64,000 nucleotides of DNA from Burkholderia cepacia GG4. Its GTDB lineage: Bacteria > Pseudomonadota > Gammaproteobacteria > Burkholderiales > Burkholderiaceae. Shown here one piece after another: positions 1 to 64,000 of the stretch (position 1 is its first letter; the number at the start of each line of letters is the position of its first letter). The DNA is taken from contig NC_018514.1 in assembly GCF_000292915.1 (NCBI RefSeq), forward strand, positions 1,488,001 through 1,552,000, written 5' to 3'. A program made the position numbers and the translations under genes. Below the pieces are notes generated by a model, which saw only the letters and a list, made by a program, of their open reading frames with translations, did no database searches and was not told the origin of the DNA.

Positions 1-99
1 CAGGATCGTCTGCGGCGCGGATTGCGCGAAGGCGGGAACGGAAGCGATCAGCGTGGCCGCGGACAATGCGAGGCTGGCGGGAAGGAAAGCGATTTTCAT
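1..99 (-). CDS. N-terminal part of an exported protein (cut by window edge)
   Basis: Only the first 33 codons are in the window. They read as a classic Sec signal peptide: a short basic start (MKIAF), a hydrophobic core rich in Leu, Ala and Ser, and a probable cleavage site after PAFA before QSAPQ. The mature part is outside, so the function cannot be told; a periplasmic binding protein or periplasmic enzyme would fit. It is divergent from the LysR gene that starts 177 bp away, the usual layout when a LysR protein controls the neighbouring gene. Confidence 0.6.
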   Translation of the reverse strand, partial: MKIAFLPASLALSAATLIASVPAFAQSAPQTIL

Positions 100-276
100 G
101 TGCGGGGATCAGTGACTCGGATCAAAACATGAAAAATATTAAAGATTCAGCACCCTCACCCCAAATACTCAATTGTTGAATGCTTATGCCATTCCCGACA
201 CATTATCGTAATGCGCTGTAAATACGGGATATTTTAATGTTGTCGCTTACCCTGATTTTTCGATAAAATTCGACAC

Positions 277-1170
277 ATGAAAAATATCGAACAATTGCCG
301 TACGATCCGCCGCTTCGCGCCGTGCGCGCGTTCGAGGCATTCGCGCGTCTCGGGTCGGTCACTGCGGCCGCGCACGAACTCGACATCACGCCGTCCGCGG
401 TCAGCCATCAGTTGCAACTGCTCGAGGCGTTCATCCAGACGCCATTGACCGTGCGCGAAGGCCGGCTGCTCGCGCTCACCGACGAGGGGCGCGACTATTA
501 CCGCTCGATCAGCGCCGCGTTCTCGGTGCTGCGCAGCGCGACGCGCTTCGTGCGCGATCGTTCGTCGCTGCGGCAGATCACGATCAGCCTGATCCCGCTG
601 CTCGGCATCGGCTGGTTCATTCCGCGCCTGCATGCATTCCTCGCCGACAACACCGACGTCGACGTGACCGTGCTGTATGCGCATCACCGCAACTATCGAA
701 GCGACGCGTCGGACCTGTCGATCCGCTTCGGCACCGGCGACTGGCCTGGCTACCGCTGCGAGCGGCTGCTGCCGGGCGCGATGGTGCCAATGTGCAGCCC
801 GTCGTTCCTGAAGCGCCACGGGCCGTTCCGCACGCCGGCCGATCTCGCGCAAGCGCCGCTCGTGCACGACGAGGATCGCAGCACGTGGGTCAACTGGCTG
901 CACGGCGCGGGCGTGCGGCATGTGTCGCATGCGGTGGGGCCGATGTTCGAGGACGGGCAGCTGACGCTGAGCGCGGCGCGCGCGGATCTCGGCGCGGCGC
1001 TGCTGCGCGCGCCGCTGGTCGAGCGCGAACTGGCGAGCGGCGAACTCGTGAAGCTGTTCGACCACGCGCTCGACGACGGCCGCGATTACTACCTGTGCAC
1101 GCGCGAGGATGCGGACATGCCGGACGGGGCGAGACGGCTCGCCGACTGGCTGAGGAAGATCGCTGCCTGA
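277..1170 (+). CDS. LysR-family transcriptional regulator, GcvA-like
   Basis: The 297-residue protein has the normal LysR length. A winged helix-turn-helix at about residues 10-70 contains the GcvA-type signature (LRAVRAFEAFARLGSVTAAA, then TPSAVSHQLQLLE). It is followed by a periplasmic-binding-like effector domain at about 95-297. It should bind DNA as a tetramer and respond to a small metabolite. It is divergent from a gene for an exported protein at the left edge, its likely target. The 177-bp gap is AT-rich compared with its surroundings. The effector is unknown. Confidence 0.9.
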   Translation: MKNIEQLPYDPPLRAVRAFEAFARLGSVTAAAHELDITPSAVSHQLQLLEAFIQTPLTVREGRLLALTDEGRDYYRSISAAFSVLRSATRFVRDRSSLRQITISLIPLLGIGWFIPRLHAFLADNTDVDVTVLYAHHRNYRSDASDLSIRFGTGDWPGYRCERLLPGAMVPMCSPSFLKRHGPFRTPADLAQAPLVHDEDRSTWVNWLHGAGVRHVSHAVGPMFEDGQLTLSAARADLGAALLRAPLVERELASGELVKLFDHALDDGRDYYLCTREDADMPDGARRLADWLRKIAA

Positions 1171-1248
1171 GCGCCCGGGCCGCAGCGTGGCGGCAGCCCG
1201 TCACGCTTGCCCGGCAAGCATCGACGCCTTGCGGGCGACCATCTGGAT

Positions 1249-1272
1249 ATATATGATATGCATATCATATAT
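1249..1272. promoter_or_regulatory. 24-bp perfect palindrome, likely toxin-antitoxin operator
   Basis: ATATATGATATG is followed immediately by its exact reverse complement, with the axis between 1260 and 1261. It ends two bases before a GGAGG ribosome-binding site (1274-1278) and 12 bases before the antitoxin ATG. Ribbon-helix-helix antitoxins bind such dyads to repress their own operon, so this is most likely the autoregulatory operator. A strongly AT-rich palindrome stands out in this GC-rich DNA. Confidence 0.7.
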
Positions 1273-1283
1273 CGGAGGTTGCA

Positions 1284-1502
1284 ATGAGCCGTATCCTGAT
1301 TGATCTGTCGAACGGCCAGCTCGACGAACTGGCCGCCATCGTCGAGACTGAGCAACGCCCTCGCGCTGCGATCATTCGCGATGCGATCGACGCGTATATC
1401 GCGCAGCACAAGCGATCGCATGCCGATAACGTATTCGGTCTGTGGAAAGATCGCGTGGTCGACGGGCTCACCTATCAGGAGGCGCTGCGTTCAGAATGGT
1501 AA
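1284..1502 (+). CDS. CopG-type antitoxin of a VapBC-like module
   Basis: The 72-residue protein has a ribbon-helix-helix N-terminus (about residues 1-45: ILIDLSNGQLDELAAIV, then RAAIIRDAIDAYIAQ) and a C-terminal toxin-binding tail ending FGLWKDRVVDGLTYQEALRSEW. A strong GGAGG lies just upstream. Its stop is overlapped in the pattern GAATGGTAA by an ATG in another frame, the usual antitoxin-toxin coupling. Here that ATG opens a broken 58-residue frame, and the real toxin starts 164 bp further on. Family knowledge: such antitoxins neutralise a PIN-domain RNase and repress the operon through the upstream palindrome. Confidence 0.8.
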   Translation: MSRILIDLSNGQLDELAAIVETEQRPRAAIIRDAIDAYIAQHKRSHADNVFGLWKDRVVDGLTYQEALRSEW

Positions 1503-1684
1503 AAGCACTTATCACCCCCCCCAGCGCGGCCGGCTATCCAGGCCGCGCGACCCCGGCCGACGCTTGCCCGTCGCAGCACCGGCCGCCGCATGCCGACACC
1601 GTATTCGGTCTCTGGAAAGTTCGTGCGCTCAACGGGCTCGCCTATCAGGAGGCGCTGCGCGCGGAATGGTAAACGCACTCTTCG
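1388..1684 (+). repeat. Diverged tandem duplication, 170-bp offset, of the antitoxin end and toxin start
   Basis: DNA from about 1388-1514 recurs at 1558-1684 with an exact 170-bp offset. The closest part is 1421-1510 against 1591-1680: both copies encode FGLWK, a variable stretch, then YQEALR-EW, a stop in TGGTAA, and the overlapping start ATGGTAAA-GCACT. The left part of the second copy has drifted and lacks the DNA-binding half. The arrangement looks like two adjacent antitoxin-toxin modules that collapsed into one, losing the first toxin and the start of the second antitoxin. Confidence 0.75.
1496..1672 (+). pseudogene. 58-codon chimeric remnant bridging antitoxin and toxin
   Basis: It starts at the ATG overlapping the antitoxin stop and begins MVKALI, matching the toxin N-terminus MVNALF. 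It then runs across an eight-C tract and filler sequence into the C-terminal half of a second antitoxin (ADTVFGLWK...GLAYQEALRAEW). Its stop overlaps the true toxin ATG in the same GAATGGTAA pattern. It is therefore toxin start fused to antitoxin tail. It may be translated and carry ribosomes from antitoxin to toxin, or it may simply be debris. The toxin-binding tail it retains could in principle still touch the toxin. Confidence 0.55.
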
Positions 1685-2031
1685 ACACCAACATCCTGAT
1701 CGACTATCTCGGTGGCGTGGAGGCCGCGCGCGCGGAGCTTGCCCGCTACGACTACCGGGCGATCAGCATGGTGACCTGGATGGAAGTCCTGGTCGGCGCG
1801 ACGCCCGGCGACGATGCGGCGATCCGCACGTGGCTTGCGTCGTTCGATATCATCCCGGTCGACAGCACGGTGGCCAATCGCGCTGTAACGATTCGCAAGG
1901 AACGCCGCATTCGCCTGCCCGACGCGATCATATGGGCGTCGGCGCAAGTGAACGGCCTGCTGCTCGTGTCGCGCAACACGAAGGATTTCCCCCTCACCGA
2001 ACCGGGCGTCCGGGCGCCCTATCAGATCTAG
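1666..2031 (+). CDS. PIN-domain toxin (VapC-like ribonuclease)
   Basis: The 121-residue protein has normal VapC length. The acidic metal-binding residues of the PIN fold are present: D7 in LFDTN, E40 in TWMEVLVG, D86 in RLPDAIIWA and D107 in NTKDF. VapC toxins cut tRNA or rRNA and are held inactive by the cognate antitoxin. The ATG at 1666 overlaps the stop of the upstream remnant frame by seven bases, which suggests translational coupling. Longer upstream extensions of the frame are only the duplicated antitoxin DNA. All catalytic residues are intact, so it is probably active. Confidence 0.85.
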   Translation: MVNALFDTNILIDYLGGVEAARAELARYDYRAISMVTWMEVLVGATPGDDAAIRTWLASFDIIPVDSTVANRAVTIRKERRIRLPDAIIWASAQVNGLLLVSRNTKDFPLTEPGVRAPYQI

Positions 2032-2088
2032 CGCGAGCGCTGCCCGTCCTGCGTGCCGGACATCCGCGCGTCCCGCCGTCGCCACGCG

Positions 2089-2790
2089 TCACGCGGTCCG
2101 CCCCCACCCTCGCTCGAGCGCGTACGTGACCGTCGCGCGCGCCAGTTCCTGCGTGCTGTCGATCAACGCGAACGGCGCGTCGCGCAACGCGCGCGCGGCG
2201 ATCGGGATTTCCGTGCAGCCCATCACGGCAACGCCGACGTCCCGTCGCACCAGCGTCGCGAGCGCACGCGACAGGCACCGCACCGACGCATCGATCCTGC
2301 CTGCCTTGACGGCCGCGATGCACGCCGCGATATCGCGCTGCGCGGCCGCGCCCGGCATCACCGGCTCGAAGCCGCGCGCGCGCAGCGCCGCCTGATAGAA
2401 CCCCGACACCAGCGTGCCGCCGGTCGCGAGCACCGCGACGCGCCGCACGCCGGCCGGCAACGCGGCCACCGACGCATCGACGATATGCAGGATCGGCGCC
2501 GCGCTGCGCTCGCGCATCGGCTCATACCAGTGATGCGCCGAATTGCACGGGATCGCGATCACGTCGACGCCGCACCGATTCAGCAGCCCGACGCCGTCGA
2601 GCAGCGCCGGCAGCGGGTCGGCCCCGCCGTCGACGATCGCACGCGAACGATCAGGCGTTTGCGTCAGATTCGCGACGATCATCGGCAGATGCTCCTGATC
2701 GCAGCGCGCCCGCGTCAAGCGGATCACGCGATGCATGAAGTCGACCGTGGCCAGCGGCCCCATTCCACCCAACACGCCGACGAGCGCCAT
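2089..2790 (-). CDS. Aspartate/glutamate racemase family protein
   Basis: The 233-residue protein is of the Asp/Glu racemase superfamily: N-terminal VGVLGGMGPLATVDF, the first catalytic cysteine in AIPCNSAHHW and the second in VMGCTEIPIA. These enzymes invert the alpha-carbon of an amino acid without a cofactor. It is the last gene of a leftward three-gene unit with a symporter (10 bp upstream) and a binding protein. That suggests import of a dicarboxylic amino acid followed by racemisation. An AAGGGGG ribosome-binding site precedes the ATG. The substrate (aspartate, glutamate or another amino acid) is not certain. Confidence 0.85.
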   Translation of the reverse strand: MALVGVLGGMGPLATVDFMHRVIRLTRARCDQEHLPMIVANLTQTPDRSRAIVDGGADPLPALLDGVGLLNRCGVDVIAIPCNSAHHWYEPMRERSAAPILHIVDASVAALPAGVRRVAVLATGGTLVSGFYQAALRARGFEPVMPGAAAQRDIAACIAAVKAGRIDASVRCLSRALATLVRRDVGVAVMGCTEIPIAARALRDAPFALIDSTQELARATVTYALERGWGRTA

Positions 2791-2800
2791 GATGCCCCCT

Positions 2801-4105
2801 TCACGCGCGCGACGGCCGCGCGCAGATTGCGGACACCACGGCCGAGTTGCCGATCACCAGCAACAGCGTGCGCAATATCTCGCAGAATGGATCGACCGCC
2901 GCGAACAGCACGAACGCGGCCTCGAACGGCAGATGCAGCGCCGCGCACGCCATCCCGGCGAGCGACACGGTCACGACCCCCGACGTGCCGGTCGACGCGA
3001 ACCCGGCCAGCACCGACGCCACCAGCACGACGCAAAGCTCGCCCGGGCCGAGCGGACGCTCGTAGAGCTGCGCGACGAACAGCGTCGCGCTCGCGTAATA
3101 GACCATCGGCCCGACGCGCAGCAGCGACACGGCAAGCGGCACGACCAGCTCGACGCGCGCGCGGGCGAAGCCGAACCCGTCGGCCAGGCACTCGATCATG
3201 CTCGGCATGCAGGCCACGCTGCTGCGGGTGGCGAGCGCCATCGCGAATGGTGTGCGCAACCCGGCGAGCGTCGCGGACAGCGTGGCGCCCGAGCGCTTCC
3301 AGATCACGACGATCGCCGCCGCGATCAGCACGAGCGCGACGACGCAGAACGCCGCGACGAAGCGGAACATCGCCTCGAGCGGCCCGAACCCCGACGTGCC
3401 GATCTGCGCGGCGCCGCCGCAGAACAGCACGATCGGCGTCGGATACGCGAGCCAGTGCATGATCTTCTGGCACGTGAAATAGACAGTCTCCAGCGTCTGG
3501 CTCAGCGCCGCCGAGATGCTCGCGGGCACGCGCCCCGACGCAAACCCGAAGAACAGCGAGAACACCAGCGCCTTCAGCGTGTCGCCGCTCGCGAGCGCCG
3601 CGAAGAAATTGCCGGGCACCAGCGCGATCAGCATATCGGCGAGGCCCGAGGACTTCTCGGCGGGATCGGTGCCGTACAGCGTCATCACCGTATCGCTCGC
3701 CGCGCCGTCGCTGCCAACCAGCGCGCCGAACGCCTTCAGCGTCGCGGTCGACAGGTGCTCGCCCGGCCGCATCGCGACCAGCACGACCGCGCCGACCACC
3801 ACCACGAACACCGACACGCAGCCGAACGTCGCGATCACGCGCATCACCAGATCCGACGCGTTGCCGTCGCGCAGCAGCCGCTGCAGGCTGAAAATCACGG
3901 CGGCCGTCATGAACGGCAGCGCCGTCATCTTCAGCAGGCCGACGTACACCTGGCCGACGTAGTCGAATTTCGGCGCGGCGGCCGGCCACAGAATGCCGGC
4001 CACGATCCCGAGCGCGAGGCTGCCGAATACCGTCAGCGGATGGATCGCCAGCGCATGCAGCCGCTCGATGCGCGGGGTGATCCTGATGTTCTCGTTCATG
4101 TTCAT
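2801..4105 (-). CDS. Dicarboxylate/amino acid:cation symporter (DAACS family)
   Basis: This is a polytopic inner-membrane protein of about 434 residues, the usual GltP/DctA length. Recognisable family stretches include GSLALGIVAGILW near the N-terminus, PFMTAAVIFSLQRLL, PTPIVLFCGGAAQIG, the TRSSVACMPSMIE hairpin region and ASTGTSGVVTVSLAGM. It should take up C4-dicarboxylates or acidic amino acids with Na+ or H+. I chose the ATG at 4105 (MNMNENIR), immediately after the stop of the upstream gene; a second ATG lies two codons downstream. The neighbouring racemase fits an acidic amino acid substrate. Confidence 0.88.
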   Translation of the reverse strand: MNMNENIRITPRIERLHALAIHPLTVFGSLALGIVAGILWPAAAPKFDYVGQVYVGLLKMTALPFMTAAVIFSLQRLLRDGNASDLVMRVIATFGCVSVFVVVVGAVVLVAMRPGEHLSTATLKAFGALVGSDGAASDTVMTLYGTDPAEKSSGLADMLIALVPGNFFAALASGDTLKALVFSLFFGFASGRVPASISAALSQTLETVYFTCQKIMHWLAYPTPIVLFCGGAAQIGTSGFGPLEAMFRFVAAFCVVALVLIAAAIVVIWKRSGATLSATLAGLRTPFAMALATRSSVACMPSMIECLADGFGFARARVELVVPLAVSLLRVGPMVYYASATLFVAQLYERPLGPGELCVVLVASVLAGFASTGTSGVVTVSLAGMACAALHLPFEAAFVLFAAVDPFCEILRTLLLVIGNSAVVSAICARPSRA

Positions 4106-4106
4106 G

Positions 4107-5063
4107 TTAGCGACCCATCGCATCGAGCAGGGATTTCACGTCGAGCCGCTTGTTGCGCTCGGCCAGGAACTGGTTGACGAACGCGAGCAGCGTCGGCGCG
4201 GACACCGGCACGCCGACGGCAAGCGCATCGGTCAGGTCGTCGAAGGTCGCGACGCGCAGCCGGATCGGCGCGGTCGGGTCGTCCTGCATCACGAGCTTGA
4301 TCGCGAGTTCGTCGCGATACACGGCCGATACCGCGCCGGCGTTCAGCGCGTCGAGCGTCGCCGGCCAGCTCGGATAGGTGCGCACCTGCGCGGCCGGGAA
4401 GTCGTTGCGCACGTATTCCGCGTAGGCCGAGCCCGCGACGACACCGATCGTGCCGCGGTAGTCGCGCACGACTTCGGGCAGCGACCGCCCTTTCGCGAGT
4501 TCCGCGAAGCCGACGCGGTTGATCAGCAGCGCGCGCCGCAGGCTGATGTACGGCGTGCTGAAGCGGACCACCTGCGCTCGCGGCAACGTGCGTGACAGCT
4601 TGCTGATCGCGACGTCGGCCTGCCCCGTTGCGAGCAGATGCACGACGTCGTCGAAGGTGCGCGCATCGCGGTCGAACTGCACCGACACGCCAAGCTTTTT
4701 CGCGAGCTGGTCGGCGAGATCGATGTCGACGCCGGCCAGTGCGCCGTGGCGCGACATGAAGAACGGCGGCTGATCGACGCCGAGCACCGCGACGACGAGC
4801 ACGCCGCGCGTGACGATGCGCGCGAACTCGGGCGCGAGCAGCCGGCCGTCGGGCATCCGTACGAGCCCGGTCGACGTGGTGGTCGGCGTCGCCGCCGCGG
4901 CCGCTGCAGATGCATCGAGGGCCAGCGCCCGCGCGGCGCACGACACGGCGATGAGTACGCAGACCGTGCCGCGCAAGTACCGACCCAGGCATCGGCGCTC
5001 GGGACGGATGTCGCGGAACCACGCAAGCAGCGCGCGCGCGGCGCGTCCGGAAAAGAGGTTCAT
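4107..5063 (-). CDS. Periplasmic solute-binding protein (SBP family 3)
   Basis: About 318 residues. A hydrophobic signal region lies near residues 30-50 (GTVCVLIAVSCAARALA). It is followed by a type-3 binding-protein fold: GVLVVAVLGVDQPPFF, GVDIDLADQLAKKLGV, DVAISKLSRTLPRAQVV, FSTPYISLR and a second lobe with GTIGVVAGSAYAEYV. Such proteins normally deliver amino acids to ABC permeases, yet here the gene is coupled to a DAACS symporter, with the stop and next ATG one base apart, and no ABC genes are adjacent. The ATG at 5063 was chosen as the start of a plausible export signal; in-frame starts continue further upstream. Confidence 0.75.
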   Translation of the reverse strand: MNLFSGRAARALLAWFRDIRPERRCLGRYLRGTVCVLIAVSCAARALALDASAAAAAATPTTTSTGLVRMPDGRLLAPEFARIVTRGVLVVAVLGVDQPPFFMSRHGALAGVDIDLADQLAKKLGVSVQFDRDARTFDDVVHLLATGQADVAISKLSRTLPRAQVVRFSTPYISLRRALLINRVGFAELAKGRSLPEVVRDYRGTIGVVAGSAYAEYVRNDFPAAQVRTYPSWPATLDALNAGAVSAVYRDELAIKLVMQDDPTAPIRLRVATFDDLTDALAVGVPVSAPTLLAFVNQFLAERNKRLDVKSLLDAMGR

Positions 5064-5383
5064 GGCGCAGTGGGAAGGAGCGTGTCGAACGACCGCGCAA
5101 CCGTTCGTGCCGAACGGGCGCCGGGCCCTTGCGCGGGGCGCAGCGCCGTCGCCCGGCGCCACGCCCTCCCGCACGCCCAATGTGTCAGAAGCGCCGGCCG
5201 GCCGGAATCCGCCGGAAGGCCCGGACCGGATGGCACGGGCCGTCCGGACGGCCCGCCGGAACGGGGGCCGGAAGCAGATAGAAATTCCCGATGCCGCGGA
5301 TTGAAACAAGCAATTTCACAAACTCAGGGTGAACCCGGATACTGGCAACACTTCATCAACACCAACGCAAAGGAACTCGCAAG
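5064..5383. other. Intergenic region with divergent control DNA and a 20-bp perfect palindrome
   Basis: This 320-bp gap separates the leftward binding-protein operon from rightward ahpC and must hold both promoters. Positions 5236-5255 form a perfect GC palindrome (CGGGCCGTCC then its complement), with further GGCC-rich dyads around it. No T-run follows, so it is not a textbook terminator. The 70 bp before ahpC are AT-richer and probably carry its promoter. I could not identify an OxyR site with confidence. Confidence 0.5.
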
Positions 5384-5947
5384 ATGCCGATCATCAACAC
5401 CCAAATCAAACCGTTCAAGGCAACCGCATACCACAACGGCGATTTCGTGCCCGTGTCCGAAGAGAACTTCAAGGGCAAGTGGTCCGTCGTCGTGTTCTAC
5501 CCGGCCGACTTCACGTTCGTCTGCCCGACCGAGCTGGGCGACCTCGCCGACCGCTACGCGGAATTCCAGAAGCTGGGTGTCGAAATCTACGGCGTGTCGA
5601 CCGACACGCACTTCACGCACAAGGCATGGCACGACACGTCGGACACGATCGGCAAGATCAAGTACCCGATGATCGGCGACCCGACGCTCACGCTGTCGCG
5701 CAACTTCGACGTGCTGATCGAGGAAGAAGGGATGGCGCTGCGCGGCACGTTCGTGATCAACCCGGAAGGCGAGATCAAGCTGTGTGAAATCCACGACAAC
5801 GGCATCGGCCGCGACGCAGGCGAACTGCTGCGCAAGGTGCAGGCTGCGCAATACATCGCGGCACACCCGGGTGAAGTGTGCCCGGCCAAGTGGACGCCGG
5901 GTGCGGAAACGCTGACCCCGTCGCTCGACCTGATCGGCAAGATCTGA
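5384..5947 (+). CDS. ahpC: Alkyl hydroperoxide reductase subunit C (2-Cys peroxiredoxin)
   Basis: The 187 residues match the family length exactly. The peroxidatic cysteine is C47 in [10 protein letters not shown] and the resolving cysteine is C166 in [10 protein letters not shown]. The protein reduces hydrogen peroxide, organic peroxides and peroxynitrite in the cytoplasm and is recycled by AhpF, encoded 124 bp downstream on the same strand. The gene is probably induced by peroxide through OxyR, as in other proteobacteria, although no OxyR site was firmly seen here. Confidence 0.97.
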
Positions 5948-6071
5948 CGATCGCCCCGCGCGCCTCGCACGAGGCGCGCAAGATGTACGCTACGGGCCGC
6001 CTCGCGCGGTCCGCGCCCTCCTCCGGCACGACGTGCCCGACCAGCCTCATCAATACGGAATCCGAAACGCC

Positions 6072-7676
6072 ATGCTCGACGCCAATCTCAAGAACCAACT
6101 GAAAGCGTACCTCGAAAAGATCACGCGCCCGATCGAACTCGTCGCCTCGCTCGACGACAGCGCGAAGTCGCAGGAACTGCTTGCGCTGCTGAACGAGATT
6201 GCGTCGCTGACGTCGCGCGTGACCGTGACCGAACGCCGCGACGACGCCGAGCGCAAGCCGTCGTTCTCGATCGGCGAGCCCGGCAAGCCGGCCGGCATCC
6301 GTTTCGCCGGCATCCCGATGGGCCATGAATTCACGTCGCTCGTGCTTGCGCTGCTGCAGACGGGCGGCCACCCGATCAAGCTCGACGACGACGTGATCGA
6401 ACAGATCCGCGCGCTCGACGGCGATTACGCGTTCGAGACGTATTTCTCGCTGTCGTGCCAGAACTGCCCGGAAGTCGTGCAGGCGCTGAACGTGATGTCG
6501 CTGATCAACCCGCGCATCCGCCACGTCGCGATCGACGGCGCGCTGTTCCAGAACGAAGTCGAGGCCCGCCAGATCATGGCCGTGCCGACCATGTTCCTGA
6601 ACGGCGAATCGTTCGGCCAGGGCCGCAGCAGCGTGAAGGAAATCCTCGCGAAGCTCGACACGGGCGCCAGCGCCCGCGCCGCGAAGTCGCTCGAGAACAA
6701 GCCGGTGTTCGACACGCTGATCGTCGGCGGCGGCCCGGCCGGTGCGGCAGCCGCGATCTACTCGGCGCGCAAGGGCATCGCGACGGGCGTGGTCGCCGAG
6801 CGTTTCGGCGGCCAGGTGCTCGACACGATGGCGATCGAGAACTTCGTGTCGGTGCGGGAAACCGAAGGGCCGAAGTTCGCCGTCGCGCTCGAGCAGCACG
6901 TGAAGCAATACGACGTCGACATCATGGACGTGCAGCGCGCCGATGCGCTGATTCCGGGTGACGTGCACCAGATCCGCCTCGCGAACGGCGCGGTGCTGAA
7001 GGCGAAGACGATCATTCTCGCGACCGGCGCACGCTGGCGCGAAATCAACGTGCCGGGCGAGCGCGAATACCGCAACCGCGGTGTCGCGTACTGCCCGCAC
7101 TGCGACGGCCCGCTGTTCAAGGGCAAGCGCGTCGCGGTGGTCGGCGGCGGCAACTCGGGCGTCGAGGCCGCGATCGACCTGGCCGGTATCGTGAAGGAAG
7201 TCACGCTGATCGAATACGGTGCGCAACTGCGCGCGGACGAAGTGCTGCAGCGCAAGCTGCGCAGCCTGCCGAACGTGACGATCGTCACGCAGGCGCAGAC
7301 GACCGAGCTGACCGGCGACGGCAGCAAGCTGAACGGGCTCGTCTACAAGGATCTGCGTTCGGGCGAAGCGAAGCGCATCGACCTCGAAGGCGTGTTCGTG
7401 CAGATCGGCCTCGTGCCGAACACCGAATGGCTGAAGGGCACGGTCGAACTGTCGAAGCACGGCGAGATCGTCGTCGATGCGCGCGGTGCGACGTCGGTGC
7501 CGGGCGTGTTCGCGGCCGGCGACGTGACGACGGTGCCGTTCAAGCAGATCGTGATCGCGGTCGGCGAAGGGGCGAAGGCGTCGCTCGGCGCGTTCGACCA
7601 CCTGATCCGGCAGGACGTGACGCCGGCCGCTGCCGCGGCCGATGCGCGGCAGGCTGAAGAAGCGGTCGCCGCGTAA
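6072..7676 (+). CDS. ahpF: Alkyl hydroperoxide reductase subunit F (NADH-dependent flavoprotein)
   Basis: The 534-residue protein has the complete AhpF layout: tandem thioredoxin-like folds (about 1-200) with the CxxC pair C129/C132 in SLSCQNCPE; an FAD-binding Rossmann site ([12 protein letters not shown]) near 215; a second CxxC, C341/C344 in YCPHCDGP; an NADH-binding site ([12 protein letters not shown]); and a C-terminal FAD motif (GVFAAGDVT). It passes electrons from NADH through its disulfides to AhpC. I chose the ATG at 6072 ([10 protein letters not shown]) because it matches known AhpF starts; an in-frame ATG 13 codons upstream is less likely. A strong terminator follows. Confidence 0.97.
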
Positions 7677-7708
7677 CGCGCACCGCATCACACCGGTTCG
7701 TCTCTCTT

Positions 7709-7746
7709 GGCCCCGCGTGCCCTGGTCGGCGTGCGGGGTCCTTTTT
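7709..7746 (+). terminator. Rho-independent terminator after ahpF
   Basis: A stem starting GGCCCCGCG (7709) pairs with GTGCGGGGTC (ending 7740), about 11-13 pairs including G-T pairs, around a six-base loop. The run CTTTTTC follows at 7741. It sits 33 bp after the ahpF stop and would end the ahpCF transcript. Confidence 0.85.
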
Positions 7747-7792
7747 CATCCGGCGTCGAGCGGCGCTGCGCGAGCGTGCCGGATACCGATGC

Positions 7793-8635
7793 TCACTGGG
7801 TCGCGGTGGGGCCGGCGTTCACCGGTGCGGGCGTCTTGAAGCTGCTCGACTGCCTGACCAGCTGGTCGGTCATCGCGGCGCCGACCGCGTTCGCACCAGC
7901 CGACGTGTGCTGTCGATCCGCACCCGGCGTCGCCACGTATTGGGGCGGCGGCAACGACGGATCGAGTTTCGCGGATTCGCGCACGAGTTGAGCCGTCTCG
8001 GGTGTTTCGGATTTCGTGACCGGCGTCGCCGCCGCATGCCGCTCGAGGCCGTCGCGCTTGCGCGCTGCGCGCTGGGTCGGCTGAGCCGCCTGCTGGCTCG
8101 GCCGGGCCGCCTGCGCAGGCTGGACCGGTGGAGCCGCTTGCACCGGCGGAGTCGATTGCACCGGTTGCGCCGGTTGTGCAGCCTGCGCCTTCGAGGGGGG
8201 CGCATCCTCCGGCTCGACCGTCACGACATGGACGGTCGGCGGCGGGCTCGGCTTCGCCGGCAGCGCCTGCCCGGCGATGACCGGCGCGACGGCGTCGGAT
8301 GCCGGCGCCGCGCGCGTGCGCGCAGGCGTCGCGGCAGGTGGCGGCACGGCCGCTTGTTGCGGCACCGCATCGTCTACATGCGCGGAAAGCGCGACGGCTG
8401 GCGCAGGCGGCGCAATAGCGCCTTGCGCGGTGTGACCGTCGTCCGCCGGGGCCGCGGGAGCAGTCGTGGGAGTCGTGGGAGTCGTGGCAGTCGCCACGAC
8501 GGGCGCAGCGGAATCGCCGATGCCGGCTTCCGCGATCGCACGGTGGTCCGCGCGCAGCAGCATCACATAGCCGCTAGCGGCCGCGGCAGCCAGCAATCCG
8601 CCGACGATCATCAATGTCTTTCGGGTACTTGTCAT
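7793..8635 (-). CDS. Proline/alanine/glutamine-rich membrane-anchored protein of unknown function
   Basis: 280 residues. A basic N-terminus and one hydrophobic helix at about 7-27 (TLMIVGGLLAAAAASGYVML) suggest an inner-membrane anchor or uncleaved signal. The rest is low-complexity and rich in Pro, Ala, Thr and Gln (TTPTTPTTAP, VQAAPPVQPAQAARP), likely extended or disordered in the periplasm. The DNA for these parts contains short imperfect repeats around 8110-8170 and 8461-8490. The architecture resembles TonB-like or cell-envelope spacer proteins, but no defined domain is visible. It is convergent with ahpF. Function unknown. Confidence 0.65.
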   Translation of the reverse strand: MTSTRKTLMIVGGLLAAAAASGYVMLLRADHRAIAEAGIGDSAAPVVATATTPTTPTTAPAAPADDGHTAQGAIAPPAPAVALSAHVDDAVPQQAAVPPPAATPARTRAAPASDAVAPVIAGQALPAKPSPPPTVHVVTVEPEDAPPSKAQAAQPAQPVQSTPPVQAAPPVQPAQAARPSQQAAQPTQRAARKRDGLERHAAATPVTKSETPETAQLVRESAKLDPSLPPPQYVATPGADRQHTSAGANAVGAAMTDQLVRQSSSFKTPAPVNAGPTATQ

Positions 8636-8803
8636 GCTTGCTCACCGATCTGATCAAAGTGAACAAGCCATCATACGCGTGCGTTTGCGCTTGATCCCGC
8701 ATGAATACAATTGGTTGCATTGATAGCGGCGACGGGTCGTCGGGGCCGCATCACGCAGCGCCACGCTATCGTCAGACAGTTAAAAACCGCCCGCCTCCGC
8801 CCA

Positions 8804-9440
8804 TCAGATGCAGAAGATCGCAGCCGCGATCCCGCCGAACAGCGCCCACTTGACGATGTAGTACACGGTGCGATTCCACGCCTTCAGCCGCTTGCCGGCA
8901 CGGCGTATCGCATACAGGTACTTGAATGCGCGGTTGAGCCCGACAGTGCGGTCCCCGTTTCATTCGGCGACGCGGCCGCGCGCATCGGCAGTTGTCCGAA
9001 CGTATCGTTGACGTGCTGCGCCCAGCGATATTTCATCGGGCGGTCGATATCGCAGAACAGGATCACGCGATCGTGCCCGATGCGATTCTCGGCCCAGCGC
9101 AGACAGGTTTCGTCGAACATCACGGCCTCGCCGTCGCGCCAGGCATACGACTCGCCGTCGTCGACGATGCGGCACGCGGCGTCGTTCGGCGTGTCGAGCC
9201 CGAGGTGACAGCGCGGCGAGCCCGCATACGGGTCGCGATGCAGCCCGAGCCTGCCGCCCGGCGGCAGCTGTGCGAACATCGCGGCCTCGATCGACGGAAT
9301 CCGCGTCAGGATCTCGACCGGGCACGGACACGAGGCCGGCGCGGACGGATGCGGCGCGGCATACCGCTCGACCTGCGTCGAAACGCCGAACAGCCCGTGC
9401 GGACGGGCTTCGAGGGCAAACGGAACGCGCGCGCGGCACC
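8804..9440 (-). pseudogene. Degraded LpxO-like aspartyl/asparaginyl beta-hydroxylase
   Basis: Translation gives clear family stretches: CPVEILTRIPSIEAAMFAQLPPGGRLGLHRDPYAGS, then CDIDRPMKYRWAQHVNDTF. Family members hydroxylate a fatty acid of lipid A with Fe(II) and 2-oxoglutarate. Three faults mark this copy as dead. The N-terminal half is missing, running straight into the next gene. The distal iron-binding His of the DETxxHxAEN motif is Arg (DETCLRWAEN). Near 8940 the frame shifts by one base, after which the normal tail (LNRAFKYLYAIRR...KAWNRTVYYIVKWALFGG) continues to a stop at 8804. It is a remnant of loss or duplication. Confidence 0.75.
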
Positions 9441-9464
9441 GGCCGACGCGCGCGTGTGCGGCGA

Positions 9465-10019
9465 TTATTCCGGAAACGGCAAATCGGTTTGCCCGTCTGC
9501 GCGCATCCCGAACGTGTTGAGCGTCATCGCGACGAGCGCGTAATAGCCGAGCAGCGCGACGAGGTTCACGACGGTCTCGTGGCCGAAACGCGCCTGCGCG
9601 CGCGCAAACGTCGCGTCGCTCACGCGCCGCGTGTCGTACAGCTCGGTCGCGAACGCATGGATCAGCGCATCGTCGTCCGCTTCGAACGACGGCTCGACGC
9701 CGCGCCGGATCGCTTCGGCCGTCGCGGCCGGCACGCCCGCGTCGAGCGCGATCGGATGGTGGATGTGCCACTCGGCCTGCGATCGCCAGCGCGCGGCGGT
9801 CACGAGAATCGCGAGTTCCGACAGGCGCAGCGGCAAGCCCGTGCGATAACGGCAGAACGCGCCGAGCTGCTGTGCATGCTGAGCGAGTTCGGGGCTCGCG
9901 ATCCAGCCGAGGAACGGCCCGTTCAGGTTGCCGCGCGGGCCGCTGAGGATGTCGGCCAGCACGGCTTTCTGCGCGTCGGTGGCCGACGCGGGATCGAAGG
10001 GAGGCAGTCGGTCTGTCAT
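9465..10019 (-). CDS. Carboxymuconolactone decarboxylase family protein
   Basis: 184 residues, all-helical CMD/AhpD-like fold. Typical features are GPFLGWIASPELAQHAQQLGAFCRYRTGLPLRLSELAILVTAA near residues 35-80 and a histidine cluster AEWHIHHPIAL around 82-93. The AhpD CxxC pair is absent, so peroxidase activity of the AhpD kind is unlikely. It is the last gene of a leftward set with an aminotransferase (25 bp upstream), a C45 enzyme and an ABC importer, so it may act on a product of that pathway. The precise reaction is unknown. Confidence 0.8.
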   Translation of the reverse strand: MTDRLPPFDPASATDAQKAVLADILSGPRGNLNGPFLGWIASPELAQHAQQLGAFCRYRTGLPLRLSELAILVTAARWRSQAEWHIHHPIALDAGVPAATAEAIRRGVEPSFEADDDALIHAFATELYDTRRVSDATFARAQARFGHETVVNLVALLGYYALVAMTLNTFGMRADGQTDLPFPE

Positions 10020-10044
10020 GGTGAGGGTTCGGTGAAGTCGTTGC

Positions 10045-11379
10045 TCACGCGCCGGCCGATGCGAGCGCCGCAGCGATCGCGCCGGACAGGCGTTCGACGA
10101 TCGTGTCGATCTGCTGCGCGGTGCAGACGAACGGCGGCGCGACCAGGATGTGATCGCCGTGCACGCCGTCGATCGTGCCGCCCATCGGATACACCATCAG
10201 GCCGCGCTGCATCGCCTCGCGCTTGACCGCCGCATGCAGCTTCAGCTTGGGATCGAAGGTCGCCTTGCTGTCGCGATCGCGCACGAGTTCGACGCCGACG
10301 AACAACCCGCGGCCGCGCACGTCGCCGACATGCGGATGCGCGGCGTAATGCTCGCGCAACGACGCCCGCAGTTGCTCGCCGCGTGCCTTCACGTTGTCGA
10401 GCAGTTGCTCTTCGGCGATCACGCGCTGCACTTCGAGTGCGGCCGCGCAGGCGGTTGCGTGGCCGAGATACGTGTGGCCGTGCTGGAAGAAGCCCGAGCC
10501 GTCGACGATGGTCCGGTAGATACGGTCGCTCACCAGCGTCGCGCCGATCGGCTGGTAACCCGCGCCGAGCCCTTTCGCGATCGTCAGCAGGTCGGGTGCG
10601 ACGCCGTCTTCTTCGCATGCGAACAGATAACCCGTACGCCCCATCCCCGACATGATTTCGTCGAGGATCAGCAGCACGCCGTACTTGTCGCATACCGCGC
10701 GAATCTTCTTCAGGTAGGTACGCACCGGCGGCACCGCACCGGCTGTTGCGCCGACCACCGTTTCCGCGACGAACGCCGCGACGTTTTCCGCGCCGAGTTC
10801 GACGATCTTCTGCTCGAGCTCGTCCGCGAGGCGCTGCGCATAGACTTCGTCGGTTTCTCCGGCCTGCTGGTCGCGATACGCGTAGCACGGGCTCACGTGA
10901 TGCGCTTCGATCAGCAGCGGCAGGAACGGCTCACGCCGCCAGGCGTTGCCGCCGATCGCCAGCGCCCCGAGCGTATTGCCGTGGTAGCTTTGGCGGCGCG
11001 CGATGAAATGGCGGCGCTGAAGCTCGCCCTTCTCGACGAAATACTGGCGCGCGAGCTTCAGCGCGGCCTCGATCGCCTCGGAGCCGCCCGACACGAAATA
11101 CACGTGTTCGAGCCCGGTCGGCGCGGCCTCGACGAGCCGGTCGGCCAGTTCCTCGGCCACGTCGGTCGTGAAGAACGAGGTATGCGCGTACGGCAATTGC
11201 TGCGCCTGCCGCTTGATCGCGTCGATCACGCGCTGGTTGCTGTGCCCGAGGCACGACACGGCCGCGCCGCCGCACGCGTCGATATAGCGTTTGCCGGTCG
11301 AATCGATGATCTCGATGCCGTCGCCTGCGACGGCGACGGGCAAGGTGGCGCGCGGAGCGCGATGAAAAACGGTCGTCAT
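10045..11379 (-). CDS. Class III aminotransferase (PLP-dependent)
   Basis: About 444 residues, full length for the omega-amino acid/acetylornithine-type class III fold. The substrate/PLP region GGAAVSCLGHSN is near residue 40, with FVSGGSEAIEAALKLAR, the aspartate-containing LLILDEIMSGMGRTG and the PLP lysine in TIAKGLGAGYQPIGA. It moves an amino group from an amino acid, omega-amino acid or amine to a keto acid. The ATG at 11379 (MTTVFHR) is preceded by GAGGCAACGC; an ATG four codons upstream is the alternative. It lies 15 bp after the C45 gene, suggesting it acts on the amine released there. Confidence 0.9.
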   Translation of the reverse strand: MTTVFHRAPRATLPVAVAGDGIEIIDSTGKRYIDACGGAAVSCLGHSNQRVIDAIKRQAQQLPYAHTSFFTTDVAEELADRLVEAAPTGLEHVYFVSGGSEAIEAALKLARQYFVEKGELQRRHFIARRQSYHGNTLGALAIGGNAWRREPFLPLLIEAHHVSPCYAYRDQQAGETDEVYAQRLADELEQKIVELGAENVAAFVAETVVGATAGAVPPVRTYLKKIRAVCDKYGVLLILDEIMSGMGRTGYLFACEEDGVAPDLLTIAKGLGAGYQPIGATLVSDRIYRTIVDGSGFFQHGHTYLGHATACAAALEVQRVIAEEQLLDNVKARGEQLRASLREHYAAHPHVGDVRGRGLFVGVELVRDRDSKATFDPKLKLHAAVKREAMQRGLMVYPMGGTIDGVHGDHILVAPPFVCTAQQIDTIVERLSGAIAAALASAGA

Positions 11380-11394
11380 GCGTTGCCTCATGGA

Positions 11395-12444
11395 TCAGGA
11401 CGCGCTGGGCGCGTGCGCGGACGGCACGATGCGCGTCGCAAAGCGCTGCGTGCCGTGTTGATGAATGGTGAAGTCGATCGCGGCGTCGCGAATCGCGAAC
11501 ACGGCGGTCGCCAGCGTGTTTTCGTCGTCGGGGTCGGCCGGATCGTCGCGATAGATCGGCAACCCTTCCGGCGCGCGATCGCCGAGTACGCGCAGCAGCG
11601 CGGCTTCGTCGATCGCGTCGATGCCCGGCGTCAGTGCATCGACGCGCCGCTGGCGATCGCCGGACGATTGCGTGACGATCTGCGCTTCCGCATCGCACCC
11701 GGAATGCACGAGATGGTTTGCGTGGCCCGTGAGGTGCGACACTTCGACGACCGAGCAACGCGCGACACTCGCCTCGATGCTCAGCAGGCGCGCGTCACCG
11801 GTCGCGCCGAGCGTGTGGTGAAAGCCGCTCGCGCGCGCATGCGTGCGCAGCACGCCGGCGGCTGCATCGAGCGACGTCGTATCGAGCACCGCGCGCGCGA
11901 GGATCATCCGCGGCACGCCGGCCGCGGGCGTGCGGATCCGCAGGTTGTTGATCGCCTGCGCGATGCCCGCGCGGTTCGCGGCGAACGTATGCCCCGGCAG
12001 CGAGCCCGGGTAATAGAAGCTGATGAAGCCGGGCTTGCCGTGCGGCTGCACGTCGACGAGCAGGCAGCGCTCGCGCAGGTACGGATCGCCGTCCTCGTTG
12101 TGCGCGATCCAGCGCGTACCGTGAGCGTCGCGCGCGGCGAGCGTCGTGCAGCCGTCCGGCGCGTTGTGGATCAGTTCGCCGCGACAGTTCCACAGGAAGA
12201 TGTCCTCGGCCGGCCAGCCGACACCCGCTGCGATCCCGTCCAGTTCCGCGACGAGCTCGGGGTACGCGGCCAGCGCGGCCTGCCGCAGCGCGGCGACGAA
12301 CGGATGGCCGCGCCAGCGGCGCACGGCCTGCCATGCGCTGCTCTGCTGCATGTACGTATCGAACACGGGGCGGGCAAGCTCGCCGAGGCGCACGCCGATG
12401 TCGAACGGCGTGCCGGCGATGACGGGGGAAAGGGAAAGCGGCAT
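11395..12444 (-). CDS. C45-family peptidase / acyl-coenzyme A:6-aminopenicillanate acyltransferase-like protein
   Basis: 349 residues of the N-terminal-nucleophile-like C45 family. Recognisable parts are ELVAELDGIAAGVGW, IFLWNCRGEL, the nucleophile cysteine in DGCTTLAARDAHGTRWIAHNED, and the NRAGIAQAINNLRI segment. Bacterial members hydrolyse amide bonds of small N-acyl or peptide-like compounds. It sits between an amino-acid ABC importer and an aminotransferase, so I infer that it cleaves an imported amide and the aminotransferase deaminates the product. The protein is unusually short of disruptive changes and looks active. Substrate unknown. Confidence 0.8.
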   Translation of the reverse strand: MPLSLSPVIAGTPFDIGVRLGELARPVFDTYMQQSSAWQAVRRWRGHPFVAALRQAALAAYPELVAELDGIAAGVGWPAEDIFLWNCRGELIHNAPDGCTTLAARDAHGTRWIAHNEDGDPYLRERCLLVDVQPHGKPGFISFYYPGSLPGHTFAANRAGIAQAINNLRIRTPAAGVPRMILARAVLDTTSLDAAAGVLRTHARASGFHHTLGATGDARLLSIEASVARCSVVEVSHLTGHANHLVHSGCDAEAQIVTQSSGDRQRRVDALTPGIDAIDEAALLRVLGDRAPEGLPIYRDDPADPDDENTLATAVFAIRDAAIDFTIHQHGTQRFATRIVPSAHAPSAS

Positions 12445-12464
12445 GTCGGATGGTTCGGTTTCGT

Positions 12465-13193
12465 TCAGGACACGTGTTTGAGGAATTCCTTCAGGCGCGG
12501 TGTCGGCGGCCGGTCGATCAGGTCGACCGGATGGCCGTCCTCGGCGATGCCGCCCTGATCCATGAACAGCAGCCGCGTGCCGACCCGTTTCGCGAAGCCG
12601 ATCTCGTGCGTGACGACGATCATCGTCATCCCTTCGGTCGCGAGATCCTGCATCACTTTCAGCACTTCGTGGCGCAATTCCGGATCGAGCGCCGAGGTCG
12701 GCTCGTCGAACAGCATCAGCCGCGGCCGGATCGCCAGCGCACGCGCGATCGCGACGCGCTGCTGCTGGCCGCCGGACAACTCCGACGGATAATGATTCGC
12801 GCGCGATTCGAGGCCGACCTTGTCGAGCAGCGCCATCGCCTGGTCGCGCGCATCGGCACGCGACGCACCGCGCACCTGGATCGGCCCGAACATCACGTTC
12901 TCGAGCGCGGTCATTTGCGGAAACAGGTTGAACTGCTGGAACACCATGCCTGCCTCGAGCCGGATGTTGCGGATCGTCGACGCGTTGCCGCGCACGCTCT
13001 GGCCGTCGACCAGCAGCTCGCCGCCGGTGATTTTCTCGAGCGCGTTGATACAGCGCAACATCGTCGATTTGCCCGAGCCCGACGGGCCGATCACGACCAC
13101 GACTTCGCCCGCGTCGATCTTCAGGTCGATATGCTTCAGCACCGGCACGTGGCCGAAGCTCTTCGACACGTTCTGGAATTCGATCATGCTCAT
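12465..13193 (-). CDS. Polar amino acid ABC transporter, ATP-binding subunit (GlnQ/HisP type)
   Basis: 242 residues with all ABC motifs: Walker [10 protein letters not shown] (about 36-44), Q-loop [13 protein letters not shown], signature [15 protein letters not shown], Walker [15 protein letters not shown] and the switch histidine in VVTHEIGF. It powers the permease encoded immediately upstream, with which it overlaps by four bases (ATGA). The downstream C45 and aminotransferase genes follow closely, so the import and catabolic genes form one transcription unit. Confidence 0.95.
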
Positions 13194-13846
13194 AGGATCC
13201 TCATCCTCTTTTCGACGAGCCGAAGCGTCAGCGTCATCGCGCCGGTCAGCATCAGGTAGATGACGGCCACCGCAGTCCAGATTTCAACTGCCTGGAAATT
13301 GCCCGCGATGATTTCCTGCCCCTTGCGCGTCAACTCGCCGACGCCGATCACGATGAACAGCGACGTGTCCTTGAGGCTCACGATGCACTGGTTGCCGAGC
13401 GGCGGAATCAGCCGCCGGAACGCAAGCGGCCCGACCACCTTCAGCAGCACGCGCGGCATCGACAGGCCCATCGCGAGCCCCGCTTCCGTCAGCCCCTTCG
13501 GGATCGACAGCAGCGCGCCGCGCACCACTTCCGCGAGATACGCGCCCGAATTCACCGTGATCGCGATGATCGCGGCCGTCAGACCGTCGATGCGGATATG
13601 CGCGAGCAGCGGCAGCGCGAAGTACAGGAACATCACCTGCACGACGATCGGCGTGCCGCGGATCAGTTCAATATAAACCTGTGCGAGCACGTTCATCGCC
13701 TTCGGTCCGTATGCGCGGAACATGCCCGCGATCATCCCGACGATGAACCCGCCCACCAGCCCGAAAAATGCGATGAACACCGTCAACCGGACCCCTTCCA
13801 TCAGGTCCGGCAACGCCGCCCAGATCGCCGACCAATCGAAATTCAC
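13190..13846 (-). CDS. Polar amino acid ABC transporter permease (HisMQ type)
   Basis: 218 residues when started at the GTG at 13846, which has GGGGAG seven bases upstream and gives the family-typical N-terminus [21 protein letters not shown]. Five membrane segments are visible. The HisMQ features [21 protein letters not shown] and the EAA loop ([29 protein letters not shown]) are present. It should form a homodimer with the adjacent ATPase. It ends IEKRMRIL-like, as usual for the family. Confidence 0.93.
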
Positions 13847-13912
13847 GTGTCGCTCCCCGTTCGATTCAAGAACGGCGCAGCCGCCCGGCCGCGCCATGAT
13901 GTGCCGTCACGC

Positions 13913-14665
13913 TCACATCTTCGGCGGCTCGGCGCCGAACCACTTCTTGTAAATCTGCGCGTAGCGGCCGTCGGCCTTGATCTTCACGAGCGACGCGTTG
14001 ACCTTCGGTACGAGCGGGCTGCCCTTCGGGAAGCCGATCCCGTACTTGTCGCCGCTGACCGGCTGGCCCGCGACCTTGACCTTGCCCTTGCCTTCGTTGT
14101 TCACGAAGAACAGCACGTTCGGCGTGTCGTGCATCGCCGCATCGACACGGCCGGCCTCGAGCGCGAGGTACGCCTGGTCGATGTTCGGGAACTGGCGGAT
14201 CTCCTTCGGCTTCAGGTGCGCCTTGATCCAGTCGATCGTCGCGGTGCCCGTCTTCGCGGCGATCACCTTGCCGTTCAGGTCGTCGATCGACTTGATCGAC
14301 GTATTGTCGACCTGCACCATCGCCGCGAGCCCGCTGTCGTAGTACGGCGCGGAGAAGTCGATCGCCTTCTTCCGTTCTTCCTTGATGGTCATCCCCGACA
14401 GCGCGACGTCGATGTTCTGCGTCTGCAGCGCCGGGATCAGGCCCGCGAAATCCATCGGCTGGATCGTGTATTTCCAGCCCTGGTCCTTCGCGATCTCCGC
14501 CCACAGGTCGAGATCGAAGCCGACGTACTTGTCGCCCTGCTTGAACTCGAACGGCATGAACGACGTATCGGTCCCGACGACGAGCGTCTTGGTATCCGCG
14601 TGCGCGATGCTGGCGCCGAGCGCGGCGATTACCGCGACGGCTTTCAGGAAGGAACGGCGACTCAT
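13913..14665 (-). CDS. Amino acid ABC transporter substrate-binding protein with Tat-type signal
   Basis: 250 residues. The N-terminus MSRRSFLKAVAVIAALGASIAHA contains a full twin-arginine motif (SRRSFLK), unusual for this family, which normally uses Sec. The mature protein is a type-3 binding fold: LVVGTDTSFMPFEFKQGDKYVGFDLDLWAEIAK, DVALSGMTIKEERKKAIDFSAPYYDSGL, and a second lobe KVIAAKTGTATIDWIK. It resembles GlnH-type glutamine binders. The ATG at 14665 has GGAGAAATACC upstream. It is the first gene of the leftward ABC/C45/aminotransferase operon. Confidence 0.9.
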   Translation of the reverse strand: MSRRSFLKAVAVIAALGASIAHADTKTLVVGTDTSFMPFEFKQGDKYVGFDLDLWAEIAKDQGWKYTIQPMDFAGLIPALQTQNIDVALSGMTIKEERKKAIDFSAPYYDSGLAAMVQVDNTSIKSIDDLNGKVIAAKTGTATIDWIKAHLKPKEIRQFPNIDQAYLALEAGRVDAAMHDTPNVLFFVNNEGKGKVKVAGQPVSGDKYGIGFPKGSPLVPKVNASLVKIKADGRYAQIYKKWFGAEPPKM

Positions 14666-14736
14666 GGTATTTCTCCGCATGATTGAGCGATGTAACCGGC
14701 CGGCTGGCCGGGGAACGACGACATCAAGCCGCACCG

Positions 14737-14785
14737 CAACATGCGATGTTGAATTAGACATTAGTGCAACAAGTGTTGTCAACAC
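14737..14785. promoter_or_regulatory. Cluster of CAACA/TGTTG inverted repeats upstream of the ABC operon
   Basis: Two elements lie 72-120 bp upstream of the binding-protein ATG. The first is CAACAT-GCG-ATGTTG at 14737-14751. The second is the overlapping pair CAACAAGTGTTG (14767-14778) and GTGTTG-T-CAACAC (14773-14785). All share the half-site TGTTG. Repeated dyads with one half-site suggest the operator of a dimeric regulator. No regulator gene is adjacent, so the binding protein is unknown. Confidence 0.45.
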
Positions 14786-15000
14786 GGATACTACGACAAC
14801 AAAAAAAGACGCAAGGGAAAAATTCATCGAGACAAACCCGAGCCGCGCGGGCGGGATAGATCAGAGGAAAAGGAAACGCCGACGGATGGGGGAACGGCGA
14901 CGGGGACGTTCGGGCGGGATCGCGCGGGGCGGACGCGAAAGCGTGAAGTCGGGGATGGCACGCGCGACGATGAGCGCGGCGTGCGCCGCCGCACGAACGG

Positions 15001-15144
15001 ACGTGCGGACGTGCGGACGTGCCGACGTGCCGACGCTCGGCGATTCGGCGATTCGGCGATTCGGCGATTCGGCGATTCGGCGATTCAGCGATTCAGCGAT
15101 TCAGCGATTCAGTGCGACAGTGCGACAGTGCGACAGTGCGAGCG
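15001..15144. repeat. 18-unit octanucleotide array with four successive unit families
   Basis: The units stay in strict 8-bp phase: ACGTGCGG x2, ACGTGCCG x2, ACGCTCGG x1, CGATTCGG x5, CGATTCAG x4, TGCGACAG x3 and TGCGAGCG x1. Neighbouring families differ by few bases, so the array looks like one octamer that spread, mutated and spread again. It is intergenic, about 336 bp upstream of the binding-protein ATG and 110 bp past the end of the ABC exporter. Octamers shift reading frame when they expand, but no coding frame depends on this one. Confidence 0.9.
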
Positions 15145-15254
15145 TACACGCCGAAGCCGCGACGTTCCGGATGCCGGCACCGCCGGCGCGGCTCAACGGA
15201 CGGGGTGTGCGTCGAGCGGCCACGCCGGCCGGCGCGGCCCCGAAGCGGGATCGG

Positions 15255-18200
15255 TCACGCCGCCACCCCGCTCGCCTGATGCGAGACCAGCCGCGCATAC
15301 GCGCCCTGCCGCGCGATCAGCGCCGCATGCGTTCCCGCCTCGATGATCCTGCCGTGCTCGATCACGAGGATCGTGTCCGCATTGCGGACGGTCGACAGCC
15401 GGTGCGCGATGATGACCGACGTCCGCTGCGCCATCAGGTCCTCCAGCGCCGCGCGGATCTGCTGCTCGCTGATCGTGTCGAGATGCGACGTCGCTTCATC
15501 GAGGATCAGCACCGGCGCATCCCTCAGGAACGCCCGCGCGATCGCGACCCGCTGGCGCTGCCCGCCCGACAGCTGCACGCCGCGCTCGCCGACGCGCGTC
15601 GCCAGCCCGTCCGGCAACCGCGCGACGAATTCGCCCAGCGCCGCGTGGTCGATCGCGCGCTGCACGTCCTGATCCGACGCATCGTTCGCGGCCAGCCGGA
15701 TGTTCGCTTCGAGCGTGTCGTTGAACAGATAGGTATCCTGCGCGACGAGCGCGATGTGCTGGCGCAAATCGTCGAGCCGCAGGTCGCGCAGGTCGACCCC
15801 GCCGAGCGTCACACGCCCGTGCTGTGGATCCCAGAAGCGCAGCAGCAGGCTCGCGACGGTCGACTTGCCGGCGCCCGACGCGCCCACCAGCGCGACCGTA
15901 CTGCCGGGCGGCACCTCGAAGCTCACGCGATCGATCGCGGGCACGGCGCGGCCGGGGTACGTGAAATCCGCTTCCTCGAACCGCACGGTCGCGTTGCCGG
16001 ACAGCGCCTGCGTGCCGTCGACGACCGTCACCGGCTCCTTCTCGAGCGCGCGCAAGCGCCGCGTCGATGCGATCGTGTCGGCCAGTTGCCGCGCGACCTG
16101 GCCGATCTCCGCCACGGGCATGAACGCGGCCACCGCGACCAGCACCAGCAGCGGCAACGCTTCGTGCGCGAACCAGCCGCGTGCGCACAACAGCGCGCCG
16201 AGCGCCGCGACGGCCAGCCCGCCGAGCCCGCTCGCGACTTCGAGCGCGGCGCTCTGCGCCGACAGATCGTCGAGCAACTTCGCGCGCTGCTGCCCGTACA
16301 CGTCGGCTTGCGCGACGAACGCAGCACGCCGCCGCGCGATCGCCTGGAACGCGGTCAGCTCCGCGAGCCCCTGGATCGTTTCGGTCAGGTGCGCGCCGAG
16401 CTGGCCGAGCGCGTCGCGCGCGCCGGTGCCGAGCCGGTCGACGTCGCGCCGCGCCAGCACGGGCGCGAGCCCGGCCCACAGCAGGAACGGCAGCAGCACC
16501 AGCGCGAGCGGCCACGCGACGGACGCAAGCAGCACCAGCACGCCGGCCGGCACCAGCACCGCGACGAATGCGGGTGCCAGCGTATGCGCGTAGAAATACT
16601 CGACGGTCTCGACGTCCTGCGTCGCGAGCGCGACCAGGTCGCCGGAACGACGGCGCAGCAATCCGGCCGGCGCCAGCCGCTCGAGCGTTGCAAACAGCGC
16701 GATGCGCATCTCCGCGAGCAGCCGGTACGCCATGTCGTGCGCGAGCCATGATTCGAGCCAGTGCAGCACTGCCGCGACCGGCGCGACGACGAGCAGCGCC
16801 GCGACGAGCGCCCCGTTCGCGTGCCCGCGCGACACGCCGCCGACCACCAGTGCACCGATCACGCCGACGGCGATGAACGCGAGCACGCGGCCGATTCCGA
16901 ACAGCACGGTCAGCACGACCTTGCCCTTCCAGGGGCGGACGAACCGCAGCAGCGTGCGCAAGGTTTCGGGCCATTCGATCGTCTCCGCATCGTCGTTCAG
17001 CGGCCGGACCTGCGGCCCCGACGCGGCACGTGCGCCCGTGCCGCCGACGGTCGCGGCCGCGCCGACGGCTTCGGCGGCCGCCTCCACCTGCGGCCCCATC
17101 AACCGGCGATACGGGCCATCACGCGCGATCAGTTCCGCGTGCGTGCCCTCGTCGACCACCCGCCCCTGGTCGAGCACCATGATGCGATCGGCGCCGATCA
17201 CGCTGGACAGCCGGTGCGCGAGCACGAGCGTCGTGCGCCCGCGCGTGAGCCGGTCGAGCGCCTGCTGAATCAGCGCTTCGTTCTCCGCATCGACGGAGGA
17301 CAGCGCTTCGTCGAGCAGCAGGATCGGCGCGTCGCGCAACAGCGCGCGGGCGATCGCGATCCGCTGGCGCTGGCCGCCCGACAGCATGAGCCCGCGTTCG
17401 CCGATGCGCGTCGCGTAGCCGTCGGGCAGCGCCAAGATGAAATCGTGCGCGTTGGCCGCACGCGCGGCCGCGATCATGTCCGCGTCGCTCGCGCCGGGGC
17501 GGCCGAGCCGCAGGTTGTCGGCGACGCTGCCGTCGAACAGCGTCGCGTCCTGTGCGACCACCGCGATCATCTCGCGCACCTGGTCGGCATCGAGCGTGCG
17601 CACGTCGTGGCCGCCAATGCGGATCGTGCCGCCCTGCGCATCGTGCTGGCGCAGCAGCAGGCGCACGATGGTCGACTTGCCCGCGCCGCTCGGGCCGACG
17701 ATCGCGACCGTCTCGCCTTCACGCACCGTGAAGCCCAGCGCCGCATGCGCGTCCGCGCGGCGCCCCGGATACGCGAAGCTGACGCCGTCGAACACGATCT
17801 CCGGCCGCACGTGCGGCACACGCGATGCCGCGGCGGCCGGCGCGGCGCTGCCCGCGTCGAGCAGCGCGTGAATCGCGTTCGCCGCCGACTGGCCGATCAT
17901 CCCCTGGTGCAGCACGCCGCGCAGGTCGCGCAGCGGCCGGAAGATTTCACTGCCGGCCATCAGCACGATCAGCAGCGCCTCGAGGCTCATGTCGCCGTGG
18001 CGCACGCGCCACGCGCCGACCGCGATCGCCGCGGCCGCGCCGAGGCCCGTGCCGAGATCGGTGAAGAGACGCGTCAAGAGCCCCAGCGCGAGCACCCAGA
18101 ACGTGCTGTCCGACAGCGCGCGCGCCTGCGCCGCCAGCTTCGCGCCGAACGCGCCGCTCTGCCCGAACGCCTTCAGCGTCGGCAGGCCCTGCACGGCGTC

Positions 18201-18797
18201 GAGAAACGCCTCGCCGAACGCCTTGAACGCGGCCGAGCGCGCGAGCGCCGCGCGCCGGTCGGCGCGATGCACGAGTTGCGGCAGCGCGAGCGTGACGAGC
18301 GCCGCGACCAGCAGGATCGCGGCCGTCGGCACGTCCCACCATGCAAGCACCGCAAAGATCATCAGCGGCGCGCACGCGGCGATCACGAGCTGCGGCAGGT
18401 AGACGCCGAAGAAGGTCTGCAGTTGCTCGACGCCGTCGACGACGGCCAGCATCACGCCGCCCGTGCGCTCGCCGCTGAACCACGCGGGGCCGAGCGCCGC
18501 GATCCGGTCGAACAGCCGCGCGCGCAGCGCGGACTGCACGCGCCCGGCCGTGTGCTGCGCGAGCACCGTGCGGCGATGGTCGAGCCACGCGCGCAGCAGC
18601 ACGCAGGCCGCCGTTGCAGCGACGGTTGCGCCGATATCGAGCACCGGCGCACCGGCAAACACGAGCGCCAGCACGCGGCCGAGAAACACGAACCGGAGGA
18701 TGCCGACACCCATCGCGAGCAGCCCGAGCGCGACCGCGGCCGCGACCCGCCAGCGCAATCCCGCCATCATCGCCCATAGTCGTCGGTCGAAATACAT
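15255..18797 (-). CDS. Fused double ABC exporter (two TMD-NBD halves), CydDC-like
   Basis: 1180 residues. Half 1: six-helix membrane domain (about 10-310), then an ATPase with Walker A GPSGAGKST, LSGGQRQRIAIARAL, ILLLDEALSSVDAE and LAHRLSS. Half 2 starts near 640: a second membrane domain and an ATPase with [35 protein letters not shown] and IIAHRLST. Both nucleotide sites look complete. CydD and CydC are normally separate proteins that export thiols for cytochrome bd assembly; this fusion is related in layout, but its cargo is unknown. The ATG at 18797 has GGAGGGCTTC upstream. A LysR gene diverges 120 bp away and probably controls it. Confidence 0.88.
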   Translation of the reverse strand: MYFDRRLWAMMAGLRWRVAAAVALGLLAMGVGILRFVFLGRVLALVFAGAPVLDIGATVAATAACVLLRAWLDHRRTVLAQHTAGRVQSALRARLFDRIAALGPAWFSGERTGGVMLAVVDGVEQLQTFFGVYLPQLVIAACAPLMIFAVLAWWDVPTAAILLVAALVTLALPQLVHRADRRAALARSAAFKAFGEAFLDAVQGLPTLKAFGQSGAFGAKLAAQARALSDSTFWVLALGLLTRLFTDLGTGLGAAAAIAVGAWRVRHGDMSLEALLIVLMAGSEIFRPLRDLRGVLHQGMIGQSAANAIHALLDAGSAAPAAAASRVPHVRPEIVFDGVSFAYPGRRADAHAALGFTVREGETVAIVGPSGAGKSTIVRLLLRQHDAQGGTIRIGGHDVRTLDADQVREMIAVVAQDATLFDGSVADNLRLGRPGASDADMIAAARAANAHDFILALPDGYATRIGERGLMLSGGQRQRIAIARALLRDAPILLLDEALSSVDAENEALIQQALDRLTRGRTTLVLAHRLSSVIGADRIMVLDQGRVVDEGTHAELIARDGPYRRLMGPQVEAAAEAVGAAATVGGTGARAASGPQVRPLNDDAETIEWPETLRTLLRFVRPWKGKVVLTVLFGIGRVLAFIAVGVIGALVVGGVSRGHANGALVAALLVVAPVAAVLHWLESWLAHDMAYRLLAEMRIALFATLERLAPAGLLRRRSGDLVALATQDVETVEYFYAHTLAPAFVAVLVPAGVLVLLASVAWPLALVLLPFLLWAGLAPVLARRDVDRLGTGARDALGQLGAHLTETIQGLAELTAFQAIARRRAAFVAQADVYGQQRAKLLDDLSAQSAALEVASGLGGLAVAALGALLCARGWFAHEALPLLVLVAVAAFMPVAEIGQVARQLADTIASTRRLRALEKEPVTVVDGTQALSGNATVRFEEADFTYPGRAVPAIDRVSFEVPPGSTVALVGASGAGKSTVASLLLRFWDPQHGRVTLGGVDLRDLRLDDLRQHIALVAQDTYLFNDTLEANIRLAANDASDQDVQRAIDHAALGEFVARLPDGLATRVGERGVQLSGGQRQRVAIARAFLRDAPVLILDEATSHLDTISEQQIRAALEDLMAQRTSVIIAHRLSTVRNADTILVIEHGRIIEAGTHAALIARQGAYARLVSHQASGVAA

Positions 18798-18884
18798 GAA
18801 GCCCTCCGGTCGGTTTTTTCGTTGCGGTTTTATTGACCGGACCAAGGCTACGCGCGCACCCGATGCGCGGCAAAAGATGATTTT

Positions 18885-18904
18885 TCAACGGGTGTTGAGT
18901 CAAC
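18885..18904. promoter_or_regulatory. Overlapping TCAAC/GTTGA dyads in the LysR-ABC divergent promoter
   Basis: TCAAC (18885-18889), GTTGA (18894-18898) and TCAAC (18900-18904) form two overlapping inverted repeats just upstream of the LysR ATG at 18918, in the 120-bp gap shared with the ABC exporter. Position and symmetry fit an autoregulatory site for the LysR protein. No experimental motif is known to me for this regulator. Confidence 0.4.
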
Positions 18905-18917
18905 TACAATACCCCGC

Positions 18918-19871
18918 ATGTCGCACCTTCCTCCCCTCAGCGCGTTGCGTGCTTTCGAGGCGGCTGTCCGCCTCGGCGGGTTCGCGCGCGCGGCGGCCGA
19001 GCTGAACGTATCGACGAGCGCGATCAGTCACCAGATCCGCTCGCTCGAGGAATCGCTGGGGGCACGGCTGCTGGAACGCAGCACGGGGCTCGGCGGCATC
19101 AGTCTCACGCAGGCGGGCGCTCGCCTGCTGCCGGCCGTCAGCGATGCGCTGTCGAAACTGACCGACGCGTGCGCCGAAATTCGCGGCACCACCACGCAAC
19201 GGCTGACGGTATCCGCCAACGCGCCGTTTTCGTCGATGTGGCTCGCGCGCCGCCTCGCGGAATTCTCGTCGCTTCATCCCGAAACGCCGCTGCATGCGGT
19301 CGTGGTCGACGACGAACCGGATTTCGCGCGCAGCGGCGTCGATCTCGCGATCGTGCACGTGCCCGCGCACCGGCTGCGCGCCGCCGACGACGTGTTGATG
19401 CGGGAGACCGTGTTTCCGGTCTGCAGCCCCGAGCTGTTCCCGTACGCGTCGGGGTATGTGTGCCGCTCGCGGCTGCTGCAGGAGATGCACGAGGACAGCC
19501 CCGAGATCGACTGGCGCAACTGGGCATCGGAATTCGGCCTGCCGGGCGACTTCGAGACGAAAATCGTCCGCTACAGCAGTTTCAGCCAGGTGATCGGCGC
19601 GGCGGTCGGCGGTGCGGGCATCGCACTCGGGCGGGTGCCGCTGATCGAGCCCGAACTGCGCAGCGGCCGTCTGGTGCCGCTGGTGCCGGGCCTCGCGCGC
19701 AATGCGTCATGGCGCTTCGTGCTGCGCCGCAATCCGTCGGCGCGGCACCGGCTGCTCGATCCGTTGCTCGCGTTCCTGCGCCGCGAAGCCGACGCGCCGC
19801 CGGCCACGCTCGCCAAGATCGTTGCGCCCGCATCCAACGACAGTCACGCGCGCGGCGCGGGAGGCGCGTAG
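18918..19871 (+). CDS. LysR-family regulator, GcvA-like
   Basis: 317 residues. The helix-turn-helix at about 5-65 reads LPPLSALRAFEAAVRLGGFARAAAELNVSTSAISHQIRSLEESLG, the GcvA subgroup pattern. The effector domain follows from about 95 (RLTVSANAPFSSMWLARRLAEFSSLHPETPL), ending with a low-complexity tail. It is divergent from the double ABC exporter, which is its probable target. The inducer is unknown. Confidence 0.9.
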   Translation: MSHLPPLSALRAFEAAVRLGGFARAAAELNVSTSAISHQIRSLEESLGARLLERSTGLGGISLTQAGARLLPAVSDALSKLTDACAEIRGTTTQRLTVSANAPFSSMWLARRLAEFSSLHPETPLHAVVVDDEPDFARSGVDLAIVHVPAHRLRAADDVLMRETVFPVCSPELFPYASGYVCRSRLLQEMHEDSPEIDWRNWASEFGLPGDFETKIVRYSSFSQVIGAAVGGAGIALGRVPLIEPELRSGRLVPLVPGLARNASWRFVLRRNPSARHRLLDPLLAFLRREADAPPATLAKIVAPASNDSHARGAGGA

Positions 19872-19919
19872 CGAGCCGGCACATGAAGCCGGCGCCAGCC
19901 TCGCCCCTTCACGCCGTCG

Positions 19920-20291
19920 TCACGGCGTCGCGAAAAACAGCGCGACGACGCACGCCATCCCGCCGAACCACACGAGCGAGCGCAGCGACGCCCAATTCAG
20001 CAGGTACATCACCATATAGACGACGCGGATCGCGACGAACCCCATCGCGAGCTGGTCGACGTGGTGCGCATTCGCGCCGTTGTGCCATGCGACGACCAGC
20101 GCGGCTGTAAACAGCGCGAGCGCTTCCCACGCGTTCTGGTGCGCGGCCTGCGCCCGCGCGCGCCAGCCTTCGAGCTTCGCGAGGTACTCGCGCGGCGCGT
20201 GGTTGTCGTAGCCCTTGCGGGCCTTGGCCAGGAACGTCAGCGGGAACGGCAACAGCGCCGCGATGAACAGGCACAGCTGGGACGTCGTCAT
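19920..20291 (-). CDS. MAPEG-family membrane protein
   Basis: 123 residues with four hydrophobic segments, the size and topology of bacterial MAPEG proteins (related to microsomal glutathione S-transferase). A typical stretch is NHAPREYLAKLEGWRARAQAAHQNAWEALALFTAALVVAW, where the NxxE/Q-AHxN-type motif contacts glutathione in family members. The ATG at 20291 has AGGAGGAGACTTTG upstream; a longer in-frame start 11 codons upstream is less likely. The gene is convergent with the LysR gene. It may detoxify lipophilic electrophiles; the substrate is unknown. Confidence 0.88.
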   Translation of the reverse strand: MTTSQLCLFIAALLPFPLTFLAKARKGYDNHAPREYLAKLEGWRARAQAAHQNAWEALALFTAALVVAWHNGANAHHVDQLAMGFVAIRVVYMVMYLLNWASLRSLVWFGGMACVVALFFATP

Positions 20292-20594
20292 CAAAGTCTC
20301 CTCCTTTATGATTACATTGATCAATGACAGGGTCGCGCAGAGCTTAGCATTGTGCCGTGCTGTTCGCGCACCGGTTTTCTAGACGGGAGACTCGGCAATG
20401 CAGACTGCCGAAGGCCCTTGCGGCATGGATTCAGCACCAAAAAATCCACCAAATCGTCGACAAATACGTTAATTAAAACTGGTCGAACACCAATAAGATA
20501 GCGCTCAACACTGGCTCGGCGGGTTGCCGCGCCAGCCTGCTGACCCGCGTCGCGCCGCCGCGCGCGCCGAACGACTTTCGACCCGAGCCGCCCC
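20292..20594. other. 303-bp intergenic region between MAPEG gene and alanine racemase
   Basis: The gap must contain divergent promoters. CATTGATCAATG (20315-20326) is a perfect 12-bp palindrome, 24-35 bp upstream of the MAPEG ATG, and could be an operator. A relatively AT-rich block at 20440-20505 contains TTAATTAAAA and may hold the alanine racemase promoter. I see no gene in it. Confidence 0.4.
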
Positions 20595-21716
20595 ATGCCC
20601 CGTCCCATCGTCGCCCATATCCGCCCCGACGCGGTCCGCCACAACCTCGACTTCATCCGCCGCACCGCCGCGCAATCGCGCGTGTGGGCCGTGATCAAGG
20701 CCAACGCATACGGCCACGGGGTCGAGCGGATCTATCCCGGCCTCGCGGCCGCCGACGGCATCGCGCTGCTCGATCTGGACGAAGCCGTGCGCGTGCGCGA
20801 GCTCGGCTGGGACAAGCCGGTGCTGTTGCTCGAAGGGATCTTCGAGCCGGCCGACGTCGAACTGGCCGATCGCCACCGGCTGACGGTGGCCGTGCATTGC
20901 GATCAGCAACTCGACCTGCTGATCGCCGCGAAGCCGCAGCAGCCGATCGACATCCAGCTCAAGATGAACTCCGGGATGAACCGGCTCGGCTACCGGCCCG
21001 ACGCGTTCCGCGCCGCGTGGGAACGCGCGGCGGCCGCGCCGTCGATCGGCAAGATCACGCTGATGATGCATTTCGCGAACGCCGACGAAGGCGAAGTCGA
21101 CTGGCAGCTCGAGCAGTTCGATGCAACCACGGCCGGGATTCCGGGCGAGCGCTCGGCATCGAATTCGGCGGCCGTGCTGTGGCATCCGCGGGCGCACCGC
21201 GACTGGGTGCGGCCGGGCACGATCCTGTACGGCGCATCGCCGACCGGTGCGGCACGGCACATCGCCGACACGCCGCTGATGGCCGCGATGACGCTCACCA
21301 GCAAGATCATCGGCGTGCAGACGCTCGCGCCGGAAGAAACCGTCGGCTACGGCCGCCGCTTCACGGTCGACCGGCCGATGCGGATCGGCGTCGTCGCGTG
21401 CGGCTACGCGGACGGCTATCCGCGTCACGCGCCGACCGGCACGCCGATCGCGGTGGACGGCGTGATGACGCGCGTCGTCGGCCGCGTATCGATGGACATG
21501 CTGACCGTCGACCTGACGCCGTGCCCGAACGCGGGCATCGGCTCGAGCGTCGAGCTGTGGGGCGATCAGGTGAAGGTCGACGACGTCGCGGAAGCCAGCG
21601 GCACGATCGGCTACGAGCTGATGTGCGCGCTCGCACGCCGCGTGCCGGTCGTGATCGAGCCGCCCGGCGCGTCGACGCTGCAGCCGGCACTGCGCACGGG
21701 CAGCTACGGGCGATAA
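20595..21716 (+). CDS. alr: Alanine racemase
   Basis: 373 residues, usual length. The PLP-binding lysine is K35 in [12 protein letters not shown], and the second catalytic Tyr lies in [27 protein letters not shown]. The substrate-binding NSGMNRLGY and the C-terminal [11 protein letters not shown] stretch are also present. It interconverts L- and D-alanine for peptidoglycan, or for D-alanine catabolism if it is the DadX isozyme. No dadA neighbour is present, so biosynthetic Alr and DadX cannot be separated from sequence alone. Confidence 0.95.
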
Positions 21717-21763
21717 CGCGGGGCTTGGGTGCGGCGGCGCGCTTGCGTGTCGCTATCCACCTG

Positions 21764-21791
21764 CGGGCCGTGTCGAGCGGCCCGTTTGCTT
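21764..21791 (+). terminator. Probable terminator after alanine racemase
   Basis: CGGGCCG (21764-21770) pairs with CGGCCCG (21778-21784) around a seven-base loop, followed by TTTGCTT. It lies 48 bp after the alr stop and before the convergent crotonase gene. Confidence 0.65.
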
Positions 21792-21867
21792 GTGCGGCAT
21801 GCGCGGCGCATGCGGGACGCATGCCCCGCTGGCGACCACGCGCTCCGCCCCGCCGCTGCGCCAGGCG

Positions 21868-22662
21868 CTACGAACGCCAGGTCGGCTCGCGCTTCTCCAG
21901 GAACGCATCGATCCCTTCGCCGGCGTCCTCTTCCATCATGTTGCGCGCCATCACGTCGCCGGCATACGCGTACGCGTCGTCGAGCGGCAGTTCGCGCTGC
22001 CGGTAGAACATCTGCTTGCCGTAGCGCACCGCCGCCGGGCTCTTCGCGACGATCTCCGCGACCTTGCGCGCGACGGCCGCGTCGAGCGCATCTTCGGGCA
22101 CGGCCTCGTTGACGAGCCCCCACGCGGCGGCCGTCGCCGCATCGACGAACCGCCCGGTGACGAGCATGTCGAATGCGCGCTTCGCCGACACGTTGCGGCT
22201 CAAAGCGACGGCCGGCGTCGAACAGAACAGCCCGACGTTGATCCCGGATACCGCGAAGCGCGCGGTATCGGCCGCGACGGCGAGATCGCACGCGGCGACG
22301 AGCTGGCAGCCGGCCGCCGTCGCGATGCCGTGCACGCGCGCGATCACCGGCACCGGCAACGCGCGCATCGCGAGCATCACGCGGCTGCACTGCGCGAACA
22401 GCGTGCGGTAGTAGTCGAGCTCGGGCTTGCCGCGCATCTGCCGCAGGTCGTGGCCCGCGCAGAACGCCTTGCCTTGCGCGGCGAGCACGACGCATCGCAC
22501 GTGCGGATCGGCGGCCAGCGAATCGAACGCGTCCTGCAGGCTCGCCAGCATCGCCTCGGACAGCGCGTTGAACTGCTGCGGCCGGTTCAGCCGCAGCGTG
22601 ACGACGCCGTCGCGTACGTCGCGCAGCAGGATGGGTTCCGCTGAAGCGGGATTCGAGTCCAT
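21868..22662 (-). CDS. Crotonase-superfamily protein, ECHDC3-like
   Basis: 264 residues with the crotonase fold: LRLNRPQQFNALSEAML, oxyanion segment KAFCAGHDLRQMRGKPEL and GIATAAGCQLVAACDLAVA. It resembles mammalian ECHDC3 more than true enoyl-CoA hydratases: the GHDL motif, AAGCQL instead of GGGxEL, and NVGLFCST instead of PEVxLGxxPG. Both catalytic glutamates of classical hydratases are therefore missing. It may bind an acyl-CoA but catalyse a different step. The ATG at 22662 (MDSNPAS) has GGGGA upstream. Confidence 0.82.
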   Translation of the reverse strand: MDSNPASAEPILLRDVRDGVVTLRLNRPQQFNALSEAMLASLQDAFDSLAADPHVRCVVLAAQGKAFCAGHDLRQMRGKPELDYYRTLFAQCSRVMLAMRALPVPVIARVHGIATAAGCQLVAACDLAVAADTARFAVSGINVGLFCSTPAVALSRNVSAKRAFDMLVTGRFVDAATAAAWGLVNEAVPEDALDAAVARKVAEIVAKSPAAVRYGKQMFYRQRELPLDDAYAYAGDVMARNMMEEDAGEGIDAFLEKREPTWRS

Positions 22663-22762
22663 GACGTCCCCAATTCGAAAGTGATCGCGATGCGATAACA
22701 CATCAATATAGTCCAACGGGGAGGTCGCTGGATGTCGGGCGCGCGCCGACCCGGCCGCGCGG

Positions 22763-23128
22763 TCAGCCCGCGAGCTTCTTCAGCGCATCGAGCACCGCGT
22801 CGCCCTTGAACGGCTTCACGATCCAGCCCTTCACGCCGGCGGCCTTGCCGCGTTCCTTCATCGCCGGGCTGCTTTCGGTCGTCAGCATCACGACGTTGAC
22901 CGACGCGTTCGCCAGTTCGCCGCGGATCTTCTCGACCATCGTCAGGCCGTCCATGTTCGGCATGTTCACGTCGCTGATCACGAGGCGCACGCCGGGCGTC
23001 ATCTTGAGCTTCGCGAGCCCGTCCTTGCCGTCCACCGCCGTCGCGACGTCGAGCCCGTGATTGCGCAGGAAACCCGCGACTTCATCGCGCACCGTGCCCG
23101 AATCGTCGACCACCAGAATCTTTGCCAT
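22763..23128 (-). CDS. CheY-like single-domain response regulator
   Basis: 121 residues, a bare receiver domain. The acid pocket D8/D9 (VVDDS), phosphoacceptor D53 (ISDVNMPNMDG), T83/T84 (MLTTES) and K105 (IVKPF) are all present, so it can be phosphorylated. It has no output domain. It is the last gene of a leftward chemosensory-like operon and lies 29 bp after a CheX-domain gene. The membrane kinase at the head of the operon is its likely phosphodonor and the CheX proteins its likely phosphatases. Confidence 0.93.
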   Translation of the reverse strand: MAKILVVDDSGTVRDEVAGFLRNHGLDVATAVDGKDGLAKLKMTPGVRLVISDVNMPNMDGLTMVEKIRGELANASVNVVMLTTESSPAMKERGKAAGVKGWIVKPFKGDAVLDALKKLAG

Positions 23129-23157
23129 GCCGTATTCCCCTTTCGTTGTTGCTGAAT

Positions 23158-24117
23158 TCAAAACAGTTCGAGTTCGCCCGATTCGACCATCGGCCCCACG
23201 TCCGGCACCGATTCGCGGAAATCCTCCGGCGACCAGCTCAGGCTGAACACGAAACGCTGGTCGAGACGCACCGACCGCCCCGATGCGGGGTCGGTCATCC
23301 GGTACTTGAAACAGAGCTGCGGACAGTCGCCGCCGAACGAAATGAACTTCTGCTTGTGATTGACGACGAGCGGCACCTGCACCGGATGGCGCGCCAGTGC
23401 CTCGGCGTCGCCGAGATAGCGGTTCTTGAACGCGCCCCACACGAGATTGGTCAGCTCGCCGAGCACGCTGTTCACGTCGCGGAAATCGGGCGCGCGGCCG
23501 TCGTCGCGCGTGCCGCCGATCATGTCGAGCAGCGGCTGCTCGCTCGTCTGCAGCAGCATGTAGCCGCGGCACCAGGCGCTTTCCAGCGCAATCAGGCTGA
23601 ACACCTCGCCGAAGATGATCTGGTCGCGGACGATGCACGGCGTGTCGCGCTCGATCGCCAGGCCCGGGAACAGGCTGTCGAGCCGCGCCTCGGTAATCTC
23701 CGCGATGCCGCGCACGAGCGCGTTCGGGTAGTCGCGGCCGAACAGGTATTCGTCGATCGCGCGCTTGAGCGGCGTCAGGTCGTCGGCGACGTAGGCCGCG
23801 CATGCGACCCGTGCGAGCGCATCGGGCAGCCCGTCGCGCGACGCATCCGACGCGCGGCGCAGGATGATCGGCAGCTCGGGCCGCAGCGCATCGATCTGCG
23901 TCGCGATGATCGCGCTCTCGGCAGGCGAGCCGCCGTAGTCCTCGGCGAGCAGGATCGCACCGAGATCGATGTTCGAGCGCAGCACCTTCAGCAGCCGGTT
24001 GCGCCGCACGGTCAGGCCGACCAGGTTGTGCTCGTCGCAGAAGCGCTTGATCGTCGCGGCATGCGCACGGCTGTCGTCGAGCACCAGCACCTTGCTGACG
24101 GGTTGGTCTTCGGTCAT
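23158..24117 (-). CDS. Degenerate receiver fused to a CheX-like phosphatase domain
   Basis: 319 residues. The N-terminal half (about 1-125) has a receiver-like fold (KVLVLDDSRAHAATI, GAILLAEDYGG), but the usual LLD phosphoacceptor region is altered and the conserved K-P pair is replaced (AAYVADDLTP), so it may not be phosphorylated. The C-terminal half is CheX/CheC-like, with the E-x2-N phosphatase motif in VLGELTNLVWGAFKNRY. The protein ends GELELF, identical to the end of the next protein upstream. It lies 22 bp after that gene. Likely role: scaffolded dephosphorylation of the CheY. Confidence 0.75.
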   Translation of the reverse strand: MTEDQPVSKVLVLDDSRAHAATIKRFCDEHNLVGLTVRRNRLLKVLRSNIDLGAILLAEDYGGSPAESAIIATQIDALRPELPIILRRASDASRDGLPDALARVACAAYVADDLTPLKRAIDEYLFGRDYPNALVRGIAEITEARLDSLFPGLAIERDTPCIVRDQIIFGEVFSLIALESAWCRGYMLLQTSEQPLLDMIGGTRDDGRAPDFRDVNSVLGELTNLVWGAFKNRYLGDAEALARHPVQVPLVVNHKQKFISFGGDCPQLCFKYRMTDPASGRSVRLDQRFVFSLSWSPEDFRESVPDVGPMVESGELELF

Positions 24118-24139
24118 CTCGCGGAGTCCTCTGAATCGG

Positions 24140-24724
24140 TCAAAACAGTTCGAGCTCGCCGCCCGTGTCCACGGTGGCCGCTTCCGGCACGTGGAAATCG
24201 ATCGGCGCATTCGCGCACACGCACAGCGTCGCGCCGATCCGCACATCGCCGTCGAGCGTCACGTCGTACGCGGCCACGTGGTCAGGATTCAGCGCCGGCA
24301 GGTAGTCGACGCTCGCGCCGCTCAGCAGGTACGGCGTCGACATCCCGAGATCGGGGAACGGCGCGGTCAGCGCCTGGTTGATCGCGCCGCAGCACAGGTT
24401 CGCGATTTCCATGAACGCTTCGGGCAGCGGCCGCTGCATGCTGCCGCCCTGCGCCGCCGCACCGAAATGGCGGCGGGTCGCATCGTCGTCGCGAAAGCGC
24501 AGCGCGAGCAGCAGCCGGAAGTGCAGCGCCGAGATCGTCAGCACCGCGACGTGCTCGGGCACCTTCGGCGTCGCGCGCGACTTCGTGCGTGACGGATCGT
24601 GCGACGCGTCGTGCGCAGCGCCGGCGGCCGGCCGGATCTCGCACGCGCCGCCGGACGCGAGCCGCGTGCGCGCCGCATCGAAGAAGATCCGCTCGAAGCC
24701 GGCCCGGGCCTGCGCGCTGATCAC
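24140..24724 (-). CDS. CheX-like chemotaxis phosphatase
   Basis: 194 residues. The CheX signature E-x2-N is in AFMEIANLCCGAINQAL, near residue 108. The domain is followed by SVDYLPALNPDHVAAYDVTLDGDVRIGATLCVC, the strand pair typical of this family. CheX proteins hydrolyse phospho-CheY. The N-terminal third has a charged low-complexity insert. The C-terminus ends TGGELELF, matching the neighbouring REC-CheX protein. Its ATG overlaps the stop of the MCP-like gene (ATGA). Confidence 0.8.
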   Translation of the reverse strand: MISAQARAGFERIFFDAARTRLASGGACEIRPAAGAAHDASHDPSRTKSRATPKVPEHVAVLTISALHFRLLLALRFRDDDATRRHFGAAAQGGSMQRPLPEAFMEIANLCCGAINQALTAPFPDLGMSTPYLLSGASVDYLPALNPDHVAAYDVTLDGDVRIGATLCVCANAPIDFHVPEAATVDTGGELELF

Positions 24725-25467
24725 GCCGCTGCTCCTTCGAGCCGTGCATGCAGCTGCCCGGCCAGCGTCTCGACCGTCGCGAGCGCGGCCGTGATCATCT
24801 TGCCGCCGGCCTGGATGTCCTGGAACGTCGCCGCCGTCACGAGATCGTTGCGGTTCAGGCTGTCGCGATAGCTGTTCGACAGCTGCTGCGAGCGCGCGGC
24901 AAGCCCACGCACCTCGCTCGCGACGATCGAGAAGCCGCGCCCTGCCGTGCCCGCGCGTGCGGCCTCGATCGACGCGTTCAGCGACACGATCGAGACGTGC
25001 GCGACGATCGCCGACAGCTCCTGGTTCTTCATGCGCATGTCCTGGTTCTGCGTGGTCAGCGAGATCATCTGCTCGTGCCAGCGTTCGAACGTGCCGGCCA
25101 GCCCACGTAGCCGCGCGGCTTCGTCGGCCAGCTTCGTCGCGTGCTGCGCCAGCGCGGCGCGCTCGGCCGCGAGCGCCTGCAGCGCATCACGCTGCTCGCC
25201 GGTACCGGTCGCCTCGCGCGCCAGCGCGTCCTCGAGCGCCGCTTCCCGCCGCGCCCATGCGTCGGCCGCCTCGGAATGCGCCGACAGCGCTTCATCGGCC
25301 CGCGTGTCGGCCACGCCGAGCGCGTCGCGTAACGCATCCGCTTCGCGCGTCAGCGCGGCAACTAGCCGGGCTCGCGCGATGCGACACACGATCGCGGCGA
25401 TTGCCGCGACCACCACGCCGCCTGCCAGCGCGGCGCCAATCGGGATCATCCACGCTTGCACGTTCAC
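24721..25467 (-). CDS. Short MCP-like signalling protein with one membrane helix
   Basis: 248 residues: one membrane helix (about 9-29), then a long coiled coil rich in Ala, Glu and Arg (about 35-130), then half of a methyl-accepting signalling hairpin: IVSLNASIEAARAGTAGRGFSIVASEVRGLAARSQQLSNSYRDSL. The tip normally reads QTNLLALNAAIEAARAGE; here QTNLL is replaced by SIVSL, and there is no periplasmic sensor domain. It overlaps the kinase gene and the CheX gene by four bases each. No CheW is encoded nearby, so it probably signals to the kinase without the usual CheW array. Confidence 0.8.
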   Translation of the reverse strand: MNVQAWMIPIGAALAGGVVVAAIAAIVCRIARARLVAALTREADALRDALGVADTRADEALSAHSEAADAWARREAALEDALAREATGTGEQRDALQALAAERAALAQHATKLADEAARLRGLAGTFERWHEQMISLTTQNQDMRMKNQELSAIVAHVSIVSLNASIEAARAGTAGRGFSIVASEVRGLAARSQQLSNSYRDSLNRNDLVTAATFQDIQAGGKMITAALATVETLAGQLHARLEGAAA

Positions 25468-27854
25468 TCCACTACGTCGACGTTCGCGCTGCCGGCGCGT
25501 GCCTGCGGCTCGGCGTCGTGCGTCGCACCGTCCGCCGCGAAGCGCTCCGGCAGCGACACGATCGTCTCGAACGCGCGATACGACGCGCCGACGCGATCGT
25601 CGGTGAAGCGCAGCGCGATGTCGCCGCCGTCGCGCTTCAGGAAATTGCGCACCGCGTCCATCCCGACGCCGCGGCCCGACACTTCGGTCACCGCGCGCGC
25701 GGTCGAGAAGCCCGGACGGAAGATCAGTTCGGCCACCGCTTCATCAGTCAGCGCCGCTTCGTTGCCGGCGTCGATCCAGCCGCGCTCGCGCGCGATCCCG
25801 CGAATCCGGTCGAGCGCGAGGCCACGGCCGTCGTCGCCGAGCACGAACCACAGCTCGCCGCCACCCACACCGACCGCGATGTCGATCGTGCCGGACGCCG
25901 CCTTGCCGGCCGCGCGCCGCTCTTCGGACGACTCGATCCCGTGGTCGATCGAATTGCGCAGCAGGTGCATGAACACGTTCTTCAGCGTCGCGCCGATCTC
26001 GCTGCGCACGCGATGGCCGTTGCTGTCGATATGCACGACGGGCGCCGGCTTGCCGAGTTCGGCCGCGAGCGACGGCAGCGACTCGATCACGCCGCCCAGC
26101 GCATCGCCGATGCCCTGCGTGCCAAACTGGCTCAGCAGGCGGCGGACCGAATCGCGCGCCGCGTGCCAGTCGCCCGCATTCGCCGGGTCGGCGCCGTCGA
26201 GCACGCGCAGGCTCTCGCTGATATGCGCGCGCTCGACCATCAGGTAGTCGGCGCCGCCATGCTGCGCCGCGTCGCCGCTGCGGCCGAGCGTGACCGCGTT
26301 GATCGTCGCGTAGTGGTCGACCGCCTCGCGCACGCGCGACAGGTCGTCCATCAGCGCATCGCGGTTCCACTCGGGGCCGCCGTCCACGTGGCGCAGCGAT
26401 TCGTACGCCTGCTCCGCTTCATGGACGATGTTGGTCAGGTGCTGCAAGCTGTACGTGCGTGCGTTGCCCTTGATCGTGTGCATGTTGCGGAACAGCGCCG
26501 CGACGATCGAGTGATCCGCGCGGTCGTGCTGGCGGATCATCCGCTCGTTCTCGCTGAGGAAGCCCTTCGCGCTGTGCACGAAGTCGTGGAACTTGTCCTG
26601 GCTGATCGACAGGATCTCGCCGATCATCTCGAGGCGGCGCTGCTGCTCGCCGGCCTGCGCGGTCAGCTCGCGAATCTCGGTCACGTCCCGCACGCACAGC
26701 ATCAGCCGAACCACCGTGTCGGTCTCGTCGGTGATCGCCGACCAGCTCAGGTCGAGCCATTTCTCGCGGCCGTCCGGCATCCGCTTCGCGACTTCGTTGA
26801 CGAGCAGGTGCTCGTTGAACGCGAAGTTCATGCTGTCCTCGCCGAGGCATGCATGCACGGCCGCGTCGACCTGCGAGCGCGCGTCGGCACCGATGCTCGA
26901 ATCGTCGAACACGAGCGCCATCAGGTCGCGGCCGGCGATGTCGCTGGTTTCGAAGATGGTCTCGAGGTAAGCCGAATACTCCGCATGCACGACGCCGCCT
27001 TCGACGACGGTCAGGATCCCCTGCTGCATGTTCTGCAGCATCGCCTGGATGTCGGCCGTCTTCTGCTTCAGTTGCGCGGCATTCTCCTGGATCTTCTCGA
27101 TCATCCCGTTGAACGCGACGATCGAATGGCCGATCTCGTCCATCCGGCCCACCGGCACGCGGCGCGTGAAGTCCTGGCTCGTCGCGATCTCGCTCATCAT
27201 CGTCTGCATCCGGCTCAGCGGGCGCGTGATCTGGCGGTACAGCACGAAGCCGAGCGCGGTCAGCAGTACGACGACCGTGCCTGCGACGCCCGCGATCGCG
27301 GTCGCCGTCGTCGCGAGCATGCCGTTCAGCGCGCGGATCGCGTCGTCCTTCTGGCGGTTCTTCTCGACGCGCAGCGTGTCGACGATGCTTTCGAGTTCGT
27401 CGCGATACTGCGCGACGTTCGCGAACAGGTACGCCTGCGCCATCTCGGGCTTGCCGTCGGTCTTCATCTTCACGGTGTCGTCGATCGCCGCGAAGTAGTT
27501 CGCGGCGCTGTCCTTCGCCTGCGCGACGAGGCCTTCCTGTGCGCGGCCGACCGCCGATTTCTGCTGTGCGTCGAGCGCCGCGCGCAATGCGCCCTGCTTC
27601 GCCTTCAGCTCGTCGCGCGCCTGCGCGGCGGTGTTCGCGTCGGGCGCGTACACCAGCGTCATCGTCGCGATCTGGATGTTCTTCACGTCGGCGACGAGAT
27701 CCGCCGATGCGAGCGCGCTCGGCACGATTCCCTGGGTAACCTGACGCACCTCGGACGCGCTCTTGCGCGTCTGGTACACGGCGTACACGCCGATCGCGGA
27801 TAGCGCGAAAAACGTCAGGACGACTAGCAGCGTAATGCGATGACGGATGGTCAT
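25464..27854 (-). CDS. Membrane hybrid chemosensor: HAMP-PAS-HPt-HATPase kinase without CheW-binding domain
   Basis: 796 residues. Membrane helices at about 7-27 and 185-208 bracket a periplasmic four-helix-bundle sensor. Then come HAMP (about 209-262), a PAS-like region (about 275-395), an HPt domain with the phosphoacceptor H459 in NMHTIKGNARTYSL, and a CheA-type ATPase: N box HLLRNSIDHGIES (630-642), DDGRGLALDR and SGRGVGMDAVRNFL (726-739). The CheA P5 domain that binds CheW is missing; the protein ends 57 residues after the G box. So sensor and CheA-like kinase are one polypeptide. It heads a five-gene operon with four-base overlaps. Confidence 0.88.
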   Translation of the reverse strand: MTIRHRITLLVVLTFFALSAIGVYAVYQTRKSASEVRQVTQGIVPSALASADLVADVKNIQIATMTLVYAPDANTAAQARDELKAKQGALRAALDAQQKSAVGRAQEGLVAQAKDSAANYFAAIDDTVKMKTDGKPEMAQAYLFANVAQYRDELESIVDTLRVEKNRQKDDAIRALNGMLATTATAIAGVAGTVVVLLTALGFVLYRQITRPLSRMQTMMSEIATSQDFTRRVPVGRMDEIGHSIVAFNGMIEKIQENAAQLKQKTADIQAMLQNMQQGILTVVEGGVVHAEYSAYLETIFETSDIAGRDLMALVFDDSSIGADARSQVDAAVHACLGEDSMNFAFNEHLLVNEVAKRMPDGREKWLDLSWSAITDETDTVVRLMLCVRDVTEIRELTAQAGEQQRRLEMIGEILSISQDKFHDFVHSAKGFLSENERMIRQHDRADHSIVAALFRNMHTIKGNARTYSLQHLTNIVHEAEQAYESLRHVDGGPEWNRDALMDDLSRVREAVDHYATINAVTLGRSGDAAQHGGADYLMVERAHISESLRVLDGADPANAGDWHAARDSVRRLLSQFGTQGIGDALGGVIESLPSLAAELGKPAPVVHIDSNGHRVRSEIGATLKNVFMHLLRNSIDHGIESSEERRAAGKAASGTIDIAVGVGGGELWFVLGDDGRGLALDRIRGIARERGWIDAGNEAALTDEAVAELIFRPGFSTARAVTEVSGRGVGMDAVRNFLKRDGGDIALRFTDDRVGASYRAFETIVSLPERFAADGATHDAEPQARAGSANVDVVE

Positions 27855-28250
27855 GAGTACAGCTCCCCGCAGCGATCCGGCTTCGATCGCCCTTTGATCT
27901 ATTGAAAGAATGTGAGCGCCGAATTATCGGGGATGGTGTATGACTGTCCGATGACCAACAATCAATCGGTCATTGAGAAAATCGCAATGATCAATTACCG
28001 CGAGAAAACCCTAAAGTTTTTCGCTGGCGGGCCGTTAACCTCTGGCCTGTAAGGCACGGCGGGGCTTTCAAGCCGGCCGAAGATAGCGAATTGCGGGTAT
28101 TCATTCTTTTATTCTTGATCCGGCAATTCAATCCGGTCGAATACCGGTAAAACGTTTGCGCATTATCTACGAATCGCAGCGTTGATGCAGCCTTTTACTC
28201 GCGGCCGCGGATTCGATGCGCGGGCCGTCGGCGGCCCGCGCCTTCATCGT
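27855..28250. other. 396-bp intergenic region upstream of the chemosensory operon
   Basis: The gap separates the kinase ATG (27854) from the stop of the deacylase gene (28251). It is much AT-richer than its flanks and has no convincing protein gene. It contains a strong sigma-28-like promoter at 28012-28038 on the + strand, plus short hairpins downstream of it: GGCTT-TC-AAGCC near 28066 and CCGGT-CGAAT-ACCGG near 28134. A short RNA from this promoter is possible. No clear promoter for the kinase operon was recognised. Confidence 0.6.
28012..28038 (+). promoter_or_regulatory. Near-consensus sigma-28 (FliA) promoter
   Basis: TAAAGTTT (28012-28019), an 11-base spacer and GCCGTTAA (28031-28038) match the FliA consensus TAAAGTTT-N11-GCCGATAA at 15 of 16 bases with exact spacing. 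Transcription would start near 28045 and run rightward, away from the chemosensory operon and antisense to the convergent deacylase gene. The match is far better than expected by chance in GC-rich DNA. It suggests expression tied to motility. Confidence 0.75.
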
Positions 28251-29261
28251 TCAGGGGTCGAGTGCACCGCCCGACCACCCGGCCGACGGCCGCGACCCGG
28301 TCAGCTTCAGCGCGACGTCGCCCTGCGCGACCAGCCGCTCGCGATTGCGCGTGACGATCCGTCCGGCCTGCGGCGCGACCAGTACATGCTCGCTGCCGGG
28401 CACGCCCGGATGCGCGACGATCCGCGCGATGCGCTCGCCCGCCGCGACCGACGCGCCGAGTTCGCGTTCGTACACGAGCACGCCCGACACCGGCGCGAGC
28501 ACCGTCTCCATGTGCGCGATCGGCACGGCGTCGCCGCCCCATTCGGGCGCGCCGGGCGGCTCCGCGATCACGCCGCGGCCGCGCAGGAACGCGAGTATGC
28601 CGTCGGCGTCGCGCTCGGCCAGCGCGTCGGACACGTCGGATTGACCGCGCAGCTCGACGGTCGCGACGAGCCGCTCGTGCAGGCGGCCGGTGCGCGCCCA
28701 GTGCGCGGCGATCGCGCCTTCGAATGCGCCGTCGTCGTCCTCGTCCCACAGGATCACGACGTCGGCGCCGAGCGCCGCGGCAAGATCGCGGCCGGCCGGC
28801 CACAGGTCGCGATGCAAGTAGAGATAGGGCAGCGCGTCGGAATCGGTATGGAGGTCGAGCACGAGGTCTGCATCGCGCGCGGCGTCGAACAGCGTGCGCT
28901 GCCACGCGGCGAACGTCGTCGCGGGCCGGCGCGTCGCCGCCGATTCGTGGAAATGCCGGTTGAAGTTGCGGTGCGTCGCGTCGTGAAAGCGGCCGAGCAG
29001 CCGCCCCTGCCGGAACTGCGCGAGCCCGAGCGGGTTCGCCTGCGGTACGACCGTCACCGTGCCGCGCAGCACGCCGCGATCGTGTGCCGCGCAGAGTTGC
29101 GGCAGCAACCGGTGCAGCACGAGCATGCCGGCGATCTCGTCCGCATGCACGCCGGCCTGCAGGTGCACGCGCGGCCCATCGCCACCCGACAGCCGCCACG
29201 CGCGGATCGCGAGCGGCTGCCCACCGTCGCCAGGCACCTGCCATGTCAGCGTTTCGATCAT
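28251..29261 (-). CDS. Succinylglutamate desuccinylase/aspartoacylase (AstE/AspA) family deacylase
   Basis: 336 residues. Zinc-binding and catalytic parts are visible: H-x-x-E in LQAGVHADEIAGM, the second metal His in LVLDLHTDSDALPY, and the arginine/asparagine region ATHRNFNRHFHE. A C-terminal beta-rich domain (AHMETVLAPVSGVLVYERELGASV) resembles a biotinyl-like cap seen in AstE-type proteins. Family members remove acyl groups from N-acyl amino acids. It is the last gene of the leftward ABC/aminotransferase operon, so the operon probably imports an N-acyl basic amino acid and frees the amine. The ATG at 29261 has AGGAGGACG upstream. Confidence 0.85.
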   Translation of the reverse strand: MIETLTWQVPGDGGQPLAIRAWRLSGGDGPRVHLQAGVHADEIAGMLVLHRLLPQLCAAHDRGVLRGTVTVVPQANPLGLAQFRQGRLLGRFHDATHRNFNRHFHESAATRRPATTFAAWQRTLFDAARDADLVLDLHTDSDALPYLYLHRDLWPAGRDLAAALGADVVILWDEDDDGAFEGAIAAHWARTGRLHERLVATVELRGQSDVSDALAERDADGILAFLRGRGVIAEPPGAPEWGGDAVPIAHMETVLAPVSGVLVYERELGASVAAGERIARIVAHPGVPGSEHVLVAPQAGRIVTRNRERLVAQGDVALKLTGSRPSAGWSGGALDP

Positions 29262-29292
29262 CGTCCGTCCTCCTGTTGCGGCGGCCCGAGCA

Positions 29293-30486
29293 TCACGACG
29301 CCGCGCGCGCATCCGCGCCGAGGCCGGCGACGAATGCCGCGATGCGCTCGCACGCGTCGGCCAGCTTCGCATCGTCGACGACGAAGCCGAAGCGCACGAA
29401 GCCCGACGCGGTATCGCCGAACGCGCTCGCGTCGAGCAGCGCGACCTGCTTCGCGCGGAACAACCCCCACGTGAATGCATGCGCATCCAGCCCCGTGCCG
29501 CGCACATCGACCATCATGAACATCCCGGCCTCCGGCAGCAGGCAGCGCAGCCCCGGCACGTCGCGCAGCCGCGCGTAGGCCAGGTCGCGGCGGCGCCGGT
29601 ACAGCTCGCGCATGTCCGCGACGATCGCAGCCTTGTTGTCGAGCGCGGCAATGGCCGCCTGCTGGATAAAACCCGGCAGCCCGTACAGCATGCACAGCGC
29701 GAGCCGCTCCGCATGCCCAATCAGCTCGGTCGGGCCGATCGCCCAGCCGACCCGCCAGCCCGGCATCGCATGCGATTTCGACAGGCTGCCGATCGTCACC
29801 GTGCGCTCGGCCATCCCCGGCAGCGACGCGATGCTGACCGTGTCGCGCTCGAACGTCAGTTCCGCATAGACCTCGTCCGATACGACCCACAGGTCGCGTT
29901 CGCAGGCGAGCCGCGCGATCCGTTCGAGATCGGCGCGCGGCATCACGACGCCGGTCGGATTGCACGGCGTCGCGAAGAAGATGGCCTTCGTGCGCGGCGT
30001 CACGGCCGCCTCGAGCGCGTCGAAGTCGAGATGAAAACCGCGCGCCGCATCGACCGGCACCGGCACGAGCGTCGCGCCAGAGGCCCGCACGCTCGCTTCG
30101 TACGTCAGGTACATCGGCTCCGGCACGATCACCTCGTCGCCGGCCTCGCACAGGCACATCGCCATCGCGAACAGCGCGTTCTGCGCACCGGCCGTCACGA
30201 TCACGTGCTCGGCGTCGACCGCCTGGCCGGACGCCTTCGCATGCTCGCGCGCGATCGCCGCGCGCAGCTCGGCGCGGCCGCGCACCTCGCTGTAGTGCGT
30301 ATCGCCGCCGCGCAGCGCCGTCACCGCGCGCTCGACGATCACGTCGGGCGTCGCGAAATCCGGATCGCCGACGCTCAGGATGATCGCCGGCTCGCCTGCC
30401 GCGACCGCGCGCTGCGCCGCGTAATGAATGTCCCATGCGGTCGTGCGCTTGCCCTGCAGGCGATCGACCAGCTTCGAATAGTTCAT
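29293..30486 (-). CDS. Class I/II aminotransferase resembling arginine:pyruvate transaminase AruH
   Basis: 397 residues, fold type I. The PLP lysine is in GSLSKSHAMPGWRVGW; other family parts are LSVGDPDFATPDVIV, ATPCNPTGVVMP and VSDEVYAEL. From memory of AruH, the AWDIHYAA N-terminus, SKSHAMPGWRVGW and LCMLYGLPGFIQ stretches are close matches, so transfer of the alpha-amino group of a basic amino acid to pyruvate is the best guess. An AruI-like decarboxylase is encoded at 34692-36293. The gene lies 52 bp after the permease and 31 bp before the deacylase gene. The ATG has GAGGGAGAACGC upstream. Confidence 0.85.
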   Translation of the reverse strand: MNYSKLVDRLQGKRTTAWDIHYAAQRAVAAGEPAIILSVGDPDFATPDVIVERAVTALRGGDTHYSEVRGRAELRAAIAREHAKASGQAVDAEHVIVTAGAQNALFAMAMCLCEAGDEVIVPEPMYLTYEASVRASGATLVPVPVDAARGFHLDFDALEAAVTPRTKAIFFATPCNPTGVVMPRADLERIARLACERDLWVVSDEVYAELTFERDTVSIASLPGMAERTVTIGSLSKSHAMPGWRVGWAIGPTELIGHAERLALCMLYGLPGFIQQAAIAALDNKAAIVADMRELYRRRRDLAYARLRDVPGLRCLLPEAGMFMMVDVRGTGLDAHAFTWGLFRAKQVALLDASAFGDTASGFVRFGFVVDDAKLADACERIAAFVAGLGADARAAS

Positions 30487-30538
30487 GCGTTCTCCCTCGC
30501 ACGGCGCCCGCCCGGCCGCCGCGCCGTCAGTGGTTCGT

Positions 30539-31234
30539 TCAACGCGGCATGCGCACCGGCACACGCCGCTCGAGCCGGCCGAACGCGCGCTCGATCACGA
30601 ACGCGAGCACGACGTAGATTACCGCGATCGCCAGCAGCGGCTCGTAGGTCCGCAGCGTCTGCGCGCGGATGTAGTTCGCGGCACCGAGCACGTCCATCAC
30701 CGCGACCGTCGATGCGAGCGCGGTCGATTTCAGCAGCATCACGGTCTCGCCCGCGAGCGTCGGCAGCAGGATCTGGATCGCGCGCGGCAGCCACACGCGC
30801 CGCGCGATCATCGACGGGCGCATCCCCATCGCGCGTGCGGCCTCGATCTCACCCTTCGGCACGCCGCGCAGGCCCGCGCGCAGCACTTCGCCGACATACG
30901 CACCGACGCTGATCACCAGCGCGAACGCGACATACCAGAATCCGTCGCGCAGGAACGGCCACAGCACGCTGTCGCGCAAGGCGGGCCAGCCGGCGAACAG
31001 CGAGCCGACGCCATAGTAGATCAGGTAGATCTGCACCAGCAGCGGCGTGCCGCGGATCACTTCGGTGAAGGCCTTGCTGACGCGCGCGACGACCGGATTG
31101 CCCGACAGCCGCGCGAACGCGACGGCGATCGCGAGCCCGAAGCCGAGCACGGCCGAGATGACGAGCAGCTTGACGGTGGTCAGCACGCCGAGCAGCAGCA
31201 GCGATCCGTAGGAAGACAGTACGCTCAGATCCAT
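30539..31234 (-). CDS. Amino acid ABC transporter permease (HisM/OccM-like)
   Basis: 231 residues with five membrane segments and the HisMQ signature EVIRGTPLLVQIYLIYYGV. The EAA loop is AARAMGMRPSMIARRVWLPRAIQILLPTLAGE. It pairs with the second permease of this operon (31284-32000) to form a heterodimeric channel, as in histidine and octopine importers. The start at 31234 (MDLSVLSSYGSLLLLG) fits the family. Confidence 0.93.
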   Translation of the reverse strand: MDLSVLSSYGSLLLLGVLTTVKLLVISAVLGFGLAIAVAFARLSGNPVVARVSKAFTEVIRGTPLLVQIYLIYYGVGSLFAGWPALRDSVLWPFLRDGFWYVAFALVISVGAYVGEVLRAGLRGVPKGEIEAARAMGMRPSMIARRVWLPRAIQILLPTLAGETVMLLKSTALASTVAVMDVLGAANYIRAQTLRTYEPLLAIAVIYVVLAFVIERAFGRLERRVPVRMPR

Positions 31235-31283
31235 GACGTGGCTCCGGTTCGCTCGAGAAATGCGTGGACAGGCACGACGCGGC

Positions 31284-32000
31284 TCACGATGCCGGCATCC
31301 AGCGGCCGAAGCGCCGCTCGATCTCGCGGAACAGCATGCCCGACAGCGACGTGATCGCAAAGTACACGGCCGCGACCATCAGGTAGTAGTGCATGTACTC
31401 GCGCGTCGAACCGGCCGCCTGCTTCGCCGTGTAGAGCAGCTCGCTGTAGCCGACCACGCTGATCAGCGCGCTGTCCTTCACGAGGATCAGCCACAGGTTC
31501 GTGAAGCCGGCCAATGCATACGGTGCCATCGCAGGCAGCGTCACGCGGCGGAACACGAGCGTCGGCGACGCGCCGAACGCACGCGCGGCCTCGATCTGCC
31601 CGTACGGAATCGCGAGGATCGCACCGCGGATGATCTCGGCCGCATAGGCGCCCTGCACGATGCCGAGCACGATCACCGCCGCCGCGAAGCCGTTGACCGC
31701 GACCGGCCCGACGCCGATCGCCGTCATCAGCAGGTTGATCGCATCGGTGCCCGCGTAATAGAGCAGCAGGATCAGCAGCAGCTCAGGCACCGCGCGGCAC
31801 AGCGTCGTGTAGCCCTGCGCGAGCCGTTCGAGCACGCGCACGCCGGACAGCTTCGCGGCAGCGCCCAGCAGCCCGAGCACGATGCCGACGACGAACGCGC
31901 CGAGCGAAATCTCGAGCGTCACGCCCGCGCCCTGCAGCAGCGCGACGCCCCAGCCGTCCGGGTCCATGCCCAGGTAGCTCACCCATCCCCAACCGTCCAT
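31284..32000 (-). CDS. Amino acid ABC transporter permease (HisQ/OccQ-like)
   Basis: 238 residues, five membrane segments. The signature region CRAVPELLLILLLYYAGTDAI differs from the partner in the RxxPELL pattern typical of HisQ/OccQ subunits. The EAA loop is AARAFGASPTLVFRRVTLPAMAPYALAGF. The ATG at 32000 has GAGGAGGCGGC upstream; an internal ATG 11 codons later is an alternative. It lies 40 bp after the binding-protein gene. Confidence 0.93.
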   Translation of the reverse strand: MDGWGWVSYLGMDPDGWGVALLQGAGVTLEISLGAFVVGIVLGLLGAAAKLSGVRVLERLAQGYTTLCRAVPELLLILLLYYAGTDAINLLMTAIGVGPVAVNGFAAAVIVLGIVQGAYAAEIIRGAILAIPYGQIEAARAFGASPTLVFRRVTLPAMAPYALAGFTNLWLILVKDSALISVVGYSELLYTAKQAAGSTREYMHYYLMVAAVYFAITSLSGMLFREIERRFGRWMPAS

Positions 32001-32040
32001 GCCGCCTCCTCGTCCGTGCGTGGCGCTCGTGTGCGTGCGA

Positions 32041-32838
32041 TCAGTGCGGCCAGAGGTCGATCGGGAAATACTTCTTCGCGATCTGCGCGTACTTGCCCGA
32101 TGCGTGCAGTTGTTCCAGCGCCTGGTCCATCTGCTGCTTCAGCGGCGCATCGGCCTTGCGCATCCCCGCGCCGACGCCGTAGCCGAAGATCGCCGGGTCC
32201 ATCTTCACGCTGCCGGGGCCCTTCAGCTCGAACGCGGAGCCGTCCTTCGACTTCAGGAAATCGAGGATGCCGAGCTGGTCGAGATACATCGTGTCGATAC
32301 GGCCCGCGACGAGGTCGGCGTTGCAGTCGTCCTGCGTGTTGTACAGGCGCACCGTCGCGCTCTTGCCGTACGCCATCTTGATGAACTCGGCATTTGCGGT
32401 GGAGCCCTGTACGCCGATCACCTTGCCCTTGAGGCCGTCCGGCGTCAGCGCGAGCTTCTGGTTCTTCGCACCGACGAAGGTGCCCGGCGTCTCGTAGTAC
32501 GGCCGCGAAAACGCGATTACCTTCTGGCGCTCCGGCGTGATCGACATCGAGTTGAAGATCACGTCGATCTTGTCGCTGAGCAGCGCCGGGATGATGCCGT
32601 CCCACGCGACTTCCTTGATCTCGCATTTCGCCTTCATCTGCTCGCACAGCGCGCGGATCAGGTCGGCCTCGAAGCCGCTCCACTGCCCGGTCGGGCTCTT
32701 CATCAGGAACGGCGGATACGGCTCGGCGGCGACGCCGAAGCGCAGCACGCCCGACGACGCGTGCGCGGAACCGAGCGGCGCAAGCGCCGCGAGAACGAGA
32801 CTCAACAGGCACAGCAGACTGCGTACGACGCGCTTCAT
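32041..32838 (-). CDS. Periplasmic basic-amino-acid-type binding protein (HisJ/OccT-like)
   Basis: 265 residues. Signal peptide 1-27 (MKRVVRSLLCLLSLVLAALAPLGSAHA). The mature protein has a type-3 fold with GVLRFGVAAEPYPPFLMKSPTGQWSGFEADLIRALCEQM, NSMSITPERQKVIAFSRPYYETPGTF, VIGVQGSTANAEFIK and a CysCys-bearing QDDCNADLVAGRIDTMYLDQ stretch seen in LAO/opine binders. It delivers substrate to the two permeases downstream. The ATG has AAGGAGTCCGACC upstream. Confidence 0.9.
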   Translation of the reverse strand: MKRVVRSLLCLLSLVLAALAPLGSAHASSGVLRFGVAAEPYPPFLMKSPTGQWSGFEADLIRALCEQMKAKCEIKEVAWDGIIPALLSDKIDVIFNSMSITPERQKVIAFSRPYYETPGTFVGAKNQKLALTPDGLKGKVIGVQGSTANAEFIKMAYGKSATVRLYNTQDDCNADLVAGRIDTMYLDQLGILDFLKSKDGSAFELKGPGSVKMDPAIFGYGVGAGMRKADAPLKQQMDQALEQLHASGKYAQIAKKYFPIDLWPH

Positions 32839-32908
32839 GGTCGGACTCCTTGCAGGAAAGATAGGGATCGGTGCGGCCGGCATCGATCGGGCCGGCCGCG
32901 CCCGCGGT

Positions 32909-33715
32909 TCAGTGGCGTTGCCGGTGCGCGTTGACGAACTGGCGGCAGCGTTCGCTCTGCGGCGCATCGAAGATCTCGCCCGGCGTGCCGCTCTCCTCGA
33001 CGCGTCCCTGGTGCAGGAACAGCACCTTGTTCGACACGTCGCGCGCGAACGCCATCTCGTGCGTGACGAGGATCATCGTGCGGCCTTCGCACGCGAGATC
33101 GCGGATCACCTTCAGCACTTCGCCGACGCGTTCGGGATCGAGCGCGGAGGTCGGCTCGTCGAACAGCATCACTTTCGGTCGCATCGCCAGCGCGCGCGCA
33201 ATGGCGACGCGCTGCTGCTGGCCGCCGGACAGGAACACGGGATAGACATTGCGCTTGTCGGCGAGGCCGACGCGCTCGAGCAGCTGCTCGGCGCGCGCGA
33301 TCGCTTCGGCGCGCGGTTCGCGCAGCACGTGCACGGGCATCTCGATCACGTTCTCGAGCACCGTGCGATGCGCCCACAGATTGAAGCTCTGGAACACCAT
33401 GCCGAGCCGCGTGCGGATGCGTTCGACCTGGCGCGGATCGGTCGGCACGGTGCGACCCTTGCGGTCGAGCTTCAGCCCGATCTCTTCGCCGTCGACGACG
33501 ATGCGCCCGCGGGTCGGCGTCTCCAGCAGGTTGATGCAGCGAAGCAGCGTGCTCTTGCCCGAGCCGCTCGCGCCGATCAGCGAGATCACTTCGCCTTCGC
33601 GCGCGCTCAGCGACACGCCCTTCAACACCTCCAGCTCGCCGAACCGCTTGTGCAGGTCGGTCACCTGCACGCGTTCCTCGACGGCCGTCTTCACGCTCTC
33701 CACCCGCGCCAACAT
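32909..33715 (-). CDS. Amino acid ABC transporter ATP-binding protein (HisP/OccP type)
   Basis: 268 residues with Walker A GASGSGKST, the HisP-type insertion (GLKLDRKGRTVPTDPRQVERIRTRLGMVFQSFNLWAHRTVLENV), signature [16 protein letters not shown], Walker [15 protein letters not shown] and THEMAFA. The insertion with its basic loop is typical of HisP/OccP rather than GlnQ proteins. It is the first gene of the leftward operon ending in the deacylase, and its promoter region carries the shared TTGAA-N6-TTCAA dyad 100 bp upstream. Confidence 0.94.
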   Translation of the reverse strand: MLARVESVKTAVEERVQVTDLHKRFGELEVLKGVSLSAREGEVISLIGASGSGKSTLLRCINLLETPTRGRIVVDGEEIGLKLDRKGRTVPTDPRQVERIRTRLGMVFQSFNLWAHRTVLENVIEMPVHVLREPRAEAIARAEQLLERVGLADKRNVYPVFLSGGQQQRVAIARALAMRPKVMLFDEPTSALDPERVGEVLKVIRDLACEGRTMILVTHEMAFARDVSNKVLFLHQGRVEESGTPGEIFDAPQSERCRQFVNAHRQRH

Positions 33716-33814
33716 GCTGTCTCCTGTGTCGAATTCTCACGCCCGTCCCGCGCGGGATCGCGGCGTCTTGTTGAATGGCCGACCAACCTCATGCGGAGTC
33801 GAGTATAGGCGCTG

Positions 33815-33830
33815 TTGAACAGTGGTTCAA
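33815..33830. promoter_or_regulatory. TTGAA-N6-TTCAA dyad, site 1 (tetR/ABC divergent promoter)
   Basis: TTGAACAGTGGTTCAA lies within a larger perfect dyad, CTGTTGAAC-AGTG-GTTCAACAG (33812-33833), in the 238-bp gap between the HisP-type ATPase (leftward) and the TetR gene (rightward). More half-sites follow: TTCAA at 33836 and TTGAA at 33893. The same spaced dyad recurs at 41948, 48948 and 49017. It is the likely operator of the adjacent TetR protein. Confidence 0.75.
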
Positions 33831-33953
33831 CAGATTTCAACAATCCGGAGCCGAGGGTTTTCGCGGGTTCCGCGCGGCTTTCGCCGCTGTAATTGAACAA
33901 GCGTCCGACACTCCCCTATAATCGGTGCCATGACGATCCGTTAAGGTCACTCC

Positions 33954-34610
33954 GTGAAAAAGACTCCTGGCAGCGCACCGGTTCCGACCCGCAGCCGCGG
34001 CATCCGAGAAACGCCCGCCGTGCGGCAGCAATCGATCATCGACGCGACGATGCGCTGCATCGCGCGCTACAGCTATTCGGAAACCACGATCGACCGCATC
34101 TGCGCGGAAGCGAAGGTGTCGCGCGGGCTGATCAACCATCACTTCCAGTCGAAAGACGAACTGATGGCGCAGACCTACAAGCGGCTCGCGGCCGACCTGC
34201 TCGACGTGTCGCGTGCGGCCGCCGCGAACGCGACGGGCCCCGAGGACAAGCTCGACGCGATCATCAAGGTGTGTTTCGCCGCGCCGGTGTTCGCGCCGAA
34301 GAACGTGAAGGTATGGCTCGGCTTCTGGAGCGTCGCGCACAGCGACCCGGTGATCCGCAAGGCGCACAAGGAGCTGTACAGCGGCTACCGGCAGGCGTTG
34401 AAGAAGCTGTTCGACCAGATCGCCGAAGTGCGCGGCGGCACCGTCGACAGCGAGCTCGCGGCGCTGACGCTGACGGCCGTGATCGACGGCTTCTGGCTCG
34501 AACTCGCGCGCGACCCGACGTCGTTCACCGCGGAAGATGCACTGACGAGCTGCCTGCGCGTCGTCGATACGTTCCTGCCGCCGTCGAAGACGGCGCGCAA
34601 ACGCGCCTGA
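33954..34610 (+). CDS. TetR-family regulator, BetI-type
   Basis: 218 residues. The helix-turn-helix is TTIDRICAEAKVSRGLINHHFQSKDELMAQT at about residues 40-72. The ligand domain is BetI-type (DKLDAIIKVCFAAPVFAPKNVKVWLGFWSVAHSDPVIRKAHKELY). BetI represses choline/betaine genes, and its relatives often respond to quaternary amines or related CoA pathways. It is divergent from the basic-amino-acid ABC operon, with a strong dyad between them that recurs at three other catabolic promoters. I infer that it is the repressor of that set. Confidence 0.9.
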   Translation: MKKTPGSAPVPTRSRGIRETPAVRQQSIIDATMRCIARYSYSETTIDRICAEAKVSRGLINHHFQSKDELMAQTYKRLAADLLDVSRAAAANATGPEDKLDAIIKVCFAAPVFAPKNVKVWLGFWSVAHSDPVIRKAHKELYSGYRQALKKLFDQIAEVRGGTVDSELAALTLTAVIDGFWLELARDPTSFTAEDALTSCLRVVDTFLPPSKTARKRA

Positions 34611-34659
34611 CGAACGCAGGAACGTAGCGTCGCCGCGGGAATCCGGCGGCGCACACGAC

Positions 34660-34693
34660 GGCCTCGCTCAATTGCGAGGCCGTTCGCATTTTC
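34660..34693 (+). terminator. Terminator between tetR and the convergent decarboxylase gene
   Basis: GGCCTCGC (34660-34667) pairs perfectly with GCGAGGCC (34674-34681) around TCAATT, followed by GTTCGCATTTTC. It lies 50 bp after the tetR stop and abuts the stop of the convergent thiamine-diphosphate enzyme gene, so it can serve tetR and perhaps both genes. Confidence 0.8.
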
Positions 34694-36293
34694 AGGCCGT
34701 GCGAATCTCGATCAGGTACGGCGCATCGTGGGCGGCCGCTTCACCGAGCGCTCCGGCCAGAGACGCACCCTCATTGACCCGCTGCGCACCCCAACCGTAC
34801 GCCCGCGCGATCGCGACGAAATCCGGCGTATGCAGATCGACGCCGACCGGGTCGACGCCGCCGTCGATCATCGCACGCTTGATTTCCCCGTAGCCGCCGT
34901 TGTTCAGCAGCACGACGATCACGCGTGCGCGATGCTGCACCGCGGTGCCGAGTTCCGCGAGCGTGTACTGGAACCCGCCGTCGCCGGCGATGCAGACCAC
35001 CGGCCGCGACGCATCGCCGAGGCTCGCGCCGACGGCGGCCGGCAGCCCGTAGCCGAGCGAGCCGAAACCGACCGACGCGTTGAACCAGCTGCGCGGGCGC
35101 GGCGCCGCGAACCCGACGTTGCCCGCGTAGACGATGCGCGTCGAATCGCCGACGATCGCCGCATCGGGCAGCGCGTCGCGCACGCTGTCGAGCAGCGCGA
35201 GATCGCGCTGCATTTCGTCGTTCAGCTCCCGCCGCGCCGCCGCGCGGCACACCGCCGCGCGTTCGACGCCGTCGCCATCGGTGCGCGCCCGCGCAGCGGC
35301 CGGCCATACGCGCCGCAGCGCGCGCAGGGTTTCGCCGACGTCACCGAGCAGCGGCAGCGCGGAGACTGCATTGCGGCACAGCTGCTGCGGATCGATGTCG
35401 ATCCGCACGAGCGACGCGGGCATCGAGAAGCTGCGGGTCGCGTACAGGTCGTAGTCGGTCGGCCCGAGCTCGGTGCCGAGCGCGACGATCAGGTCGCTGT
35501 CGCGCATCAGCGCGCGCACCGCGTCGCTCGATGCCGACCATGAGATGCCGAGCGGATGCGCGGGTGCCAGCACGCCGCGCCCGTTGATCGTCATCACGAC
35601 CGGCGCGTCGAGCGTTTCCGCGAGCCAGCGCACGTCGTCGGCCGCGGCGAGCGCACCGCCGCCCGCCAGGATCAGCGGCGCGCGCGCGGCAGCGGCCTTC
35701 GCGCGCAATGCGTCAATGCCGTCGGCCGATGCGGGGCCGGGCGCGATGCGCGGCGGCGCGGCGGGCACCGGCGGCAACGCGTCGGCCGGCGCCGCGAGCA
35801 CGTCGAGCGGAATCTGCAGATGCACGGGACGCGGCCGCCCGCCGGAGAACACCGCGAACGCGCGCGCGATCGCCTGCGACAAGGCTTCGGCACGCGGCAC
35901 CGTGTAGCTAAAGGCCGCAATGTTCTCCGCGAACGCGTGCTGGTCCGGCAATTCGTGCAGATGACCGTTGCCGGAGCCGATGTCGCCGGATGCGTTGACG
36001 CTGGAAATGACCAGCATCGGAATCGAATCCGCATACGCCTGCGCCATCGACGTCGCGATGTTCGTCATCCCGGGGCCGGTGATCACGAAGCACACGCCCG
36101 GCTTGCCGGTCGCGCGCGCATAGCCGTCCGCCATGAAGCCGAGCCCCTGCTCGTGGCGCGCGCTCACGTGCCGCAATGCGCTGCCGGCCAGCCCGCGATA
36201 CAGCTCGATCGTATGCACGCCGGGAATGCCGAACACGGTGTCGACGCCGTATGCGGCGAGCAGATCGACCAGGTACATGCCTACTGTTTTCAT
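34692..36293 (-). CDS. Thiamine-diphosphate decarboxylase resembling 2-ketoarginine decarboxylase AruI
   Basis: 533 residues with the three-domain acetolactate-synthase-like fold. N-terminal domain: VFGIPGVHTIELYRGLAGSALRHVSARHEQGLGFMADGYARATGKPGV, with the activating Glu in RHEQG. C-terminal ThDP/Mg site: GDGGFQYTLAELGTAVQHRARVIVVLLNNGGYGE. The FGIPGVHTxELYRGL pattern matches AruI as I remember it. AruI decarboxylates 2-ketoarginine, made by AruH, to an aldehyde. An AruH-like gene lies in the neighbouring operon. Here the gene is the last of the leftward seven-gene unit that begins with the Pot-type ABC genes. Confidence 0.85.
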   Translation of the reverse strand: MKTVGMYLVDLLAAYGVDTVFGIPGVHTIELYRGLAGSALRHVSARHEQGLGFMADGYARATGKPGVCFVITGPGMTNIATSMAQAYADSIPMLVISSVNASGDIGSGNGHLHELPDQHAFAENIAAFSYTVPRAEALSQAIARAFAVFSGGRPRPVHLQIPLDVLAAPADALPPVPAAPPRIAPGPASADGIDALRAKAAAARAPLILAGGGALAAADDVRWLAETLDAPVVMTINGRGVLAPAHPLGISWSASSDAVRALMRDSDLIVALGTELGPTDYDLYATRSFSMPASLVRIDIDPQQLCRNAVSALPLLGDVGETLRALRRVWPAAARARTDGDGVERAAVCRAAARRELNDEMQRDLALLDSVRDALPDAAIVGDSTRIVYAGNVGFAAPRPRSWFNASVGFGSLGYGLPAAVGASLGDASRPVVCIAGDGGFQYTLAELGTAVQHRARVIVVLLNNGGYGEIKRAMIDGGVDPVGVDLHTPDFVAIARAYGWGAQRVNEGASLAGALGEAAAHDAPYLIEIRTA

Positions 36294-36347
36294 GTCGCTT
36301 CCATTGTTCAGGTAATTGGATGGATCACGCAGTAGCCCGCGGGCCCA

Positions 36348-36986
36348 TCAATGCGCGAGCCCCGGCAGCAGCTCGCGCACGCCCTGCGCGAGCATCTGGA
36401 ACGCGATCGCGGTCAGCACGATGCCCGACAGCCGCTCGACCAGCGTCCTGCCGATCTCGCCGAGCCGGCGGCACCACGACGCCGAGCACGCATACGTGAG
36501 CCCGATCACGCCGGCATGCAGCACGCAGGCCGCGCTCAGCGTCAGCAGGTCGGCCGGCGTATGAAAGCGCGTCGCGGTCGTGATCACGAGCGACATCACT
36601 GCGCTGCCGATCGACAGCGGGAAGATCAGCGGCACCGCGATGTAATTGCGCCATTGCGCATACTCGAGCCGCGTGTCGCCGCCGCTGCGTTCGTCGTTCG
36701 CCGTGCCGCGCATCATCGGGATCGACCACAGGCACAGCACCAGGCCGCCCGTCAGCGTCAGCGCGCCGAGCGTGAGGCCGAGCATGCGCAGCAGGAACTG
36801 GCCGCCCCATACCGCGCCGACCATCAGCGCCGCGATCCACGCGAACAGCCTGACCGCGATCTGCCGCTGTGTCACGTCGGGAAAGTGCCCGGTGACAGCC
36901 GCGTACATCGGGATCGCGACCGGCGGACAGAACAGCGTCAGCAGGCCGGTCAGGAACAGCAGCACGTCGCTGGACGTCAGGGTCAT
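36348..36986 (-). CDS. MarC-family integral membrane protein
   Basis: 212 residues, six hydrophobic segments, matching the MarC/YhgN family: LLFLTGLLTLFCPPVAIPMYAAVTGHFP near the start and a central VPLIFPLSIGSAVMSLVIT. The family has no settled function; a small-molecule transport or export role is often assumed. It lies within a catabolic operon, 63 bp after the NAD(P)H dehydrogenase gene and 54 bp before the decarboxylase gene. Confidence 0.85.
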   Translation of the reverse strand: MTLTSSDVLLFLTGLLTLFCPPVAIPMYAAVTGHFPDVTQRQIAVRLFAWIAALMVGAVWGGQFLLRMLGLTLGALTLTGGLVLCLWSIPMMRGTANDERSGGDTRLEYAQWRNYIAVPLIFPLSIGSAVMSLVITTATRFHTPADLLTLSAACVLHAGVIGLTYACSASWCRRLGEIGRTLVERLSGIVLTAIAFQMLAQGVRELLPGLAH

Positions 36987-37049
36987 CGCTCGAACTCACA
37001 TGCGATCGGGTGGAGATGGGGTGCACAGGCAACGCGGCCGGGTTTGCGT

Positions 37050-37778
37050 TCAGTCCTGCGCGGCTTCCTGCGGCGCGCGTTCGCGCGGCCGCATGTCGCC
37101 GTCGAAGTCGTCGAGCGTCGGAAACGCCATCGGCTCGAGCCGGTCGAGGTGCGCCAGATAGTCGTCGTACCGCGCCAGCACCGCCGCGCGCTCCGCAGCG
37201 CCGATATACGGCACGTGATAGCCGACGAACGACGGCAGCACGTCGAAGCCCGCGTAGCCGAGCGTGCCGCGCAGCACGTGGCGCAGCATCAGGTCCATCT
37301 CGCCGTGCACGCCGTTTGCGCCGAACATGTAGTCGCGGCCGCCACACGTATAGGCGAGCAGCGCACGCTTGCCGCGCATCCCGCCGCGATCGTAGAAGCG
37401 CACGCCGCCGTACACCTTGCCCGACACGAGCACGCGGTCGATCCAGCCTTTCATGATCGCCGGCACCGAACACCAGAACAGCGGAAAGCTCAGGATCAGC
37501 AGGTCGCACGCGGCCAGCTTGTCGAGTTCCGCGGCGATGTCCGGCGCGATCGCGTGCGCGGCGACGTTCTCGCGCTGCTCCAGCGCGTAGACGAGATAGT
37601 CGGCGTTCTTGCGCACGCCGAAATCGGCCGCGCTCGCGACCGGGTTCCACTGCATCGCGTACAGGTCGGACACCGTCACGGTATGCCCCTGCGCTTCGAG
37701 CGTGCTCACCGCGCGGTGCAGCATCGACGTCGTGAACGACTGCGGTTCCGGATGGGCGTGAACGATCAGGACTTTCAT
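37050..37778 (-). CDS. Flavodoxin-fold NAD(P)H dehydrogenase (quinone)
   Basis: 242 residues. N-terminal MKVLIVHAHPEPQSFTTSML and LLILSFPLFWCSVPAIMKGWIDRVLVSGKVY are typical of the NQO1/MdaB family, which reduces quinones or related electrophiles with two electrons via FMN or FAD. It lies 41 bp after the second Pot-type permease in the same leftward operon. It could reoxidise electron carriers or protect against a reactive aldehyde from the pathway; the direct role is unknown. Confidence 0.88.
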   Translation of the reverse strand: MKVLIVHAHPEPQSFTTSMLHRAVSTLEAQGHTVTVSDLYAMQWNPVASAADFGVRKNADYLVYALEQRENVAAHAIAPDIAAELDKLAACDLLILSFPLFWCSVPAIMKGWIDRVLVSGKVYGGVRFYDRGGMRGKRALLAYTCGGRDYMFGANGVHGEMDLMLRHVLRGTLGYAGFDVLPSFVGYHVPYIGAAERAAVLARYDDYLAHLDRLEPMAFPTLDDFDGDMRPRERAPQEAAQD

Positions 37779-37819
37779 GGTGCGAGTTTTCTCCGCAACG
37801 TAACGTTGAACAGTTGAAT

Positions 37820-38614
37820 TCAGACGGAACCGGCCGCGCGCTTGCGCAGCAGCGACAGGCCGATCGCGACGCAGGTCGCGACGAGCAGCAGCGTGGACAC
37901 CGACGCGATCGCCGGATCGACGTTCTCGCGCATCCCGTCCCACATGCGGCGCGGCAGCGTGTATACGTTCCGGCTCGAGATGAACAGCGTGACGACGAGT
38001 TCGTCCCACGACAGGATGAACGCGAACACGGCAGCCGACAGCACGCCCGGCTTGATCGACGGCAGGATCACGTAGCGCAGCGTCTGCGCGACGTTCGCGC
38101 CGAGACTGCGCGAGGCCTGCTCGATGCGCAGCCCGACGGTCGCGAGCGACGCGGACACGGCCACCACCACGTAAGGCACCGACAGCACGACGTGCGACAG
38201 GATCGCGGCCGGATAGCTGTCGAGCACGCCGAGCTCGCCCCACAGCCGGTAGAACGCAAGCGCCGACACGATCGGCGGCACGATCAGCGGGAACAGGATC
38301 ACGCCGCGCACGAATTCGCCGCGCCGCGACGCGACCTTCCACAACCCGATCGCGCACAGCGTGCCGAGCGTGACCGAGAGCGCCGACGACACCAGCGCGA
38401 TCAGCCCGCTCTGCAGGAAGCTCGACACCCAGCCGTCGTCGTCGAGCAGCACACGGTAGTGCCGCAGCGACAGCGCGCCGTCCGGCATCGACAGGTAGTC
38501 GCTCGGCGTCAGCGACACGGGCACCGACACGAGCAGCGGCAGCATCAGGAACAGGATCGCGGCCCACGCGACGCCGACCACCAGCGCGCGTCCTGCGGTC
38601 ATTCGGGTTTTCAT
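37820..38614 (-). CDS. ABC transporter permease, PotC/PotI-like
   Basis: 264 residues, six membrane segments. The EAA loop is EQASRSLGANVAQTLRYVILPSIKPGVLSAAVFAFILSWDELVVTLFIS, closely matching PotC/PotI subunits of spermidine, putrescine and opine importers. It pairs with the PotB/PotH-like permease encoded 19 bp upstream. A half-site pair TTGAAcagTTGAA overlaps the region after its stop (37806-37818), just before the next gene. Confidence 0.92.
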   Translation of the reverse strand: MKTRMTAGRALVVGVAWAAILFLMLPLLVSVPVSLTPSDYLSMPDGALSLRHYRVLLDDDGWVSSFLQSGLIALVSSALSVTLGTLCAIGLWKVASRRGEFVRGVILFPLIVPPIVSALAFYRLWGELGVLDSYPAAILSHVVLSVPYVVVAVSASLATVGLRIEQASRSLGANVAQTLRYVILPSIKPGVLSAAVFAFILSWDELVVTLFISSRNVYTLPRRMWDGMRENVDPAIASVSTLLLVATCVAIGLSLLRKRAAGSV

Positions 38615-38633
38615 CGGATGTCCTCCGGTCGGG

Positions 38634-39509
38634 TCAGCGCGCGCCGAACAGCTCGCGCAGGTCGACGAAACGCGCGAGCAGCGCGAGCGCGGCCAGGATA
38701 GACGCCAGCAGCAGCGACGCGAGCGCCGCCCCGCTGCCCCAGTTCACGAGCTGCAGGATCTGCGTGCTGATGTATTCGGCGATCATCACGGTGCGGCCGC
38801 CGCCGAGGATCACCGGCGTCACGTAGAACCCGAGCGAGAAGATGAACACGAGGATCGCCGCGCCGACGATGCCCGGCCGCGTCTGCGGAAAATACACCTT
38901 GCGGAACGTGACGAGCGCACCCGCGCCAAGCCCCTGCGACGCACGCGCGAGCTGCGGGTCGATGCCCTTCATGTTCGCGTACAGCGGCAGCACCGCGTAC
39001 GGAATCATGAAGTGGATCATCCCGATCACGACGCCGATCTCGTTGCGCATCAGCGGCAGCGGCGCGTCGATCAGCCCGATGCGCAGCAGCAGCGTGTTGA
39101 CGAGCCCCTGCTCGCCGAGCAGGAACAGCCACGAGAACGCGCGCACCAGCACCGACGCCCAGAACGGCACGAGCAGCCCGAACATCAGCGCCATCCGCTG
39201 GCGCGGGCCGACGTGCGCCATCGCATAGGCAATCGCGTAGCCGAGCGCGACCGAGCACACGGTCGTGACCGCGCACACGCGCAGCGTGGTCCACAGCACG
39301 CGGTGCACGCCGTGGTTGTCCAGCAGCCGCGCATAGTTTTGCAGGCCGGGCTCCGGCACCGTGAAGCCGAGCCACAGCACGCGCACGAGCGGATAGACGT
39401 ACAGCACGATCAGCACCGCGAGCAGCGGCACGACCAGCGGCCAGTAGCGGTCGGCCTTCGCGCGGCCGAGCGGGACGGCGCCCGCGACGGGAGTAGACAG
39501 GGTATTCAT
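38634..39509 (-). CDS. ABC transporter permease, PotB/PotH-like
   Basis: 291 residues, six membrane segments. The EAA loop is ARASQGLGAGALVTFRKVYFPQTRPGIVGAAILVFIFSLGFYVTPVILGGG, and the C-terminus has the typical second helix run. It forms the heterodimeric channel with the PotC-like partner. It lies 25 bp after the binding-protein gene. Confidence 0.92.
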   Translation of the reverse strand: MNTLSTPVAGAVPLGRAKADRYWPLVVPLLAVLIVLYVYPLVRVLWLGFTVPEPGLQNYARLLDNHGVHRVLWTTLRVCAVTTVCSVALGYAIAYAMAHVGPRQRMALMFGLLVPFWASVLVRAFSWLFLLGEQGLVNTLLLRIGLIDAPLPLMRNEIGVVIGMIHFMIPYAVLPLYANMKGIDPQLARASQGLGAGALVTFRKVYFPQTRPGIVGAAILVFIFSLGFYVTPVILGGGRTVMIAEYISTQILQLVNWGSGAALASLLLASILAALALLARFVDLRELFGAR

Positions 39510-39534
39510 GGCGTCAGGCTCACGAGGCGGCGGC

Positions 39535-40644
39535 TCAGGACGACATCAGGTCGGTGTACTGCGCGAGCGTCGCTTCGTAGTGCTGCGCCCACCACTCGGG
39601 ATTCACCTTGCACTGCTTCGCCCAGTTCTCGGGCGTGCCGGGATTGTCGGCGCGCAGCGCCTGCGGCACCGCGGCCGTCGCGGCCGGCGTCACCGGCCCG
39701 TTGCCGAGCAGCGACAGCAGGCGCACCTGCGGCTCGACGCCCTGCACGAACTTGATGAACTGCCACACGGCATCGCCCGACGGGTTGTTCTTGGGCACGC
39801 CCCATACGTCGCACGACGCGAGCCCCTGCTCCCACGTATAGCGGAACCGGCCGTTGCTCTCGCGCTGGATCACGTTCGCACGCGTATGCCAGATGCACGC
39901 CATGCTGACTTCGCCGTTGCGCAGCAGCTGCAGGCTGTCCGCGCCCGAATCCCAGAGCAGCACGTTCGAGCGCAGTTCCTTCAGTTTCTTCAGCGCGCGC
40001 GGCACGTCGATCGGATAGACCTGGTCCTTGTCGACGCCATCGGCCATCAGCGCGGCCTCGAGTGCGCCGCCCATCCACTTCCACAGCCCGCGCTTGCCCG
40101 GAAACTTGCCGACGTTCCAGAAATCGGCCCAGTTCTTCGGCGGATTCGCGCCGAACTTGCGCGCGTCGTAGACGAGCACGTAGCTCAGCAGATACGACGG
40201 CACGCCGAAGTCCGACGCGAGTCCCGGCAGCGCATTGCGGCCGACGACCGAATAATCGATCGGCCGCAGGAAGCCCTGCTTGCCGAGCTTGATCGCCGCG
40301 AAGCCGTCGAGATCCATCACGTCCCAGATCACGTTCCTGTTCTCGACCATCGCCTTGATCTTGCCGTCCTCCGGCGACGAGTCGTAGCCCATCCGGATCC
40401 CGCTCGCCTTCGTGAACGGGTCCATGTACGCAGAACGGAACGCCGAGCGCGCTTCGCCGCCCCAGGCGCTGAGCACGATTTCCTTCGGGTTCGCGGCCAG
40501 CGCACCCTTCGCCCCCAGCGACAGCAGCGTCGGCGCGATGCCGGCGGCCGCGCACAGCCGGAGGAAATCGCGGCGACGCTGCGAGGTCGCGGGTTGAAGG
40601 TCGCGTGCTTGGTCGAGCAGGTCCTGCAGATAGCGGTTCGTCAT
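39535..40644 (-). CDS. Polyamine/opine-type ABC binding protein, Tat-like signal
   Basis: 369 residues. The N-terminus carries RRRDFLRLCAAAGIAPTLLSLGAKGALAA, a twin-arginine-like signal (S/T-RR-x-FL). The mature protein is a PotD/PotF-type type-2 fold: IVLSAWGGEARSAFRSAYMDPFTKASGIRM, VMDLDGFAAIKLGKQGFLRPIDYS and LWDSGADSLQLLRNGEVSMACIWHTRAN. PotF-type proteins bind polyamines, opines or quaternary amines. The ATG at 40644 has GGAGGAGACACC upstream. Confidence 0.88.
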   Translation of the reverse strand: MTNRYLQDLLDQARDLQPATSQRRRDFLRLCAAAGIAPTLLSLGAKGALAANPKEIVLSAWGGEARSAFRSAYMDPFTKASGIRMGYDSSPEDGKIKAMVENRNVIWDVMDLDGFAAIKLGKQGFLRPIDYSVVGRNALPGLASDFGVPSYLLSYVLVYDARKFGANPPKNWADFWNVGKFPGKRGLWKWMGGALEAALMADGVDKDQVYPIDVPRALKKLKELRSNVLLWDSGADSLQLLRNGEVSMACIWHTRANVIQRESNGRFRYTWEQGLASCDVWGVPKNNPSGDAVWQFIKFVQGVEPQVRLLSLLGNGPVTPAATAAVPQALRADNPGTPENWAKQCKVNPEWWAQHYEATLAQYTDLMSS

Positions 40645-40759
40645 GGTGTCTCCTCCAGGCTGGACGGCGGCCGCACGCATCTCGTCGTTTCCGGACGCCG
40701 GTGAATCGGCCGGCGACGGCGGCAGGCGCCGCGTCGCGCGGGGTACAAGGTTCGCCGCG

Positions 40760-41917
40760 TCAGTCGGCCGTGATCCGGCACGTCGCGTCGCGTTCCCACT
40801 GCACGAACACGTCCATGCCCGTGCGCGGCGACGCGAGCCCGCGCCACGCGGGCACGTCGGCCGTCATGCAGCCGAGCACCGGCGTCTCGATCTCGAAGCG
40901 GTACGACGAACCGAAGTAGCTCCAGTGACGGATGCGGCCAGGCACTTCGTTGTGCACACCACCGCACGAGGTCGCCGACACGGCGACCTTCTCCGGGCGC
41001 AATGCGAACAGCAGCGGTTCGTCGGCCCGCGCGCCGCATCCAGGCGCGACGAACCGCGCATCGCCGACGCGGTAATGCGTCGCCGCCGCATCGCCGCCGA
41101 GCGCAACGCCTTCGATGAAGTTGCTCTTGCCGAGGAAATCGGCGACGAAGCGGTTGGCCGGCTGCTCGTACAGCCCGTCCGGCGTGCCGATCTGCTCGAG
41201 CCGGCCGTCGCGCATGATCGCGATCCGGTCGGACATCGACAGCGCTTCCTCCTGGTCGTGCGTGACGAACAGGAACGTCGCGCCGAGCCGTTCGTGCAGC
41301 GCCTTCAGCTCGACCTGCACCTCGCCGCGCAGCTTGCGGTCGAGCGCGCCGAGCGGTTCGTCGAGCAGCACGAGATCGGGATCGAACACCAGTGCACGCG
41401 CGATCGCGACGCGCTGCTGCTGGCCGCCCGACAACTGGCGCGGCAGGCGATCCGCGAGCTGGCCGAGCCGCACGAGCTCGAGCGCGGCCTTCACGCGCTT
41501 CACCGCGTCGGGCCCCTTCTGCTTGCGCACCATCAGCGGATACGCAACGTTCTGCTCGACTGTCATGTGCGGAAACAGCGCATAGCCCTGAAACACCATC
41601 CCGAAGTTGCGCTTCTCCGGCGGCAACGCGACGATGCTGCGGCCGCCGACGCGCAGGTCGCCGGTGCTCGGATGCTCGAAGCCCGCGACGATCGTCAGCA
41701 GCGTCGTCTTGCCCGAACCCGACGGCCCGAGGATCGTCAGGAATTCGCCGCGAGGGATGTCGAGCGTCGTCTCCCGCAGCGCGTGCACGCTGCCGTAGCG
41801 CTTCGACACGCGATCGATCTGCAGCCCCGCACCGCTCGCGATGCGCCCCGCGGATGCCGGGTGCGCACCGGGCCTTCCCTCCTCCACACCTGCCGACGTC
41901 TCCATCACCGCGCTCAT
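40760..41917 (-). CDS. ABC transporter ATP-binding protein, PotA/PotG-like
   Basis: 385 residues. Walker A GPSGSGKTT, signature [19 protein letters not shown], Walker B LVLLDEPLGALDRK, and a C-terminal TOBE domain (EKVAVSATSCGGVHNEVPGRIRHWSYFGSSYRFEIETPV) as in PotA. It heads the seven-gene leftward operon (ATPase, binding protein, two permeases, NAD(P)H dehydrogenase, MarC, AruI-like). The ATG at 41917 (MSAVMETSAG) has CCAGGAGACACACG upstream, and the shared dyad is 31-46 bp before it. Confidence 0.93.
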   Translation of the reverse strand: MSAVMETSAGVEEGRPGAHPASAGRIASGAGLQIDRVSKRYGSVHALRETTLDIPRGEFLTILGPSGSGKTTLLTIVAGFEHPSTGDLRVGGRSIVALPPEKRNFGMVFQGYALFPHMTVEQNVAYPLMVRKQKGPDAVKRVKAALELVRLGQLADRLPRQLSGGQQQRVAIARALVFDPDLVLLDEPLGALDRKLRGEVQVELKALHERLGATFLFVTHDQEEALSMSDRIAIMRDGRLEQIGTPDGLYEQPANRFVADFLGKSNFIEGVALGGDAAATHYRVGDARFVAPGCGARADEPLLFALRPEKVAVSATSCGGVHNEVPGRIRHWSYFGSSYRFEIETPVLGCMTADVPAWRGLASPRTGMDVFVQWERDATCRITAD

Positions 41918-41947
41918 CGTGTGTCTCCTGGTCGACTCACAATTGGG

Positions 41948-41963
41948 TTGAACGTTCATTTAA
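41948..41963. promoter_or_regulatory. TTGAA-N6-TTTAA dyad, site 2 (Pot-type ABC / crotonase divergent promoter)
   Basis: TTGAACGTTCATTTAA has one mismatch (TTTAA for TTCAA) to the dyad found at 33815, 48948 and 49017. It also contains the perfect 10-bp palindrome TGAACGTTCA. It sits between the leftward seven-gene ABC operon and the rightward crotonase/acyl-CoA dehydrogenase/ligase unit, so one bound repressor could control both. Confidence 0.65.
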
Positions 41964-42063
41964 CAGAACTTATACTATGCCGAAATGCGGTCCGCAAGTA
42001 GCGGCGACCCTTGCCGGCTCTGACACAACCCCGATACAAAACGACCAGGAGACAGTGATCAGC

Positions 42064-42852
42064 ATGAGCATCGAGGACATCCGAATCGAACGGCACGACG
42101 GCGTCGTGACCCTTCGCCTGAACCGCCCGGCGAAACGCAATTCGCTCGCTCGGCCGCATCTCGACTTTCTGCGCGAGACGCTCGACGCGCTCGCGCACGA
42201 TCCGGCCGTGCGCTGCGTCGTGCTGACCGGCACCGGCAGCGCGTTCTGTGCGGGCGCCGACGTCGATGAATGGGCCGAGGCCGAGCGCAACGGCGAACTC
42301 GACACCTACGGGTGGACCGAGCGCGCGCACCGCTTCGTGCAGGCGCTCGCCGCATTTCCGCGCCCCACGATCGCCGCGCTGAACGGCTCGACGGTCGGCG
42401 CCGGCACCGACATCGGCTTCGCGTGCGACTTCCGCATCGCCAGCACGGCCGCGACGCTGCGCTGCGGGTATACGGGCATGGGCTACAGCCCCGACATGGG
42501 CGGAAGCTGGTTCCTGCCGCGCGTCGCGCGCCCCGACGTCGCACGCCGCTTCATCTTCCTGAACGAACGCTGGAACGCGCAGGACGCGCTCGCGGCCGGG
42601 CTCGTGTCCGAAGTCGTCGACGCCGATGATTTCGCACAGCACGTCGCCGCGTTCGCCGCGCGTCTCGCACAGGGGCCGAGCGTCGCGTTCGGCCATACCA
42701 AGGCGCTGCTCGCGCAGTCGCTCACGCATACCCTCGCCGAGCAGTTGCGCGGCGAGCTCGCAGCCGGCGTCGCTTGCGGTCACAGCGAGGACGGCCAGGA
42801 AGCGCTACGCGCGTCGGTCGAGGGGCGCGCACCTCATTTTGTCGGGAGATGA
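42064..42852 (+). CDS. Crotonase-superfamily enzyme (enoyl-CoA hydratase/isomerase)
   Basis: 262 residues, crotonase fold: GVVTLRLNRPAKRNSLARPHLDFLRETL, oxyanion segment GSAFCAGADVDEW, and GSTVGAGTDIGFACDFRIASTAATLRCGYTGMGYSPDMGGSWFLPR. The SPDMGGSWFLPR stretch, with Asp as the likely catalytic acid, resembles PaaG-type isomerases more than classical hydratases. It may hydrate or isomerise an enoyl-CoA. The ATG at 42064 is preceded by AGGAG twelve bases away; an in-frame GTG at 42055 is an alternative. It is the first gene of the rightward acyl-CoA operon. Confidence 0.85.
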   Translation: MSIEDIRIERHDGVVTLRLNRPAKRNSLARPHLDFLRETLDALAHDPAVRCVVLTGTGSAFCAGADVDEWAEAERNGELDTYGWTERAHRFVQALAAFPRPTIAALNGSTVGAGTDIGFACDFRIASTAATLRCGYTGMGYSPDMGGSWFLPRVARPDVARRFIFLNERWNAQDALAAGLVSEVVDADDFAQHVAAFAARLAQGPSVAFGHTKALLAQSLTHTLAEQLRGELAAGVACGHSEDGQEALRASVEGRAPHFVGR

Positions 42853-42855
42853 TTC

Positions 42856-44013
42856 ATGGATTTTTCGCTGACCCATGAGCAGGAAATGCTGGTGACGTCG
42901 CTGCGTCAGTTCGTCGAGAAGGAACTGCAGCCTCATGAATTCGCGGTCGATCGCGCGGACGACGTGCCACCCGAACTCGCCGATTCGATCCGCCGCAAGT
43001 CGCTCGAGCTCGGCTTCTACGCGTTCAACATGCCCGAGAGCGCCGGCGGGCCCGGCCTCGACTACGTGACGCAGGCGCTGGTCGAGCGCGAGCTCGGCCG
43101 CACGAGCTGGGCGCTGCACGTGTTCGTCGCGCGGCCGAGCAAGATCCTGATGGCGTGCAAGGGCGACCAGATCGAGCGCTACCTGAAGCCGGCCGTGCGC
43201 GGCGAGCGCGTCGACTGCTTCGCGCTGACCGAGCCGGGCGCCGGCTCCGACGCGATGGGCATCCGCACGCGTGCGGTGCGCGACGGCGACGACTACGTGA
43301 TCAACGGTAGCAAGCACTTCATCAGCCACGCGGATACGGCCGACTTCGTGATCCTGTTCGCCGTCACCGGGGAGGAGGAAGTGCGCGGCCAGAAGCGCAA
43401 GCGCGTGACCTGCTTCCTGATCGACAAGGACACGCCGGGCATGACCGTGCGGCGCGGCCCGCACTGCACGAGCCTGCGTGGCTACCACCAGTCGGAGATC
43501 TTCCTGAGCGACTGCCGCGTGAGCGCCGCGCAGATCCTCGGCGAAGAGCATCGCGGCTTCGAGCTCGCGAACGACTGGCTGACGGCCGGCCGCGTGATGG
43601 TCGCCGCGAACAACATCGGCCGCGCGCAGCGCGCGTTCGAGATGGCCGCTGAATGGGCCGCGACGCGTCACCAGTTCGGCAAGCGCATCGGCGATTTCCA
43701 GGGCACGTCGTTCAAGCTCGCCGACATGCAGACCGAGATCCGCGCGGCGGAACTCGTCACGCTCTACACCGCGCAGAAGCTCGATCAGGGCACGATGACC
43801 GACGGCGACGCCGCGCTCGCAAAGCTGCTGGCGACCGAGACGCTCGGCCGCGTGACCGATCACGCGGTGCAGATCTACGGCGGCATGGGGCTGATGGACG
43901 AACTGCCGATCGAGCGCTTCTGGCGCGATGCGCGCATCGAGCGCATCTGGGAAGGTACGTCCGAGATCCAGCGCCACATCCTGTCCAAGGAAATCCTCCG
44001 ACGCTACAGCTGA
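42856..44013 (+). CDS. Acyl-CoA dehydrogenase
   Basis: 385 residues, normal length. Features: FALTEPGAGSDAMGIRTRAVRDGDDYVINGSKHFISHA (FAD/substrate region), QFGKRIGDFQGTSFKLADM, and the catalytic Glu in RIWEGTSEIQRHI. It oxidises an acyl-CoA to the 2-enoyl-CoA with FAD, passing electrons to ETF. It starts three bases after the crotonase stop, so the two are translationally coupled. The intact catalytic Glu sets it apart from CaiA-type crotonobetainyl-CoA reductases. Confidence 0.93.
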   Translation: MDFSLTHEQEMLVTSLRQFVEKELQPHEFAVDRADDVPPELADSIRRKSLELGFYAFNMPESAGGPGLDYVTQALVERELGRTSWALHVFVARPSKILMACKGDQIERYLKPAVRGERVDCFALTEPGAGSDAMGIRTRAVRDGDDYVINGSKHFISHADTADFVILFAVTGEEEVRGQKRKRVTCFLIDKDTPGMTVRRGPHCTSLRGYHQSEIFLSDCRVSAAQILGEEHRGFELANDWLTAGRVMVAANNIGRAQRAFEMAAEWAATRHQFGKRIGDFQGTSFKLADMQTEIRAAELVTLYTAQKLDQGTMTDGDAALAKLLATETLGRVTDHAVQIYGGMGLMDELPIERFWRDARIERIWEGTSEIQRHILSKEILRRYS

Positions 44014-44063
44014 CGTGAACCGTCGCGCCGGCACGTCCGGCGCGCGTTCCGAAAGGACCTTTC

Positions 44064-46193
44064 ATGACCTCCTCTCCCGCAGTCAGGGATCGCCGCGCGG
44101 CCGCCGCGGCCAATTTGCGCCGGCTGCTCGAGCCAGCCAGCATCGCGTTCGTCGGCGGACGCGGCATCGCGGGCGCCGTGCAGCGCTGTCGCGATTACGG
44201 CTATGCCGGCGACATCTGGCTCGTCAATCCGAACCATGCAGAGATCGACGGCGTGCGCTGCCATGCGAGCGTTGCCGACCTGCCCGCCGCGCCGGACGCC
44301 GTGTTCGTCGCGGTGCCTGCGCGCCAGGCGATCGACGTCGTGCGCGCGCTCGCCGAACGCGGCGCCGGCGGTGCGATCGTGTATGCGTCGGGCTTCTCCG
44401 AAACCGGCGCCGACGGCGCCGTGCTGCAGCAGGCGCTGGTCGACGCGGCCGGCGACATGGCCGTGCTCGGACCGAATTGCTACGGGCTGATCAACGGGCT
44501 GAACGGCTGCGCGCTGTGGCCGGTCGCGCACGGCGCGCCGCGCGTCGAATCGGGCGTCGCGGTGATCACGCAGAGCGGCAACCTCGCGTACAACCTGTCG
44601 ATGAGCGCACGCTCGGTGCCATTCGCGTACCTGGCCAGCGTCGGCAACCAGGCGTCGGTCGACATCGCGCGGCTCGTCGATGCGTTCGTCGACGAGCCGC
44701 GCATCCGCGCGATCGGCGTGCATCTCGAAGGGCTGAAGGACGTGCGCGCGTTCAGCGAGGCCGCCGCCCGCGCACTCGCGCACGGCGTGCCGATCGTCGC
44801 GCTGAAGAGCGGCACGTCGACGCTCGGCGCGCAGCTCGCGATGAGCCACACGAGCTCGCTCGCGGGTTCGGACGCGTTGTACGACGCGCTGTTCCGGCGG
44901 CTCGGCGTGATCCGCGTGAAGGACCCGGTCGGCCTCGTCGAGACGTTGAAGCTGCTCGCGATCGCCGGCGTTCCCGAGCGCCGCACGCTCGCCGCGCTGG
45001 CGACATCCGGCGGCGACGCAGGGCTCGTCGCGGATCTCGGCGAAGCGCGCGGCATCGAATTCCCGCCAGTCCGCGACGCGGGCCGCGACGCGCTCGGCAA
45101 CGTGCTGCCCGCCTACGCGACGATCGCGAACCCGCTCGATTTCACGACGACGCCGTGGGGCGACCCCGGCAAGATGCGCGCGTGCTGCGACGCGCTCCTG
45201 GCCGACCGCCCGGGCGCGGCTGCGATGATCCTCGACTATCCGCAGGAAGCGACCGGCGAGCGGCCGCTGTGCGACATCGCGGCGAACGCATTCGCGGCGT
45301 CCGCACGCCAGCACGGCGTGGTCGGCGCGGTGATCTCGGTGTTCCCGGACCTGACGCCGCCCGACCACGCGGCGCGCATGGCCGCGGCCGGCATCGCGCC
45401 GCTGCAGGGGCTCGCCGACGGGCTCGACGCGATCGGCGCGGCGATGACCTACGGCGACACGCGGCGCCGCGTGCTCGACGCCGATGCGCTGAACGCGCTG
45501 CCGGTGCTGCGGGCCGGCAACGGCGGCGACGGCACCGCGACGCTGCACGACGAATGGGCGAGCAAGCGGATGCTGGCCGCGCACGGGCTCGACGTGCCGC
45601 CGGCCGAATGCGTCGCGCCCGCCGATGCGCCAGCCGCCGCACAGCGGCTCGGCTTTCCGGTCTGCGTGAAGGTCGTCAGCGAGCGCCTGCCGCACAAGAC
45701 CGAGGCCGGCGCGGTCGCGCTGAAGCTCGCGTCGCCCGAGGCCGTCGCCGCGGCGGTCGGGCGGATGACCGAACAGGTCGCCCGTTACGCGCCCGACGTG
45801 CGCGTCGAGCGCATCCTCGTCGAGAAAATGGCCGACGCGCCGCTGCTCGAACTGATCGTCGGCGTGAAGCGCGAGCCGAATTTCGGCCTCGCGCTGGTGC
45901 TCGGCTCCGGTGGCGTGCTGGTCGAGCTGATCCGCGACACCGCGACGCTGCTGCTGCCGGTGCGCGAAAGCGACGTGCGCGACGCGCTGCTCGGGTTGAA
46001 GCTCGGCCCGCTGCTGACCGGCTATCGCGGGCGGCCAAAGGCCGATCTCGACGCGGTGGTCGCGAACGTGATGGCGATCGCGCGCTTCGCGCAGGCACAT
46101 GCCGATACGCTCGTCGAGCTCGACGTCAATCCGCTGCTCGTGATGGAACGCGGCGCGGTGGCCGTCGATGCGCTGGTGAGGCTCGACGCGTGA
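44064..46193 (+). CDS. ADP-forming-type acyl-CoA ligase (fused CoA-binding and ATP-grasp domains)
   Basis: 709 residues. CoA-binding Rossmann domain from about 15 (RRLLEPASIAFVGGRGIAGAVQRCRDYGYAGDIWLVNPNHAEIDG). The succinyl-CoA-ligase-like part has the phosphohistidine motif SHTSSLAGSDALYDAL. The C-terminal ATP-grasp has LPHKTEAGAVALKL and a final GYRGRPKADLDAVV. This family makes an acyl-CoA from acid, CoA and ATP, forming ADP. It lies 50 bp after the acyl-CoA dehydrogenase gene. A stem-loop follows its stop. Confidence 0.9.
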   Translation: MTSSPAVRDRRAAAAANLRRLLEPASIAFVGGRGIAGAVQRCRDYGYAGDIWLVNPNHAEIDGVRCHASVADLPAAPDAVFVAVPARQAIDVVRALAERGAGGAIVYASGFSETGADGAVLQQALVDAAGDMAVLGPNCYGLINGLNGCALWPVAHGAPRVESGVAVITQSGNLAYNLSMSARSVPFAYLASVGNQASVDIARLVDAFVDEPRIRAIGVHLEGLKDVRAFSEAAARALAHGVPIVALKSGTSTLGAQLAMSHTSSLAGSDALYDALFRRLGVIRVKDPVGLVETLKLLAIAGVPERRTLAALATSGGDAGLVADLGEARGIEFPPVRDAGRDALGNVLPAYATIANPLDFTTTPWGDPGKMRACCDALLADRPGAAAMILDYPQEATGERPLCDIAANAFAASARQHGVVGAVISVFPDLTPPDHAARMAAAGIAPLQGLADGLDAIGAAMTYGDTRRRVLDADALNALPVLRAGNGGDGTATLHDEWASKRMLAAHGLDVPPAECVAPADAPAAAQRLGFPVCVKVVSERLPHKTEAGAVALKLASPEAVAAAVGRMTEQVARYAPDVRVERILVEKMADAPLLELIVGVKREPNFGLALVLGSGGVLVELIRDTATLLLPVRESDVRDALLGLKLGPLLTGYRGRPKADLDAVVANVMAIARFAQAHADTLVELDVNPLLVMERGAVAVDALVRLDA

Positions 46194-46207
46194 CGCCGGC
46201 ATGAAAC

Positions 46208-46246
46208 GCCACGGCCCGCTCACGCGCTACGCGAGCGGGCCGTGGC
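46208..46246. terminator. Bidirectional stem-loop between convergent ligase and oxidase genes
   Basis: GCCACGGCCCGCTC (46208-46221) pairs perfectly with GAGCGGGCCGTGGC (46233-46246) around an 11-base loop. It lies 14 bp after the ligase stop and 29 bp before the stop of the convergent oxidase gene. There is no long T-run, so termination is inferred from stem strength and position. Confidence 0.7.
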
Positions 46247-46274
46247 TTGTCGACGATGAAGCACACTACGTCGC

Positions 46275-47666
46275 TCAGATCACCTTGCCGGGATTGAGCA
46301 GCCCGAGCGGATCGAACGCGTGCTTCAGGCGGCGCATAGCAGCAATCTCGGCGTCGCTGCGCGAGCAGCCGAGCCAGTCGCGCTTGTAGCGGCCGATCCC
46401 GTGCTCGGCCGACACCGAGCCGCCCGCGTCGCGCACGAGCGGATACAGCACCGCGTCGACGTCGTGCGCGCTCTCGCCCGCCGCGTACGGTGCCGACACG
46501 CACACGTGCAGGTTGCTGTCGCCGAGGTGGCCGAAGAAGAACACGTGCGCACCGGGCCAGCGGGCCTTCAGCGCGCGATCGCACGCGTCGATGAAGGCCG
46601 CCGTCTCGCGCGGCGGAATCCCGACGTCGAAATTGACGAGGCCAGGCAGATTGTCGATCGCAAGCCCTTCTCGCACCGTCCAGAATGCCTGTGCGTCGGC
46701 CGCGGTCTGCGCGAGCGCAGCATCGTCGATCAATTCGCGCTCGAGCCAGTCGGCCAGCACGGCTTCGAACCGTTCGGCCGTCGGTGCGGCCTCGCCGCTC
46801 GCGCATTCGATCAGCACCTTGACGCCGTCGTCCGCCGGCAGCGGCGCGCGCATGCCGGGCGTGTGCTCGCACACGTAGCCGTAGAACGCCGGCCACATCG
46901 CCTCGAAGCTCAGCAAGTCCGCACACGCGGCGCGCGCCTCGCGCAGCAGCGTGAGCGCTGCGGCCGTATCGCGCACCGCGCACAGCGCGGTCGACGGTGC
47001 GGCGAGCCGAGGATGCAGCCGCAGCACGACCCGCGTGACGACGCCGAGCGTTCCTTCGCTGCCGACGAAGATCTGCCGCAGGTCGTAGCCCGCGTTGTTC
47101 TTCAGCATCTTGTTCAGCGAACTCAGCACGGTGCCGTCGGCCAGCACGACCTCGAGGCCCAGCACCTGCTCGCGCGTCGTGCCGTAGCGGATCACACGAT
47201 TGCCGCCCGCATTGGTCGCGACGTTGCCGCCGATCTGGCACGACCCGCGCGCACCGAGATCGATGCCGAGCGCGAAGCCCGCTTCGTCTACCGCTTCCTG
47301 AAGGTCCTGCAGGGTGGTGCCGGCCCACGCGGTGACGGTGGCCGCATCCGCGTCGATCTCGGCGACACCCTTCATGCGTTCGAGCGACAGCACGACGTCC
47401 TGCGCACCGGGCTCGGCGCCGGCCGCGAGCCCGGTCATCCCGCCCTGCGGCACGACGGTCTGCCGGTACGCGCAGCAGATCGCGAGCGCGCGGCTCACGT
47501 CGTCGACGCTGCGTGGGCGCAGCAGCGCGCGCGGCCGCACGCCGGCTGCTTCGCCGTAGTTGGTGAAATGGCGCGCGCCGATCGCGTCGCCGGTGCTCAC
47601 GCAATCGGCGCCGAGCGCGTCGCGCAGCGCGGCGACGACGTCGCCGTTCGAGGATGGATCGGACAT
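46275..47666 (-). CDS. FAD-linked 2-hydroxyacid oxidase (GlcD/DLD family)
   Basis: 463 residues. FAD_binding_4 domain: VVPQGGMTGLAAGAEP, GARGSCQIGGNVATNAGGNRVIRYGTTREQVLGLEVVLADG, NNAGYDLRQIFVGSEGTLGVVTRVVLRL. C-terminal FAD-oxidase domain ending SVSAEHGIGRYKRDWL...LKHAFDPLGLLNPGKV. Such enzymes oxidise D-lactate, glycolate, D-2-hydroxyglutarate and related acids. It follows the porin gene by 43 bp on the same strand. Its substrate is likely a 2-hydroxyacid by-product of the regulon. The ATG at 47666 (MSDPSSNG) has only a weak ribosome-binding site. Confidence 0.88.
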   Translation of the reverse strand: MSDPSSNGDVVAALRDALGADCVSTGDAIGARHFTNYGEAAGVRPRALLRPRSVDDVSRALAICCAYRQTVVPQGGMTGLAAGAEPGAQDVVLSLERMKGVAEIDADAATVTAWAGTTLQDLQEAVDEAGFALGIDLGARGSCQIGGNVATNAGGNRVIRYGTTREQVLGLEVVLADGTVLSSLNKMLKNNAGYDLRQIFVGSEGTLGVVTRVVLRLHPRLAAPSTALCAVRDTAAALTLLREARAACADLLSFEAMWPAFYGYVCEHTPGMRAPLPADDGVKVLIECASGEAAPTAERFEAVLADWLERELIDDAALAQTAADAQAFWTVREGLAIDNLPGLVNFDVGIPPRETAAFIDACDRALKARWPGAHVFFFGHLGDSNLHVCVSAPYAAGESAHDVDAVLYPLVRDAGGSVSAEHGIGRYKRDWLGCSRSDAEIAAMRRLKHAFDPLGLLNPGKVI

Positions 47667-47674
47667 GATCGACG

Positions 47675-47694
47675 GGGCCGGCCGTATCCGGCCC
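47675..47694 (-). terminator. Stem-loop between porin and oxidase genes
   Basis: GGGCCGG (47675-47681) pairs with CCGGCCC (47688-47694) around six bases, in the 43-bp gap after the porin stop. It could attenuate transcription so that the oxidase is made at a lower level than the abundant porin. There is no T-run, so full termination is uncertain. Confidence 0.5.
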
Positions 47695-47709
47695 GGGAAC
47701 GAGAAAGGA

Positions 47710-48840
47710 TCAGAAATTATGCCGCATGCCGATGCGCGCGGCGGCCTGGGTGCGGCTCGTCGACGGCGCGAAGCTGTAGCCAATCACCGCGTCGACGCCG
47801 TTCGACGCGCGCATCCAGTCGACCGCCGCATACACGTCGGTGCGCTTCGACAGCGCGTAATGCGCGCCGAGCGCGACTTCGTGCCAGTGATGGCCTTCGA
47901 ACGTCGTGTACTGGTAGCCCGCGACGAGCGACAGCGGCACGGTCGCCTGGTACACGCCGCCCGCCTCGTACACGCGCATCGTCGACGATTGCCCGTAACC
48001 CTTGAACGTCGTGTTGCTGAAGTCCGCGTTGAGCGTCAGCTTGCCGAGCGTGTACGAGGCGCCGATCCCGAAGATCGATTGCGAGTCGATCGCGAACGGC
48101 GTCGAGTCGTGCAGGTCAGTGACGGCGCCCGTCGCCGGATCGACCGTCGCGACCGTCTGCCCGAGCATCGTCCTCACGCCCATCTGCGCATACGGATCGA
48201 GCGCCGCGAGCCCGCGCGGTGCATTGAGCCGCGTGTAGTTGCCGCCCGCCGAGAAATCGCCGTGCGTATAGCTTGCGCCCACGCTCCATGCGCTGCCGTC
48301 GTGGAAGCTGCCCGCGTCGTTGCTGAACGAATACATGCCGCCGACCACGAGCCCGTGGAAGCTGTTGCTGACGAATTTCACCGCGTTCTGCAGCCGGTCG
48401 CCGCTCTGGCGGTCGAAATCGCCGAGGTGCACGCCGTAGCCGCTGCCGAACGCGCTGACGTTGTACGCGGCCGTGAAGTCGAACGCGAAGTCGTACTGGT
48501 TGCCGAACGTCAGCGTGCCCCAGTCGTTGCCGAGCCCGACGTAGGCCTGCCGCCCGAACATCGCGCCGCCCTGGTTCAGCCGACCGGTGCCGAGCCGGAA
48601 ACCGCTCTCGAGCTTGAACACCGCCTTGTTGCCGCCGCCGAGATCCTCGGTGCCCATCAGGCCGACGCGGTTGCCGTACGACACGCCGTCGTCGAACAGG
48701 TACGCATGTGCACCGCCCGTGTTGTTCACGTAGGTGATGCCGCCGTCGATGATCCCGTACAGCGTGACGCTGCTCTGGGCATGGGCGTAGCCGTGGACCA
48801 TCACCGACATCATGCCGGCCAGCAGGAAGCGCTTCTTCAT
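47710..48840 (-). CDS. Gram-negative trimeric porin (Burkholderia OmpC/Opc-like)
   Basis: 376 residues. Signal peptide 1-21 (MKKRFLLAGMMSVMVHGYAHA) cleaved before QSSVTLYGIIDGGITYVNN, the hallmark of beta-proteobacterial porins. Alternating beta-strands follow with SRVG-like NRVGLMGTEDLGGGNKAVFKLESGF, and a terminal Phe (GMRHNF), the usual outer-membrane assembly signal. It should form a 16-strand channel. Two copies of the TTGAA-N6-TTCAA dyad lie upstream, so it is probably the regulon's outer-membrane entry. The ATG has GGAGACACCGCAA upstream. Confidence 0.92.
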   Translation of the reverse strand: MKKRFLLAGMMSVMVHGYAHAQSSVTLYGIIDGGITYVNNTGGAHAYLFDDGVSYGNRVGLMGTEDLGGGNKAVFKLESGFRLGTGRLNQGGAMFGRQAYVGLGNDWGTLTFGNQYDFAFDFTAAYNVSAFGSGYGVHLGDFDRQSGDRLQNAVKFVSNSFHGLVVGGMYSFSNDAGSFHDGSAWSVGASYTHGDFSAGGNYTRLNAPRGLAALDPYAQMGVRTMLGQTVATVDPATGAVTDLHDSTPFAIDSQSIFGIGASYTLGKLTLNADFSNTTFKGYGQSSTMRVYEAGGVYQATVPLSLVAGYQYTTFEGHHWHEVALGAHYALSKRTDVYAAVDWMRASNGVDAVIGYSFAPSTSRTQAAARIGMRHNF

Positions 48841-48947
48841 TTGCGGTGTCTCCGGTTGCCGCGCGCGGCGGCTCGATTTTTCGTTGTGCGTGAACGCCGC
48901 CCGCCTGCTTCGCTTCGGCACCGCGGCGCTGGCGAGTATAGGTTCAG

Positions 48948-48963
48948 TTGAATGAATGTTCAA
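48948..48963. promoter_or_regulatory. TTGAA-N6-TTCAA dyad, site 3 (porin promoter side)
   Basis: TTGAATGAATGTTCAA is an exact match to the shared dyad, 108-123 bp upstream of the porin ATG and in the 263-bp gap shared with the thioesterase gene. It is followed by TTGAC at 48964, which could overlap a promoter element. Confidence 0.7.
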
Positions 48964-49016
48964 TTGACGGAGAGGTCGATCCGTACCGGTGTTTACACCC
49001 ATCGGCGATTTCATTA

Positions 49017-49032
49017 TTGAAAAAACGTTCAA
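49017..49032. promoter_or_regulatory. TTGAA-N6-TTCAA dyad, site 4 (thioesterase promoter side)
   Basis: TTGAAAAAACGTTCAA is an exact match to the shared dyad, 72-87 bp upstream of the thioesterase ATG and 69 bp from site 3. Two sites in one gap suggest that each direction has its own operator, or that the regulator loops between them. Confidence 0.7.
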
Positions 49033-49103
49033 CCCGTCATAACATCGACCGGCAGCCCCCGCGGACGACGTGCGGGCCCGTTCCGAACCCCGGAGTGCAC
49101 TGG

Positions 49104-49709
49104 ATGACGACCCATCTCAGCCCCGCCGCCGAGCCGCGCCTGCGCTCGGCCTACGAAGGACAGAAGTCGCGCCCGTACGATCCCGGCGCGCCGATCGCGA
49201 CGCCGCTCGCACTGCATCGCTGCACCGTGCAGCCCGAGTGGGTCGACTACAACGGCCACATGAGCGAATCGTGCTACCTGCTCGTGTTCGGCGACAGCAG
49301 CGACGCGTTCTTCCGCTACTTCGGCATCGACGACGGCTATCGCGAAGCCGGCTGCTCGATCTATTCCGCGGAAACGCACATCCGCCACCTGCGCGAAGCG
49401 ATGCTCGGCGAGCCGCTGCGGCTCACGGTCAGGCTGCTCGACGTGGACGACCGCAGGTTGCACGTATTCCATTCGATGCATCACGCGACGACCGGCGCGC
49501 AGCTCGCGACCGGCGAACAGCTGCTGACCCACGTGGACATGCGCGCGAAGCGCTCGACGCCGTTCCCCGATGCAATCCGCCGGCATCTGGACGCGATTCA
49601 CGCCGAACATGCGCGCGCGCCACGCGAGCCACACGCGGGCCGCGCGATCGCGATCCGCCGCGCTGCCCCTGCTTCTTCCGCTTCTTCCGCTTCTTCCGCT
49701 TCCCGCTGA
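49104..49709 (+). CDS. Hotdog-fold thioesterase resembling carnitine-pathway (CdhB-type) thioesterases
   Basis: 201 residues. The core (PEWVDYNGHMSESCYLLVFGDSSDAFFRYFGIDDGYREAGCSIYSAETHIRHLREAMLGEPLRLTVRLLDVDDRRLHVFHSMHH) closely matches, from memory, the thioesterase fused to or next to L-carnitine dehydrogenase. The D-x-N-GHM motif holds the catalytic Asp. It would release a hydroxy- or oxoacyl-CoA such as a betaine-like acid. No carnitine dehydrogenase is encoded nearby. The C-terminus is an ASS-repeat tail. The ATG at 49104 has CGGAG upstream. The aldehyde dehydrogenase gene follows in the same direction. Confidence 0.8.
   Translation: MTTHLSPAAEPRLRSAYEGQKSRPYDPGAPIATPLALHRCTVQPEWVDYNGHMSESCYLLVFGDSSDAFFRYFGIDDGYREAGCSIYSAETHIRHLREAMLGEPLRLTVRLLDVDDRRLHVFHSMHHATTGAQLATGEQLLTHVDMRAKRSTPFPDAIRRHLDAIHAEHARAPREPHAGRAIAIRRAAPASSASSASSASR
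49671..49697 (+). repeat. Three tandem copies of GCTTCTTCC at the thioesterase C-terminus
   Basis: Three 9-bp units GCTTCTTCC (49671-49697) are followed by a partial fourth. They encode ASS ASS ASS at the end of the thioesterase. Being in frame, changes in number would only lengthen the tail. Confidence 0.85.
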
Positions 49710-49737
49710 CCACGCCGAACCACGACGGAGCCTTCCC

Positions 49738-51225
49738 ATGCAGACGCACGACGACTGGCGCAGCCGCGCCGGCCAGCTCGACATCGATTCCCGCGCATTC
49801 GTCGACGGCGCGTTCCGCGACGCGCACGACGGTGCCACCTTCACATGCACGAGCCCGATCGACGGCCGCGTGCTCGCGCAGGTCGCACATTGCCGTCAGG
49901 CCGACGCCGACCTCGCGGTCGCGGCCGCGCGGCGCGCTTTCGAACGCGGCACGTGGCGCGACGCGTCGCCGCGCGAACGCAAGCGCGTGCTGCTGCGCTG
50001 GGCCGCGCTGATCCGCGAACACGCGGACGATCTCGCGCTGCTCGAAACGCTCGACACCGGCAAGCCGATCGGCGATACGACCACGATCGACATTCCGTCC
50101 ACCGCGTACTGCGCCGAGTGGTTCGCCGAGGCGATCGACAAGACCGGTGGCGAAGTCGCGCCAGCGGACGCGCATCTCGTCGGGCTCGTCACACGCGAGC
50201 CGATCGGCGTGGTCGCGGCGGTCGTTCCGTGGAATTTCCCCGCGATGATCGCGATGTGGAAATGCGCGCCCGCGCTCGCGGCCGGCAACAGCGTCGTACT
50301 GAAGCCGTCCGAGAAATCGCCGCTCAGTGCATTGCGGCTCGCGGCGCTGGCCGCGCAGGCCGGGCTGCCGGCCGGCGTGCTGAACGTGCTGCCGGGCTTC
50401 GGCGACGCGGGCGAAGCACTCGCGCGGCATCCGGACGTCGACTGCATCGCGTTTACCGGCTCGACCGCGGTCGGCCACCAGGTCGCGCGCTGCGCGGCCG
50501 ATTCGAACCTGAAGCGCGTGTGGCTCGAGCTCGGCGGCAAGTCGCCGCAGATCGTGCTGCCCGACTGCCCCGATCTCGAACGCGCGGCGCGCACCGTCGC
50601 GCATGCGGTGTTCTACAACACCGGGCAGATGTGCACGGCCGGCTCGCGGCTGCTCGTCCATCGCGCGATTCGTGACGCACTCGTCGCGCGCGTGCTCGCG
50701 ATCGCGCCCGAGTACGCACCCAGCGATCCGCTGTCGCCCGACACCCGGATGGGCAGCCTGATCGATGCCGCGCAGGTCGAGCGCGTGCTCGGCTACGTCG
50801 ACGCCGGCCGCGACGAAGCGACGCTGATCACGGGCGGCAAGCGCGCGCGCACTGCCAGCGGCGGCCAGTACGTCGAGCCGACCGTGTTCGACTGTCCGCG
50901 TGCCGATGCGCGGATCGTGCGCGAGGAGATTTTCGGGCCCGTGCTCGCGGTCACGGCATTCGACGATCTGGATACGGCCGTCGCGCTCGCGAACGACACG
51001 CGCTACGGGCTCGCGGCCTCGGTGTGGACGGCAAACCTGACGACCGCGCATGAAACCGCGCGCCGGCTGCGGGCCGGTACGGTGTGGGTGAACGGTTACG
51101 AGGAAACCGACGACATGAACTTCCCGTTCGGCGGCTTCAAGGAGTCGGGCAACGGGCGCGACAACTCGCTGCATGCGCTGGAGAAATACACGGAGTTGAA
51201 GTCGACGGTGATTCGGTTGCGGTGA
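49738..51225 (+). CDS. NAD(P)-dependent aldehyde dehydrogenase (PuuC/betaine-aldehyde type)
   Basis: 495 residues. Catalytic Cys in FYNTGQMCTAGSRL, general-base Glu in VWLELGGKSPQ, NAD site AFTGSTAVGHQ, and PWNFPAMIAMWKCAPALAAGNSVVLKPSE. C-terminal FGGFKESGNGRDNSLHALEKYTELKSTVI is typical of PuuC and betaine-aldehyde dehydrogenases. It oxidises an omega-amino or quaternary aldehyde to the acid. This is the step needed after an AruI-type decarboxylase. It follows the thioesterase gene by 28 bp; CGGAG lies upstream of the ATG. Confidence 0.93.
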   Translation: MQTHDDWRSRAGQLDIDSRAFVDGAFRDAHDGATFTCTSPIDGRVLAQVAHCRQADADLAVAAARRAFERGTWRDASPRERKRVLLRWAALIREHADDLALLETLDTGKPIGDTTTIDIPSTAYCAEWFAEAIDKTGGEVAPADAHLVGLVTREPIGVVAAVVPWNFPAMIAMWKCAPALAAGNSVVLKPSEKSPLSALRLAALAAQAGLPAGVLNVLPGFGDAGEALARHPDVDCIAFTGSTAVGHQVARCAADSNLKRVWLELGGKSPQIVLPDCPDLERAARTVAHAVFYNTGQMCTAGSRLLVHRAIRDALVARVLAIAPEYAPSDPLSPDTRMGSLIDAAQVERVLGYVDAGRDEATLITGGKRARTASGGQYVEPTVFDCPRADARIVREEIFGPVLAVTAFDDLDTAVALANDTRYGLAASVWTANLTTAHETARRLRAGTVWVNGYEETDDMNFPFGGFKESGNGRDNSLHALEKYTELKSTVIRLR

Positions 51226-51676
51226 TGTCCGTGCTCCGGGAGCACCAATGCATCCGTATCCTGACGTCTCGTTGCTGCAAGGTCAGATGCATCCGCTCCC
51301 GTCTGAATTAACGGGCCGCATGGTGAGTACGTGTTCAAAGTCCGGATCTACCGGTCCGATCAAAGGCAACAACCACGCCCGACTCTCCGGAACCGGCTTG
51401 TTCGTGCTCACTGCGCTCCGCCCGGATTCACGGGAATTGCCGGCCTGGAACCCGGTATCGTCGGGAAGCCGTGCCGCTTTGGCTTGGTTGGCTTCGAACT
51501 GTTTCGTCGAAGCCATCAGATCCGCTACCGTCTCCGAAGCCGCACCCGATCCTGACGAACATCGTTCAATCCAGTCGATTCATTCCAGACAGGAAATAAT
51601 CAATCGCCATCCGGCGATTCACCTCCCCGTCCGTGCGCTCTAGACTGTCGGTTCATTCCCCTACCGGACCCTAGCA
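51226..51676. other. 451-bp gap after the aldehyde dehydrogenase gene
   Basis: The composition is lower in GC and lacks the codon pattern of neighbours. One short leftward frame (51283-51516) is noted separately as doubtful. The last 70 bp before 51677 should contain the hydrolase promoter. No repeat, terminator or mobile-element end was recognised. Confidence 0.4.
51283..51516 (-). CDS. Doubtful 77-codon frame, possibly an antitoxin remnant
   Basis: The predicted N-terminus MASTKQFEANQAKAARLPDD faintly recalls the AbrB/VagC-type antitoxin start (x-NxxQAVRLP). The remainder (AWLLPLIGPVDPDFEHV) has no recognisable pattern. There is no good ribosome-binding site. It could be chance or a degraded antitoxin. 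No toxin gene is adjacent. Confidence 0.2.
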   Translation of the reverse strand: MASTKQFEANQAKAARLPDDTGFQAGNSRESGRSAVSTNKPVPESRAWLLPLIGPVDPDFEHVLTMRPVNSDGSGCI

Positions 51677-52366
51677 ATGACCGACGTCCTGCCGCTGACC
51701 ACCGACTCCGAATCCGGCCTTCAGTACCGGCTGCGCCCGGCCGCCGGCCGCCCCGCGGGCCGCCTGTTGTTGCTGCACGGCGTCGGCGGCAACGAAACCA
51801 ACCTGCTGAACCTGGCCGGCACGATCGATCCCCGCATCGAAATCGCATTCGTGCGCGGCCCGCTGACGTTCGGCCCGAACCAGCACGCGTGGTTTCCGGT
51901 GCGCTTCGGCCCGAACGGCCCGGAAATCGATGCGGCCCGCGCGGATGCGAGCCGCGTGCAGCTGATCGCGCTGCTGCGTGCGTTGAGCGCCCGCGACGCG
52001 TCGAGCGAAAACCCCGCATTGCCGGCCGTGATCGCCGGCTTCAGCCAGGGCGGCATCATGAGCGCGAGTGTCGCGCTCACGGCACCGGCTGACGTCGCCG
52101 CGTTCGCGGTGCTGTGCGGGCGCATCCTGCCCGAGATCGATCCGCTGATCGCGCCGCGGGATGCATTGAGCCCGCTGCACGGGCTGGTGATGCACGGCCG
52201 CTTCGACGACAAGCTGCCGGTCGCGTGGGCCACCACGGCCGACGCGAAGCTGACGGCGCTCGGCGTCACGCACGATACGCGGCTCTACGACGCCGGCCAC
52301 GGGCTCACGGCCGAGATGGCCGGCGACTTCAGCCGCTGGGTCGGCGCACGCGCCGGGTTGAACTGA
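51677..52366 (+). CDS. Alpha/beta hydrolase, phospholipase/carboxylesterase family (YpfH-like)
   Basis: 229 residues. LLLLHGVGGNETNLLNLA (oxyanion region), nucleophile Ser in VIAGFSQGGIMSASVAL, acid in HGRFDDKLPVAW and the final His in YDAGHGLTAEM complete the triad. It should cleave small esters or thioesters. The gene stands alone: 451 bp from the aldehyde dehydrogenase and convergent with the amino-acid permease. A stem-loop follows. Confidence 0.88.
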   Translation: MTDVLPLTTDSESGLQYRLRPAAGRPAGRLLLLHGVGGNETNLLNLAGTIDPRIEIAFVRGPLTFGPNQHAWFPVRFGPNGPEIDAARADASRVQLIALLRALSARDASSENPALPAVIAGFSQGGIMSASVALTAPADVAAFAVLCGRILPEIDPLIAPRDALSPLHGLVMHGRFDDKLPVAWATTADAKLTALGVTHDTRLYDAGHGLTAEMAGDFSRWVGARAGLN

Positions 52367-52372
52367 GCGCAC

Positions 52373-52391
52373 CGGGCGGTCGCCCCGCCCG
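52373..52391. terminator. Stem-loop between convergent hydrolase and permease genes
   Basis: CGGGCGG (52373-52379) pairs with CCGCCCG (52385-52391) around TCGCC. It lies between the hydrolase stop (52366) and the permease stop (52410), so it may serve either gene. It has no T-run. Confidence 0.5.
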
Positions 52392-52409
52392 TGCGGATCG
52401 TCGGTATCG

Positions 52410-53906
52410 TCAGACGTTGCTCGCCGGATCGGCGCCGATCGGCGCGGCGGCGGCGGCCGCTTCACGCGCGGCGCCGCGCTTCGCCAGCTTCCAGCCGACC
52501 ACCAGCGCGAGCACGACCACCGGAATCATCCCGACGGTCCACGTGCCGCCCGGGTAGTCGAACGCCATCAGCACCAGCACGGTGACGAGAAACCCGAGCG
52601 TGAGCCACGACGTGAACGGCGCGCCCGGCATCCGGAACGACACCGGGCTCAGCTCGCCGCGATTGACCGCGCGGCGGAACAGGATCTGGCACATCACGAT
52701 GAAGCCCCAGGTCGTGATGATCCCGAGCGACGCCATGTTCAGCACGATCTCGAACGCCTGCGCCGGCACGATGTAGTTCAACGGCACGCCGATCGCATTG
52801 ACCGCGACCGTGACCAGGATCCCGCCGTACGGCACGCCGCGCGCGTTCATCCGCGACACGAAGCGCGGCGCCGAGCCGCCCATCGCGAGCGAACGCAGCA
52901 CGCGCCCGGTCGAATAGAGGCCGGAGTTCAGGCTCGACAGCGCGGCGGTCAGCACCACGACGTTCATCACCGTGCCGACGTACGGCACGCCGAGCTTGCC
53001 GAAGAACGTGACGAACGGGCTTTCGTGCGCACTGTAGGCGGTCCACGGCAGCAGCATCGTCAGCAGCACGACCGAGCCCACGTAGAACAGCGCGATACGC
53101 CACATCACGCTGTTGATCGCCTTCGGCAGCACCTTGCGCGCATCGGCGGTCTCGCCCGCCGCGACGCCGACGAGCTCGATGCTCGCGTACGCGAACACGA
53201 CGCCCTGCACGATCAGCACCGCCGGCAGGATGCCGTGCGGAAAGATCCCGCCATGATCCGCGACCAGGTGCAGCCCCGGCAGCTGGCCGGCGACCGGATG
53301 ACCGCTCGCGAGAAACACCGCGCCGACCGCGAGGAACAACGCGAGCGTCCCCACCTTGACGATCGAGAACCAGAACTCCATCTCGCCGAACACCTTCACG
53401 CCGATCATGTTCATCACCGACACGATCCCCAGCGCGCCGAGCGCGAACACCCACTGCGGCACGTCCGAGAACACGGCCCAGTACTTCATGTAGATCGCGA
53501 CCGCGGTGATGTCGACGATGCCGGTGGTCGCCCAGTTCAGGTAGTACATCCAGCCCGCGACGAACGACGCGCGCTCGCCCATGAACTCCCGCGCGTACGA
53601 CACGAACGCGCCGCTGGTCGGCCGGTGCATCACGAGCTCGCCGAGCGCGCGCATGATCAGGAACGCGAACACGCCGCACACGAGATATACGACGGCCAGC
53701 GCAGGCCCCGCGCTCTGCAGGCGGCCGCCCGCGCCGAGAAAAAGACCGGTGCCGATCGCACCGCCCATCGCGATCATCTGCACGTGGCGGGGTTTCAGAT
53801 GCTTCGCATAGCCGGCTTCGTGCGACGCGAACATCGCATCGCGGTCGGCATGACGGGAATCCGCGCCGCCGGCCGTATCGGCCGGGCGCTCGCTGGCGTG
53901 CTTCAT
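52410..53906 (-). CDS. ansP: Amino acid permease, L-asparagine permease (AnsP)-like
   Basis: 498 residues, twelve-helix APC transporter. The N-terminus (HEAGYAKHLKPRHVQMIAMGGAIGTGLFLGAGGRLQSAGPALAVVYLVCGVFAFLIMRALGELVMHRPTSGAFVSYAREFMGE) closely matches AnsP as I recall it, including NWATTGIVDITAVAIYMKYW. It imports L-asparagine with H+. Aspartate ammonia-lyase is encoded 102 bp upstream and an asparaginase nearby, which supports asparagine as substrate. Confidence 0.85.
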   Translation of the reverse strand: MKHASERPADTAGGADSRHADRDAMFASHEAGYAKHLKPRHVQMIAMGGAIGTGLFLGAGGRLQSAGPALAVVYLVCGVFAFLIMRALGELVMHRPTSGAFVSYAREFMGERASFVAGWMYYLNWATTGIVDITAVAIYMKYWAVFSDVPQWVFALGALGIVSVMNMIGVKVFGEMEFWFSIVKVGTLALFLAVGAVFLASGHPVAGQLPGLHLVADHGGIFPHGILPAVLIVQGVVFAYASIELVGVAAGETADARKVLPKAINSVMWRIALFYVGSVVLLTMLLPWTAYSAHESPFVTFFGKLGVPYVGTVMNVVVLTAALSSLNSGLYSTGRVLRSLAMGGSAPRFVSRMNARGVPYGGILVTVAVNAIGVPLNYIVPAQAFEIVLNMASLGIITTWGFIVMCQILFRRAVNRGELSPVSFRMPGAPFTSWLTLGFLVTVLVLMAFDYPGGTWTVGMIPVVVLALVVGWKLAKRGAAREAAAAAAPIGADPASNV

Positions 53907-54008
53907 GGTGTGTCTCCGTTTCTTGATGTGTCGCGCCCGTCGACGGGCGCCGCGGGAACGGCTGCGCGCGAGCCGCCGGCGACTCGCGCCGGCGCCGCGC
54001 GGCCGGAA

Positions 54009-55415
54009 TCAGTACGCGCGCGGGCGGATCAGCGCTTCGGGCTGCAGCGCCTCGTCCAGTTGCGCGTCGGTCATCAACTGGTGAGCCAGCACGACCTCGC
54101 GGATCGACTTGCCGCTCTCGTGCGCCTCGGCGGCCACCGCGGTCGCGCGCTTGTAACCGATGTACGGGTTCAGCGCAGTGGCGAGCGCGACCGAACGCTC
54201 CATCGTGTCGCGCAGCCGCTCGGGGTTCGCGGTGATGCCGCTCACGCAGCGGCCCGCGAGCGTCGTGCACGCGGCCGTCAGGTGGCTGAAGCTGCGGAAC
54301 AGCGCGCTCGCGATCACCGGCTCGAACGCGTTGAGCTGCAGCTGCCCGGCCTCGGCGGCGAAGGTCACCGTCAGGTCGTTGCCGAACACCTCGAACGCGA
54401 CCTGGTTCACGACTTCCGGAATCACCGGGTTCACCTTGCCCGGCATGATCGACGAGCCGGCCTGCACCGGCGGCAGGTTGATCTCGCCGAAGCCCGCGCG
54501 CGGGCCGCTCGACAGCAGCCGCAGGTCGTTGCAGATCTTCGACAGCTTGACCGCGATCCGCTTCAGCACGCCCGAGATCTGCACGAACGCGCCGCAATCC
54601 TGCGTCGCTTCGATCAGGTTCGGCGCGGTGCTCAGGTCGAGCCCGGTGATGCGGCGCAGTGCGGCCAGCGCCTGCTCCGCGTACTGCGGATGCGCAGTGA
54701 TGCCGGTGCCGATCGCGGTCGCGCCGAGATTGATCTCGCGCATCAGCAAGCCGGCTTCCTGCAGGCGCGCGATGTCCTCCGTCACCATCACCGCGTAGGT
54801 CGAGAACTCCTGGCCGAGCGTCATCGGCACAGCGTCCTGCAACTGCGTGCGGCCGAGCTTCAGGAAGCCCGCGAACGCGTCGGCCTTCTCCGCGAACGCA
54901 TCGCGCAGGCGCGCCATCGCCTCGAGCAGGTGTTCGACCGCGAAGCAGGTCGCGATCCGGATCGCGGTCGGATAGACGTCGTTCGTGCTCTGCGCGAGAT
55001 TCACGTGCTCGTTGGGATGCAGGTATTCGTACTGCCCGCGGGCATGCCCCATGAGTTCGAGCGCGCGGTTGCAGATCACCTCGTTCGCGTTCATGTTGGT
55101 CGACGTGCCGGCCCCGCCCTGGATGATGTCCACCACGAACTGGTCGTGCAGCCGGCCTTCGCGGATCTCGACACACGCGGCGGCGATCGCGTCGCGATAC
55201 GCGCGCGGCAGCAGCCCGAGCTCGCAGTTCGCATCGGCCGCGGCTTCCTTCACGGCCGCGAGCGCCATGACCAGGTACGGCAGCGACGCGATCGTGCGCC
55301 CCGAAATGTCGAAGTTCTCCTTCGCGCGCAGCGTATGGACGCCGTAGTACGCCGAATCCGGAATGCTTCGTTTCCCTAAAAGATCTGCTTCGACGCGGAA
55401 GCCGTTTTCCGTCAT
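54009..55415 (-). CDS. aspA: Aspartate ammonia-lyase
   Basis: 468 residues, full length for the fumarase/aspartase superfamily. The signature GSSIMPGKVNPVIPE holds the flexible SS loop with the catalytic Ser. GGAGTSTNMNANEVICNRALE and THPQYA-type ITAHPQYAEQAL are aspartase-like. It deaminates L-aspartate to fumarate and ammonia. Paired with an AnsP-like permease and near an asparaginase, it completes an asparagine-to-fumarate route. The ATG at 55415 has CAGGAGGGGCACC upstream. A LysR gene diverges 155 bp away. Confidence 0.95.
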   Translation of the reverse strand: MTENGFRVEADLLGKRSIPDSAYYGVHTLRAKENFDISGRTIASLPYLVMALAAVKEAAADANCELGLLPRAYRDAIAAACVEIREGRLHDQFVVDIIQGGAGTSTNMNANEVICNRALELMGHARGQYEYLHPNEHVNLAQSTNDVYPTAIRIATCFAVEHLLEAMARLRDAFAEKADAFAGFLKLGRTQLQDAVPMTLGQEFSTYAVMVTEDIARLQEAGLLMREINLGATAIGTGITAHPQYAEQALAALRRITGLDLSTAPNLIEATQDCGAFVQISGVLKRIAVKLSKICNDLRLLSSGPRAGFGEINLPPVQAGSSIMPGKVNPVIPEVVNQVAFEVFGNDLTVTFAAEAGQLQLNAFEPVIASALFRSFSHLTAACTTLAGRCVSGITANPERLRDTMERSVALATALNPYIGYKRATAVAAEAHESGKSIREVVLAHQLMTDAQLDEALQPEALIRPRAY

Positions 55416-55570
55416 GGTGCCCCTCCTGAAATGTCCCGTGCCGCCGCGGGAAACCGGCTGCGTTCGCCGCTTCCCGGTACGACGGGATCGCATTCTATGC
55501 CTTTGCATAAAGAAGCTCGCCTCTGTATTATCGAAAGCGGTTTTGCGTGGGACGCAACAGCGAGAAACGA

Positions 55571-56545
55571 ATGAAAACAGCAGCGAGAGACACCGGCATC
55601 GATCACCTCGGTGCGATGCGCGCGTTCGTGCGAGTCGTCGACATGGGGAGTTTTTCCGCGGTCGCGAAGGAGATGCACGTATCGACGTCGACCGTCGCGC
55701 GCAAGATCACGGCGATCGAGGAGGCGCTGGGCGTGGCGTTGCTGCATCGCTCGACGCACAGCGTGACGCTGACCGAGGCCGGCCACATCTACCTGGAGCG
55801 CGCGGTCACGCTGATCGCCGATCTCGACGACACGCTGCGCGTCGTCGCCGAGCTCAATGCGCGGCCGAGCGGGCCGCTCAAGCTCACCGCGCCGGTCGCG
55901 TTCGGTCGCCGCCATCTCGCGCCGCTGATCGCGCCGTTTCTCGCGCGCTACCCGACGATCCAGCTCGACGTGCGGCTCACCGACAACCACAACGATCTCG
56001 TCGCCGGCGGGTTCGACCTCGACATTCACGAGGGCGAGAACTATCTGGACAACCTCGTCGTCCACCGGCTATCGCGCAACGACAGCATCCTGTGCGCGAC
56101 GCCCGGCTATCTCGATCGTTGCGGGCGCCCCGCGACGCCTGATGACCTGCAGCGGCACAACTGCCTGCGCTACGTGCATCCGGAAGGCGATCCGCGCTGG
56201 GAACTCGTGGCCGGCGACGCACGGCATAGCGTGCTGCCGGCCGGCAACCTCGTCACCGATCACTCGGAGCTGCTGCTCGAGGCGACCTGCGCGGGGCTCG
56301 GCATCGCCGAGTTCGAGATCTGGCTGGTGCGCGACCTGCTCGCGAGCGGCCGGCTCGAGGCCGTGCTGCCGCGCTACCGGTTGCAGAACAAGCTGACCGG
56401 CGAGTTCATCTATATCGCGTATCTGGCGAACCGGCGCAGTTCGGCGAAGCTGCGCGTGCTGAAAGACTTTCTCGCGGAGCATCTCGCGGACATCGGCGAG
56501 TTGTCGGAAGCAGAGCTGACGAAGATTCGCAGCGCGGGCGCATAG
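55571..56545 (+). CDS. LysR-family regulator
   Basis: About 324 residues from the ATG at 55571; an in-frame GTG eight codons upstream is an alternative. The helix-turn-helix at about 10-70 reads LGAMRAFVRVVDMGSFSAVAKEMHVSTSTVARKITAIEEALG, and the effector domain follows from about 95. It lies between aspA (divergent) and the asparaginase gene (convergent) and most likely controls aspA-ansP in response to aspartate or asparagine. Confidence 0.9.
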   Translation: MKTAARDTGIDHLGAMRAFVRVVDMGSFSAVAKEMHVSTSTVARKITAIEEALGVALLHRSTHSVTLTEAGHIYLERAVTLIADLDDTLRVVAELNARPSGPLKLTAPVAFGRRHLAPLIAPFLARYPTIQLDVRLTDNHNDLVAGGFDLDIHEGENYLDNLVVHRLSRNDSILCATPGYLDRCGRPATPDDLQRHNCLRYVHPEGDPRWELVAGDARHSVLPAGNLVTDHSELLLEATCAGLGIAEFEIWLVRDLLASGRLEAVLPRYRLQNKLTGEFIYIAYLANRRSSAKLRVLKDFLAEHLADIGELSEAELTKIRSAGA

Positions 56546-56580
56546 CGCCTGCGATCGTTGCCGCGCCGGTCAGCCCGCAA

Positions 56581-56625
56581 GCGCCGATGTGCGCCGCACG
56601 CATGGCGCGCGGGCGACATCGGCGC
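56581..56625. terminator. Long stem-loop between LysR and asparaginase genes
   Basis: GCGCCGATGT (56581-56590) pairs perfectly with ACATCGGCGC (56616-56625), enclosing a GC-rich loop, in the 91-bp gap between convergent genes. It is likely a shared terminator, without a T-run. Confidence 0.55.
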
Positions 56626-56636
56626 GATCGCGCCGT

Positions 56637-57701
56637 TCAGGCCGGCTGCAATTCGAACGGGAACGTCGCGCGGCCGATCTCGACACCCTGCGTGTTCAGC
56701 ATCCGCGGCCGATGGAACGCGGCCAGCCGCGCGCGCTGCGCGGCGGTGCCGATCTGCAGCCGCTCGAGCAGTTCGCTGACCACCATGTACAGCACGTCGA
56801 TGTTGCCGTCCCCGATCTTCACCGAGATGCCGAGCGCACCGTCGGCGCCGAGTTGCCGCGTGCGCGCCGATGCGCGCACGCCGATCCCGTAGCACGCATC
56901 CGCGCCGAGCTTGCCGACGACCTGCCCTTCGAATGCGTTCATCAACTCCGTGCAGTAGCGCCCTTCCCCGGCCACCAGCTCCGGATGGGCCGTCATCGCA
57001 TGGTGGATGCGCGCCAGCGCACGCACGCGGTCGCTGACCGCTGCACCGCTGGCTTCCACCGTATCCGCGCCGTCAGCCAGCGACGCATAAAGACGCGCGA
57101 GGCGATCGAGCGAGAACGCCGGCGTCGGCAGGTTGCAGCCGTCGATCGCCCAGTCGACCTCGTCGTCGCGCAGGCCGCACGCATCCGCGACCACCTGCTT
57201 CACGCGCACCTGCATCGGATGGTCCGGCAGATGGTAGTCGGCGATCGCGGCGCCGATCGCCCGCGCGCCGGCCAGCATCCCGACATGCTTGCCCGAACAG
57301 TTGCTGCAGACGCCGGTCGGCGTGTAGTCGCGCTTGATCCAGGACCGGTACACCGCGTCGGACAACGGCGCATGGCCGCCGCACCGCAAATCCGACTCCT
57401 GCGCGTCGACCTTGGACAGCATCGCCCGCGTGCGCGCGATGTGCCGCTCCTCGCTGCTGTGCGACGCGCACATCAGCGCGATGTCCGCGTCGTCGAAGCC
57501 GAACCGCTCGGGCGCGCCGGTCTCGATCACGGACAGCGCCTGGGCCGGCTTCGCCGCCGAGCGCGCGAGCGTCATCCGGAACGGATCGCCGAACCGGAAC
57601 AACAGCCTGCCGCCGGCATCCACCACCGCCACATCGGCGCCGTGCGTGTTCTCGATCGCATTGCCGCGGTACGTCACGACCGCTGCGCGTTGGGTGTCCA
57701 T
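56637..57701 (-). CDS. Asparaginase, Rhizobium etli class (ReAII-like)
   Basis: 354 residues of the class 3 asparaginases, unrelated to E. coli AnsA/AnsB. The S-x-x-K motif is in LARSAAKPAQAL, and a second Ser pair is in CASHSSEERHIA. The Cys-rich GVCSNCSGKHVGMLAGAR segment is typical and binds zinc in family members. It hydrolyses L-asparagine to aspartate and ammonia. Start 57701 (MDTQRAAVV) has AAGGAGACAGCACAG upstream; an ATG six codons earlier is possible. It would feed aspartate to the nearby ammonia-lyase. Confidence 0.88.
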   Translation of the reverse strand: MDTQRAAVVTYRGNAIENTHGADVAVVDAGGRLLFRFGDPFRMTLARSAAKPAQALSVIETGAPERFGFDDADIALMCASHSSEERHIARTRAMLSKVDAQESDLRCGGHAPLSDAVYRSWIKRDYTPTGVCSNCSGKHVGMLAGARAIGAAIADYHLPDHPMQVRVKQVVADACGLRDDEVDWAIDGCNLPTPAFSLDRLARLYASLADGADTVEASGAAVSDRVRALARIHHAMTAHPELVAGEGRYCTELMNAFEGQVVGKLGADACYGIGVRASARTRQLGADGALGISVKIGDGNIDVLYMVVSELLERLQIGTAAQRARLAAFHRPRMLNTQGVEIGRATFPFELQPA

Positions 57702-58022
57702 CTGTGCTGTCTCCTTCATCGGGGCCTGGTCGCCGGGGCCCCTGCAACCGGTACGGCAGTGTATCGACTCGCCGGTGCGCCGGGCCGATCGGTCGATGAA
57801 AAGCGGTGTTGCACCGGATGCAAAGCCACCGCGCGGATCACGAGAACCTGACCGATTCAGTACAGAAGCCATTCGATCGTTTACAGATTCCGTAATAATT
57901 CGTAGAATTGCGATCGCTAACGCGAATCATACGCATTTACATTGACGTCTTTCGATGTCACGGGCCTGCCCCCGGCATCGCGACGACGCGTCCGATCACC
58001 GATATTTCCGCTGCCTCTCGAT
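57702..58022. other. 321-bp intergenic region with TonB-receptor promoter
   Basis: The gap lies between asparaginase (leftward) and the TonB receptor (rightward). The part at 57885-57945 is AT-rich, with GAATCATACGCATT-like sequence that only loosely resembles a Fur box. Iron control is expected for such a receptor, but the match is too weak to call. Confidence 0.35.
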
Positions 58023-60263
58023 ATGCCCGCCCAGTTCAAGACGAGGCCCCGTGCCCTCGTATCGGCGCTGACCTGCTCCGTTTTCCTGACGCCGCTGCTC
58101 GCTTCCGCCGAAACCGCTCCTGCTTCCGCCCCCGCTGCCGGCCAGCCGGCTGCCGCCGCCGATACGCCGGCGACGCTGCCGACGATCGCGGTCCAGTCGA
58201 CCGCGCTGTCGGACCTGCAGGTGAAGCGCTCGCCGTCGTACAAGTTCACTGCGCCGTTGCTCGACACGCCGCGCTCGGTCACGGTGATCCCCGAGCAACT
58301 GATGAAGGAGAAGAACGTCACGTCGTTCGCGGATGCGCTGCGCTCGGTGCCGGGCATCACGTTCCTCGGCGGCGACGCGGCCGCGAACCCGTCGGCCGAC
58401 CGTCCGGTGATCCGCGGCTTCGAATCGCGCAACTCGATCTTCGTCGACGGGATGCGCGACTCGGGGGTGCAGAACCGCGAGACGTTCGCCGTCGAGCAGA
58501 TCAGCGTGATCAAGGGCCCCGATTCCGTGTACGCGGGCCGCGGCTCGGTGGGCGGCAGCATCGACATCGTCACGAAGACGCCGCAGAACGACAACTTCAT
58601 CAACAGCAGCATCGGCTTCGGCACCGAAGGCTACAAGCGCGCGACGGTCGACGCGAACCACAAGATCAACGACACGACGGCCGTGCGGCTGAACGTGATG
58701 GGCCACGACGCGAACCAGGCCGGCCGCAACGACGTGTACAACAAGCGCTGGGGCGTCGCGCCGTCGATCGTGTTCGGGCTGAATACGCCGACCACGGTCA
58801 CGGTCAGCTACTACCACATGAACTCGTACGACATGCCGGACTTCAGCGTGCCGTTCCGCGCATCGGGCGGCACGCCGGTGCCGACCGATCGCGGGCAGTT
58901 CTTCGGGCTGAACACGCGCGACTATCGCTACGGACAGACCGACACCGGCGAAGTACGCGTCGAGCACAAGCTCAACGACGACTGGAAGCTGAAGAACACC
59001 ACGATGTTCGGGCGCTCGACGCTCGACTACGTGGCGACGAATCCGCAGATCCTCGCGTCGAACCCGAACCTGCTCGGCTTGCAGGCGAAGAGCGGCAAGT
59101 ACGCGCTCAACAGCTTCTCGAACCAGACCGAAGTGACCGGCAGCGCGAGCCTGTTCGGGATGAAGCACACGATGACGGCCGGCGTCGAGTTCAGCCATGA
59201 GCAATCTCGCTACGAGGGCTACCTCGTGTCGGATTCGGCCGGCAACAACATCCGCACGGGCGGCCCGTGCTCAGTGGCCGGCAACTGCACGCCGCTCGCC
59301 GGCGGCTGGAACCCGAACATGCCGTGGACCGGCAACATCGTGCTGAACGGCGACAAGAGCTTCCCCGGGCCGACGACGAACACACGCACCGATACCGTGT
59401 CCGCGTACATCTTCGACACGGTCAAGCTGTCCGAGCACTGGCAGTTCAACACGGGGCTGCGCTTCGACCGCTACGACACGACCGGCAAGCAGGCCGGCGT
59501 GGCCGACCTGTCGAACACGTCGAACCTGTTCAGCTACCAGTTCGGCCTCGTGTTCAAGCCGGTGACCAACGTGAGCCTGTACGCGTCGTACGGCACGTCG
59601 TCGAACCCGCCGGGCTCGAACGCGGGCCTGGGCGGCGGCACCGACCAGATCACCGCGACGAACCAGGACCTCGCGCCCGAGCGCTCGCGCAACATCGAGG
59701 TCGGCGCGAAATGGGACGTGCTGCAGGATCAGCTGTCGCTGACGTCGGCGCTGTTCCAGACCGAAAAGACCAATGCGCGCGTCAGCGATGGGCTCGGCCA
59801 CACCGTCAACGCAGGCAAGCAGCGCGTGCGCGGCTTCGAATTCGGCTTCGCGGGCAACCTGACGCGGAAGTGGCACGTGTTCGGCGGCTACTCGTACCTG
59901 AACGCGATCACGACCGACGCGGGCCCCGGCAGCCCCGGCGCGTCGGGCCTGCCGATGGTGATGGTGCCGAAGCACAACTTCACGCTGTGGACGAGCTACG
60001 ACGTGATGCCGAAGCTGACGCTCGGCGCGGGCGCGACGGTGATGAGCCAGACCTATGCGTCGGTGTCGGCGACGACGAAGAAATGGACGCCTGGCTATGC
60101 GCGCTTCGACGCAGCCGCGACCTGGCGCGTGAACAAGACGATGGACGTTCAGCTGAACGTGCAGAACCTGTTCGACAAGAAGTATTACGCGAGCGCGTAT
60201 CCGATCTACGCGACGTGGGCGCCGGGCCGTTCGGCGATGGTCACGCTCAACTTCTATCAGTGA
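58023..60263 (+). CDS. TonB-dependent siderophore receptor, Fiu/catecholate type
   Basis: 746 residues. Signal peptide 1-29 (RALVSALTCSVFLTPLLASA). TonB box region TIAVQSTALSD. Plug domain about 55-170 (DTPRSVTVIPEQLMKEKNVTSFADALRSVPGITFLGGDAAANPSADRPVIRGFESRNSIFVDGMRDSG). The 22-strand barrel ends in DVQLNVQNLFDKKYYASAYPIYATWAPGRSAMVTLNFYQ. It resembles catecholate receptors such as Fiu. It imports ferric siderophores with TonB energy. No siderophore biosynthesis genes are near. Hairpins follow the stop. Confidence 0.92.
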   Translation: MPAQFKTRPRALVSALTCSVFLTPLLASAETAPASAPAAGQPAAAADTPATLPTIAVQSTALSDLQVKRSPSYKFTAPLLDTPRSVTVIPEQLMKEKNVTSFADALRSVPGITFLGGDAAANPSADRPVIRGFESRNSIFVDGMRDSGVQNRETFAVEQISVIKGPDSVYAGRGSVGGSIDIVTKTPQNDNFINSSIGFGTEGYKRATVDANHKINDTTAVRLNVMGHDANQAGRNDVYNKRWGVAPSIVFGLNTPTTVTVSYYHMNSYDMPDFSVPFRASGGTPVPTDRGQFFGLNTRDYRYGQTDTGEVRVEHKLNDDWKLKNTTMFGRSTLDYVATNPQILASNPNLLGLQAKSGKYALNSFSNQTEVTGSASLFGMKHTMTAGVEFSHEQSRYEGYLVSDSAGNNIRTGGPCSVAGNCTPLAGGWNPNMPWTGNIVLNGDKSFPGPTTNTRTDTVSAYIFDTVKLSEHWQFNTGLRFDRYDTTGKQAGVADLSNTSNLFSYQFGLVFKPVTNVSLYASYGTSSNPPGSNAGLGGGTDQITATNQDLAPERSRNIEVGAKWDVLQDQLSLTSALFQTEKTNARVSDGLGHTVNAGKQRVRGFEFGFAGNLTRKWHVFGGYSYLNAITTDAGPGSPGASGLPMVMVPKHNFTLWTSYDVMPKLTLGAGATVMSQTYASVSATTKKWTPGYARFDAAATWRVNKTMDVQLNVQNLFDKKYYASAYPIYATWAPGRSAMVTLNFYQ

Positions 60264-60270
60264 CGCGGTG

Positions 60271-60316
60271 GTCGGCGGCGTTGCCGCCGACGCAGCCCCG
60301 GGCACCCACGCCCGGG
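60271..60316 (+). terminator. Two tandem hairpins after the TonB receptor gene
   Basis: GTCGGCGGC-GTT-GCCGCCGAC (60271-60291) is a perfect 9-bp stem. A second, CCCGGG-N8-CCCGGG (60297-60316), follows, then TTCAC. The pair lies 8 bp after the receptor stop and adjacent to the stop of the convergent small gene. Confidence 0.65.
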
Positions 60317-60317
60317 T

Positions 60318-60641
60318 TCACGCCAGGTGGTAACGCAGCCAGAAAGTCTCCCGGCACGCGTTGTCGAACGTCAGCCGCGACGGGCTGATCGGCTGCGCAT
60401 CGGGATGGCGGACCACGTCGTAGTCGATCCAGCATTCGGCGCACAGCAGGTCCGACGGTGCGCGGTCCTGCTCGACCGAGCGGCGCACGATCGCACCGTT
60501 GTCGAAGCGGTATTCGGTTTCGTCGCGCGTGACCTCGACATCATCGTCGGTCCAGCGGTCGTGCGACGTGGCGTGCGACACGATCGAAACCGGGCCGGCG
60601 AGCCCGTGGATCGCGGCGACGTAGGCAATCAGCTTGTCCAT
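60318..60641 (-). CDS. Small conserved-looking hypothetical protein
   Basis: 107 residues from the ATG at 60641 (MDKLIAYVAAIHGLAG). It is acidic, with an RDETEYRFDNGAIVRRSVEQD beta-strand pair and a WIDYDVV segment. No domain is recognised. A longer start at 60728 (MRARLYSPLG) would add 29 residues and has AAGG upstream. It is convergent with the TonB receptor gene and follows the DUF2891 gene in the same direction. Codon use looks real. Confidence 0.6.
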   Translation of the reverse strand: MDKLIAYVAAIHGLAGPVSIVSHATSHDRWTDDDVEVTRDETEYRFDNGAIVRRSVEQDRAPSDLLCAECWIDYDVVRHPDAQPISPSRLTFDNACRETFWLRYHLA

Positions 60642-60757
60642 GACGAGGCGGTGAACTGGCGGATGGCCGCTGCACGCAACCCATGCGGCGCGCAGCGACC
60701 CGAGCGGCGAGTATAGCCGCGCTCGCATGACCTTGCCGCCGGCGCGGGTTTTGCGCG

Positions 60758-61786
60758 TTACGCGTCGAGCGCCAGCAGCGCGAACGTCGCGAGCCAGTGC
60801 TCGCCCATGTAGTCGCCGGCCACGTGCGCGAGCGCGCTCGCGAGATGCCGGTCGGCCGCATCGATCAGCTTCGCGCGCCGCGCGTCGCCGTCCGGCAGCG
60901 CGCCGGCGAGCGAGCGCTGGCACCACGCGCGGCTCAGGTTCAACCCGTCCAGGTGCGCGATCTTGCCATCGCTGCGGTCGCTGACCGTCGCCGGCACGAA
61001 CAGCGTCGCCGGCTCGCCGCGCGCGAGATCCGGCAGGAAACGCGCGAACCAGCCGTCGAATTCGGCGGCCGGCAGCACGCGCCGCATCAGCTCCGCCTCC
61101 ATCAGCGCGGGCGACAGGAACTCGTCGCCCGACGGCTCCCACGCCTGACACGCGACATCGTCCAGGTGCCAGCGTGTCGCGGTATCGACGATCAGCGCCG
61201 CGAGCCCGTCGCGCTGCGTCGCGCGCGCGAAGTCGAGCGCAAGCGCCAGCGCGAACGCGGTGTTGAAGTGCGTGCCGACCCGCAGCGGATAGGTCGCCTT
61301 CGGCAGGAAGGTCTCGAAACGCGCCACGAACAGGTCGGTGAGCGGCACCATCGTCTTCGTCCAGCGCGCGGCCTGCGGCACCACACCCTTCAGCGCGAGC
61401 CGCTCCAGTTGCGCCGACAGCGCCAGCAGCCAGGCCCATCCGTAAGGCCGCTCGAAGCCGCTGTTGTGCGGCAGCGCGAGATACGCGCGTTCGCCGGCGA
61501 CGTTCGCGTCGGTGAAATGTGCATCGACGACCGCGATGATCCGCTCGGCCTCCGGCAGCGCCGGGTAGCGTTCGAGCAGGCGCAGCACGAGCCAGTAGCC
61601 GTGCACGCACGAATGCCAGTCGTAGCTGCCGTAGAAGATCGGGTGCAGCGCGCGCGGCCCCTGCACGTCGTGCGGGCCTTCGAGCGAATGCGTGAGCTTG
61701 TTCGGATATTCGCGGGTCAGGTGCGCGAGCGCGAGCGACGCGAATTTCGAGGCGAGTTCGGGGGTCAATCGGTCGGTCATGGGCAT
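60758..61786 (-). CDS. DUF2891-family protein
   Basis: 342 residues. Aromatic-rich YGSYDWHSCVHGYWLVLRLLERYP near residue 50 and GGERPYGWAWLLAL-type LPHNSGFERPYGWAWLLALSAQL are characteristic of the DUF2891 family, an alpha/alpha-barrel-like fold of unknown activity. Conserved His and Cys in DWHSCVHG suggest an enzyme. It follows the DUF979 gene by 9 bp, so the three genes form one unit. The ATG at 61780 (MTDRLTP) is a close alternative. Confidence 0.85.
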   Translation of the reverse strand: MPMTDRLTPELASKFASLALAHLTREYPNKLTHSLEGPHDVQGPRALHPIFYGSYDWHSCVHGYWLVLRLLERYPALPEAERIIAVVDAHFTDANVAGERAYLALPHNSGFERPYGWAWLLALSAQLERLALKGVVPQAARWTKTMVPLTDLFVARFETFLPKATYPLRVGTHFNTAFALALALDFARATQRDGLAALIVDTATRWHLDDVACQAWEPSGDEFLSPALMEAELMRRVLPAAEFDGWFARFLPDLARGEPATLFVPATVSDRSDGKIAHLDGLNLSRAWCQRSLAGALPDGDARRAKLIDAADRHLASALAHVAGDYMGEHWLATFALLALDA

Positions 61787-61795
61787 CTCATCTCG

Positions 61796-62746
61796 TCAGA
61801 AGCGGAATACGAACGCGTACATCAGCAGCGTGTTCACGGCCAGCAGCAGCACGGCGGTCGGCCACTGCGCCTTGATCACGCCGTTCTTGTCCTTCAGTTC
61901 GAGCAGCGCCGCCGGCACGATGTTGAAATTCGCGGCCATCGGCGTCATCAGCGTACCGCAGAAGCCGCTCAGCATCCCGATCGCGCCGAGGATCGCCGGG
62001 TTGCCGTGGAACTGGTGGACGATGAGCGGCAGGCCGATGCCGGCCGTCATCACCGGGAACGCCGCGAACCCGTTGCCCATGATCATCGTGAACAGCGCCA
62101 TGCCGACCGTATAGGCAGCGACGACCGCGAACGGCGAGTCGATCGGCACCCAGTCCTTCACGAGCCCCGACACCACGCCACCGACGCCCGCGACCGCGAA
62201 CAGCGCGCCGAGCGCCGCGAGCATCTGCGGCAGGATCGCGGCCCAGCCGACCGCGTCCATCGTGTGACGCGCCTCCTTCAGCGCATGAACCGGCGAATCG
62301 CGCAGCATCACGAGCGCGACGGCGAACGCGACGAGCGTGCCGAGCACGAGCGAGATCAGCGTCACGCTCTTCGGATCGACGAACGGCACCCGCTTCAGCG
62401 CGAACGTGCCGATCAGCGTGACGACGGGAATCAGCAGCGCCGGCAGGAACAGGCGGTTGCCGAAGCGCAGCGCCTTCGCGTCGCGCCGCGCGGCCGCCGC
62501 GTGGCCGGCTTCGTCCGACTTGCCGCGTCCGAGCTTGCCCGAGCCCGCGATCAGCGCGAGCGCGATCGCGAGGCAGCCCGTCACGAAGTGCGGCAGCAGC
62601 GCGCCGAACAGGAACGTGAGCGCGTAGATCGCCCAGAACGCGAAATTGAAAACGCGGCGCGGGTTCGTGCGATCCGTCAGGTTGAAGCACGCGAACGCGG
62701 CGAACATCAGGCCGGCGAGCGTATACAGCGGTTCGAGACCGATCAT
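61796..62746 (-). CDS. DUF979-family membrane protein (probable 5-oxoproline transporter subunit)
   Basis: 316 residues, about nine hydrophobic segments. LYTLAGLMFAAFACFNLTDRTNPRRVFNFAFWAIYALTFLFGALLP near the start and GNGFAAFPVMTAGIGLPLIVHQFHGNPAILGAIGMLSGFCGTLMTPMAANFNIVPAALLEL near the end are family features. DUF969 and DUF979 proteins are encoded as a pair and have been assigned to 5-oxoproline transport, often beside pyroglutamyl peptidase. Its ATG overlaps the DUF969 stop (ATGA). Confidence 0.87.
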   Translation of the reverse strand: MIGLEPLYTLAGLMFAAFACFNLTDRTNPRRVFNFAFWAIYALTFLFGALLPHFVTGCLAIALALIAGSGKLGRGKSDEAGHAAAARRDAKALRFGNRLFLPALLIPVVTLIGTFALKRVPFVDPKSVTLISLVLGTLVAFAVALVMLRDSPVHALKEARHTMDAVGWAAILPQMLAALGALFAVAGVGGVVSGLVKDWVPIDSPFAVVAAYTVGMALFTMIMGNGFAAFPVMTAGIGLPLIVHQFHGNPAILGAIGMLSGFCGTLMTPMAANFNIVPAALLELKDKNGVIKAQWPTAVLLLAVNTLLMYAFVFRF

Positions 62747-63432
62747 CGCGCGCCCTCCTGCCCCAACAGCCCGAAGCCGCGCGACAGTCGCCGGTCGAGC
62801 AGCGCGAGCCGCGCGCAGTGGATCAGCAGCGCGGCGACCGCGGTCGGGATCGCCCAGACCGACAGGTGCAGCGGCTCGATCGCGATCCCGTTCTGCTCGA
62901 GAAAGCCCTTGATCAGCAGGATCGACTGGATCGCGATGAAGATGTCCTCGCCGAAGAACACGGCGACGTTGTCGGCGGCCGACGCGTGCGCGCGGATCTG
63001 CTGGCGTACCGCTTCGGGCAGGTCGCCGTGCCGGCTGACGGCGGCGGCCTCGGCCATCGGCGCGATCAGCGGCCGCACCATCTGCGCGTGGCCGCCGAGC
63101 GACGTGAGCCCGAGCGCGGCAGTCACCTGGCGCAGCACGAAGTACAGCATCAGCACGCGGCCCGTGGTCGCCGCCTGCACCCGCGAGATCATCCGCTTCG
63201 CCTGCTCCTTGAGCCCGTTGCGCTCGAGCAACGCAATCACCGGCAGCGTGAGCCAGATCAGCCCCATGTAGCGGTTGTCGGTGAACGCCTTGCCGAACGC
63301 GCTGACGATGTCGACGAGATTCATGCCGCCTGCCAGCCCCGTCGCGAGCCCCGCGATCGTGACCACCAGCAGCGCGTTGAAGCGCAGCGCGAAGCCGATC
63401 ACGACGATCGGCACCCCAATCAGCACCAGCAT
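62743..63432 (-). CDS. DUF969-family membrane protein (probable 5-oxoproline transporter subunit)
   Basis: 229 residues, about six hydrophobic segments. The N-terminus LVLIGVPIVVIGFALRFNALLVVTIAGLATGLAGGMN and RYMGLIWLTLPVIALLERNGLKEQAKRMI fit DUF969. It works as the partner of the DUF979 protein, with which it overlaps. The ATG at 63432 has AGGAGGGGCA upstream. No pyroglutamyl peptidase gene is inside the window; it may lie beyond or be elsewhere. Confidence 0.87.
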   Translation of the reverse strand: MLVLIGVPIVVIGFALRFNALLVVTIAGLATGLAGGMNLVDIVSAFGKAFTDNRYMGLIWLTLPVIALLERNGLKEQAKRMISRVQAATTGRVLMLYFVLRQVTAALGLTSLGGHAQMVRPLIAPMAEAAAVSRHGDLPEAVRQQIRAHASAADNVAVFFGEDIFIAIQSILLIKGFLEQNGIAIEPLHLSVWAIPTAVAALLIHCARLALLDRRLSRGFGLLGQEGAR

Positions 63433-63744
63433 TGCCCCTCCTTGTGTTGGATGCGCGGCGCCGCGAACAGGCGCCGCCCGCCCGGTTTCGACCGGGTTCA
63501 GGCCGCAAAATCTAACACGAGACTTTATCGATAAAAAGTCGACAATTTGATGCATCGGGTAAACGTTGAAGCTTGCCGCGACCTTGCACCGGCCGCATGT
63601 CGACGGCGTTTCGTCCGAACATTCGGCGGCGCGCGGTCGACGCACGGCGGCCCGCCGTTTCCGGGTCGTGCGCACCGCCGCGCGTGGCGGAGCGCCGGTG
63701 CGCCGACTAAACTGGAAGGCATCGAACCGTACGGGAGAGCCGCC
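63433..63744. other. 312-bp intergenic region with divergent promoters
   Basis: It separates the leftward DUF969 operon from a small rightward gene. The block 63510-63560 is AT-rich, with TTTATCGATAAAAAG (a palindrome around ATCGAT), and probably holds the operon promoter and an operator. The rest is ordinary GC-rich sequence. I see no gene in it. Confidence 0.45.
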
Positions 63745-63969
63745 ATGATTGACGTATTCCAGACCATCGGCAGCCGCGCGTTCTCCGCTCATCTGGCGAA
63801 GGACGGGATGGTGACGCTGATGGAACAGCGCCATGAGGTCGACCGCGTGACGCTCGCCACCGCCTACGCCGCGCTCGTCGAGGAATCCGAGCAGGAAACC
63901 GACCTGCTCGACGCGACGGTCGAAGGGATGATGCGCGCGCTGATCCAGGGGTACGCGCGCAGCCATTGA
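63745..63969 (+). CDS. Small conserved hypothetical protein
   Basis: 74 residues: MIDVFQTIGSRAFSAHLAKDGMVTLMEQRHEVDRVTLATAYAALVEE...MMRALIQGYARSH. It is helical and acidic. The ATG has GGGAGAGCCGCC upstream and codon use fits the neighbours, so it is likely a real gene. No known domain was recognised. Confidence 0.65.
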   Translation: MIDVFQTIGSRAFSAHLAKDGMVTLMEQRHEVDRVTLATAYAALVEESEQETDLLDATVEGMMRALIQGYARSH

Positions 63970-64000
63970 ACGACGCATTGGGCGCCGGGCTCGATGTGCC

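Follow-up and report, generated by a model that had tools for sequence, protein, structure and literature searches.

The arginine transaminase locus of Pseudomonas aeruginosa is described as including PA4975 and genes for an acyl-CoA synthetase, an acyl-CoA dehydrogenase, and an enoyl-CoA hydratase (PA4978 to PA4980). AruH and AruI of this organism are presumably PA4976 and PA4977. Catabolism of carnitine and gamma-butyrobetaine is represented by the CdhA-CdhB-CdhC and CntA-CntB systems. In gut bacteria, the monooxygenase DavB and the amidohydrolase DavA are reported to convert trimethyllysine to delta-valerobetaine (PMC11773067). The anaerobic bbu cluster of Emergencia timonensis for gamma-butyrobetaine is outlined as six genes without amino-acid shortening, which include CoA transferases, an acyl-CoA-dehydrogenase-family enzyme, and a thioesterase acting on a trimethylammonio acid (PMC8364193).

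The window, i.e., the whole stretch of 64,000 nucleotides of Burkholderia cepacia DNA that was analyzed, contains a cluster encoding all the protein classes named in the original prediction (importers, deacylase, AruH, AruI, CoA enzymes, porin, thioesterase, and aldehyde dehydrogenase), as judged from profile matches:

28251..29271, minus strand, AstE/AspA-type metallo-deacylase (PF24827, 88 bits, cut-off 25)
29293..30564, minus strand, AruH-like PLP aminotransferase, class I/II (PF00155, 238 bits)
30539..31360, minus strand, HisM-type permease (NF011651, 138 bits, cut-off 306)
31284..32000, minus strand, HisQ-type permease (NF011714, 175 bits, cut-off 319)
32041..32967, minus strand, HisJ/ArgT-type amino-acid binding protein (TIGR01096, 217.5 bits, cut-off 256)
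32909..33715, minus strand, HisP-type ABC ATPase, opening the importer-AruH-deacylase unit (NF007908, 352 bits, cut-off 466)
33954..34610, plus strand, BetI-like TetR regulator (PF13977, 86 bits)
34692..36293, minus strand, AruI-like ThDP 2-oxo acid decarboxylase (NF005712, 731 bits, cut-off 500)
36348..36986, minus strand, MarC-family membrane protein (PF01914, 111 bits)
about 37050..37775, minus strand, Flavodoxin_2 NAD(P)H:quinone reductase-like protein of the PA4975 kind (PF02525, 159 bits)
37820..38614, minus strand, PotC-type permease
38634..39509, minus strand, PotB-type permease
39535..40680, minus strand, PotD-type binding protein (PF13416)
40760..41959, minus strand, PotA-type ABC ATPase, opening the PotADBC-reductase-MarC-AruI unit (TIGR01187, 352.5 bits, cut-off 355.6)
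42064..42852, plus strand, crotonase-family enoyl-CoA hydratase, proposed 3-hydroxylation (PF00378, 151 bits)
42856..44013, plus strand, acyl-CoA dehydrogenase of a narrow subfamily
44064..46193, plus strand, NDP-forming acyl-CoA synthetase, proposed omega-onio acid ligase (PF13549, PF13607)
46275..47783, minus strand, GlcD-like FAD oxidase (TIGR00387, 239 bits, cut-off 568)
47710..49032, minus strand, porin, start probably closer to 48900 (PF13609, 167 bits)
48948..49709, plus strand, CdhB-like 4HBT thioesterase, start probably near 49080 (PF13279, 112 bits)
49570..51225, plus strand, PuuC-like aldehyde dehydrogenase, start probably near 49735 (PF00171, 555 bits; NF007352, 617 bits, cut-off 850)

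The BetI-like TetR regulator, the Flavodoxin_2 reductase, the MarC-family protein, and the GlcD-like oxidase had not been listed before, and the acyl-CoA ligase that had been named is present and could be specified as the ADP/NDP-forming type.

The locus resembles the P. aeruginosa aruH-aruI locus in its quinone reductase, transaminase, 2-oxo acid decarboxylase, acyl-CoA synthetase, acyl-CoA dehydrogenase, and enoyl-CoA hydratase families. For PAO1 this likeness is one of gene families; the sequences compared were those of three Pseudomonas-like loci (L143, L145, L156), in which the six families occur in one run together with an aldehyde dehydrogenase. The original prediction had set the CoA genes against the known arginine pathway, a contrast that cannot be kept as worded because the P. 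aeruginosa locus has CoA genes as well. Having CoA genes next to AruH-AruI thus does not set the window apart, and such a module is not novel in itself. The window differs from the P. aeruginosa-type locus in that its AruI belongs to another clade (44 to 45% identity) and lacks the acidic residue 278, and it additionally has the HisP and Pot importers, the CdhB-like thioesterase, the porin, the deacylase, the BetI-like regulator, and a palindromic operator. The thioesterase is shared with carnitine and gamma-butyrobetaine catabolism; moreover, orthologous AruH-AruI operons lie near CntA-CntB, and further members of the AruI clade have carnitine dehydrogenase and BKACE-family genes close by. 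The window differs in that the carnitine dehydrogenase and a BKACE-family gene of this genome are in a separate carnitine cluster, and CntA has no match in the genome at E values up to 1e-40. With the DavB-DavA route as reported, the window would share delta-valerobetaine as an intermediate, reached here by transaminase, decarboxylase, and aldehyde dehydrogenase and followed by a breakdown branch. The bbu cluster, as outlined, is similar in its CoA activation, dehydrogenase-family enzyme, and thioesterase, whereas the window has an NDP-forming ligase.

Despite its arginine-breakdown-like appearance, the cluster more likely serves the co-regulated catabolism of a methylated amino acid, probably trimethyllysine. 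We assign a probability of about 0.55 to its being a catabolic regulon, probably controlled by the BetI-like TetR regulator, for an alpha-amino acid with a side-chain-terminal trimethylammonium group, most likely N6-trimethyllysine. The sequence itself shows the gene set, the conserved core, a common palindrome, AruI's clade and residue pattern, and the neighbors of its orthologs, whereas the pathway chemistry and the role of the regulator are what we infer.

The earlier view that the genes form a regulon is backed by the conserved core and by an operator-like palindrome, TTGAA-N6-TTCAA, present at three divergent promoters of the cluster:

33815..33830, no strand, exact palindrome TTGAACAGTGGTTCAA, between the HisP and TetR genes
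41948..41963, no strand, one-mismatch operator TTGAACGTTCATTTAA, PotA/crotonase divergent promoter
48948..48963, no strand, exact palindrome TTGAATGAATGTTCAA, porin/thioesterase promoter
49017..49032, no strand, second exact palindrome TTGAAAAAACGTTCAA, porin/thioesterase promoter

The first of these sits inside CTGTTGAACAGTGGTTCAACAG, with perfect 8-bp arms. These four sites with at most one mismatch compare with 0.21 expected in the window, and 0 of 100 shuffles attained four. Only five exact sites exist in the 6.47-Mb genome, three of them in the window; one of the other two falls within a porin gene and one where a MerR-type gene begins, and the reversed palindrome, used as a control, has 0 sites genome-wide. 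An exact copy was found in 18 of 20 Burkholderiaceae loci (absent from L044 and L047), with two exact sites in L048, and also near HisP or AruH in three f157 loci; one-mismatch sites near the crotonase start recur in L043, L092, and L093. Even with one mismatch allowed, the palindrome was not found in L046, L160, L161, and L106. The presumed repressor of the regulon is the BetI-like TetR protein, which reached 125.6 bits with the BetI profile TIGR03384, below the cut-off of 201.3.

The arrangement is kept across Burkholderia and Paraburkholderia and is therefore no chance grouping; the neighbors in all the loci compared share their descent, and the loci are thus not independent events. The core is retained in L043 although the deacylase, the HisP-type importer, and the Pot importer are all missing there, and in L048, where the first and the last of these are missing. 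The deacylase, not seen in L045 and L046 either, and both importers are accessory. Most relatives have the MarC-family protein, which was not seen in L048, and the GlcD-like oxidase is non-core, being present in L092 and absent from the L093 and L094 stretches. The Flavodoxin_2 reductase shows 58 to 59% identity in Pseudomonas-like loci.

The open frame of the deacylase extends to 29507, the start at about 29271 being inferred from the length of its relatives. It scored 34 bits with the DoeB profile TIGR02994 (cut-off 402.7), and the one PF04952 match in the genome is a different gene; N-alpha-deacylation of an imported conjugate is a possible role. The best NCBIfam match of the AruH-like protein is GntC (315 bits, below the cut-off of 415). 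Compared with LAO, the HisJ/ArgT-type protein retains S70, S72, R77, and D161 (LAO numbering), and its side-chain site is altered (D11 to A, D30 to E, F52 to W). As evidence for trimethyllysine this pattern is weak, because the nearest solved relative, 3tql (171 bits), binds arginine, and the binding protein of the arginine-type locus L054 has the same E30 and W52. The PotD-type protein, with 9d57, 6dgv (a GABA sensor), and 4eq7 as nearest solved structures, is a candidate importer component for the omega-onio acid itself.

In the CoA module, the acyl-CoA dehydrogenase subfamily was confined, in the seven genomes searched, to within 8 kb of an AruI; in these genomes, identities were 70% for the Pseudomonas-like copies (69 to 70% in L143, L145, and L156), 58% and 56% in carnitine-type clusters, and at most 39% otherwise. 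The nearest solved structures of the NDP-forming synthetase are 9y43, 8wzu, and 7cm9. The CdhB-like thioesterase matches the C-terminal part of NF005716 (168 bits) and is 40 to 44% identical to the corresponding portion of carnitine dehydrogenases that include a thioesterase and 37.5% identical to the thioesterase of the genome's own carnitine cluster.

In trees, the window AruI falls in a clade separate from ureohydrolase-linked AruIs. It has R239, P278, A285, A396, and W501; position 278 is neutral in 28/28 window-type rows and acidic in 29/29 rows of two arginine-type lineages, and Cys501 is replaced by W, Y, or F in 27 of the 28 window-type rows. Near these 28 rows (26 distinct loci) there was no ureohydrolase, and 26 had CoA-module or trimethylammonium-catabolism genes; L113 and L114 of this clade had no marker genes nearby. 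Of the 26 arginine-type rows, ten had a ureohydrolase and none had these genes; 13 arginine-type stretches examined later gave three ureohydrolases and likewise no CoA or trimethylammonium markers. Neighbors of other clade members include carnitine 3-dehydrogenase (660 and 749 bits, cut-off 592), BKACE-family proteins (228 to 247 bits, cut-off 382), TmpA/BBOX-like dioxygenases (395 and 403 bits, cut-off 400), and GbdR-like regulators (292 to 302 bits, cut-off 480).

In four loci (L045, L046, L160, L161), orthologous HisPJQM-AruH-AruI genes, with the AruH ortholog present in each, have CntA, CntB, and a sigma-54 activator in their vicinity; two of these loci turned up after such a pairing had been predicted. 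In L160 and L161, the surroundings of CntA showed no aldehyde dehydrogenase, extended stretches included. All four CntAs retain Y203, Y225, F258, N270, Y295, and F319, including the cation-binding tyrosine, and all carry Y315A and F247Y, whereas Y315 and F247 are present in 4/4 ordinary CntAs (6y8j, L115, L116, L090). Ordinary CntA is reported to refuse longer-chain analogues and to show reduced or lost activity in pocket alanine mutants (PMC7948474). The altered pocket would suit an acid with a longer chain than that of gamma-butyrobetaine, for instance delta-valerobetaine derived from N6-trimethyllysine. Among the substrates suggested originally, N6-trimethyllysine thereby received independent support, together with the carnitine-dehydrogenase, BKACE-family, and BBOX-like neighbors in the clade and the loss of the acidic residue in AruI; homoarginine and N-acyl-arginine gained none.

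In the proposed pathway, the HisP-type importer would take up the amino acid, from which the deacylase may first strip an N-alpha-acyl group. The AruH-like enzyme would convert trimethyllysine to 2-oxo-6-trimethylammoniohexanoate, which, unlike the keto acid of lysine, would be unable to cyclise, and the AruI-like enzyme would form 5-trimethylammoniopentanal, to be oxidized to delta-valerobetaine by the aldehyde dehydrogenase. Because the nitrogen of delta-valerobetaine resists transamination and hydrolysis, the NDP-forming ligase would convert it to the CoA ester. The acyl-CoA dehydrogenase, presumably with a housekeeping ETF of this genome, would yield the 2-enoyl-CoA, the crotonase the 3-hydroxyacyl-CoA, and the thioesterase would most likely free the 3-hydroxy acid, homocarnitine. 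In the weakest part of the scheme, the breakdown could be completed by the genome's separate cluster for carnitine dehydrogenase, BKACE, and thioesterase. In Crenobacter-type relatives, the altered-pocket CntA-CntB would stand in for the CoA branch by cleaving trimethylamine directly.

An unlikely alternative is that arginine is the substrate of AruH and AruI, as it is in P. aeruginosa, and that the ligase, dehydrogenase, and hydratase would turn 4-guanidinobutyrate into the carnitine-like 3-hydroxy-4-guanidinobutyryl-CoA. AruH is described as part of the arginine transaminase pathway of P. aeruginosa, and since PA4975 and PA4978 to PA4980 are placed at the same locus, a guanidino acid is a possible substrate of the CoA module; in the three Pseudomonas-like loci, AruH and the three CoA enzymes occur with an AruI of the acidic, arginine type, and the importer's binding protein belongs to the ArgT/HisJ family with an arginine binder as its nearest solved relative. 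However, window-type AruIs lack the acidic residue 278, three genomes (G102, G187, G193) have an additional, separate arginine-type AruI, CntA in the four related loci is mismatched to a guanidino acid, and none of the four papers listed in a search for 4-guanidinobutyryl-CoA was on catabolism by its title. The reported absence of a ureohydrolase holds for the cluster, which has no guanidinobutyrase, but not for the genome, where four ureohydrolase-family genes elsewhere could hydrolyse guanidinobutyrate. In L160, L114, L045, and L046 a DDAH/ADI-type protein is encoded directly downstream of AruI, and in L108 one lies at a distance of about 5 kb; these are the reason for keeping methylarginine as a possible cargo: mono- or dimethylarginine, or citrulline derived from it, would give a substituted guanidino- or ureidobutyrate uncut by ordinary guanidinobutyrase, and a neutral ureido group would suit the neutral residue 278. 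We nevertheless consider this quite improbable, as the window has no DDAH/ADI-type gene, the Cys of the GGLTC motif of L160 is Ser in L045 and L046 (by eye), remoter matches (23 to 25%) also occur in L150, where AruH is accompanied by a ureohydrolase, and the CntA neighbors require a trimethylammonium group.

Two further alternatives concern the CoA genes. The cluster does not encode a full beta-oxidation chain: neither a 3-hydroxyacyl-CoA dehydrogenase nor a thiolase was found among its proteins that were scanned. This would suit a trimethyllysine route in which the acyl-CoA dehydrogenase itself eliminates trimethylamine, 2,3-dehydrogenation being followed by loss of the acidic gamma-proton and departure of trimethylamine to give 2,4-pentadienoyl-CoA, which the crotonase would hydrate. 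Both this route and its mechanism have only a slim chance of being correct: BbuA, of the acyl-CoA dehydrogenase family, is described as a trimethylamine lyase acting on gamma-butyrobetainyl-CoA (PMC8364193), and an acrylyl-CoA reductase gene adjoins AruI in L106, yet EtfB genes nearby in eight relatives suggest a true oxidation, and the dehydrogenase subfamily accompanies carnitine-dehydrogenase-type genes in L106 and L109. Very improbable is a loose neighborhood in which the importer, the AruH-AruI pair, and a CoA operon of fatty-acid type each have other substrates. Components have been lost independently among relatives, and PA4978 to PA4980 are mentioned as formerly proposed for a fatty-acid signal system of P. 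aeruginosa (PMC4412052), but the promoters have the palindrome in common, the core is kept in Burkholderiaceae, and the same enzymes are grouped in distant Pseudomonas-like genomes.

Gene calls and family scans of the cluster proteins found every enzyme and transporter class listed in the original prediction encoded in the window, which sits on one of the two contigs of the 6.47-Mb genome. The AruH-like transaminase and the AruI-like decarboxylase (NF005712, 731 bits, cut-off 500) are encoded together. Neither a 3-hydroxyacyl-CoA dehydrogenase nor a thiolase was found among the cluster proteins scanned. Strand and spacing suggest that the cluster comprises six transcription units:

33715 to 28251, minus strand: HisP-J-Q-M, AruH and deacylase
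33954-34610, plus strand: TetR
41959 to 34692, minus strand: PotA-D-B-C, Flavodoxin_2 reductase, MarC and AruI
42064-46193, plus strand: crotonase, acyl-CoA dehydrogenase and NDP-forming ligase
minus strand: porin and GlcD
plus strand, divergent from porin-GlcD: thioesterase and aldehyde dehydrogenase

Several narrower family models scored below their cut-offs. The TetR protein reached 125.6 bits with the BetI model TIGR03384 (equivalog cut-off 201.3), the deacylase 34 of 402.7 bits with the AstE/DoeB model TIGR02994 (the PF04952 match of this genome sits elsewhere), and the window protein compared with the crotonobetainyl-CoA dehydrogenase CaiA 204 of 540 bits (NF002885). With NF005716, a carnitine 3-dehydrogenase with fused thioesterase (cut-off 592 bits), the window protein gave 168 bits and corresponds to the thioesterase part only.

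In the gap between HisP and TetR sits CTGTTGAACAGTGGTTCAACAG, an inverted repeat whose 8-bp arms match perfectly. The core of this repeat, TTGAA-N6-TTCAA, occurs twice more in the porin/thioesterase gap and once, with one mismatch, between PotA and crotonase. These four sites within one mismatch compare with 0.21 expected in the window, and none of 100 shuffles reached four. Genome-wide there are five exact sites, three of them in the cluster, and the reversed control gave none. An exact copy is present in 18 of 20 Burkholderiaceae loci, the two without one being L044 and L047. Where the places were checked, the relatives' sites lie in the TetR/HisP (or AruH) gap and in the porin/thioesterase gap; in three f157 loci they are close to HisP or AruH. 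Judged by the shared palindrome, the cluster looks like a regulon. Neither an exact copy nor one with a single mismatch was found in L046, L160 and L161, three loci with linked CntA genes, or in L106, a locus of the carnitine-dehydrogenase type; in the first three a sigma-54 activator gene adjoins the operon in place of the palindrome. An Rfam scan of 22000-58000 returned a single sub-threshold match (ROSE_3, 23.6 of 43 bits), and a riboswitch or other RNA control was therefore dropped. The sole two exact copies outside the cluster in this genome are at C2:587600-587615 (L177) and C1:1118013-1118028 (L178); by eye, one coincides with the beginning of a MerR-type gene that has an efflux-type gene next to it, and the other is inside a porin gene.

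An AruI-like gene was present in 23 of the 200 genomes of the family searched. Three genomes (G102, G187, and G193) each carry two, one 93-95% and the other about 55% identical to that of the window. The latter type stands beside an aldehyde dehydrogenase and importer genes of the Pot and His types, with a ureohydrolase nearby in 5 of the first 10 stretches. In a tree of 57 AruIs (55 different), the sequences split into 26 and 31 rows (99/96 without the three Pseudomonas-like rows; with these added, 98/95 on the window side and 92/75 on the other). Every ureohydrolase-linked AruI falls within the 26-row side, here called arginine-type, and the 31-row side holds the window type, the Crenobacter type and others. 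Residue 278 (window numbering) is E in 26/26 arginine-type rows, D in 3/3 Pseudomonas-like rows and neutral in 28/28 window-type rows, an acidic 278 being a mark found in this analysis and no established criterion. Further differences between arginine-type and window-type rows are K versus R at 239, F versus other residues at 285, an acidic residue (25/26) versus A, V, or G at 396, and C versus mostly aromatic residues at 501. When AruI is aligned with AHAS I, residue 278 coincides with an insertion of two residues in the loop LGARFD-DRAIG, which in AHAS is the substrate-binding arginine loop. An AruH tree did not separate the substrate types.

The neighbourhoods of a set of 57 rows, representing 55 distinct loci, were probed uniformly by tblastn with identity and coverage limits set by us. 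Two loci were counted twice (L031/L175 and L032/L176), the 28 window-type rows corresponding to 26 distinct loci, and the stretches of L107, L110, and L174 were shorter than the others. Neighbour counts rest on tblastn because the gene caller, which relies on third-position GC, failed on the low-GC loci L061, L110, L111, and L114. Within the stretches probed, a ureohydrolase was found in none of the 28 window-type rows and in 10 of the 26 arginine-type rows; the genome of the window has four ureohydrolase genes, all outside the cluster. Conversely, 26 of the 28 window-type rows contained ligase/dehydrogenase genes or CntA, carnitine dehydrogenase, BKACE, or BBOX-like genes, and such CoA or trimethylammonium marker genes were found in none of the 26 arginine-type rows. 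The remaining two window-type loci, L113 and L114, had neither kind of neighbour. The three Pseudomonas-like rows form an exception: their AruI is acidic at 278, dehydrogenase and ligase genes are nearby, and a ureohydrolase was not found. Beside the AruI of L113, a homocysteine S-methyltransferase and an Oxidored_FMN/Pyr_redox_2 enzyme are encoded (11126-14295), which may be a methyl-group branch.

The 22 named loci comprise 15 from Burkholderia (AruI 84-97% identical), 5 from Paraburkholderia (72-76%) and 2 from Neisseriaceae (64-65%), the closest full-length AruI among named relatives showing 95% identity. Gene order is kept across Burkholderia and Paraburkholderia. Three loci have reduced accessory genes: L043 lacks the Pot importer and the deacylase and retains only HisM fragments of the His importer, L048 lacks Pot, deacylase and MarC, and L042 (Paraburkholderia silviterrae) has lost Pot save a PotC fragment. 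AruH, AruI, reductase, crotonase, dehydrogenase, ligase and thioesterase persist in all three. L042 and L043 also have an aldehyde dehydrogenase nearby, and none was found in the L048 stretches. The GlcD oxidase, porin, deacylase and Pot importer were rejected as core components, since one or more are missing in relatives. An EtfB gene is present in eight window-type rows and EtfA in L034 (by eye) and L043, which supports genuine acyl-CoA oxidation; the window has no EtfB. In L034, EtfB-EtfA lie between the Flavodoxin_2 gene and MarC (7528-9247), as in some relatives, and at this place in the window (36987-37049) a gap of about 60 bp without ETF genes separates the two. In Burkholderia lata (L031, 8823-10043) a TnpB-like open frame, seen by eye, separates MarC and AruI.

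A second setting was found in Crenobacter (L046, Crenobacter oryzisoli) and a Neisseriaceae bacterium, where aldehyde dehydrogenase, CntA and CntB genes form a run upstream of, and on the same strand as, the orthologous HisPJQM-AruH-AruI operon; an opposite-strand sigma-54 activator gene separates the run from the operon. The linked CntA of Crenobacter scored 564 bits against the solved carnitine monooxygenase and the ordinary CntA of the same genome 680; a counterpart of this ordinary CntA with 97% identity is present in the second genome. A prediction set beforehand was applied to 399 genomes of the order, and besides the own genome two matched, G990 and G1171, both new, with an AruI of the window signature and CntA and CntB nearby. 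No aldehyde dehydrogenase was found within the stretches read in these two (L160 and L161). All four linked CntAs (L045, read from L087 of the same genome, L046, L160, and L161) carry Y315A and F247Y and keep Y203, Y225, F258, N270, Y295, and F319; none has the full carnitine pocket of these six residues plus Y315. Ordinary CntAs, namely the solved enzyme and three others, retain Y315 and F247. L117, a distant Rieske protein (38%; F203, A247, V315), was left out of the count, and no conclusion was drawn from the CntA tree, which was unresolved. PMC7948474 describes Y203 as the pi-cation contact with the trimethylammonium group and Y315 as one of the hydrophobic or steric pocket residues, reports decreased or lost activity for alanine mutants of the pocket, and states that longer-chain analogues are not accepted. 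A five-carbon acid would presumably require just such an alanine at position 315.

Carnitine-type genes accompany AruI in a third setting. In L109 (G567), AruI and AruH stand with a dehydrogenase, ligase and crotonase 58%, 44%, and 30% identical to those of the window. This locus also encodes a carnitine 3-dehydrogenase with a thioesterase fused to it (660 bits against a cut-off of 592), a BKACE-family protein scoring 247 of 382 bits, a TmpA/BBOX-like dioxygenase scoring 395 of 400 bits and a GbdR-like regulator. L106 (G559) combines AruI with a dehydrogenase of 55% identity, a BKACE-family protein and the same kind of fusion of dehydrogenase and thioesterase (749 bits). Across the seven genomes searched, relatives of the window dehydrogenase with 70, 58, and 56% identity each lie less than 8 kb from an AruI, and all others show at most 39%. 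The window thioesterase shares 40-44% identity with the fused domains and 37.5% with that of the own genome's carnitine cluster, a small difference. That cluster (L157 8678-13360, C2:240678-245360) encodes a BKACE-family protein, an L-carnitine dehydrogenase (687 bits, cut-off 414), a thioesterase and a BBOX-like dioxygenase scoring 395 bits, below the cut-off of 414.75. In L106, an acrylyl-CoA reductase (12143-13147; TIGR02823, 450 bits, cut-off 297) adjoins AruI, which would fit acrylyl-CoA from beta-alanine betaine. The CoA-type, CntA-type and carnitine-dehydrogenase-type settings amount to at most three independent hints, as the loci share descent and their numbers overstate the evidence.

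A counterpoint to the trimethyllysine route proposed below comes from P. aeruginosa, where PA4975 and PA4978-4980 are part of the arginine transaminase locus (PMC4051601, PMC4412052). In the loci labeled Pseudomonas-like from their gene set (L143, L145, and L156), reductase, AruH, an acidic AruI, acyl-CoA synthetase, acyl-CoA dehydrogenase and hydratase form one run. Compared with the aruHI operon, whose families are taken from description, the window has all six families but splits them over three units: AruH belongs to the importer unit, the reductase and AruI to the Pot unit, and the CoA genes to a divergent one. Separate Pseudomonas-like loci (L142, L144, and L146) carry a second AruH, 59-61% identical to that of the window, with HisJ-HisQ-HisM, a TetR gene and an AstE-type deacylase, so that the two halves of the window are two loci there. 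The Pseudomonas-type CoA branch may serve a guanidino acid or a second substrate. PMC7268258 describes the AruH and AruI relatives of S. meliloti, AspC and IlvB1, as promiscuous.

We tentatively propose, with a probability of roughly 0.45, that these loci encode an undescribed aerobic catabolism of N6-trimethyllysine, in which transamination and ThDP-dependent decarboxylation lead to delta-valerobetaine and one of two interchangeable ends, CoA-type or CntA-CntB, follows, the CoA genes of the Pseudomonas aruHI locus being a cousin of the CoA end. In Burkholderiaceae the CoA-ligase/dehydrogenase/hydratase/thioesterase module would yield homocarnitine, and in the Crenobacter type the CntA-CntB subfamily with Y315A and F247Y would cut trimethylamine from delta-valerobetaine. 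From chemistry, routes for canavanine, S-methylmethionine or methional (Dmd-type) were also considered: the Pseudomonas-like permease is closest to an S-methylmethionine permease (526 of 716 bits), and the window ligase aligns nearly end to end with the DMSP lyase DddX (7cm9, 215 bits), 3-hydroxypropionate and 4-hydroxybutyrate CoA ligases scoring higher (232 and 219 bits). These routes were set aside, as the linked CntAs probably have a more spacious pocket, which speaks against a shorter acid. Gamma-butyrobetaine was also weighed as the acid, the own genome's carnitine cluster having a BBOX-like gene; a C5 acid is preferred because shortening of trimethyllysine yields five carbons.

Trimethyllysine is released from methylated proteins. 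The part of PMC11773067 consulted describes its conversion to delta-valerobetaine by DavB-DavA in gut bacteria, discusses this bacterial product as a diet-dependent obesogen, and mentions its hydroxylation by a mammalian enzyme without naming a bacterial degrading enzyme. Neither a transaminase/decarboxylase route nor a catabolic end of delta-valerobetaine appeared in titles and abstract starts of the literature on trimethyllysine and delta-valerobetaine catabolism, a set in which subscription papers were mostly not covered. What would be new here is the joining of AruH-AruI shortening to a betaine-type CoA branch. If correct, the trimethyllysine route would open a new way into delta-valerobetaine and point to candidate genes for its degradation, predict a substrate-shifted class of carnitine monooxygenase, and give the CoA genes beside aruHI in Pseudomonas a testable role; AruI-like genes annotated as 2-ketoarginine decarboxylases might then cover at least two specificities.

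As a lysine/arginine/ornithine (LAO) binding protein, the HisJ-like protein scored 217.5 bits (TIGR01096, cut-off 256). It keeps S70, S72, R77, and D161 of LAO, the alpha-amino-acid contacts, and has A, E, and W at D11, D30, and F52, so that the side-chain site, acidic in LAO (D11/D30), is changed. The same combination of kept contacts and A, E, W occurs in 10/10 other window-type loci aligned, except that S72 is replaced by Thr in L048, and in two Pseudomonas-like loci. The pattern hints at a common ligand class, though weakly: E30 and W52 also occur in one locus of the arginine type (L054), and among solved relatives an arginine binder (3tql) is closest.

DDAH/ADI-type proteins (PF02274) are encoded near window-type AruI in L160 (10870-11631), L114 (11112-11870), and L108 (3306-4073), and L045 and L046 have copies after AruI that are 41-42% identical to the L160 protein and, by eye, show Ser in place of the Cys of GGLTC. 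From these five loci, methylarginines may share the importer, a further point against the trimethyllysine route. Adjoining the regulon in the window, 51677-57872 encodes an esterase-like protein, an AnsP-like permease, aspartate ammonia-lyase, a LysR regulator and asparaginase II; these genes probably serve aspartate and asparagine and have no connection with the catabolic cluster.
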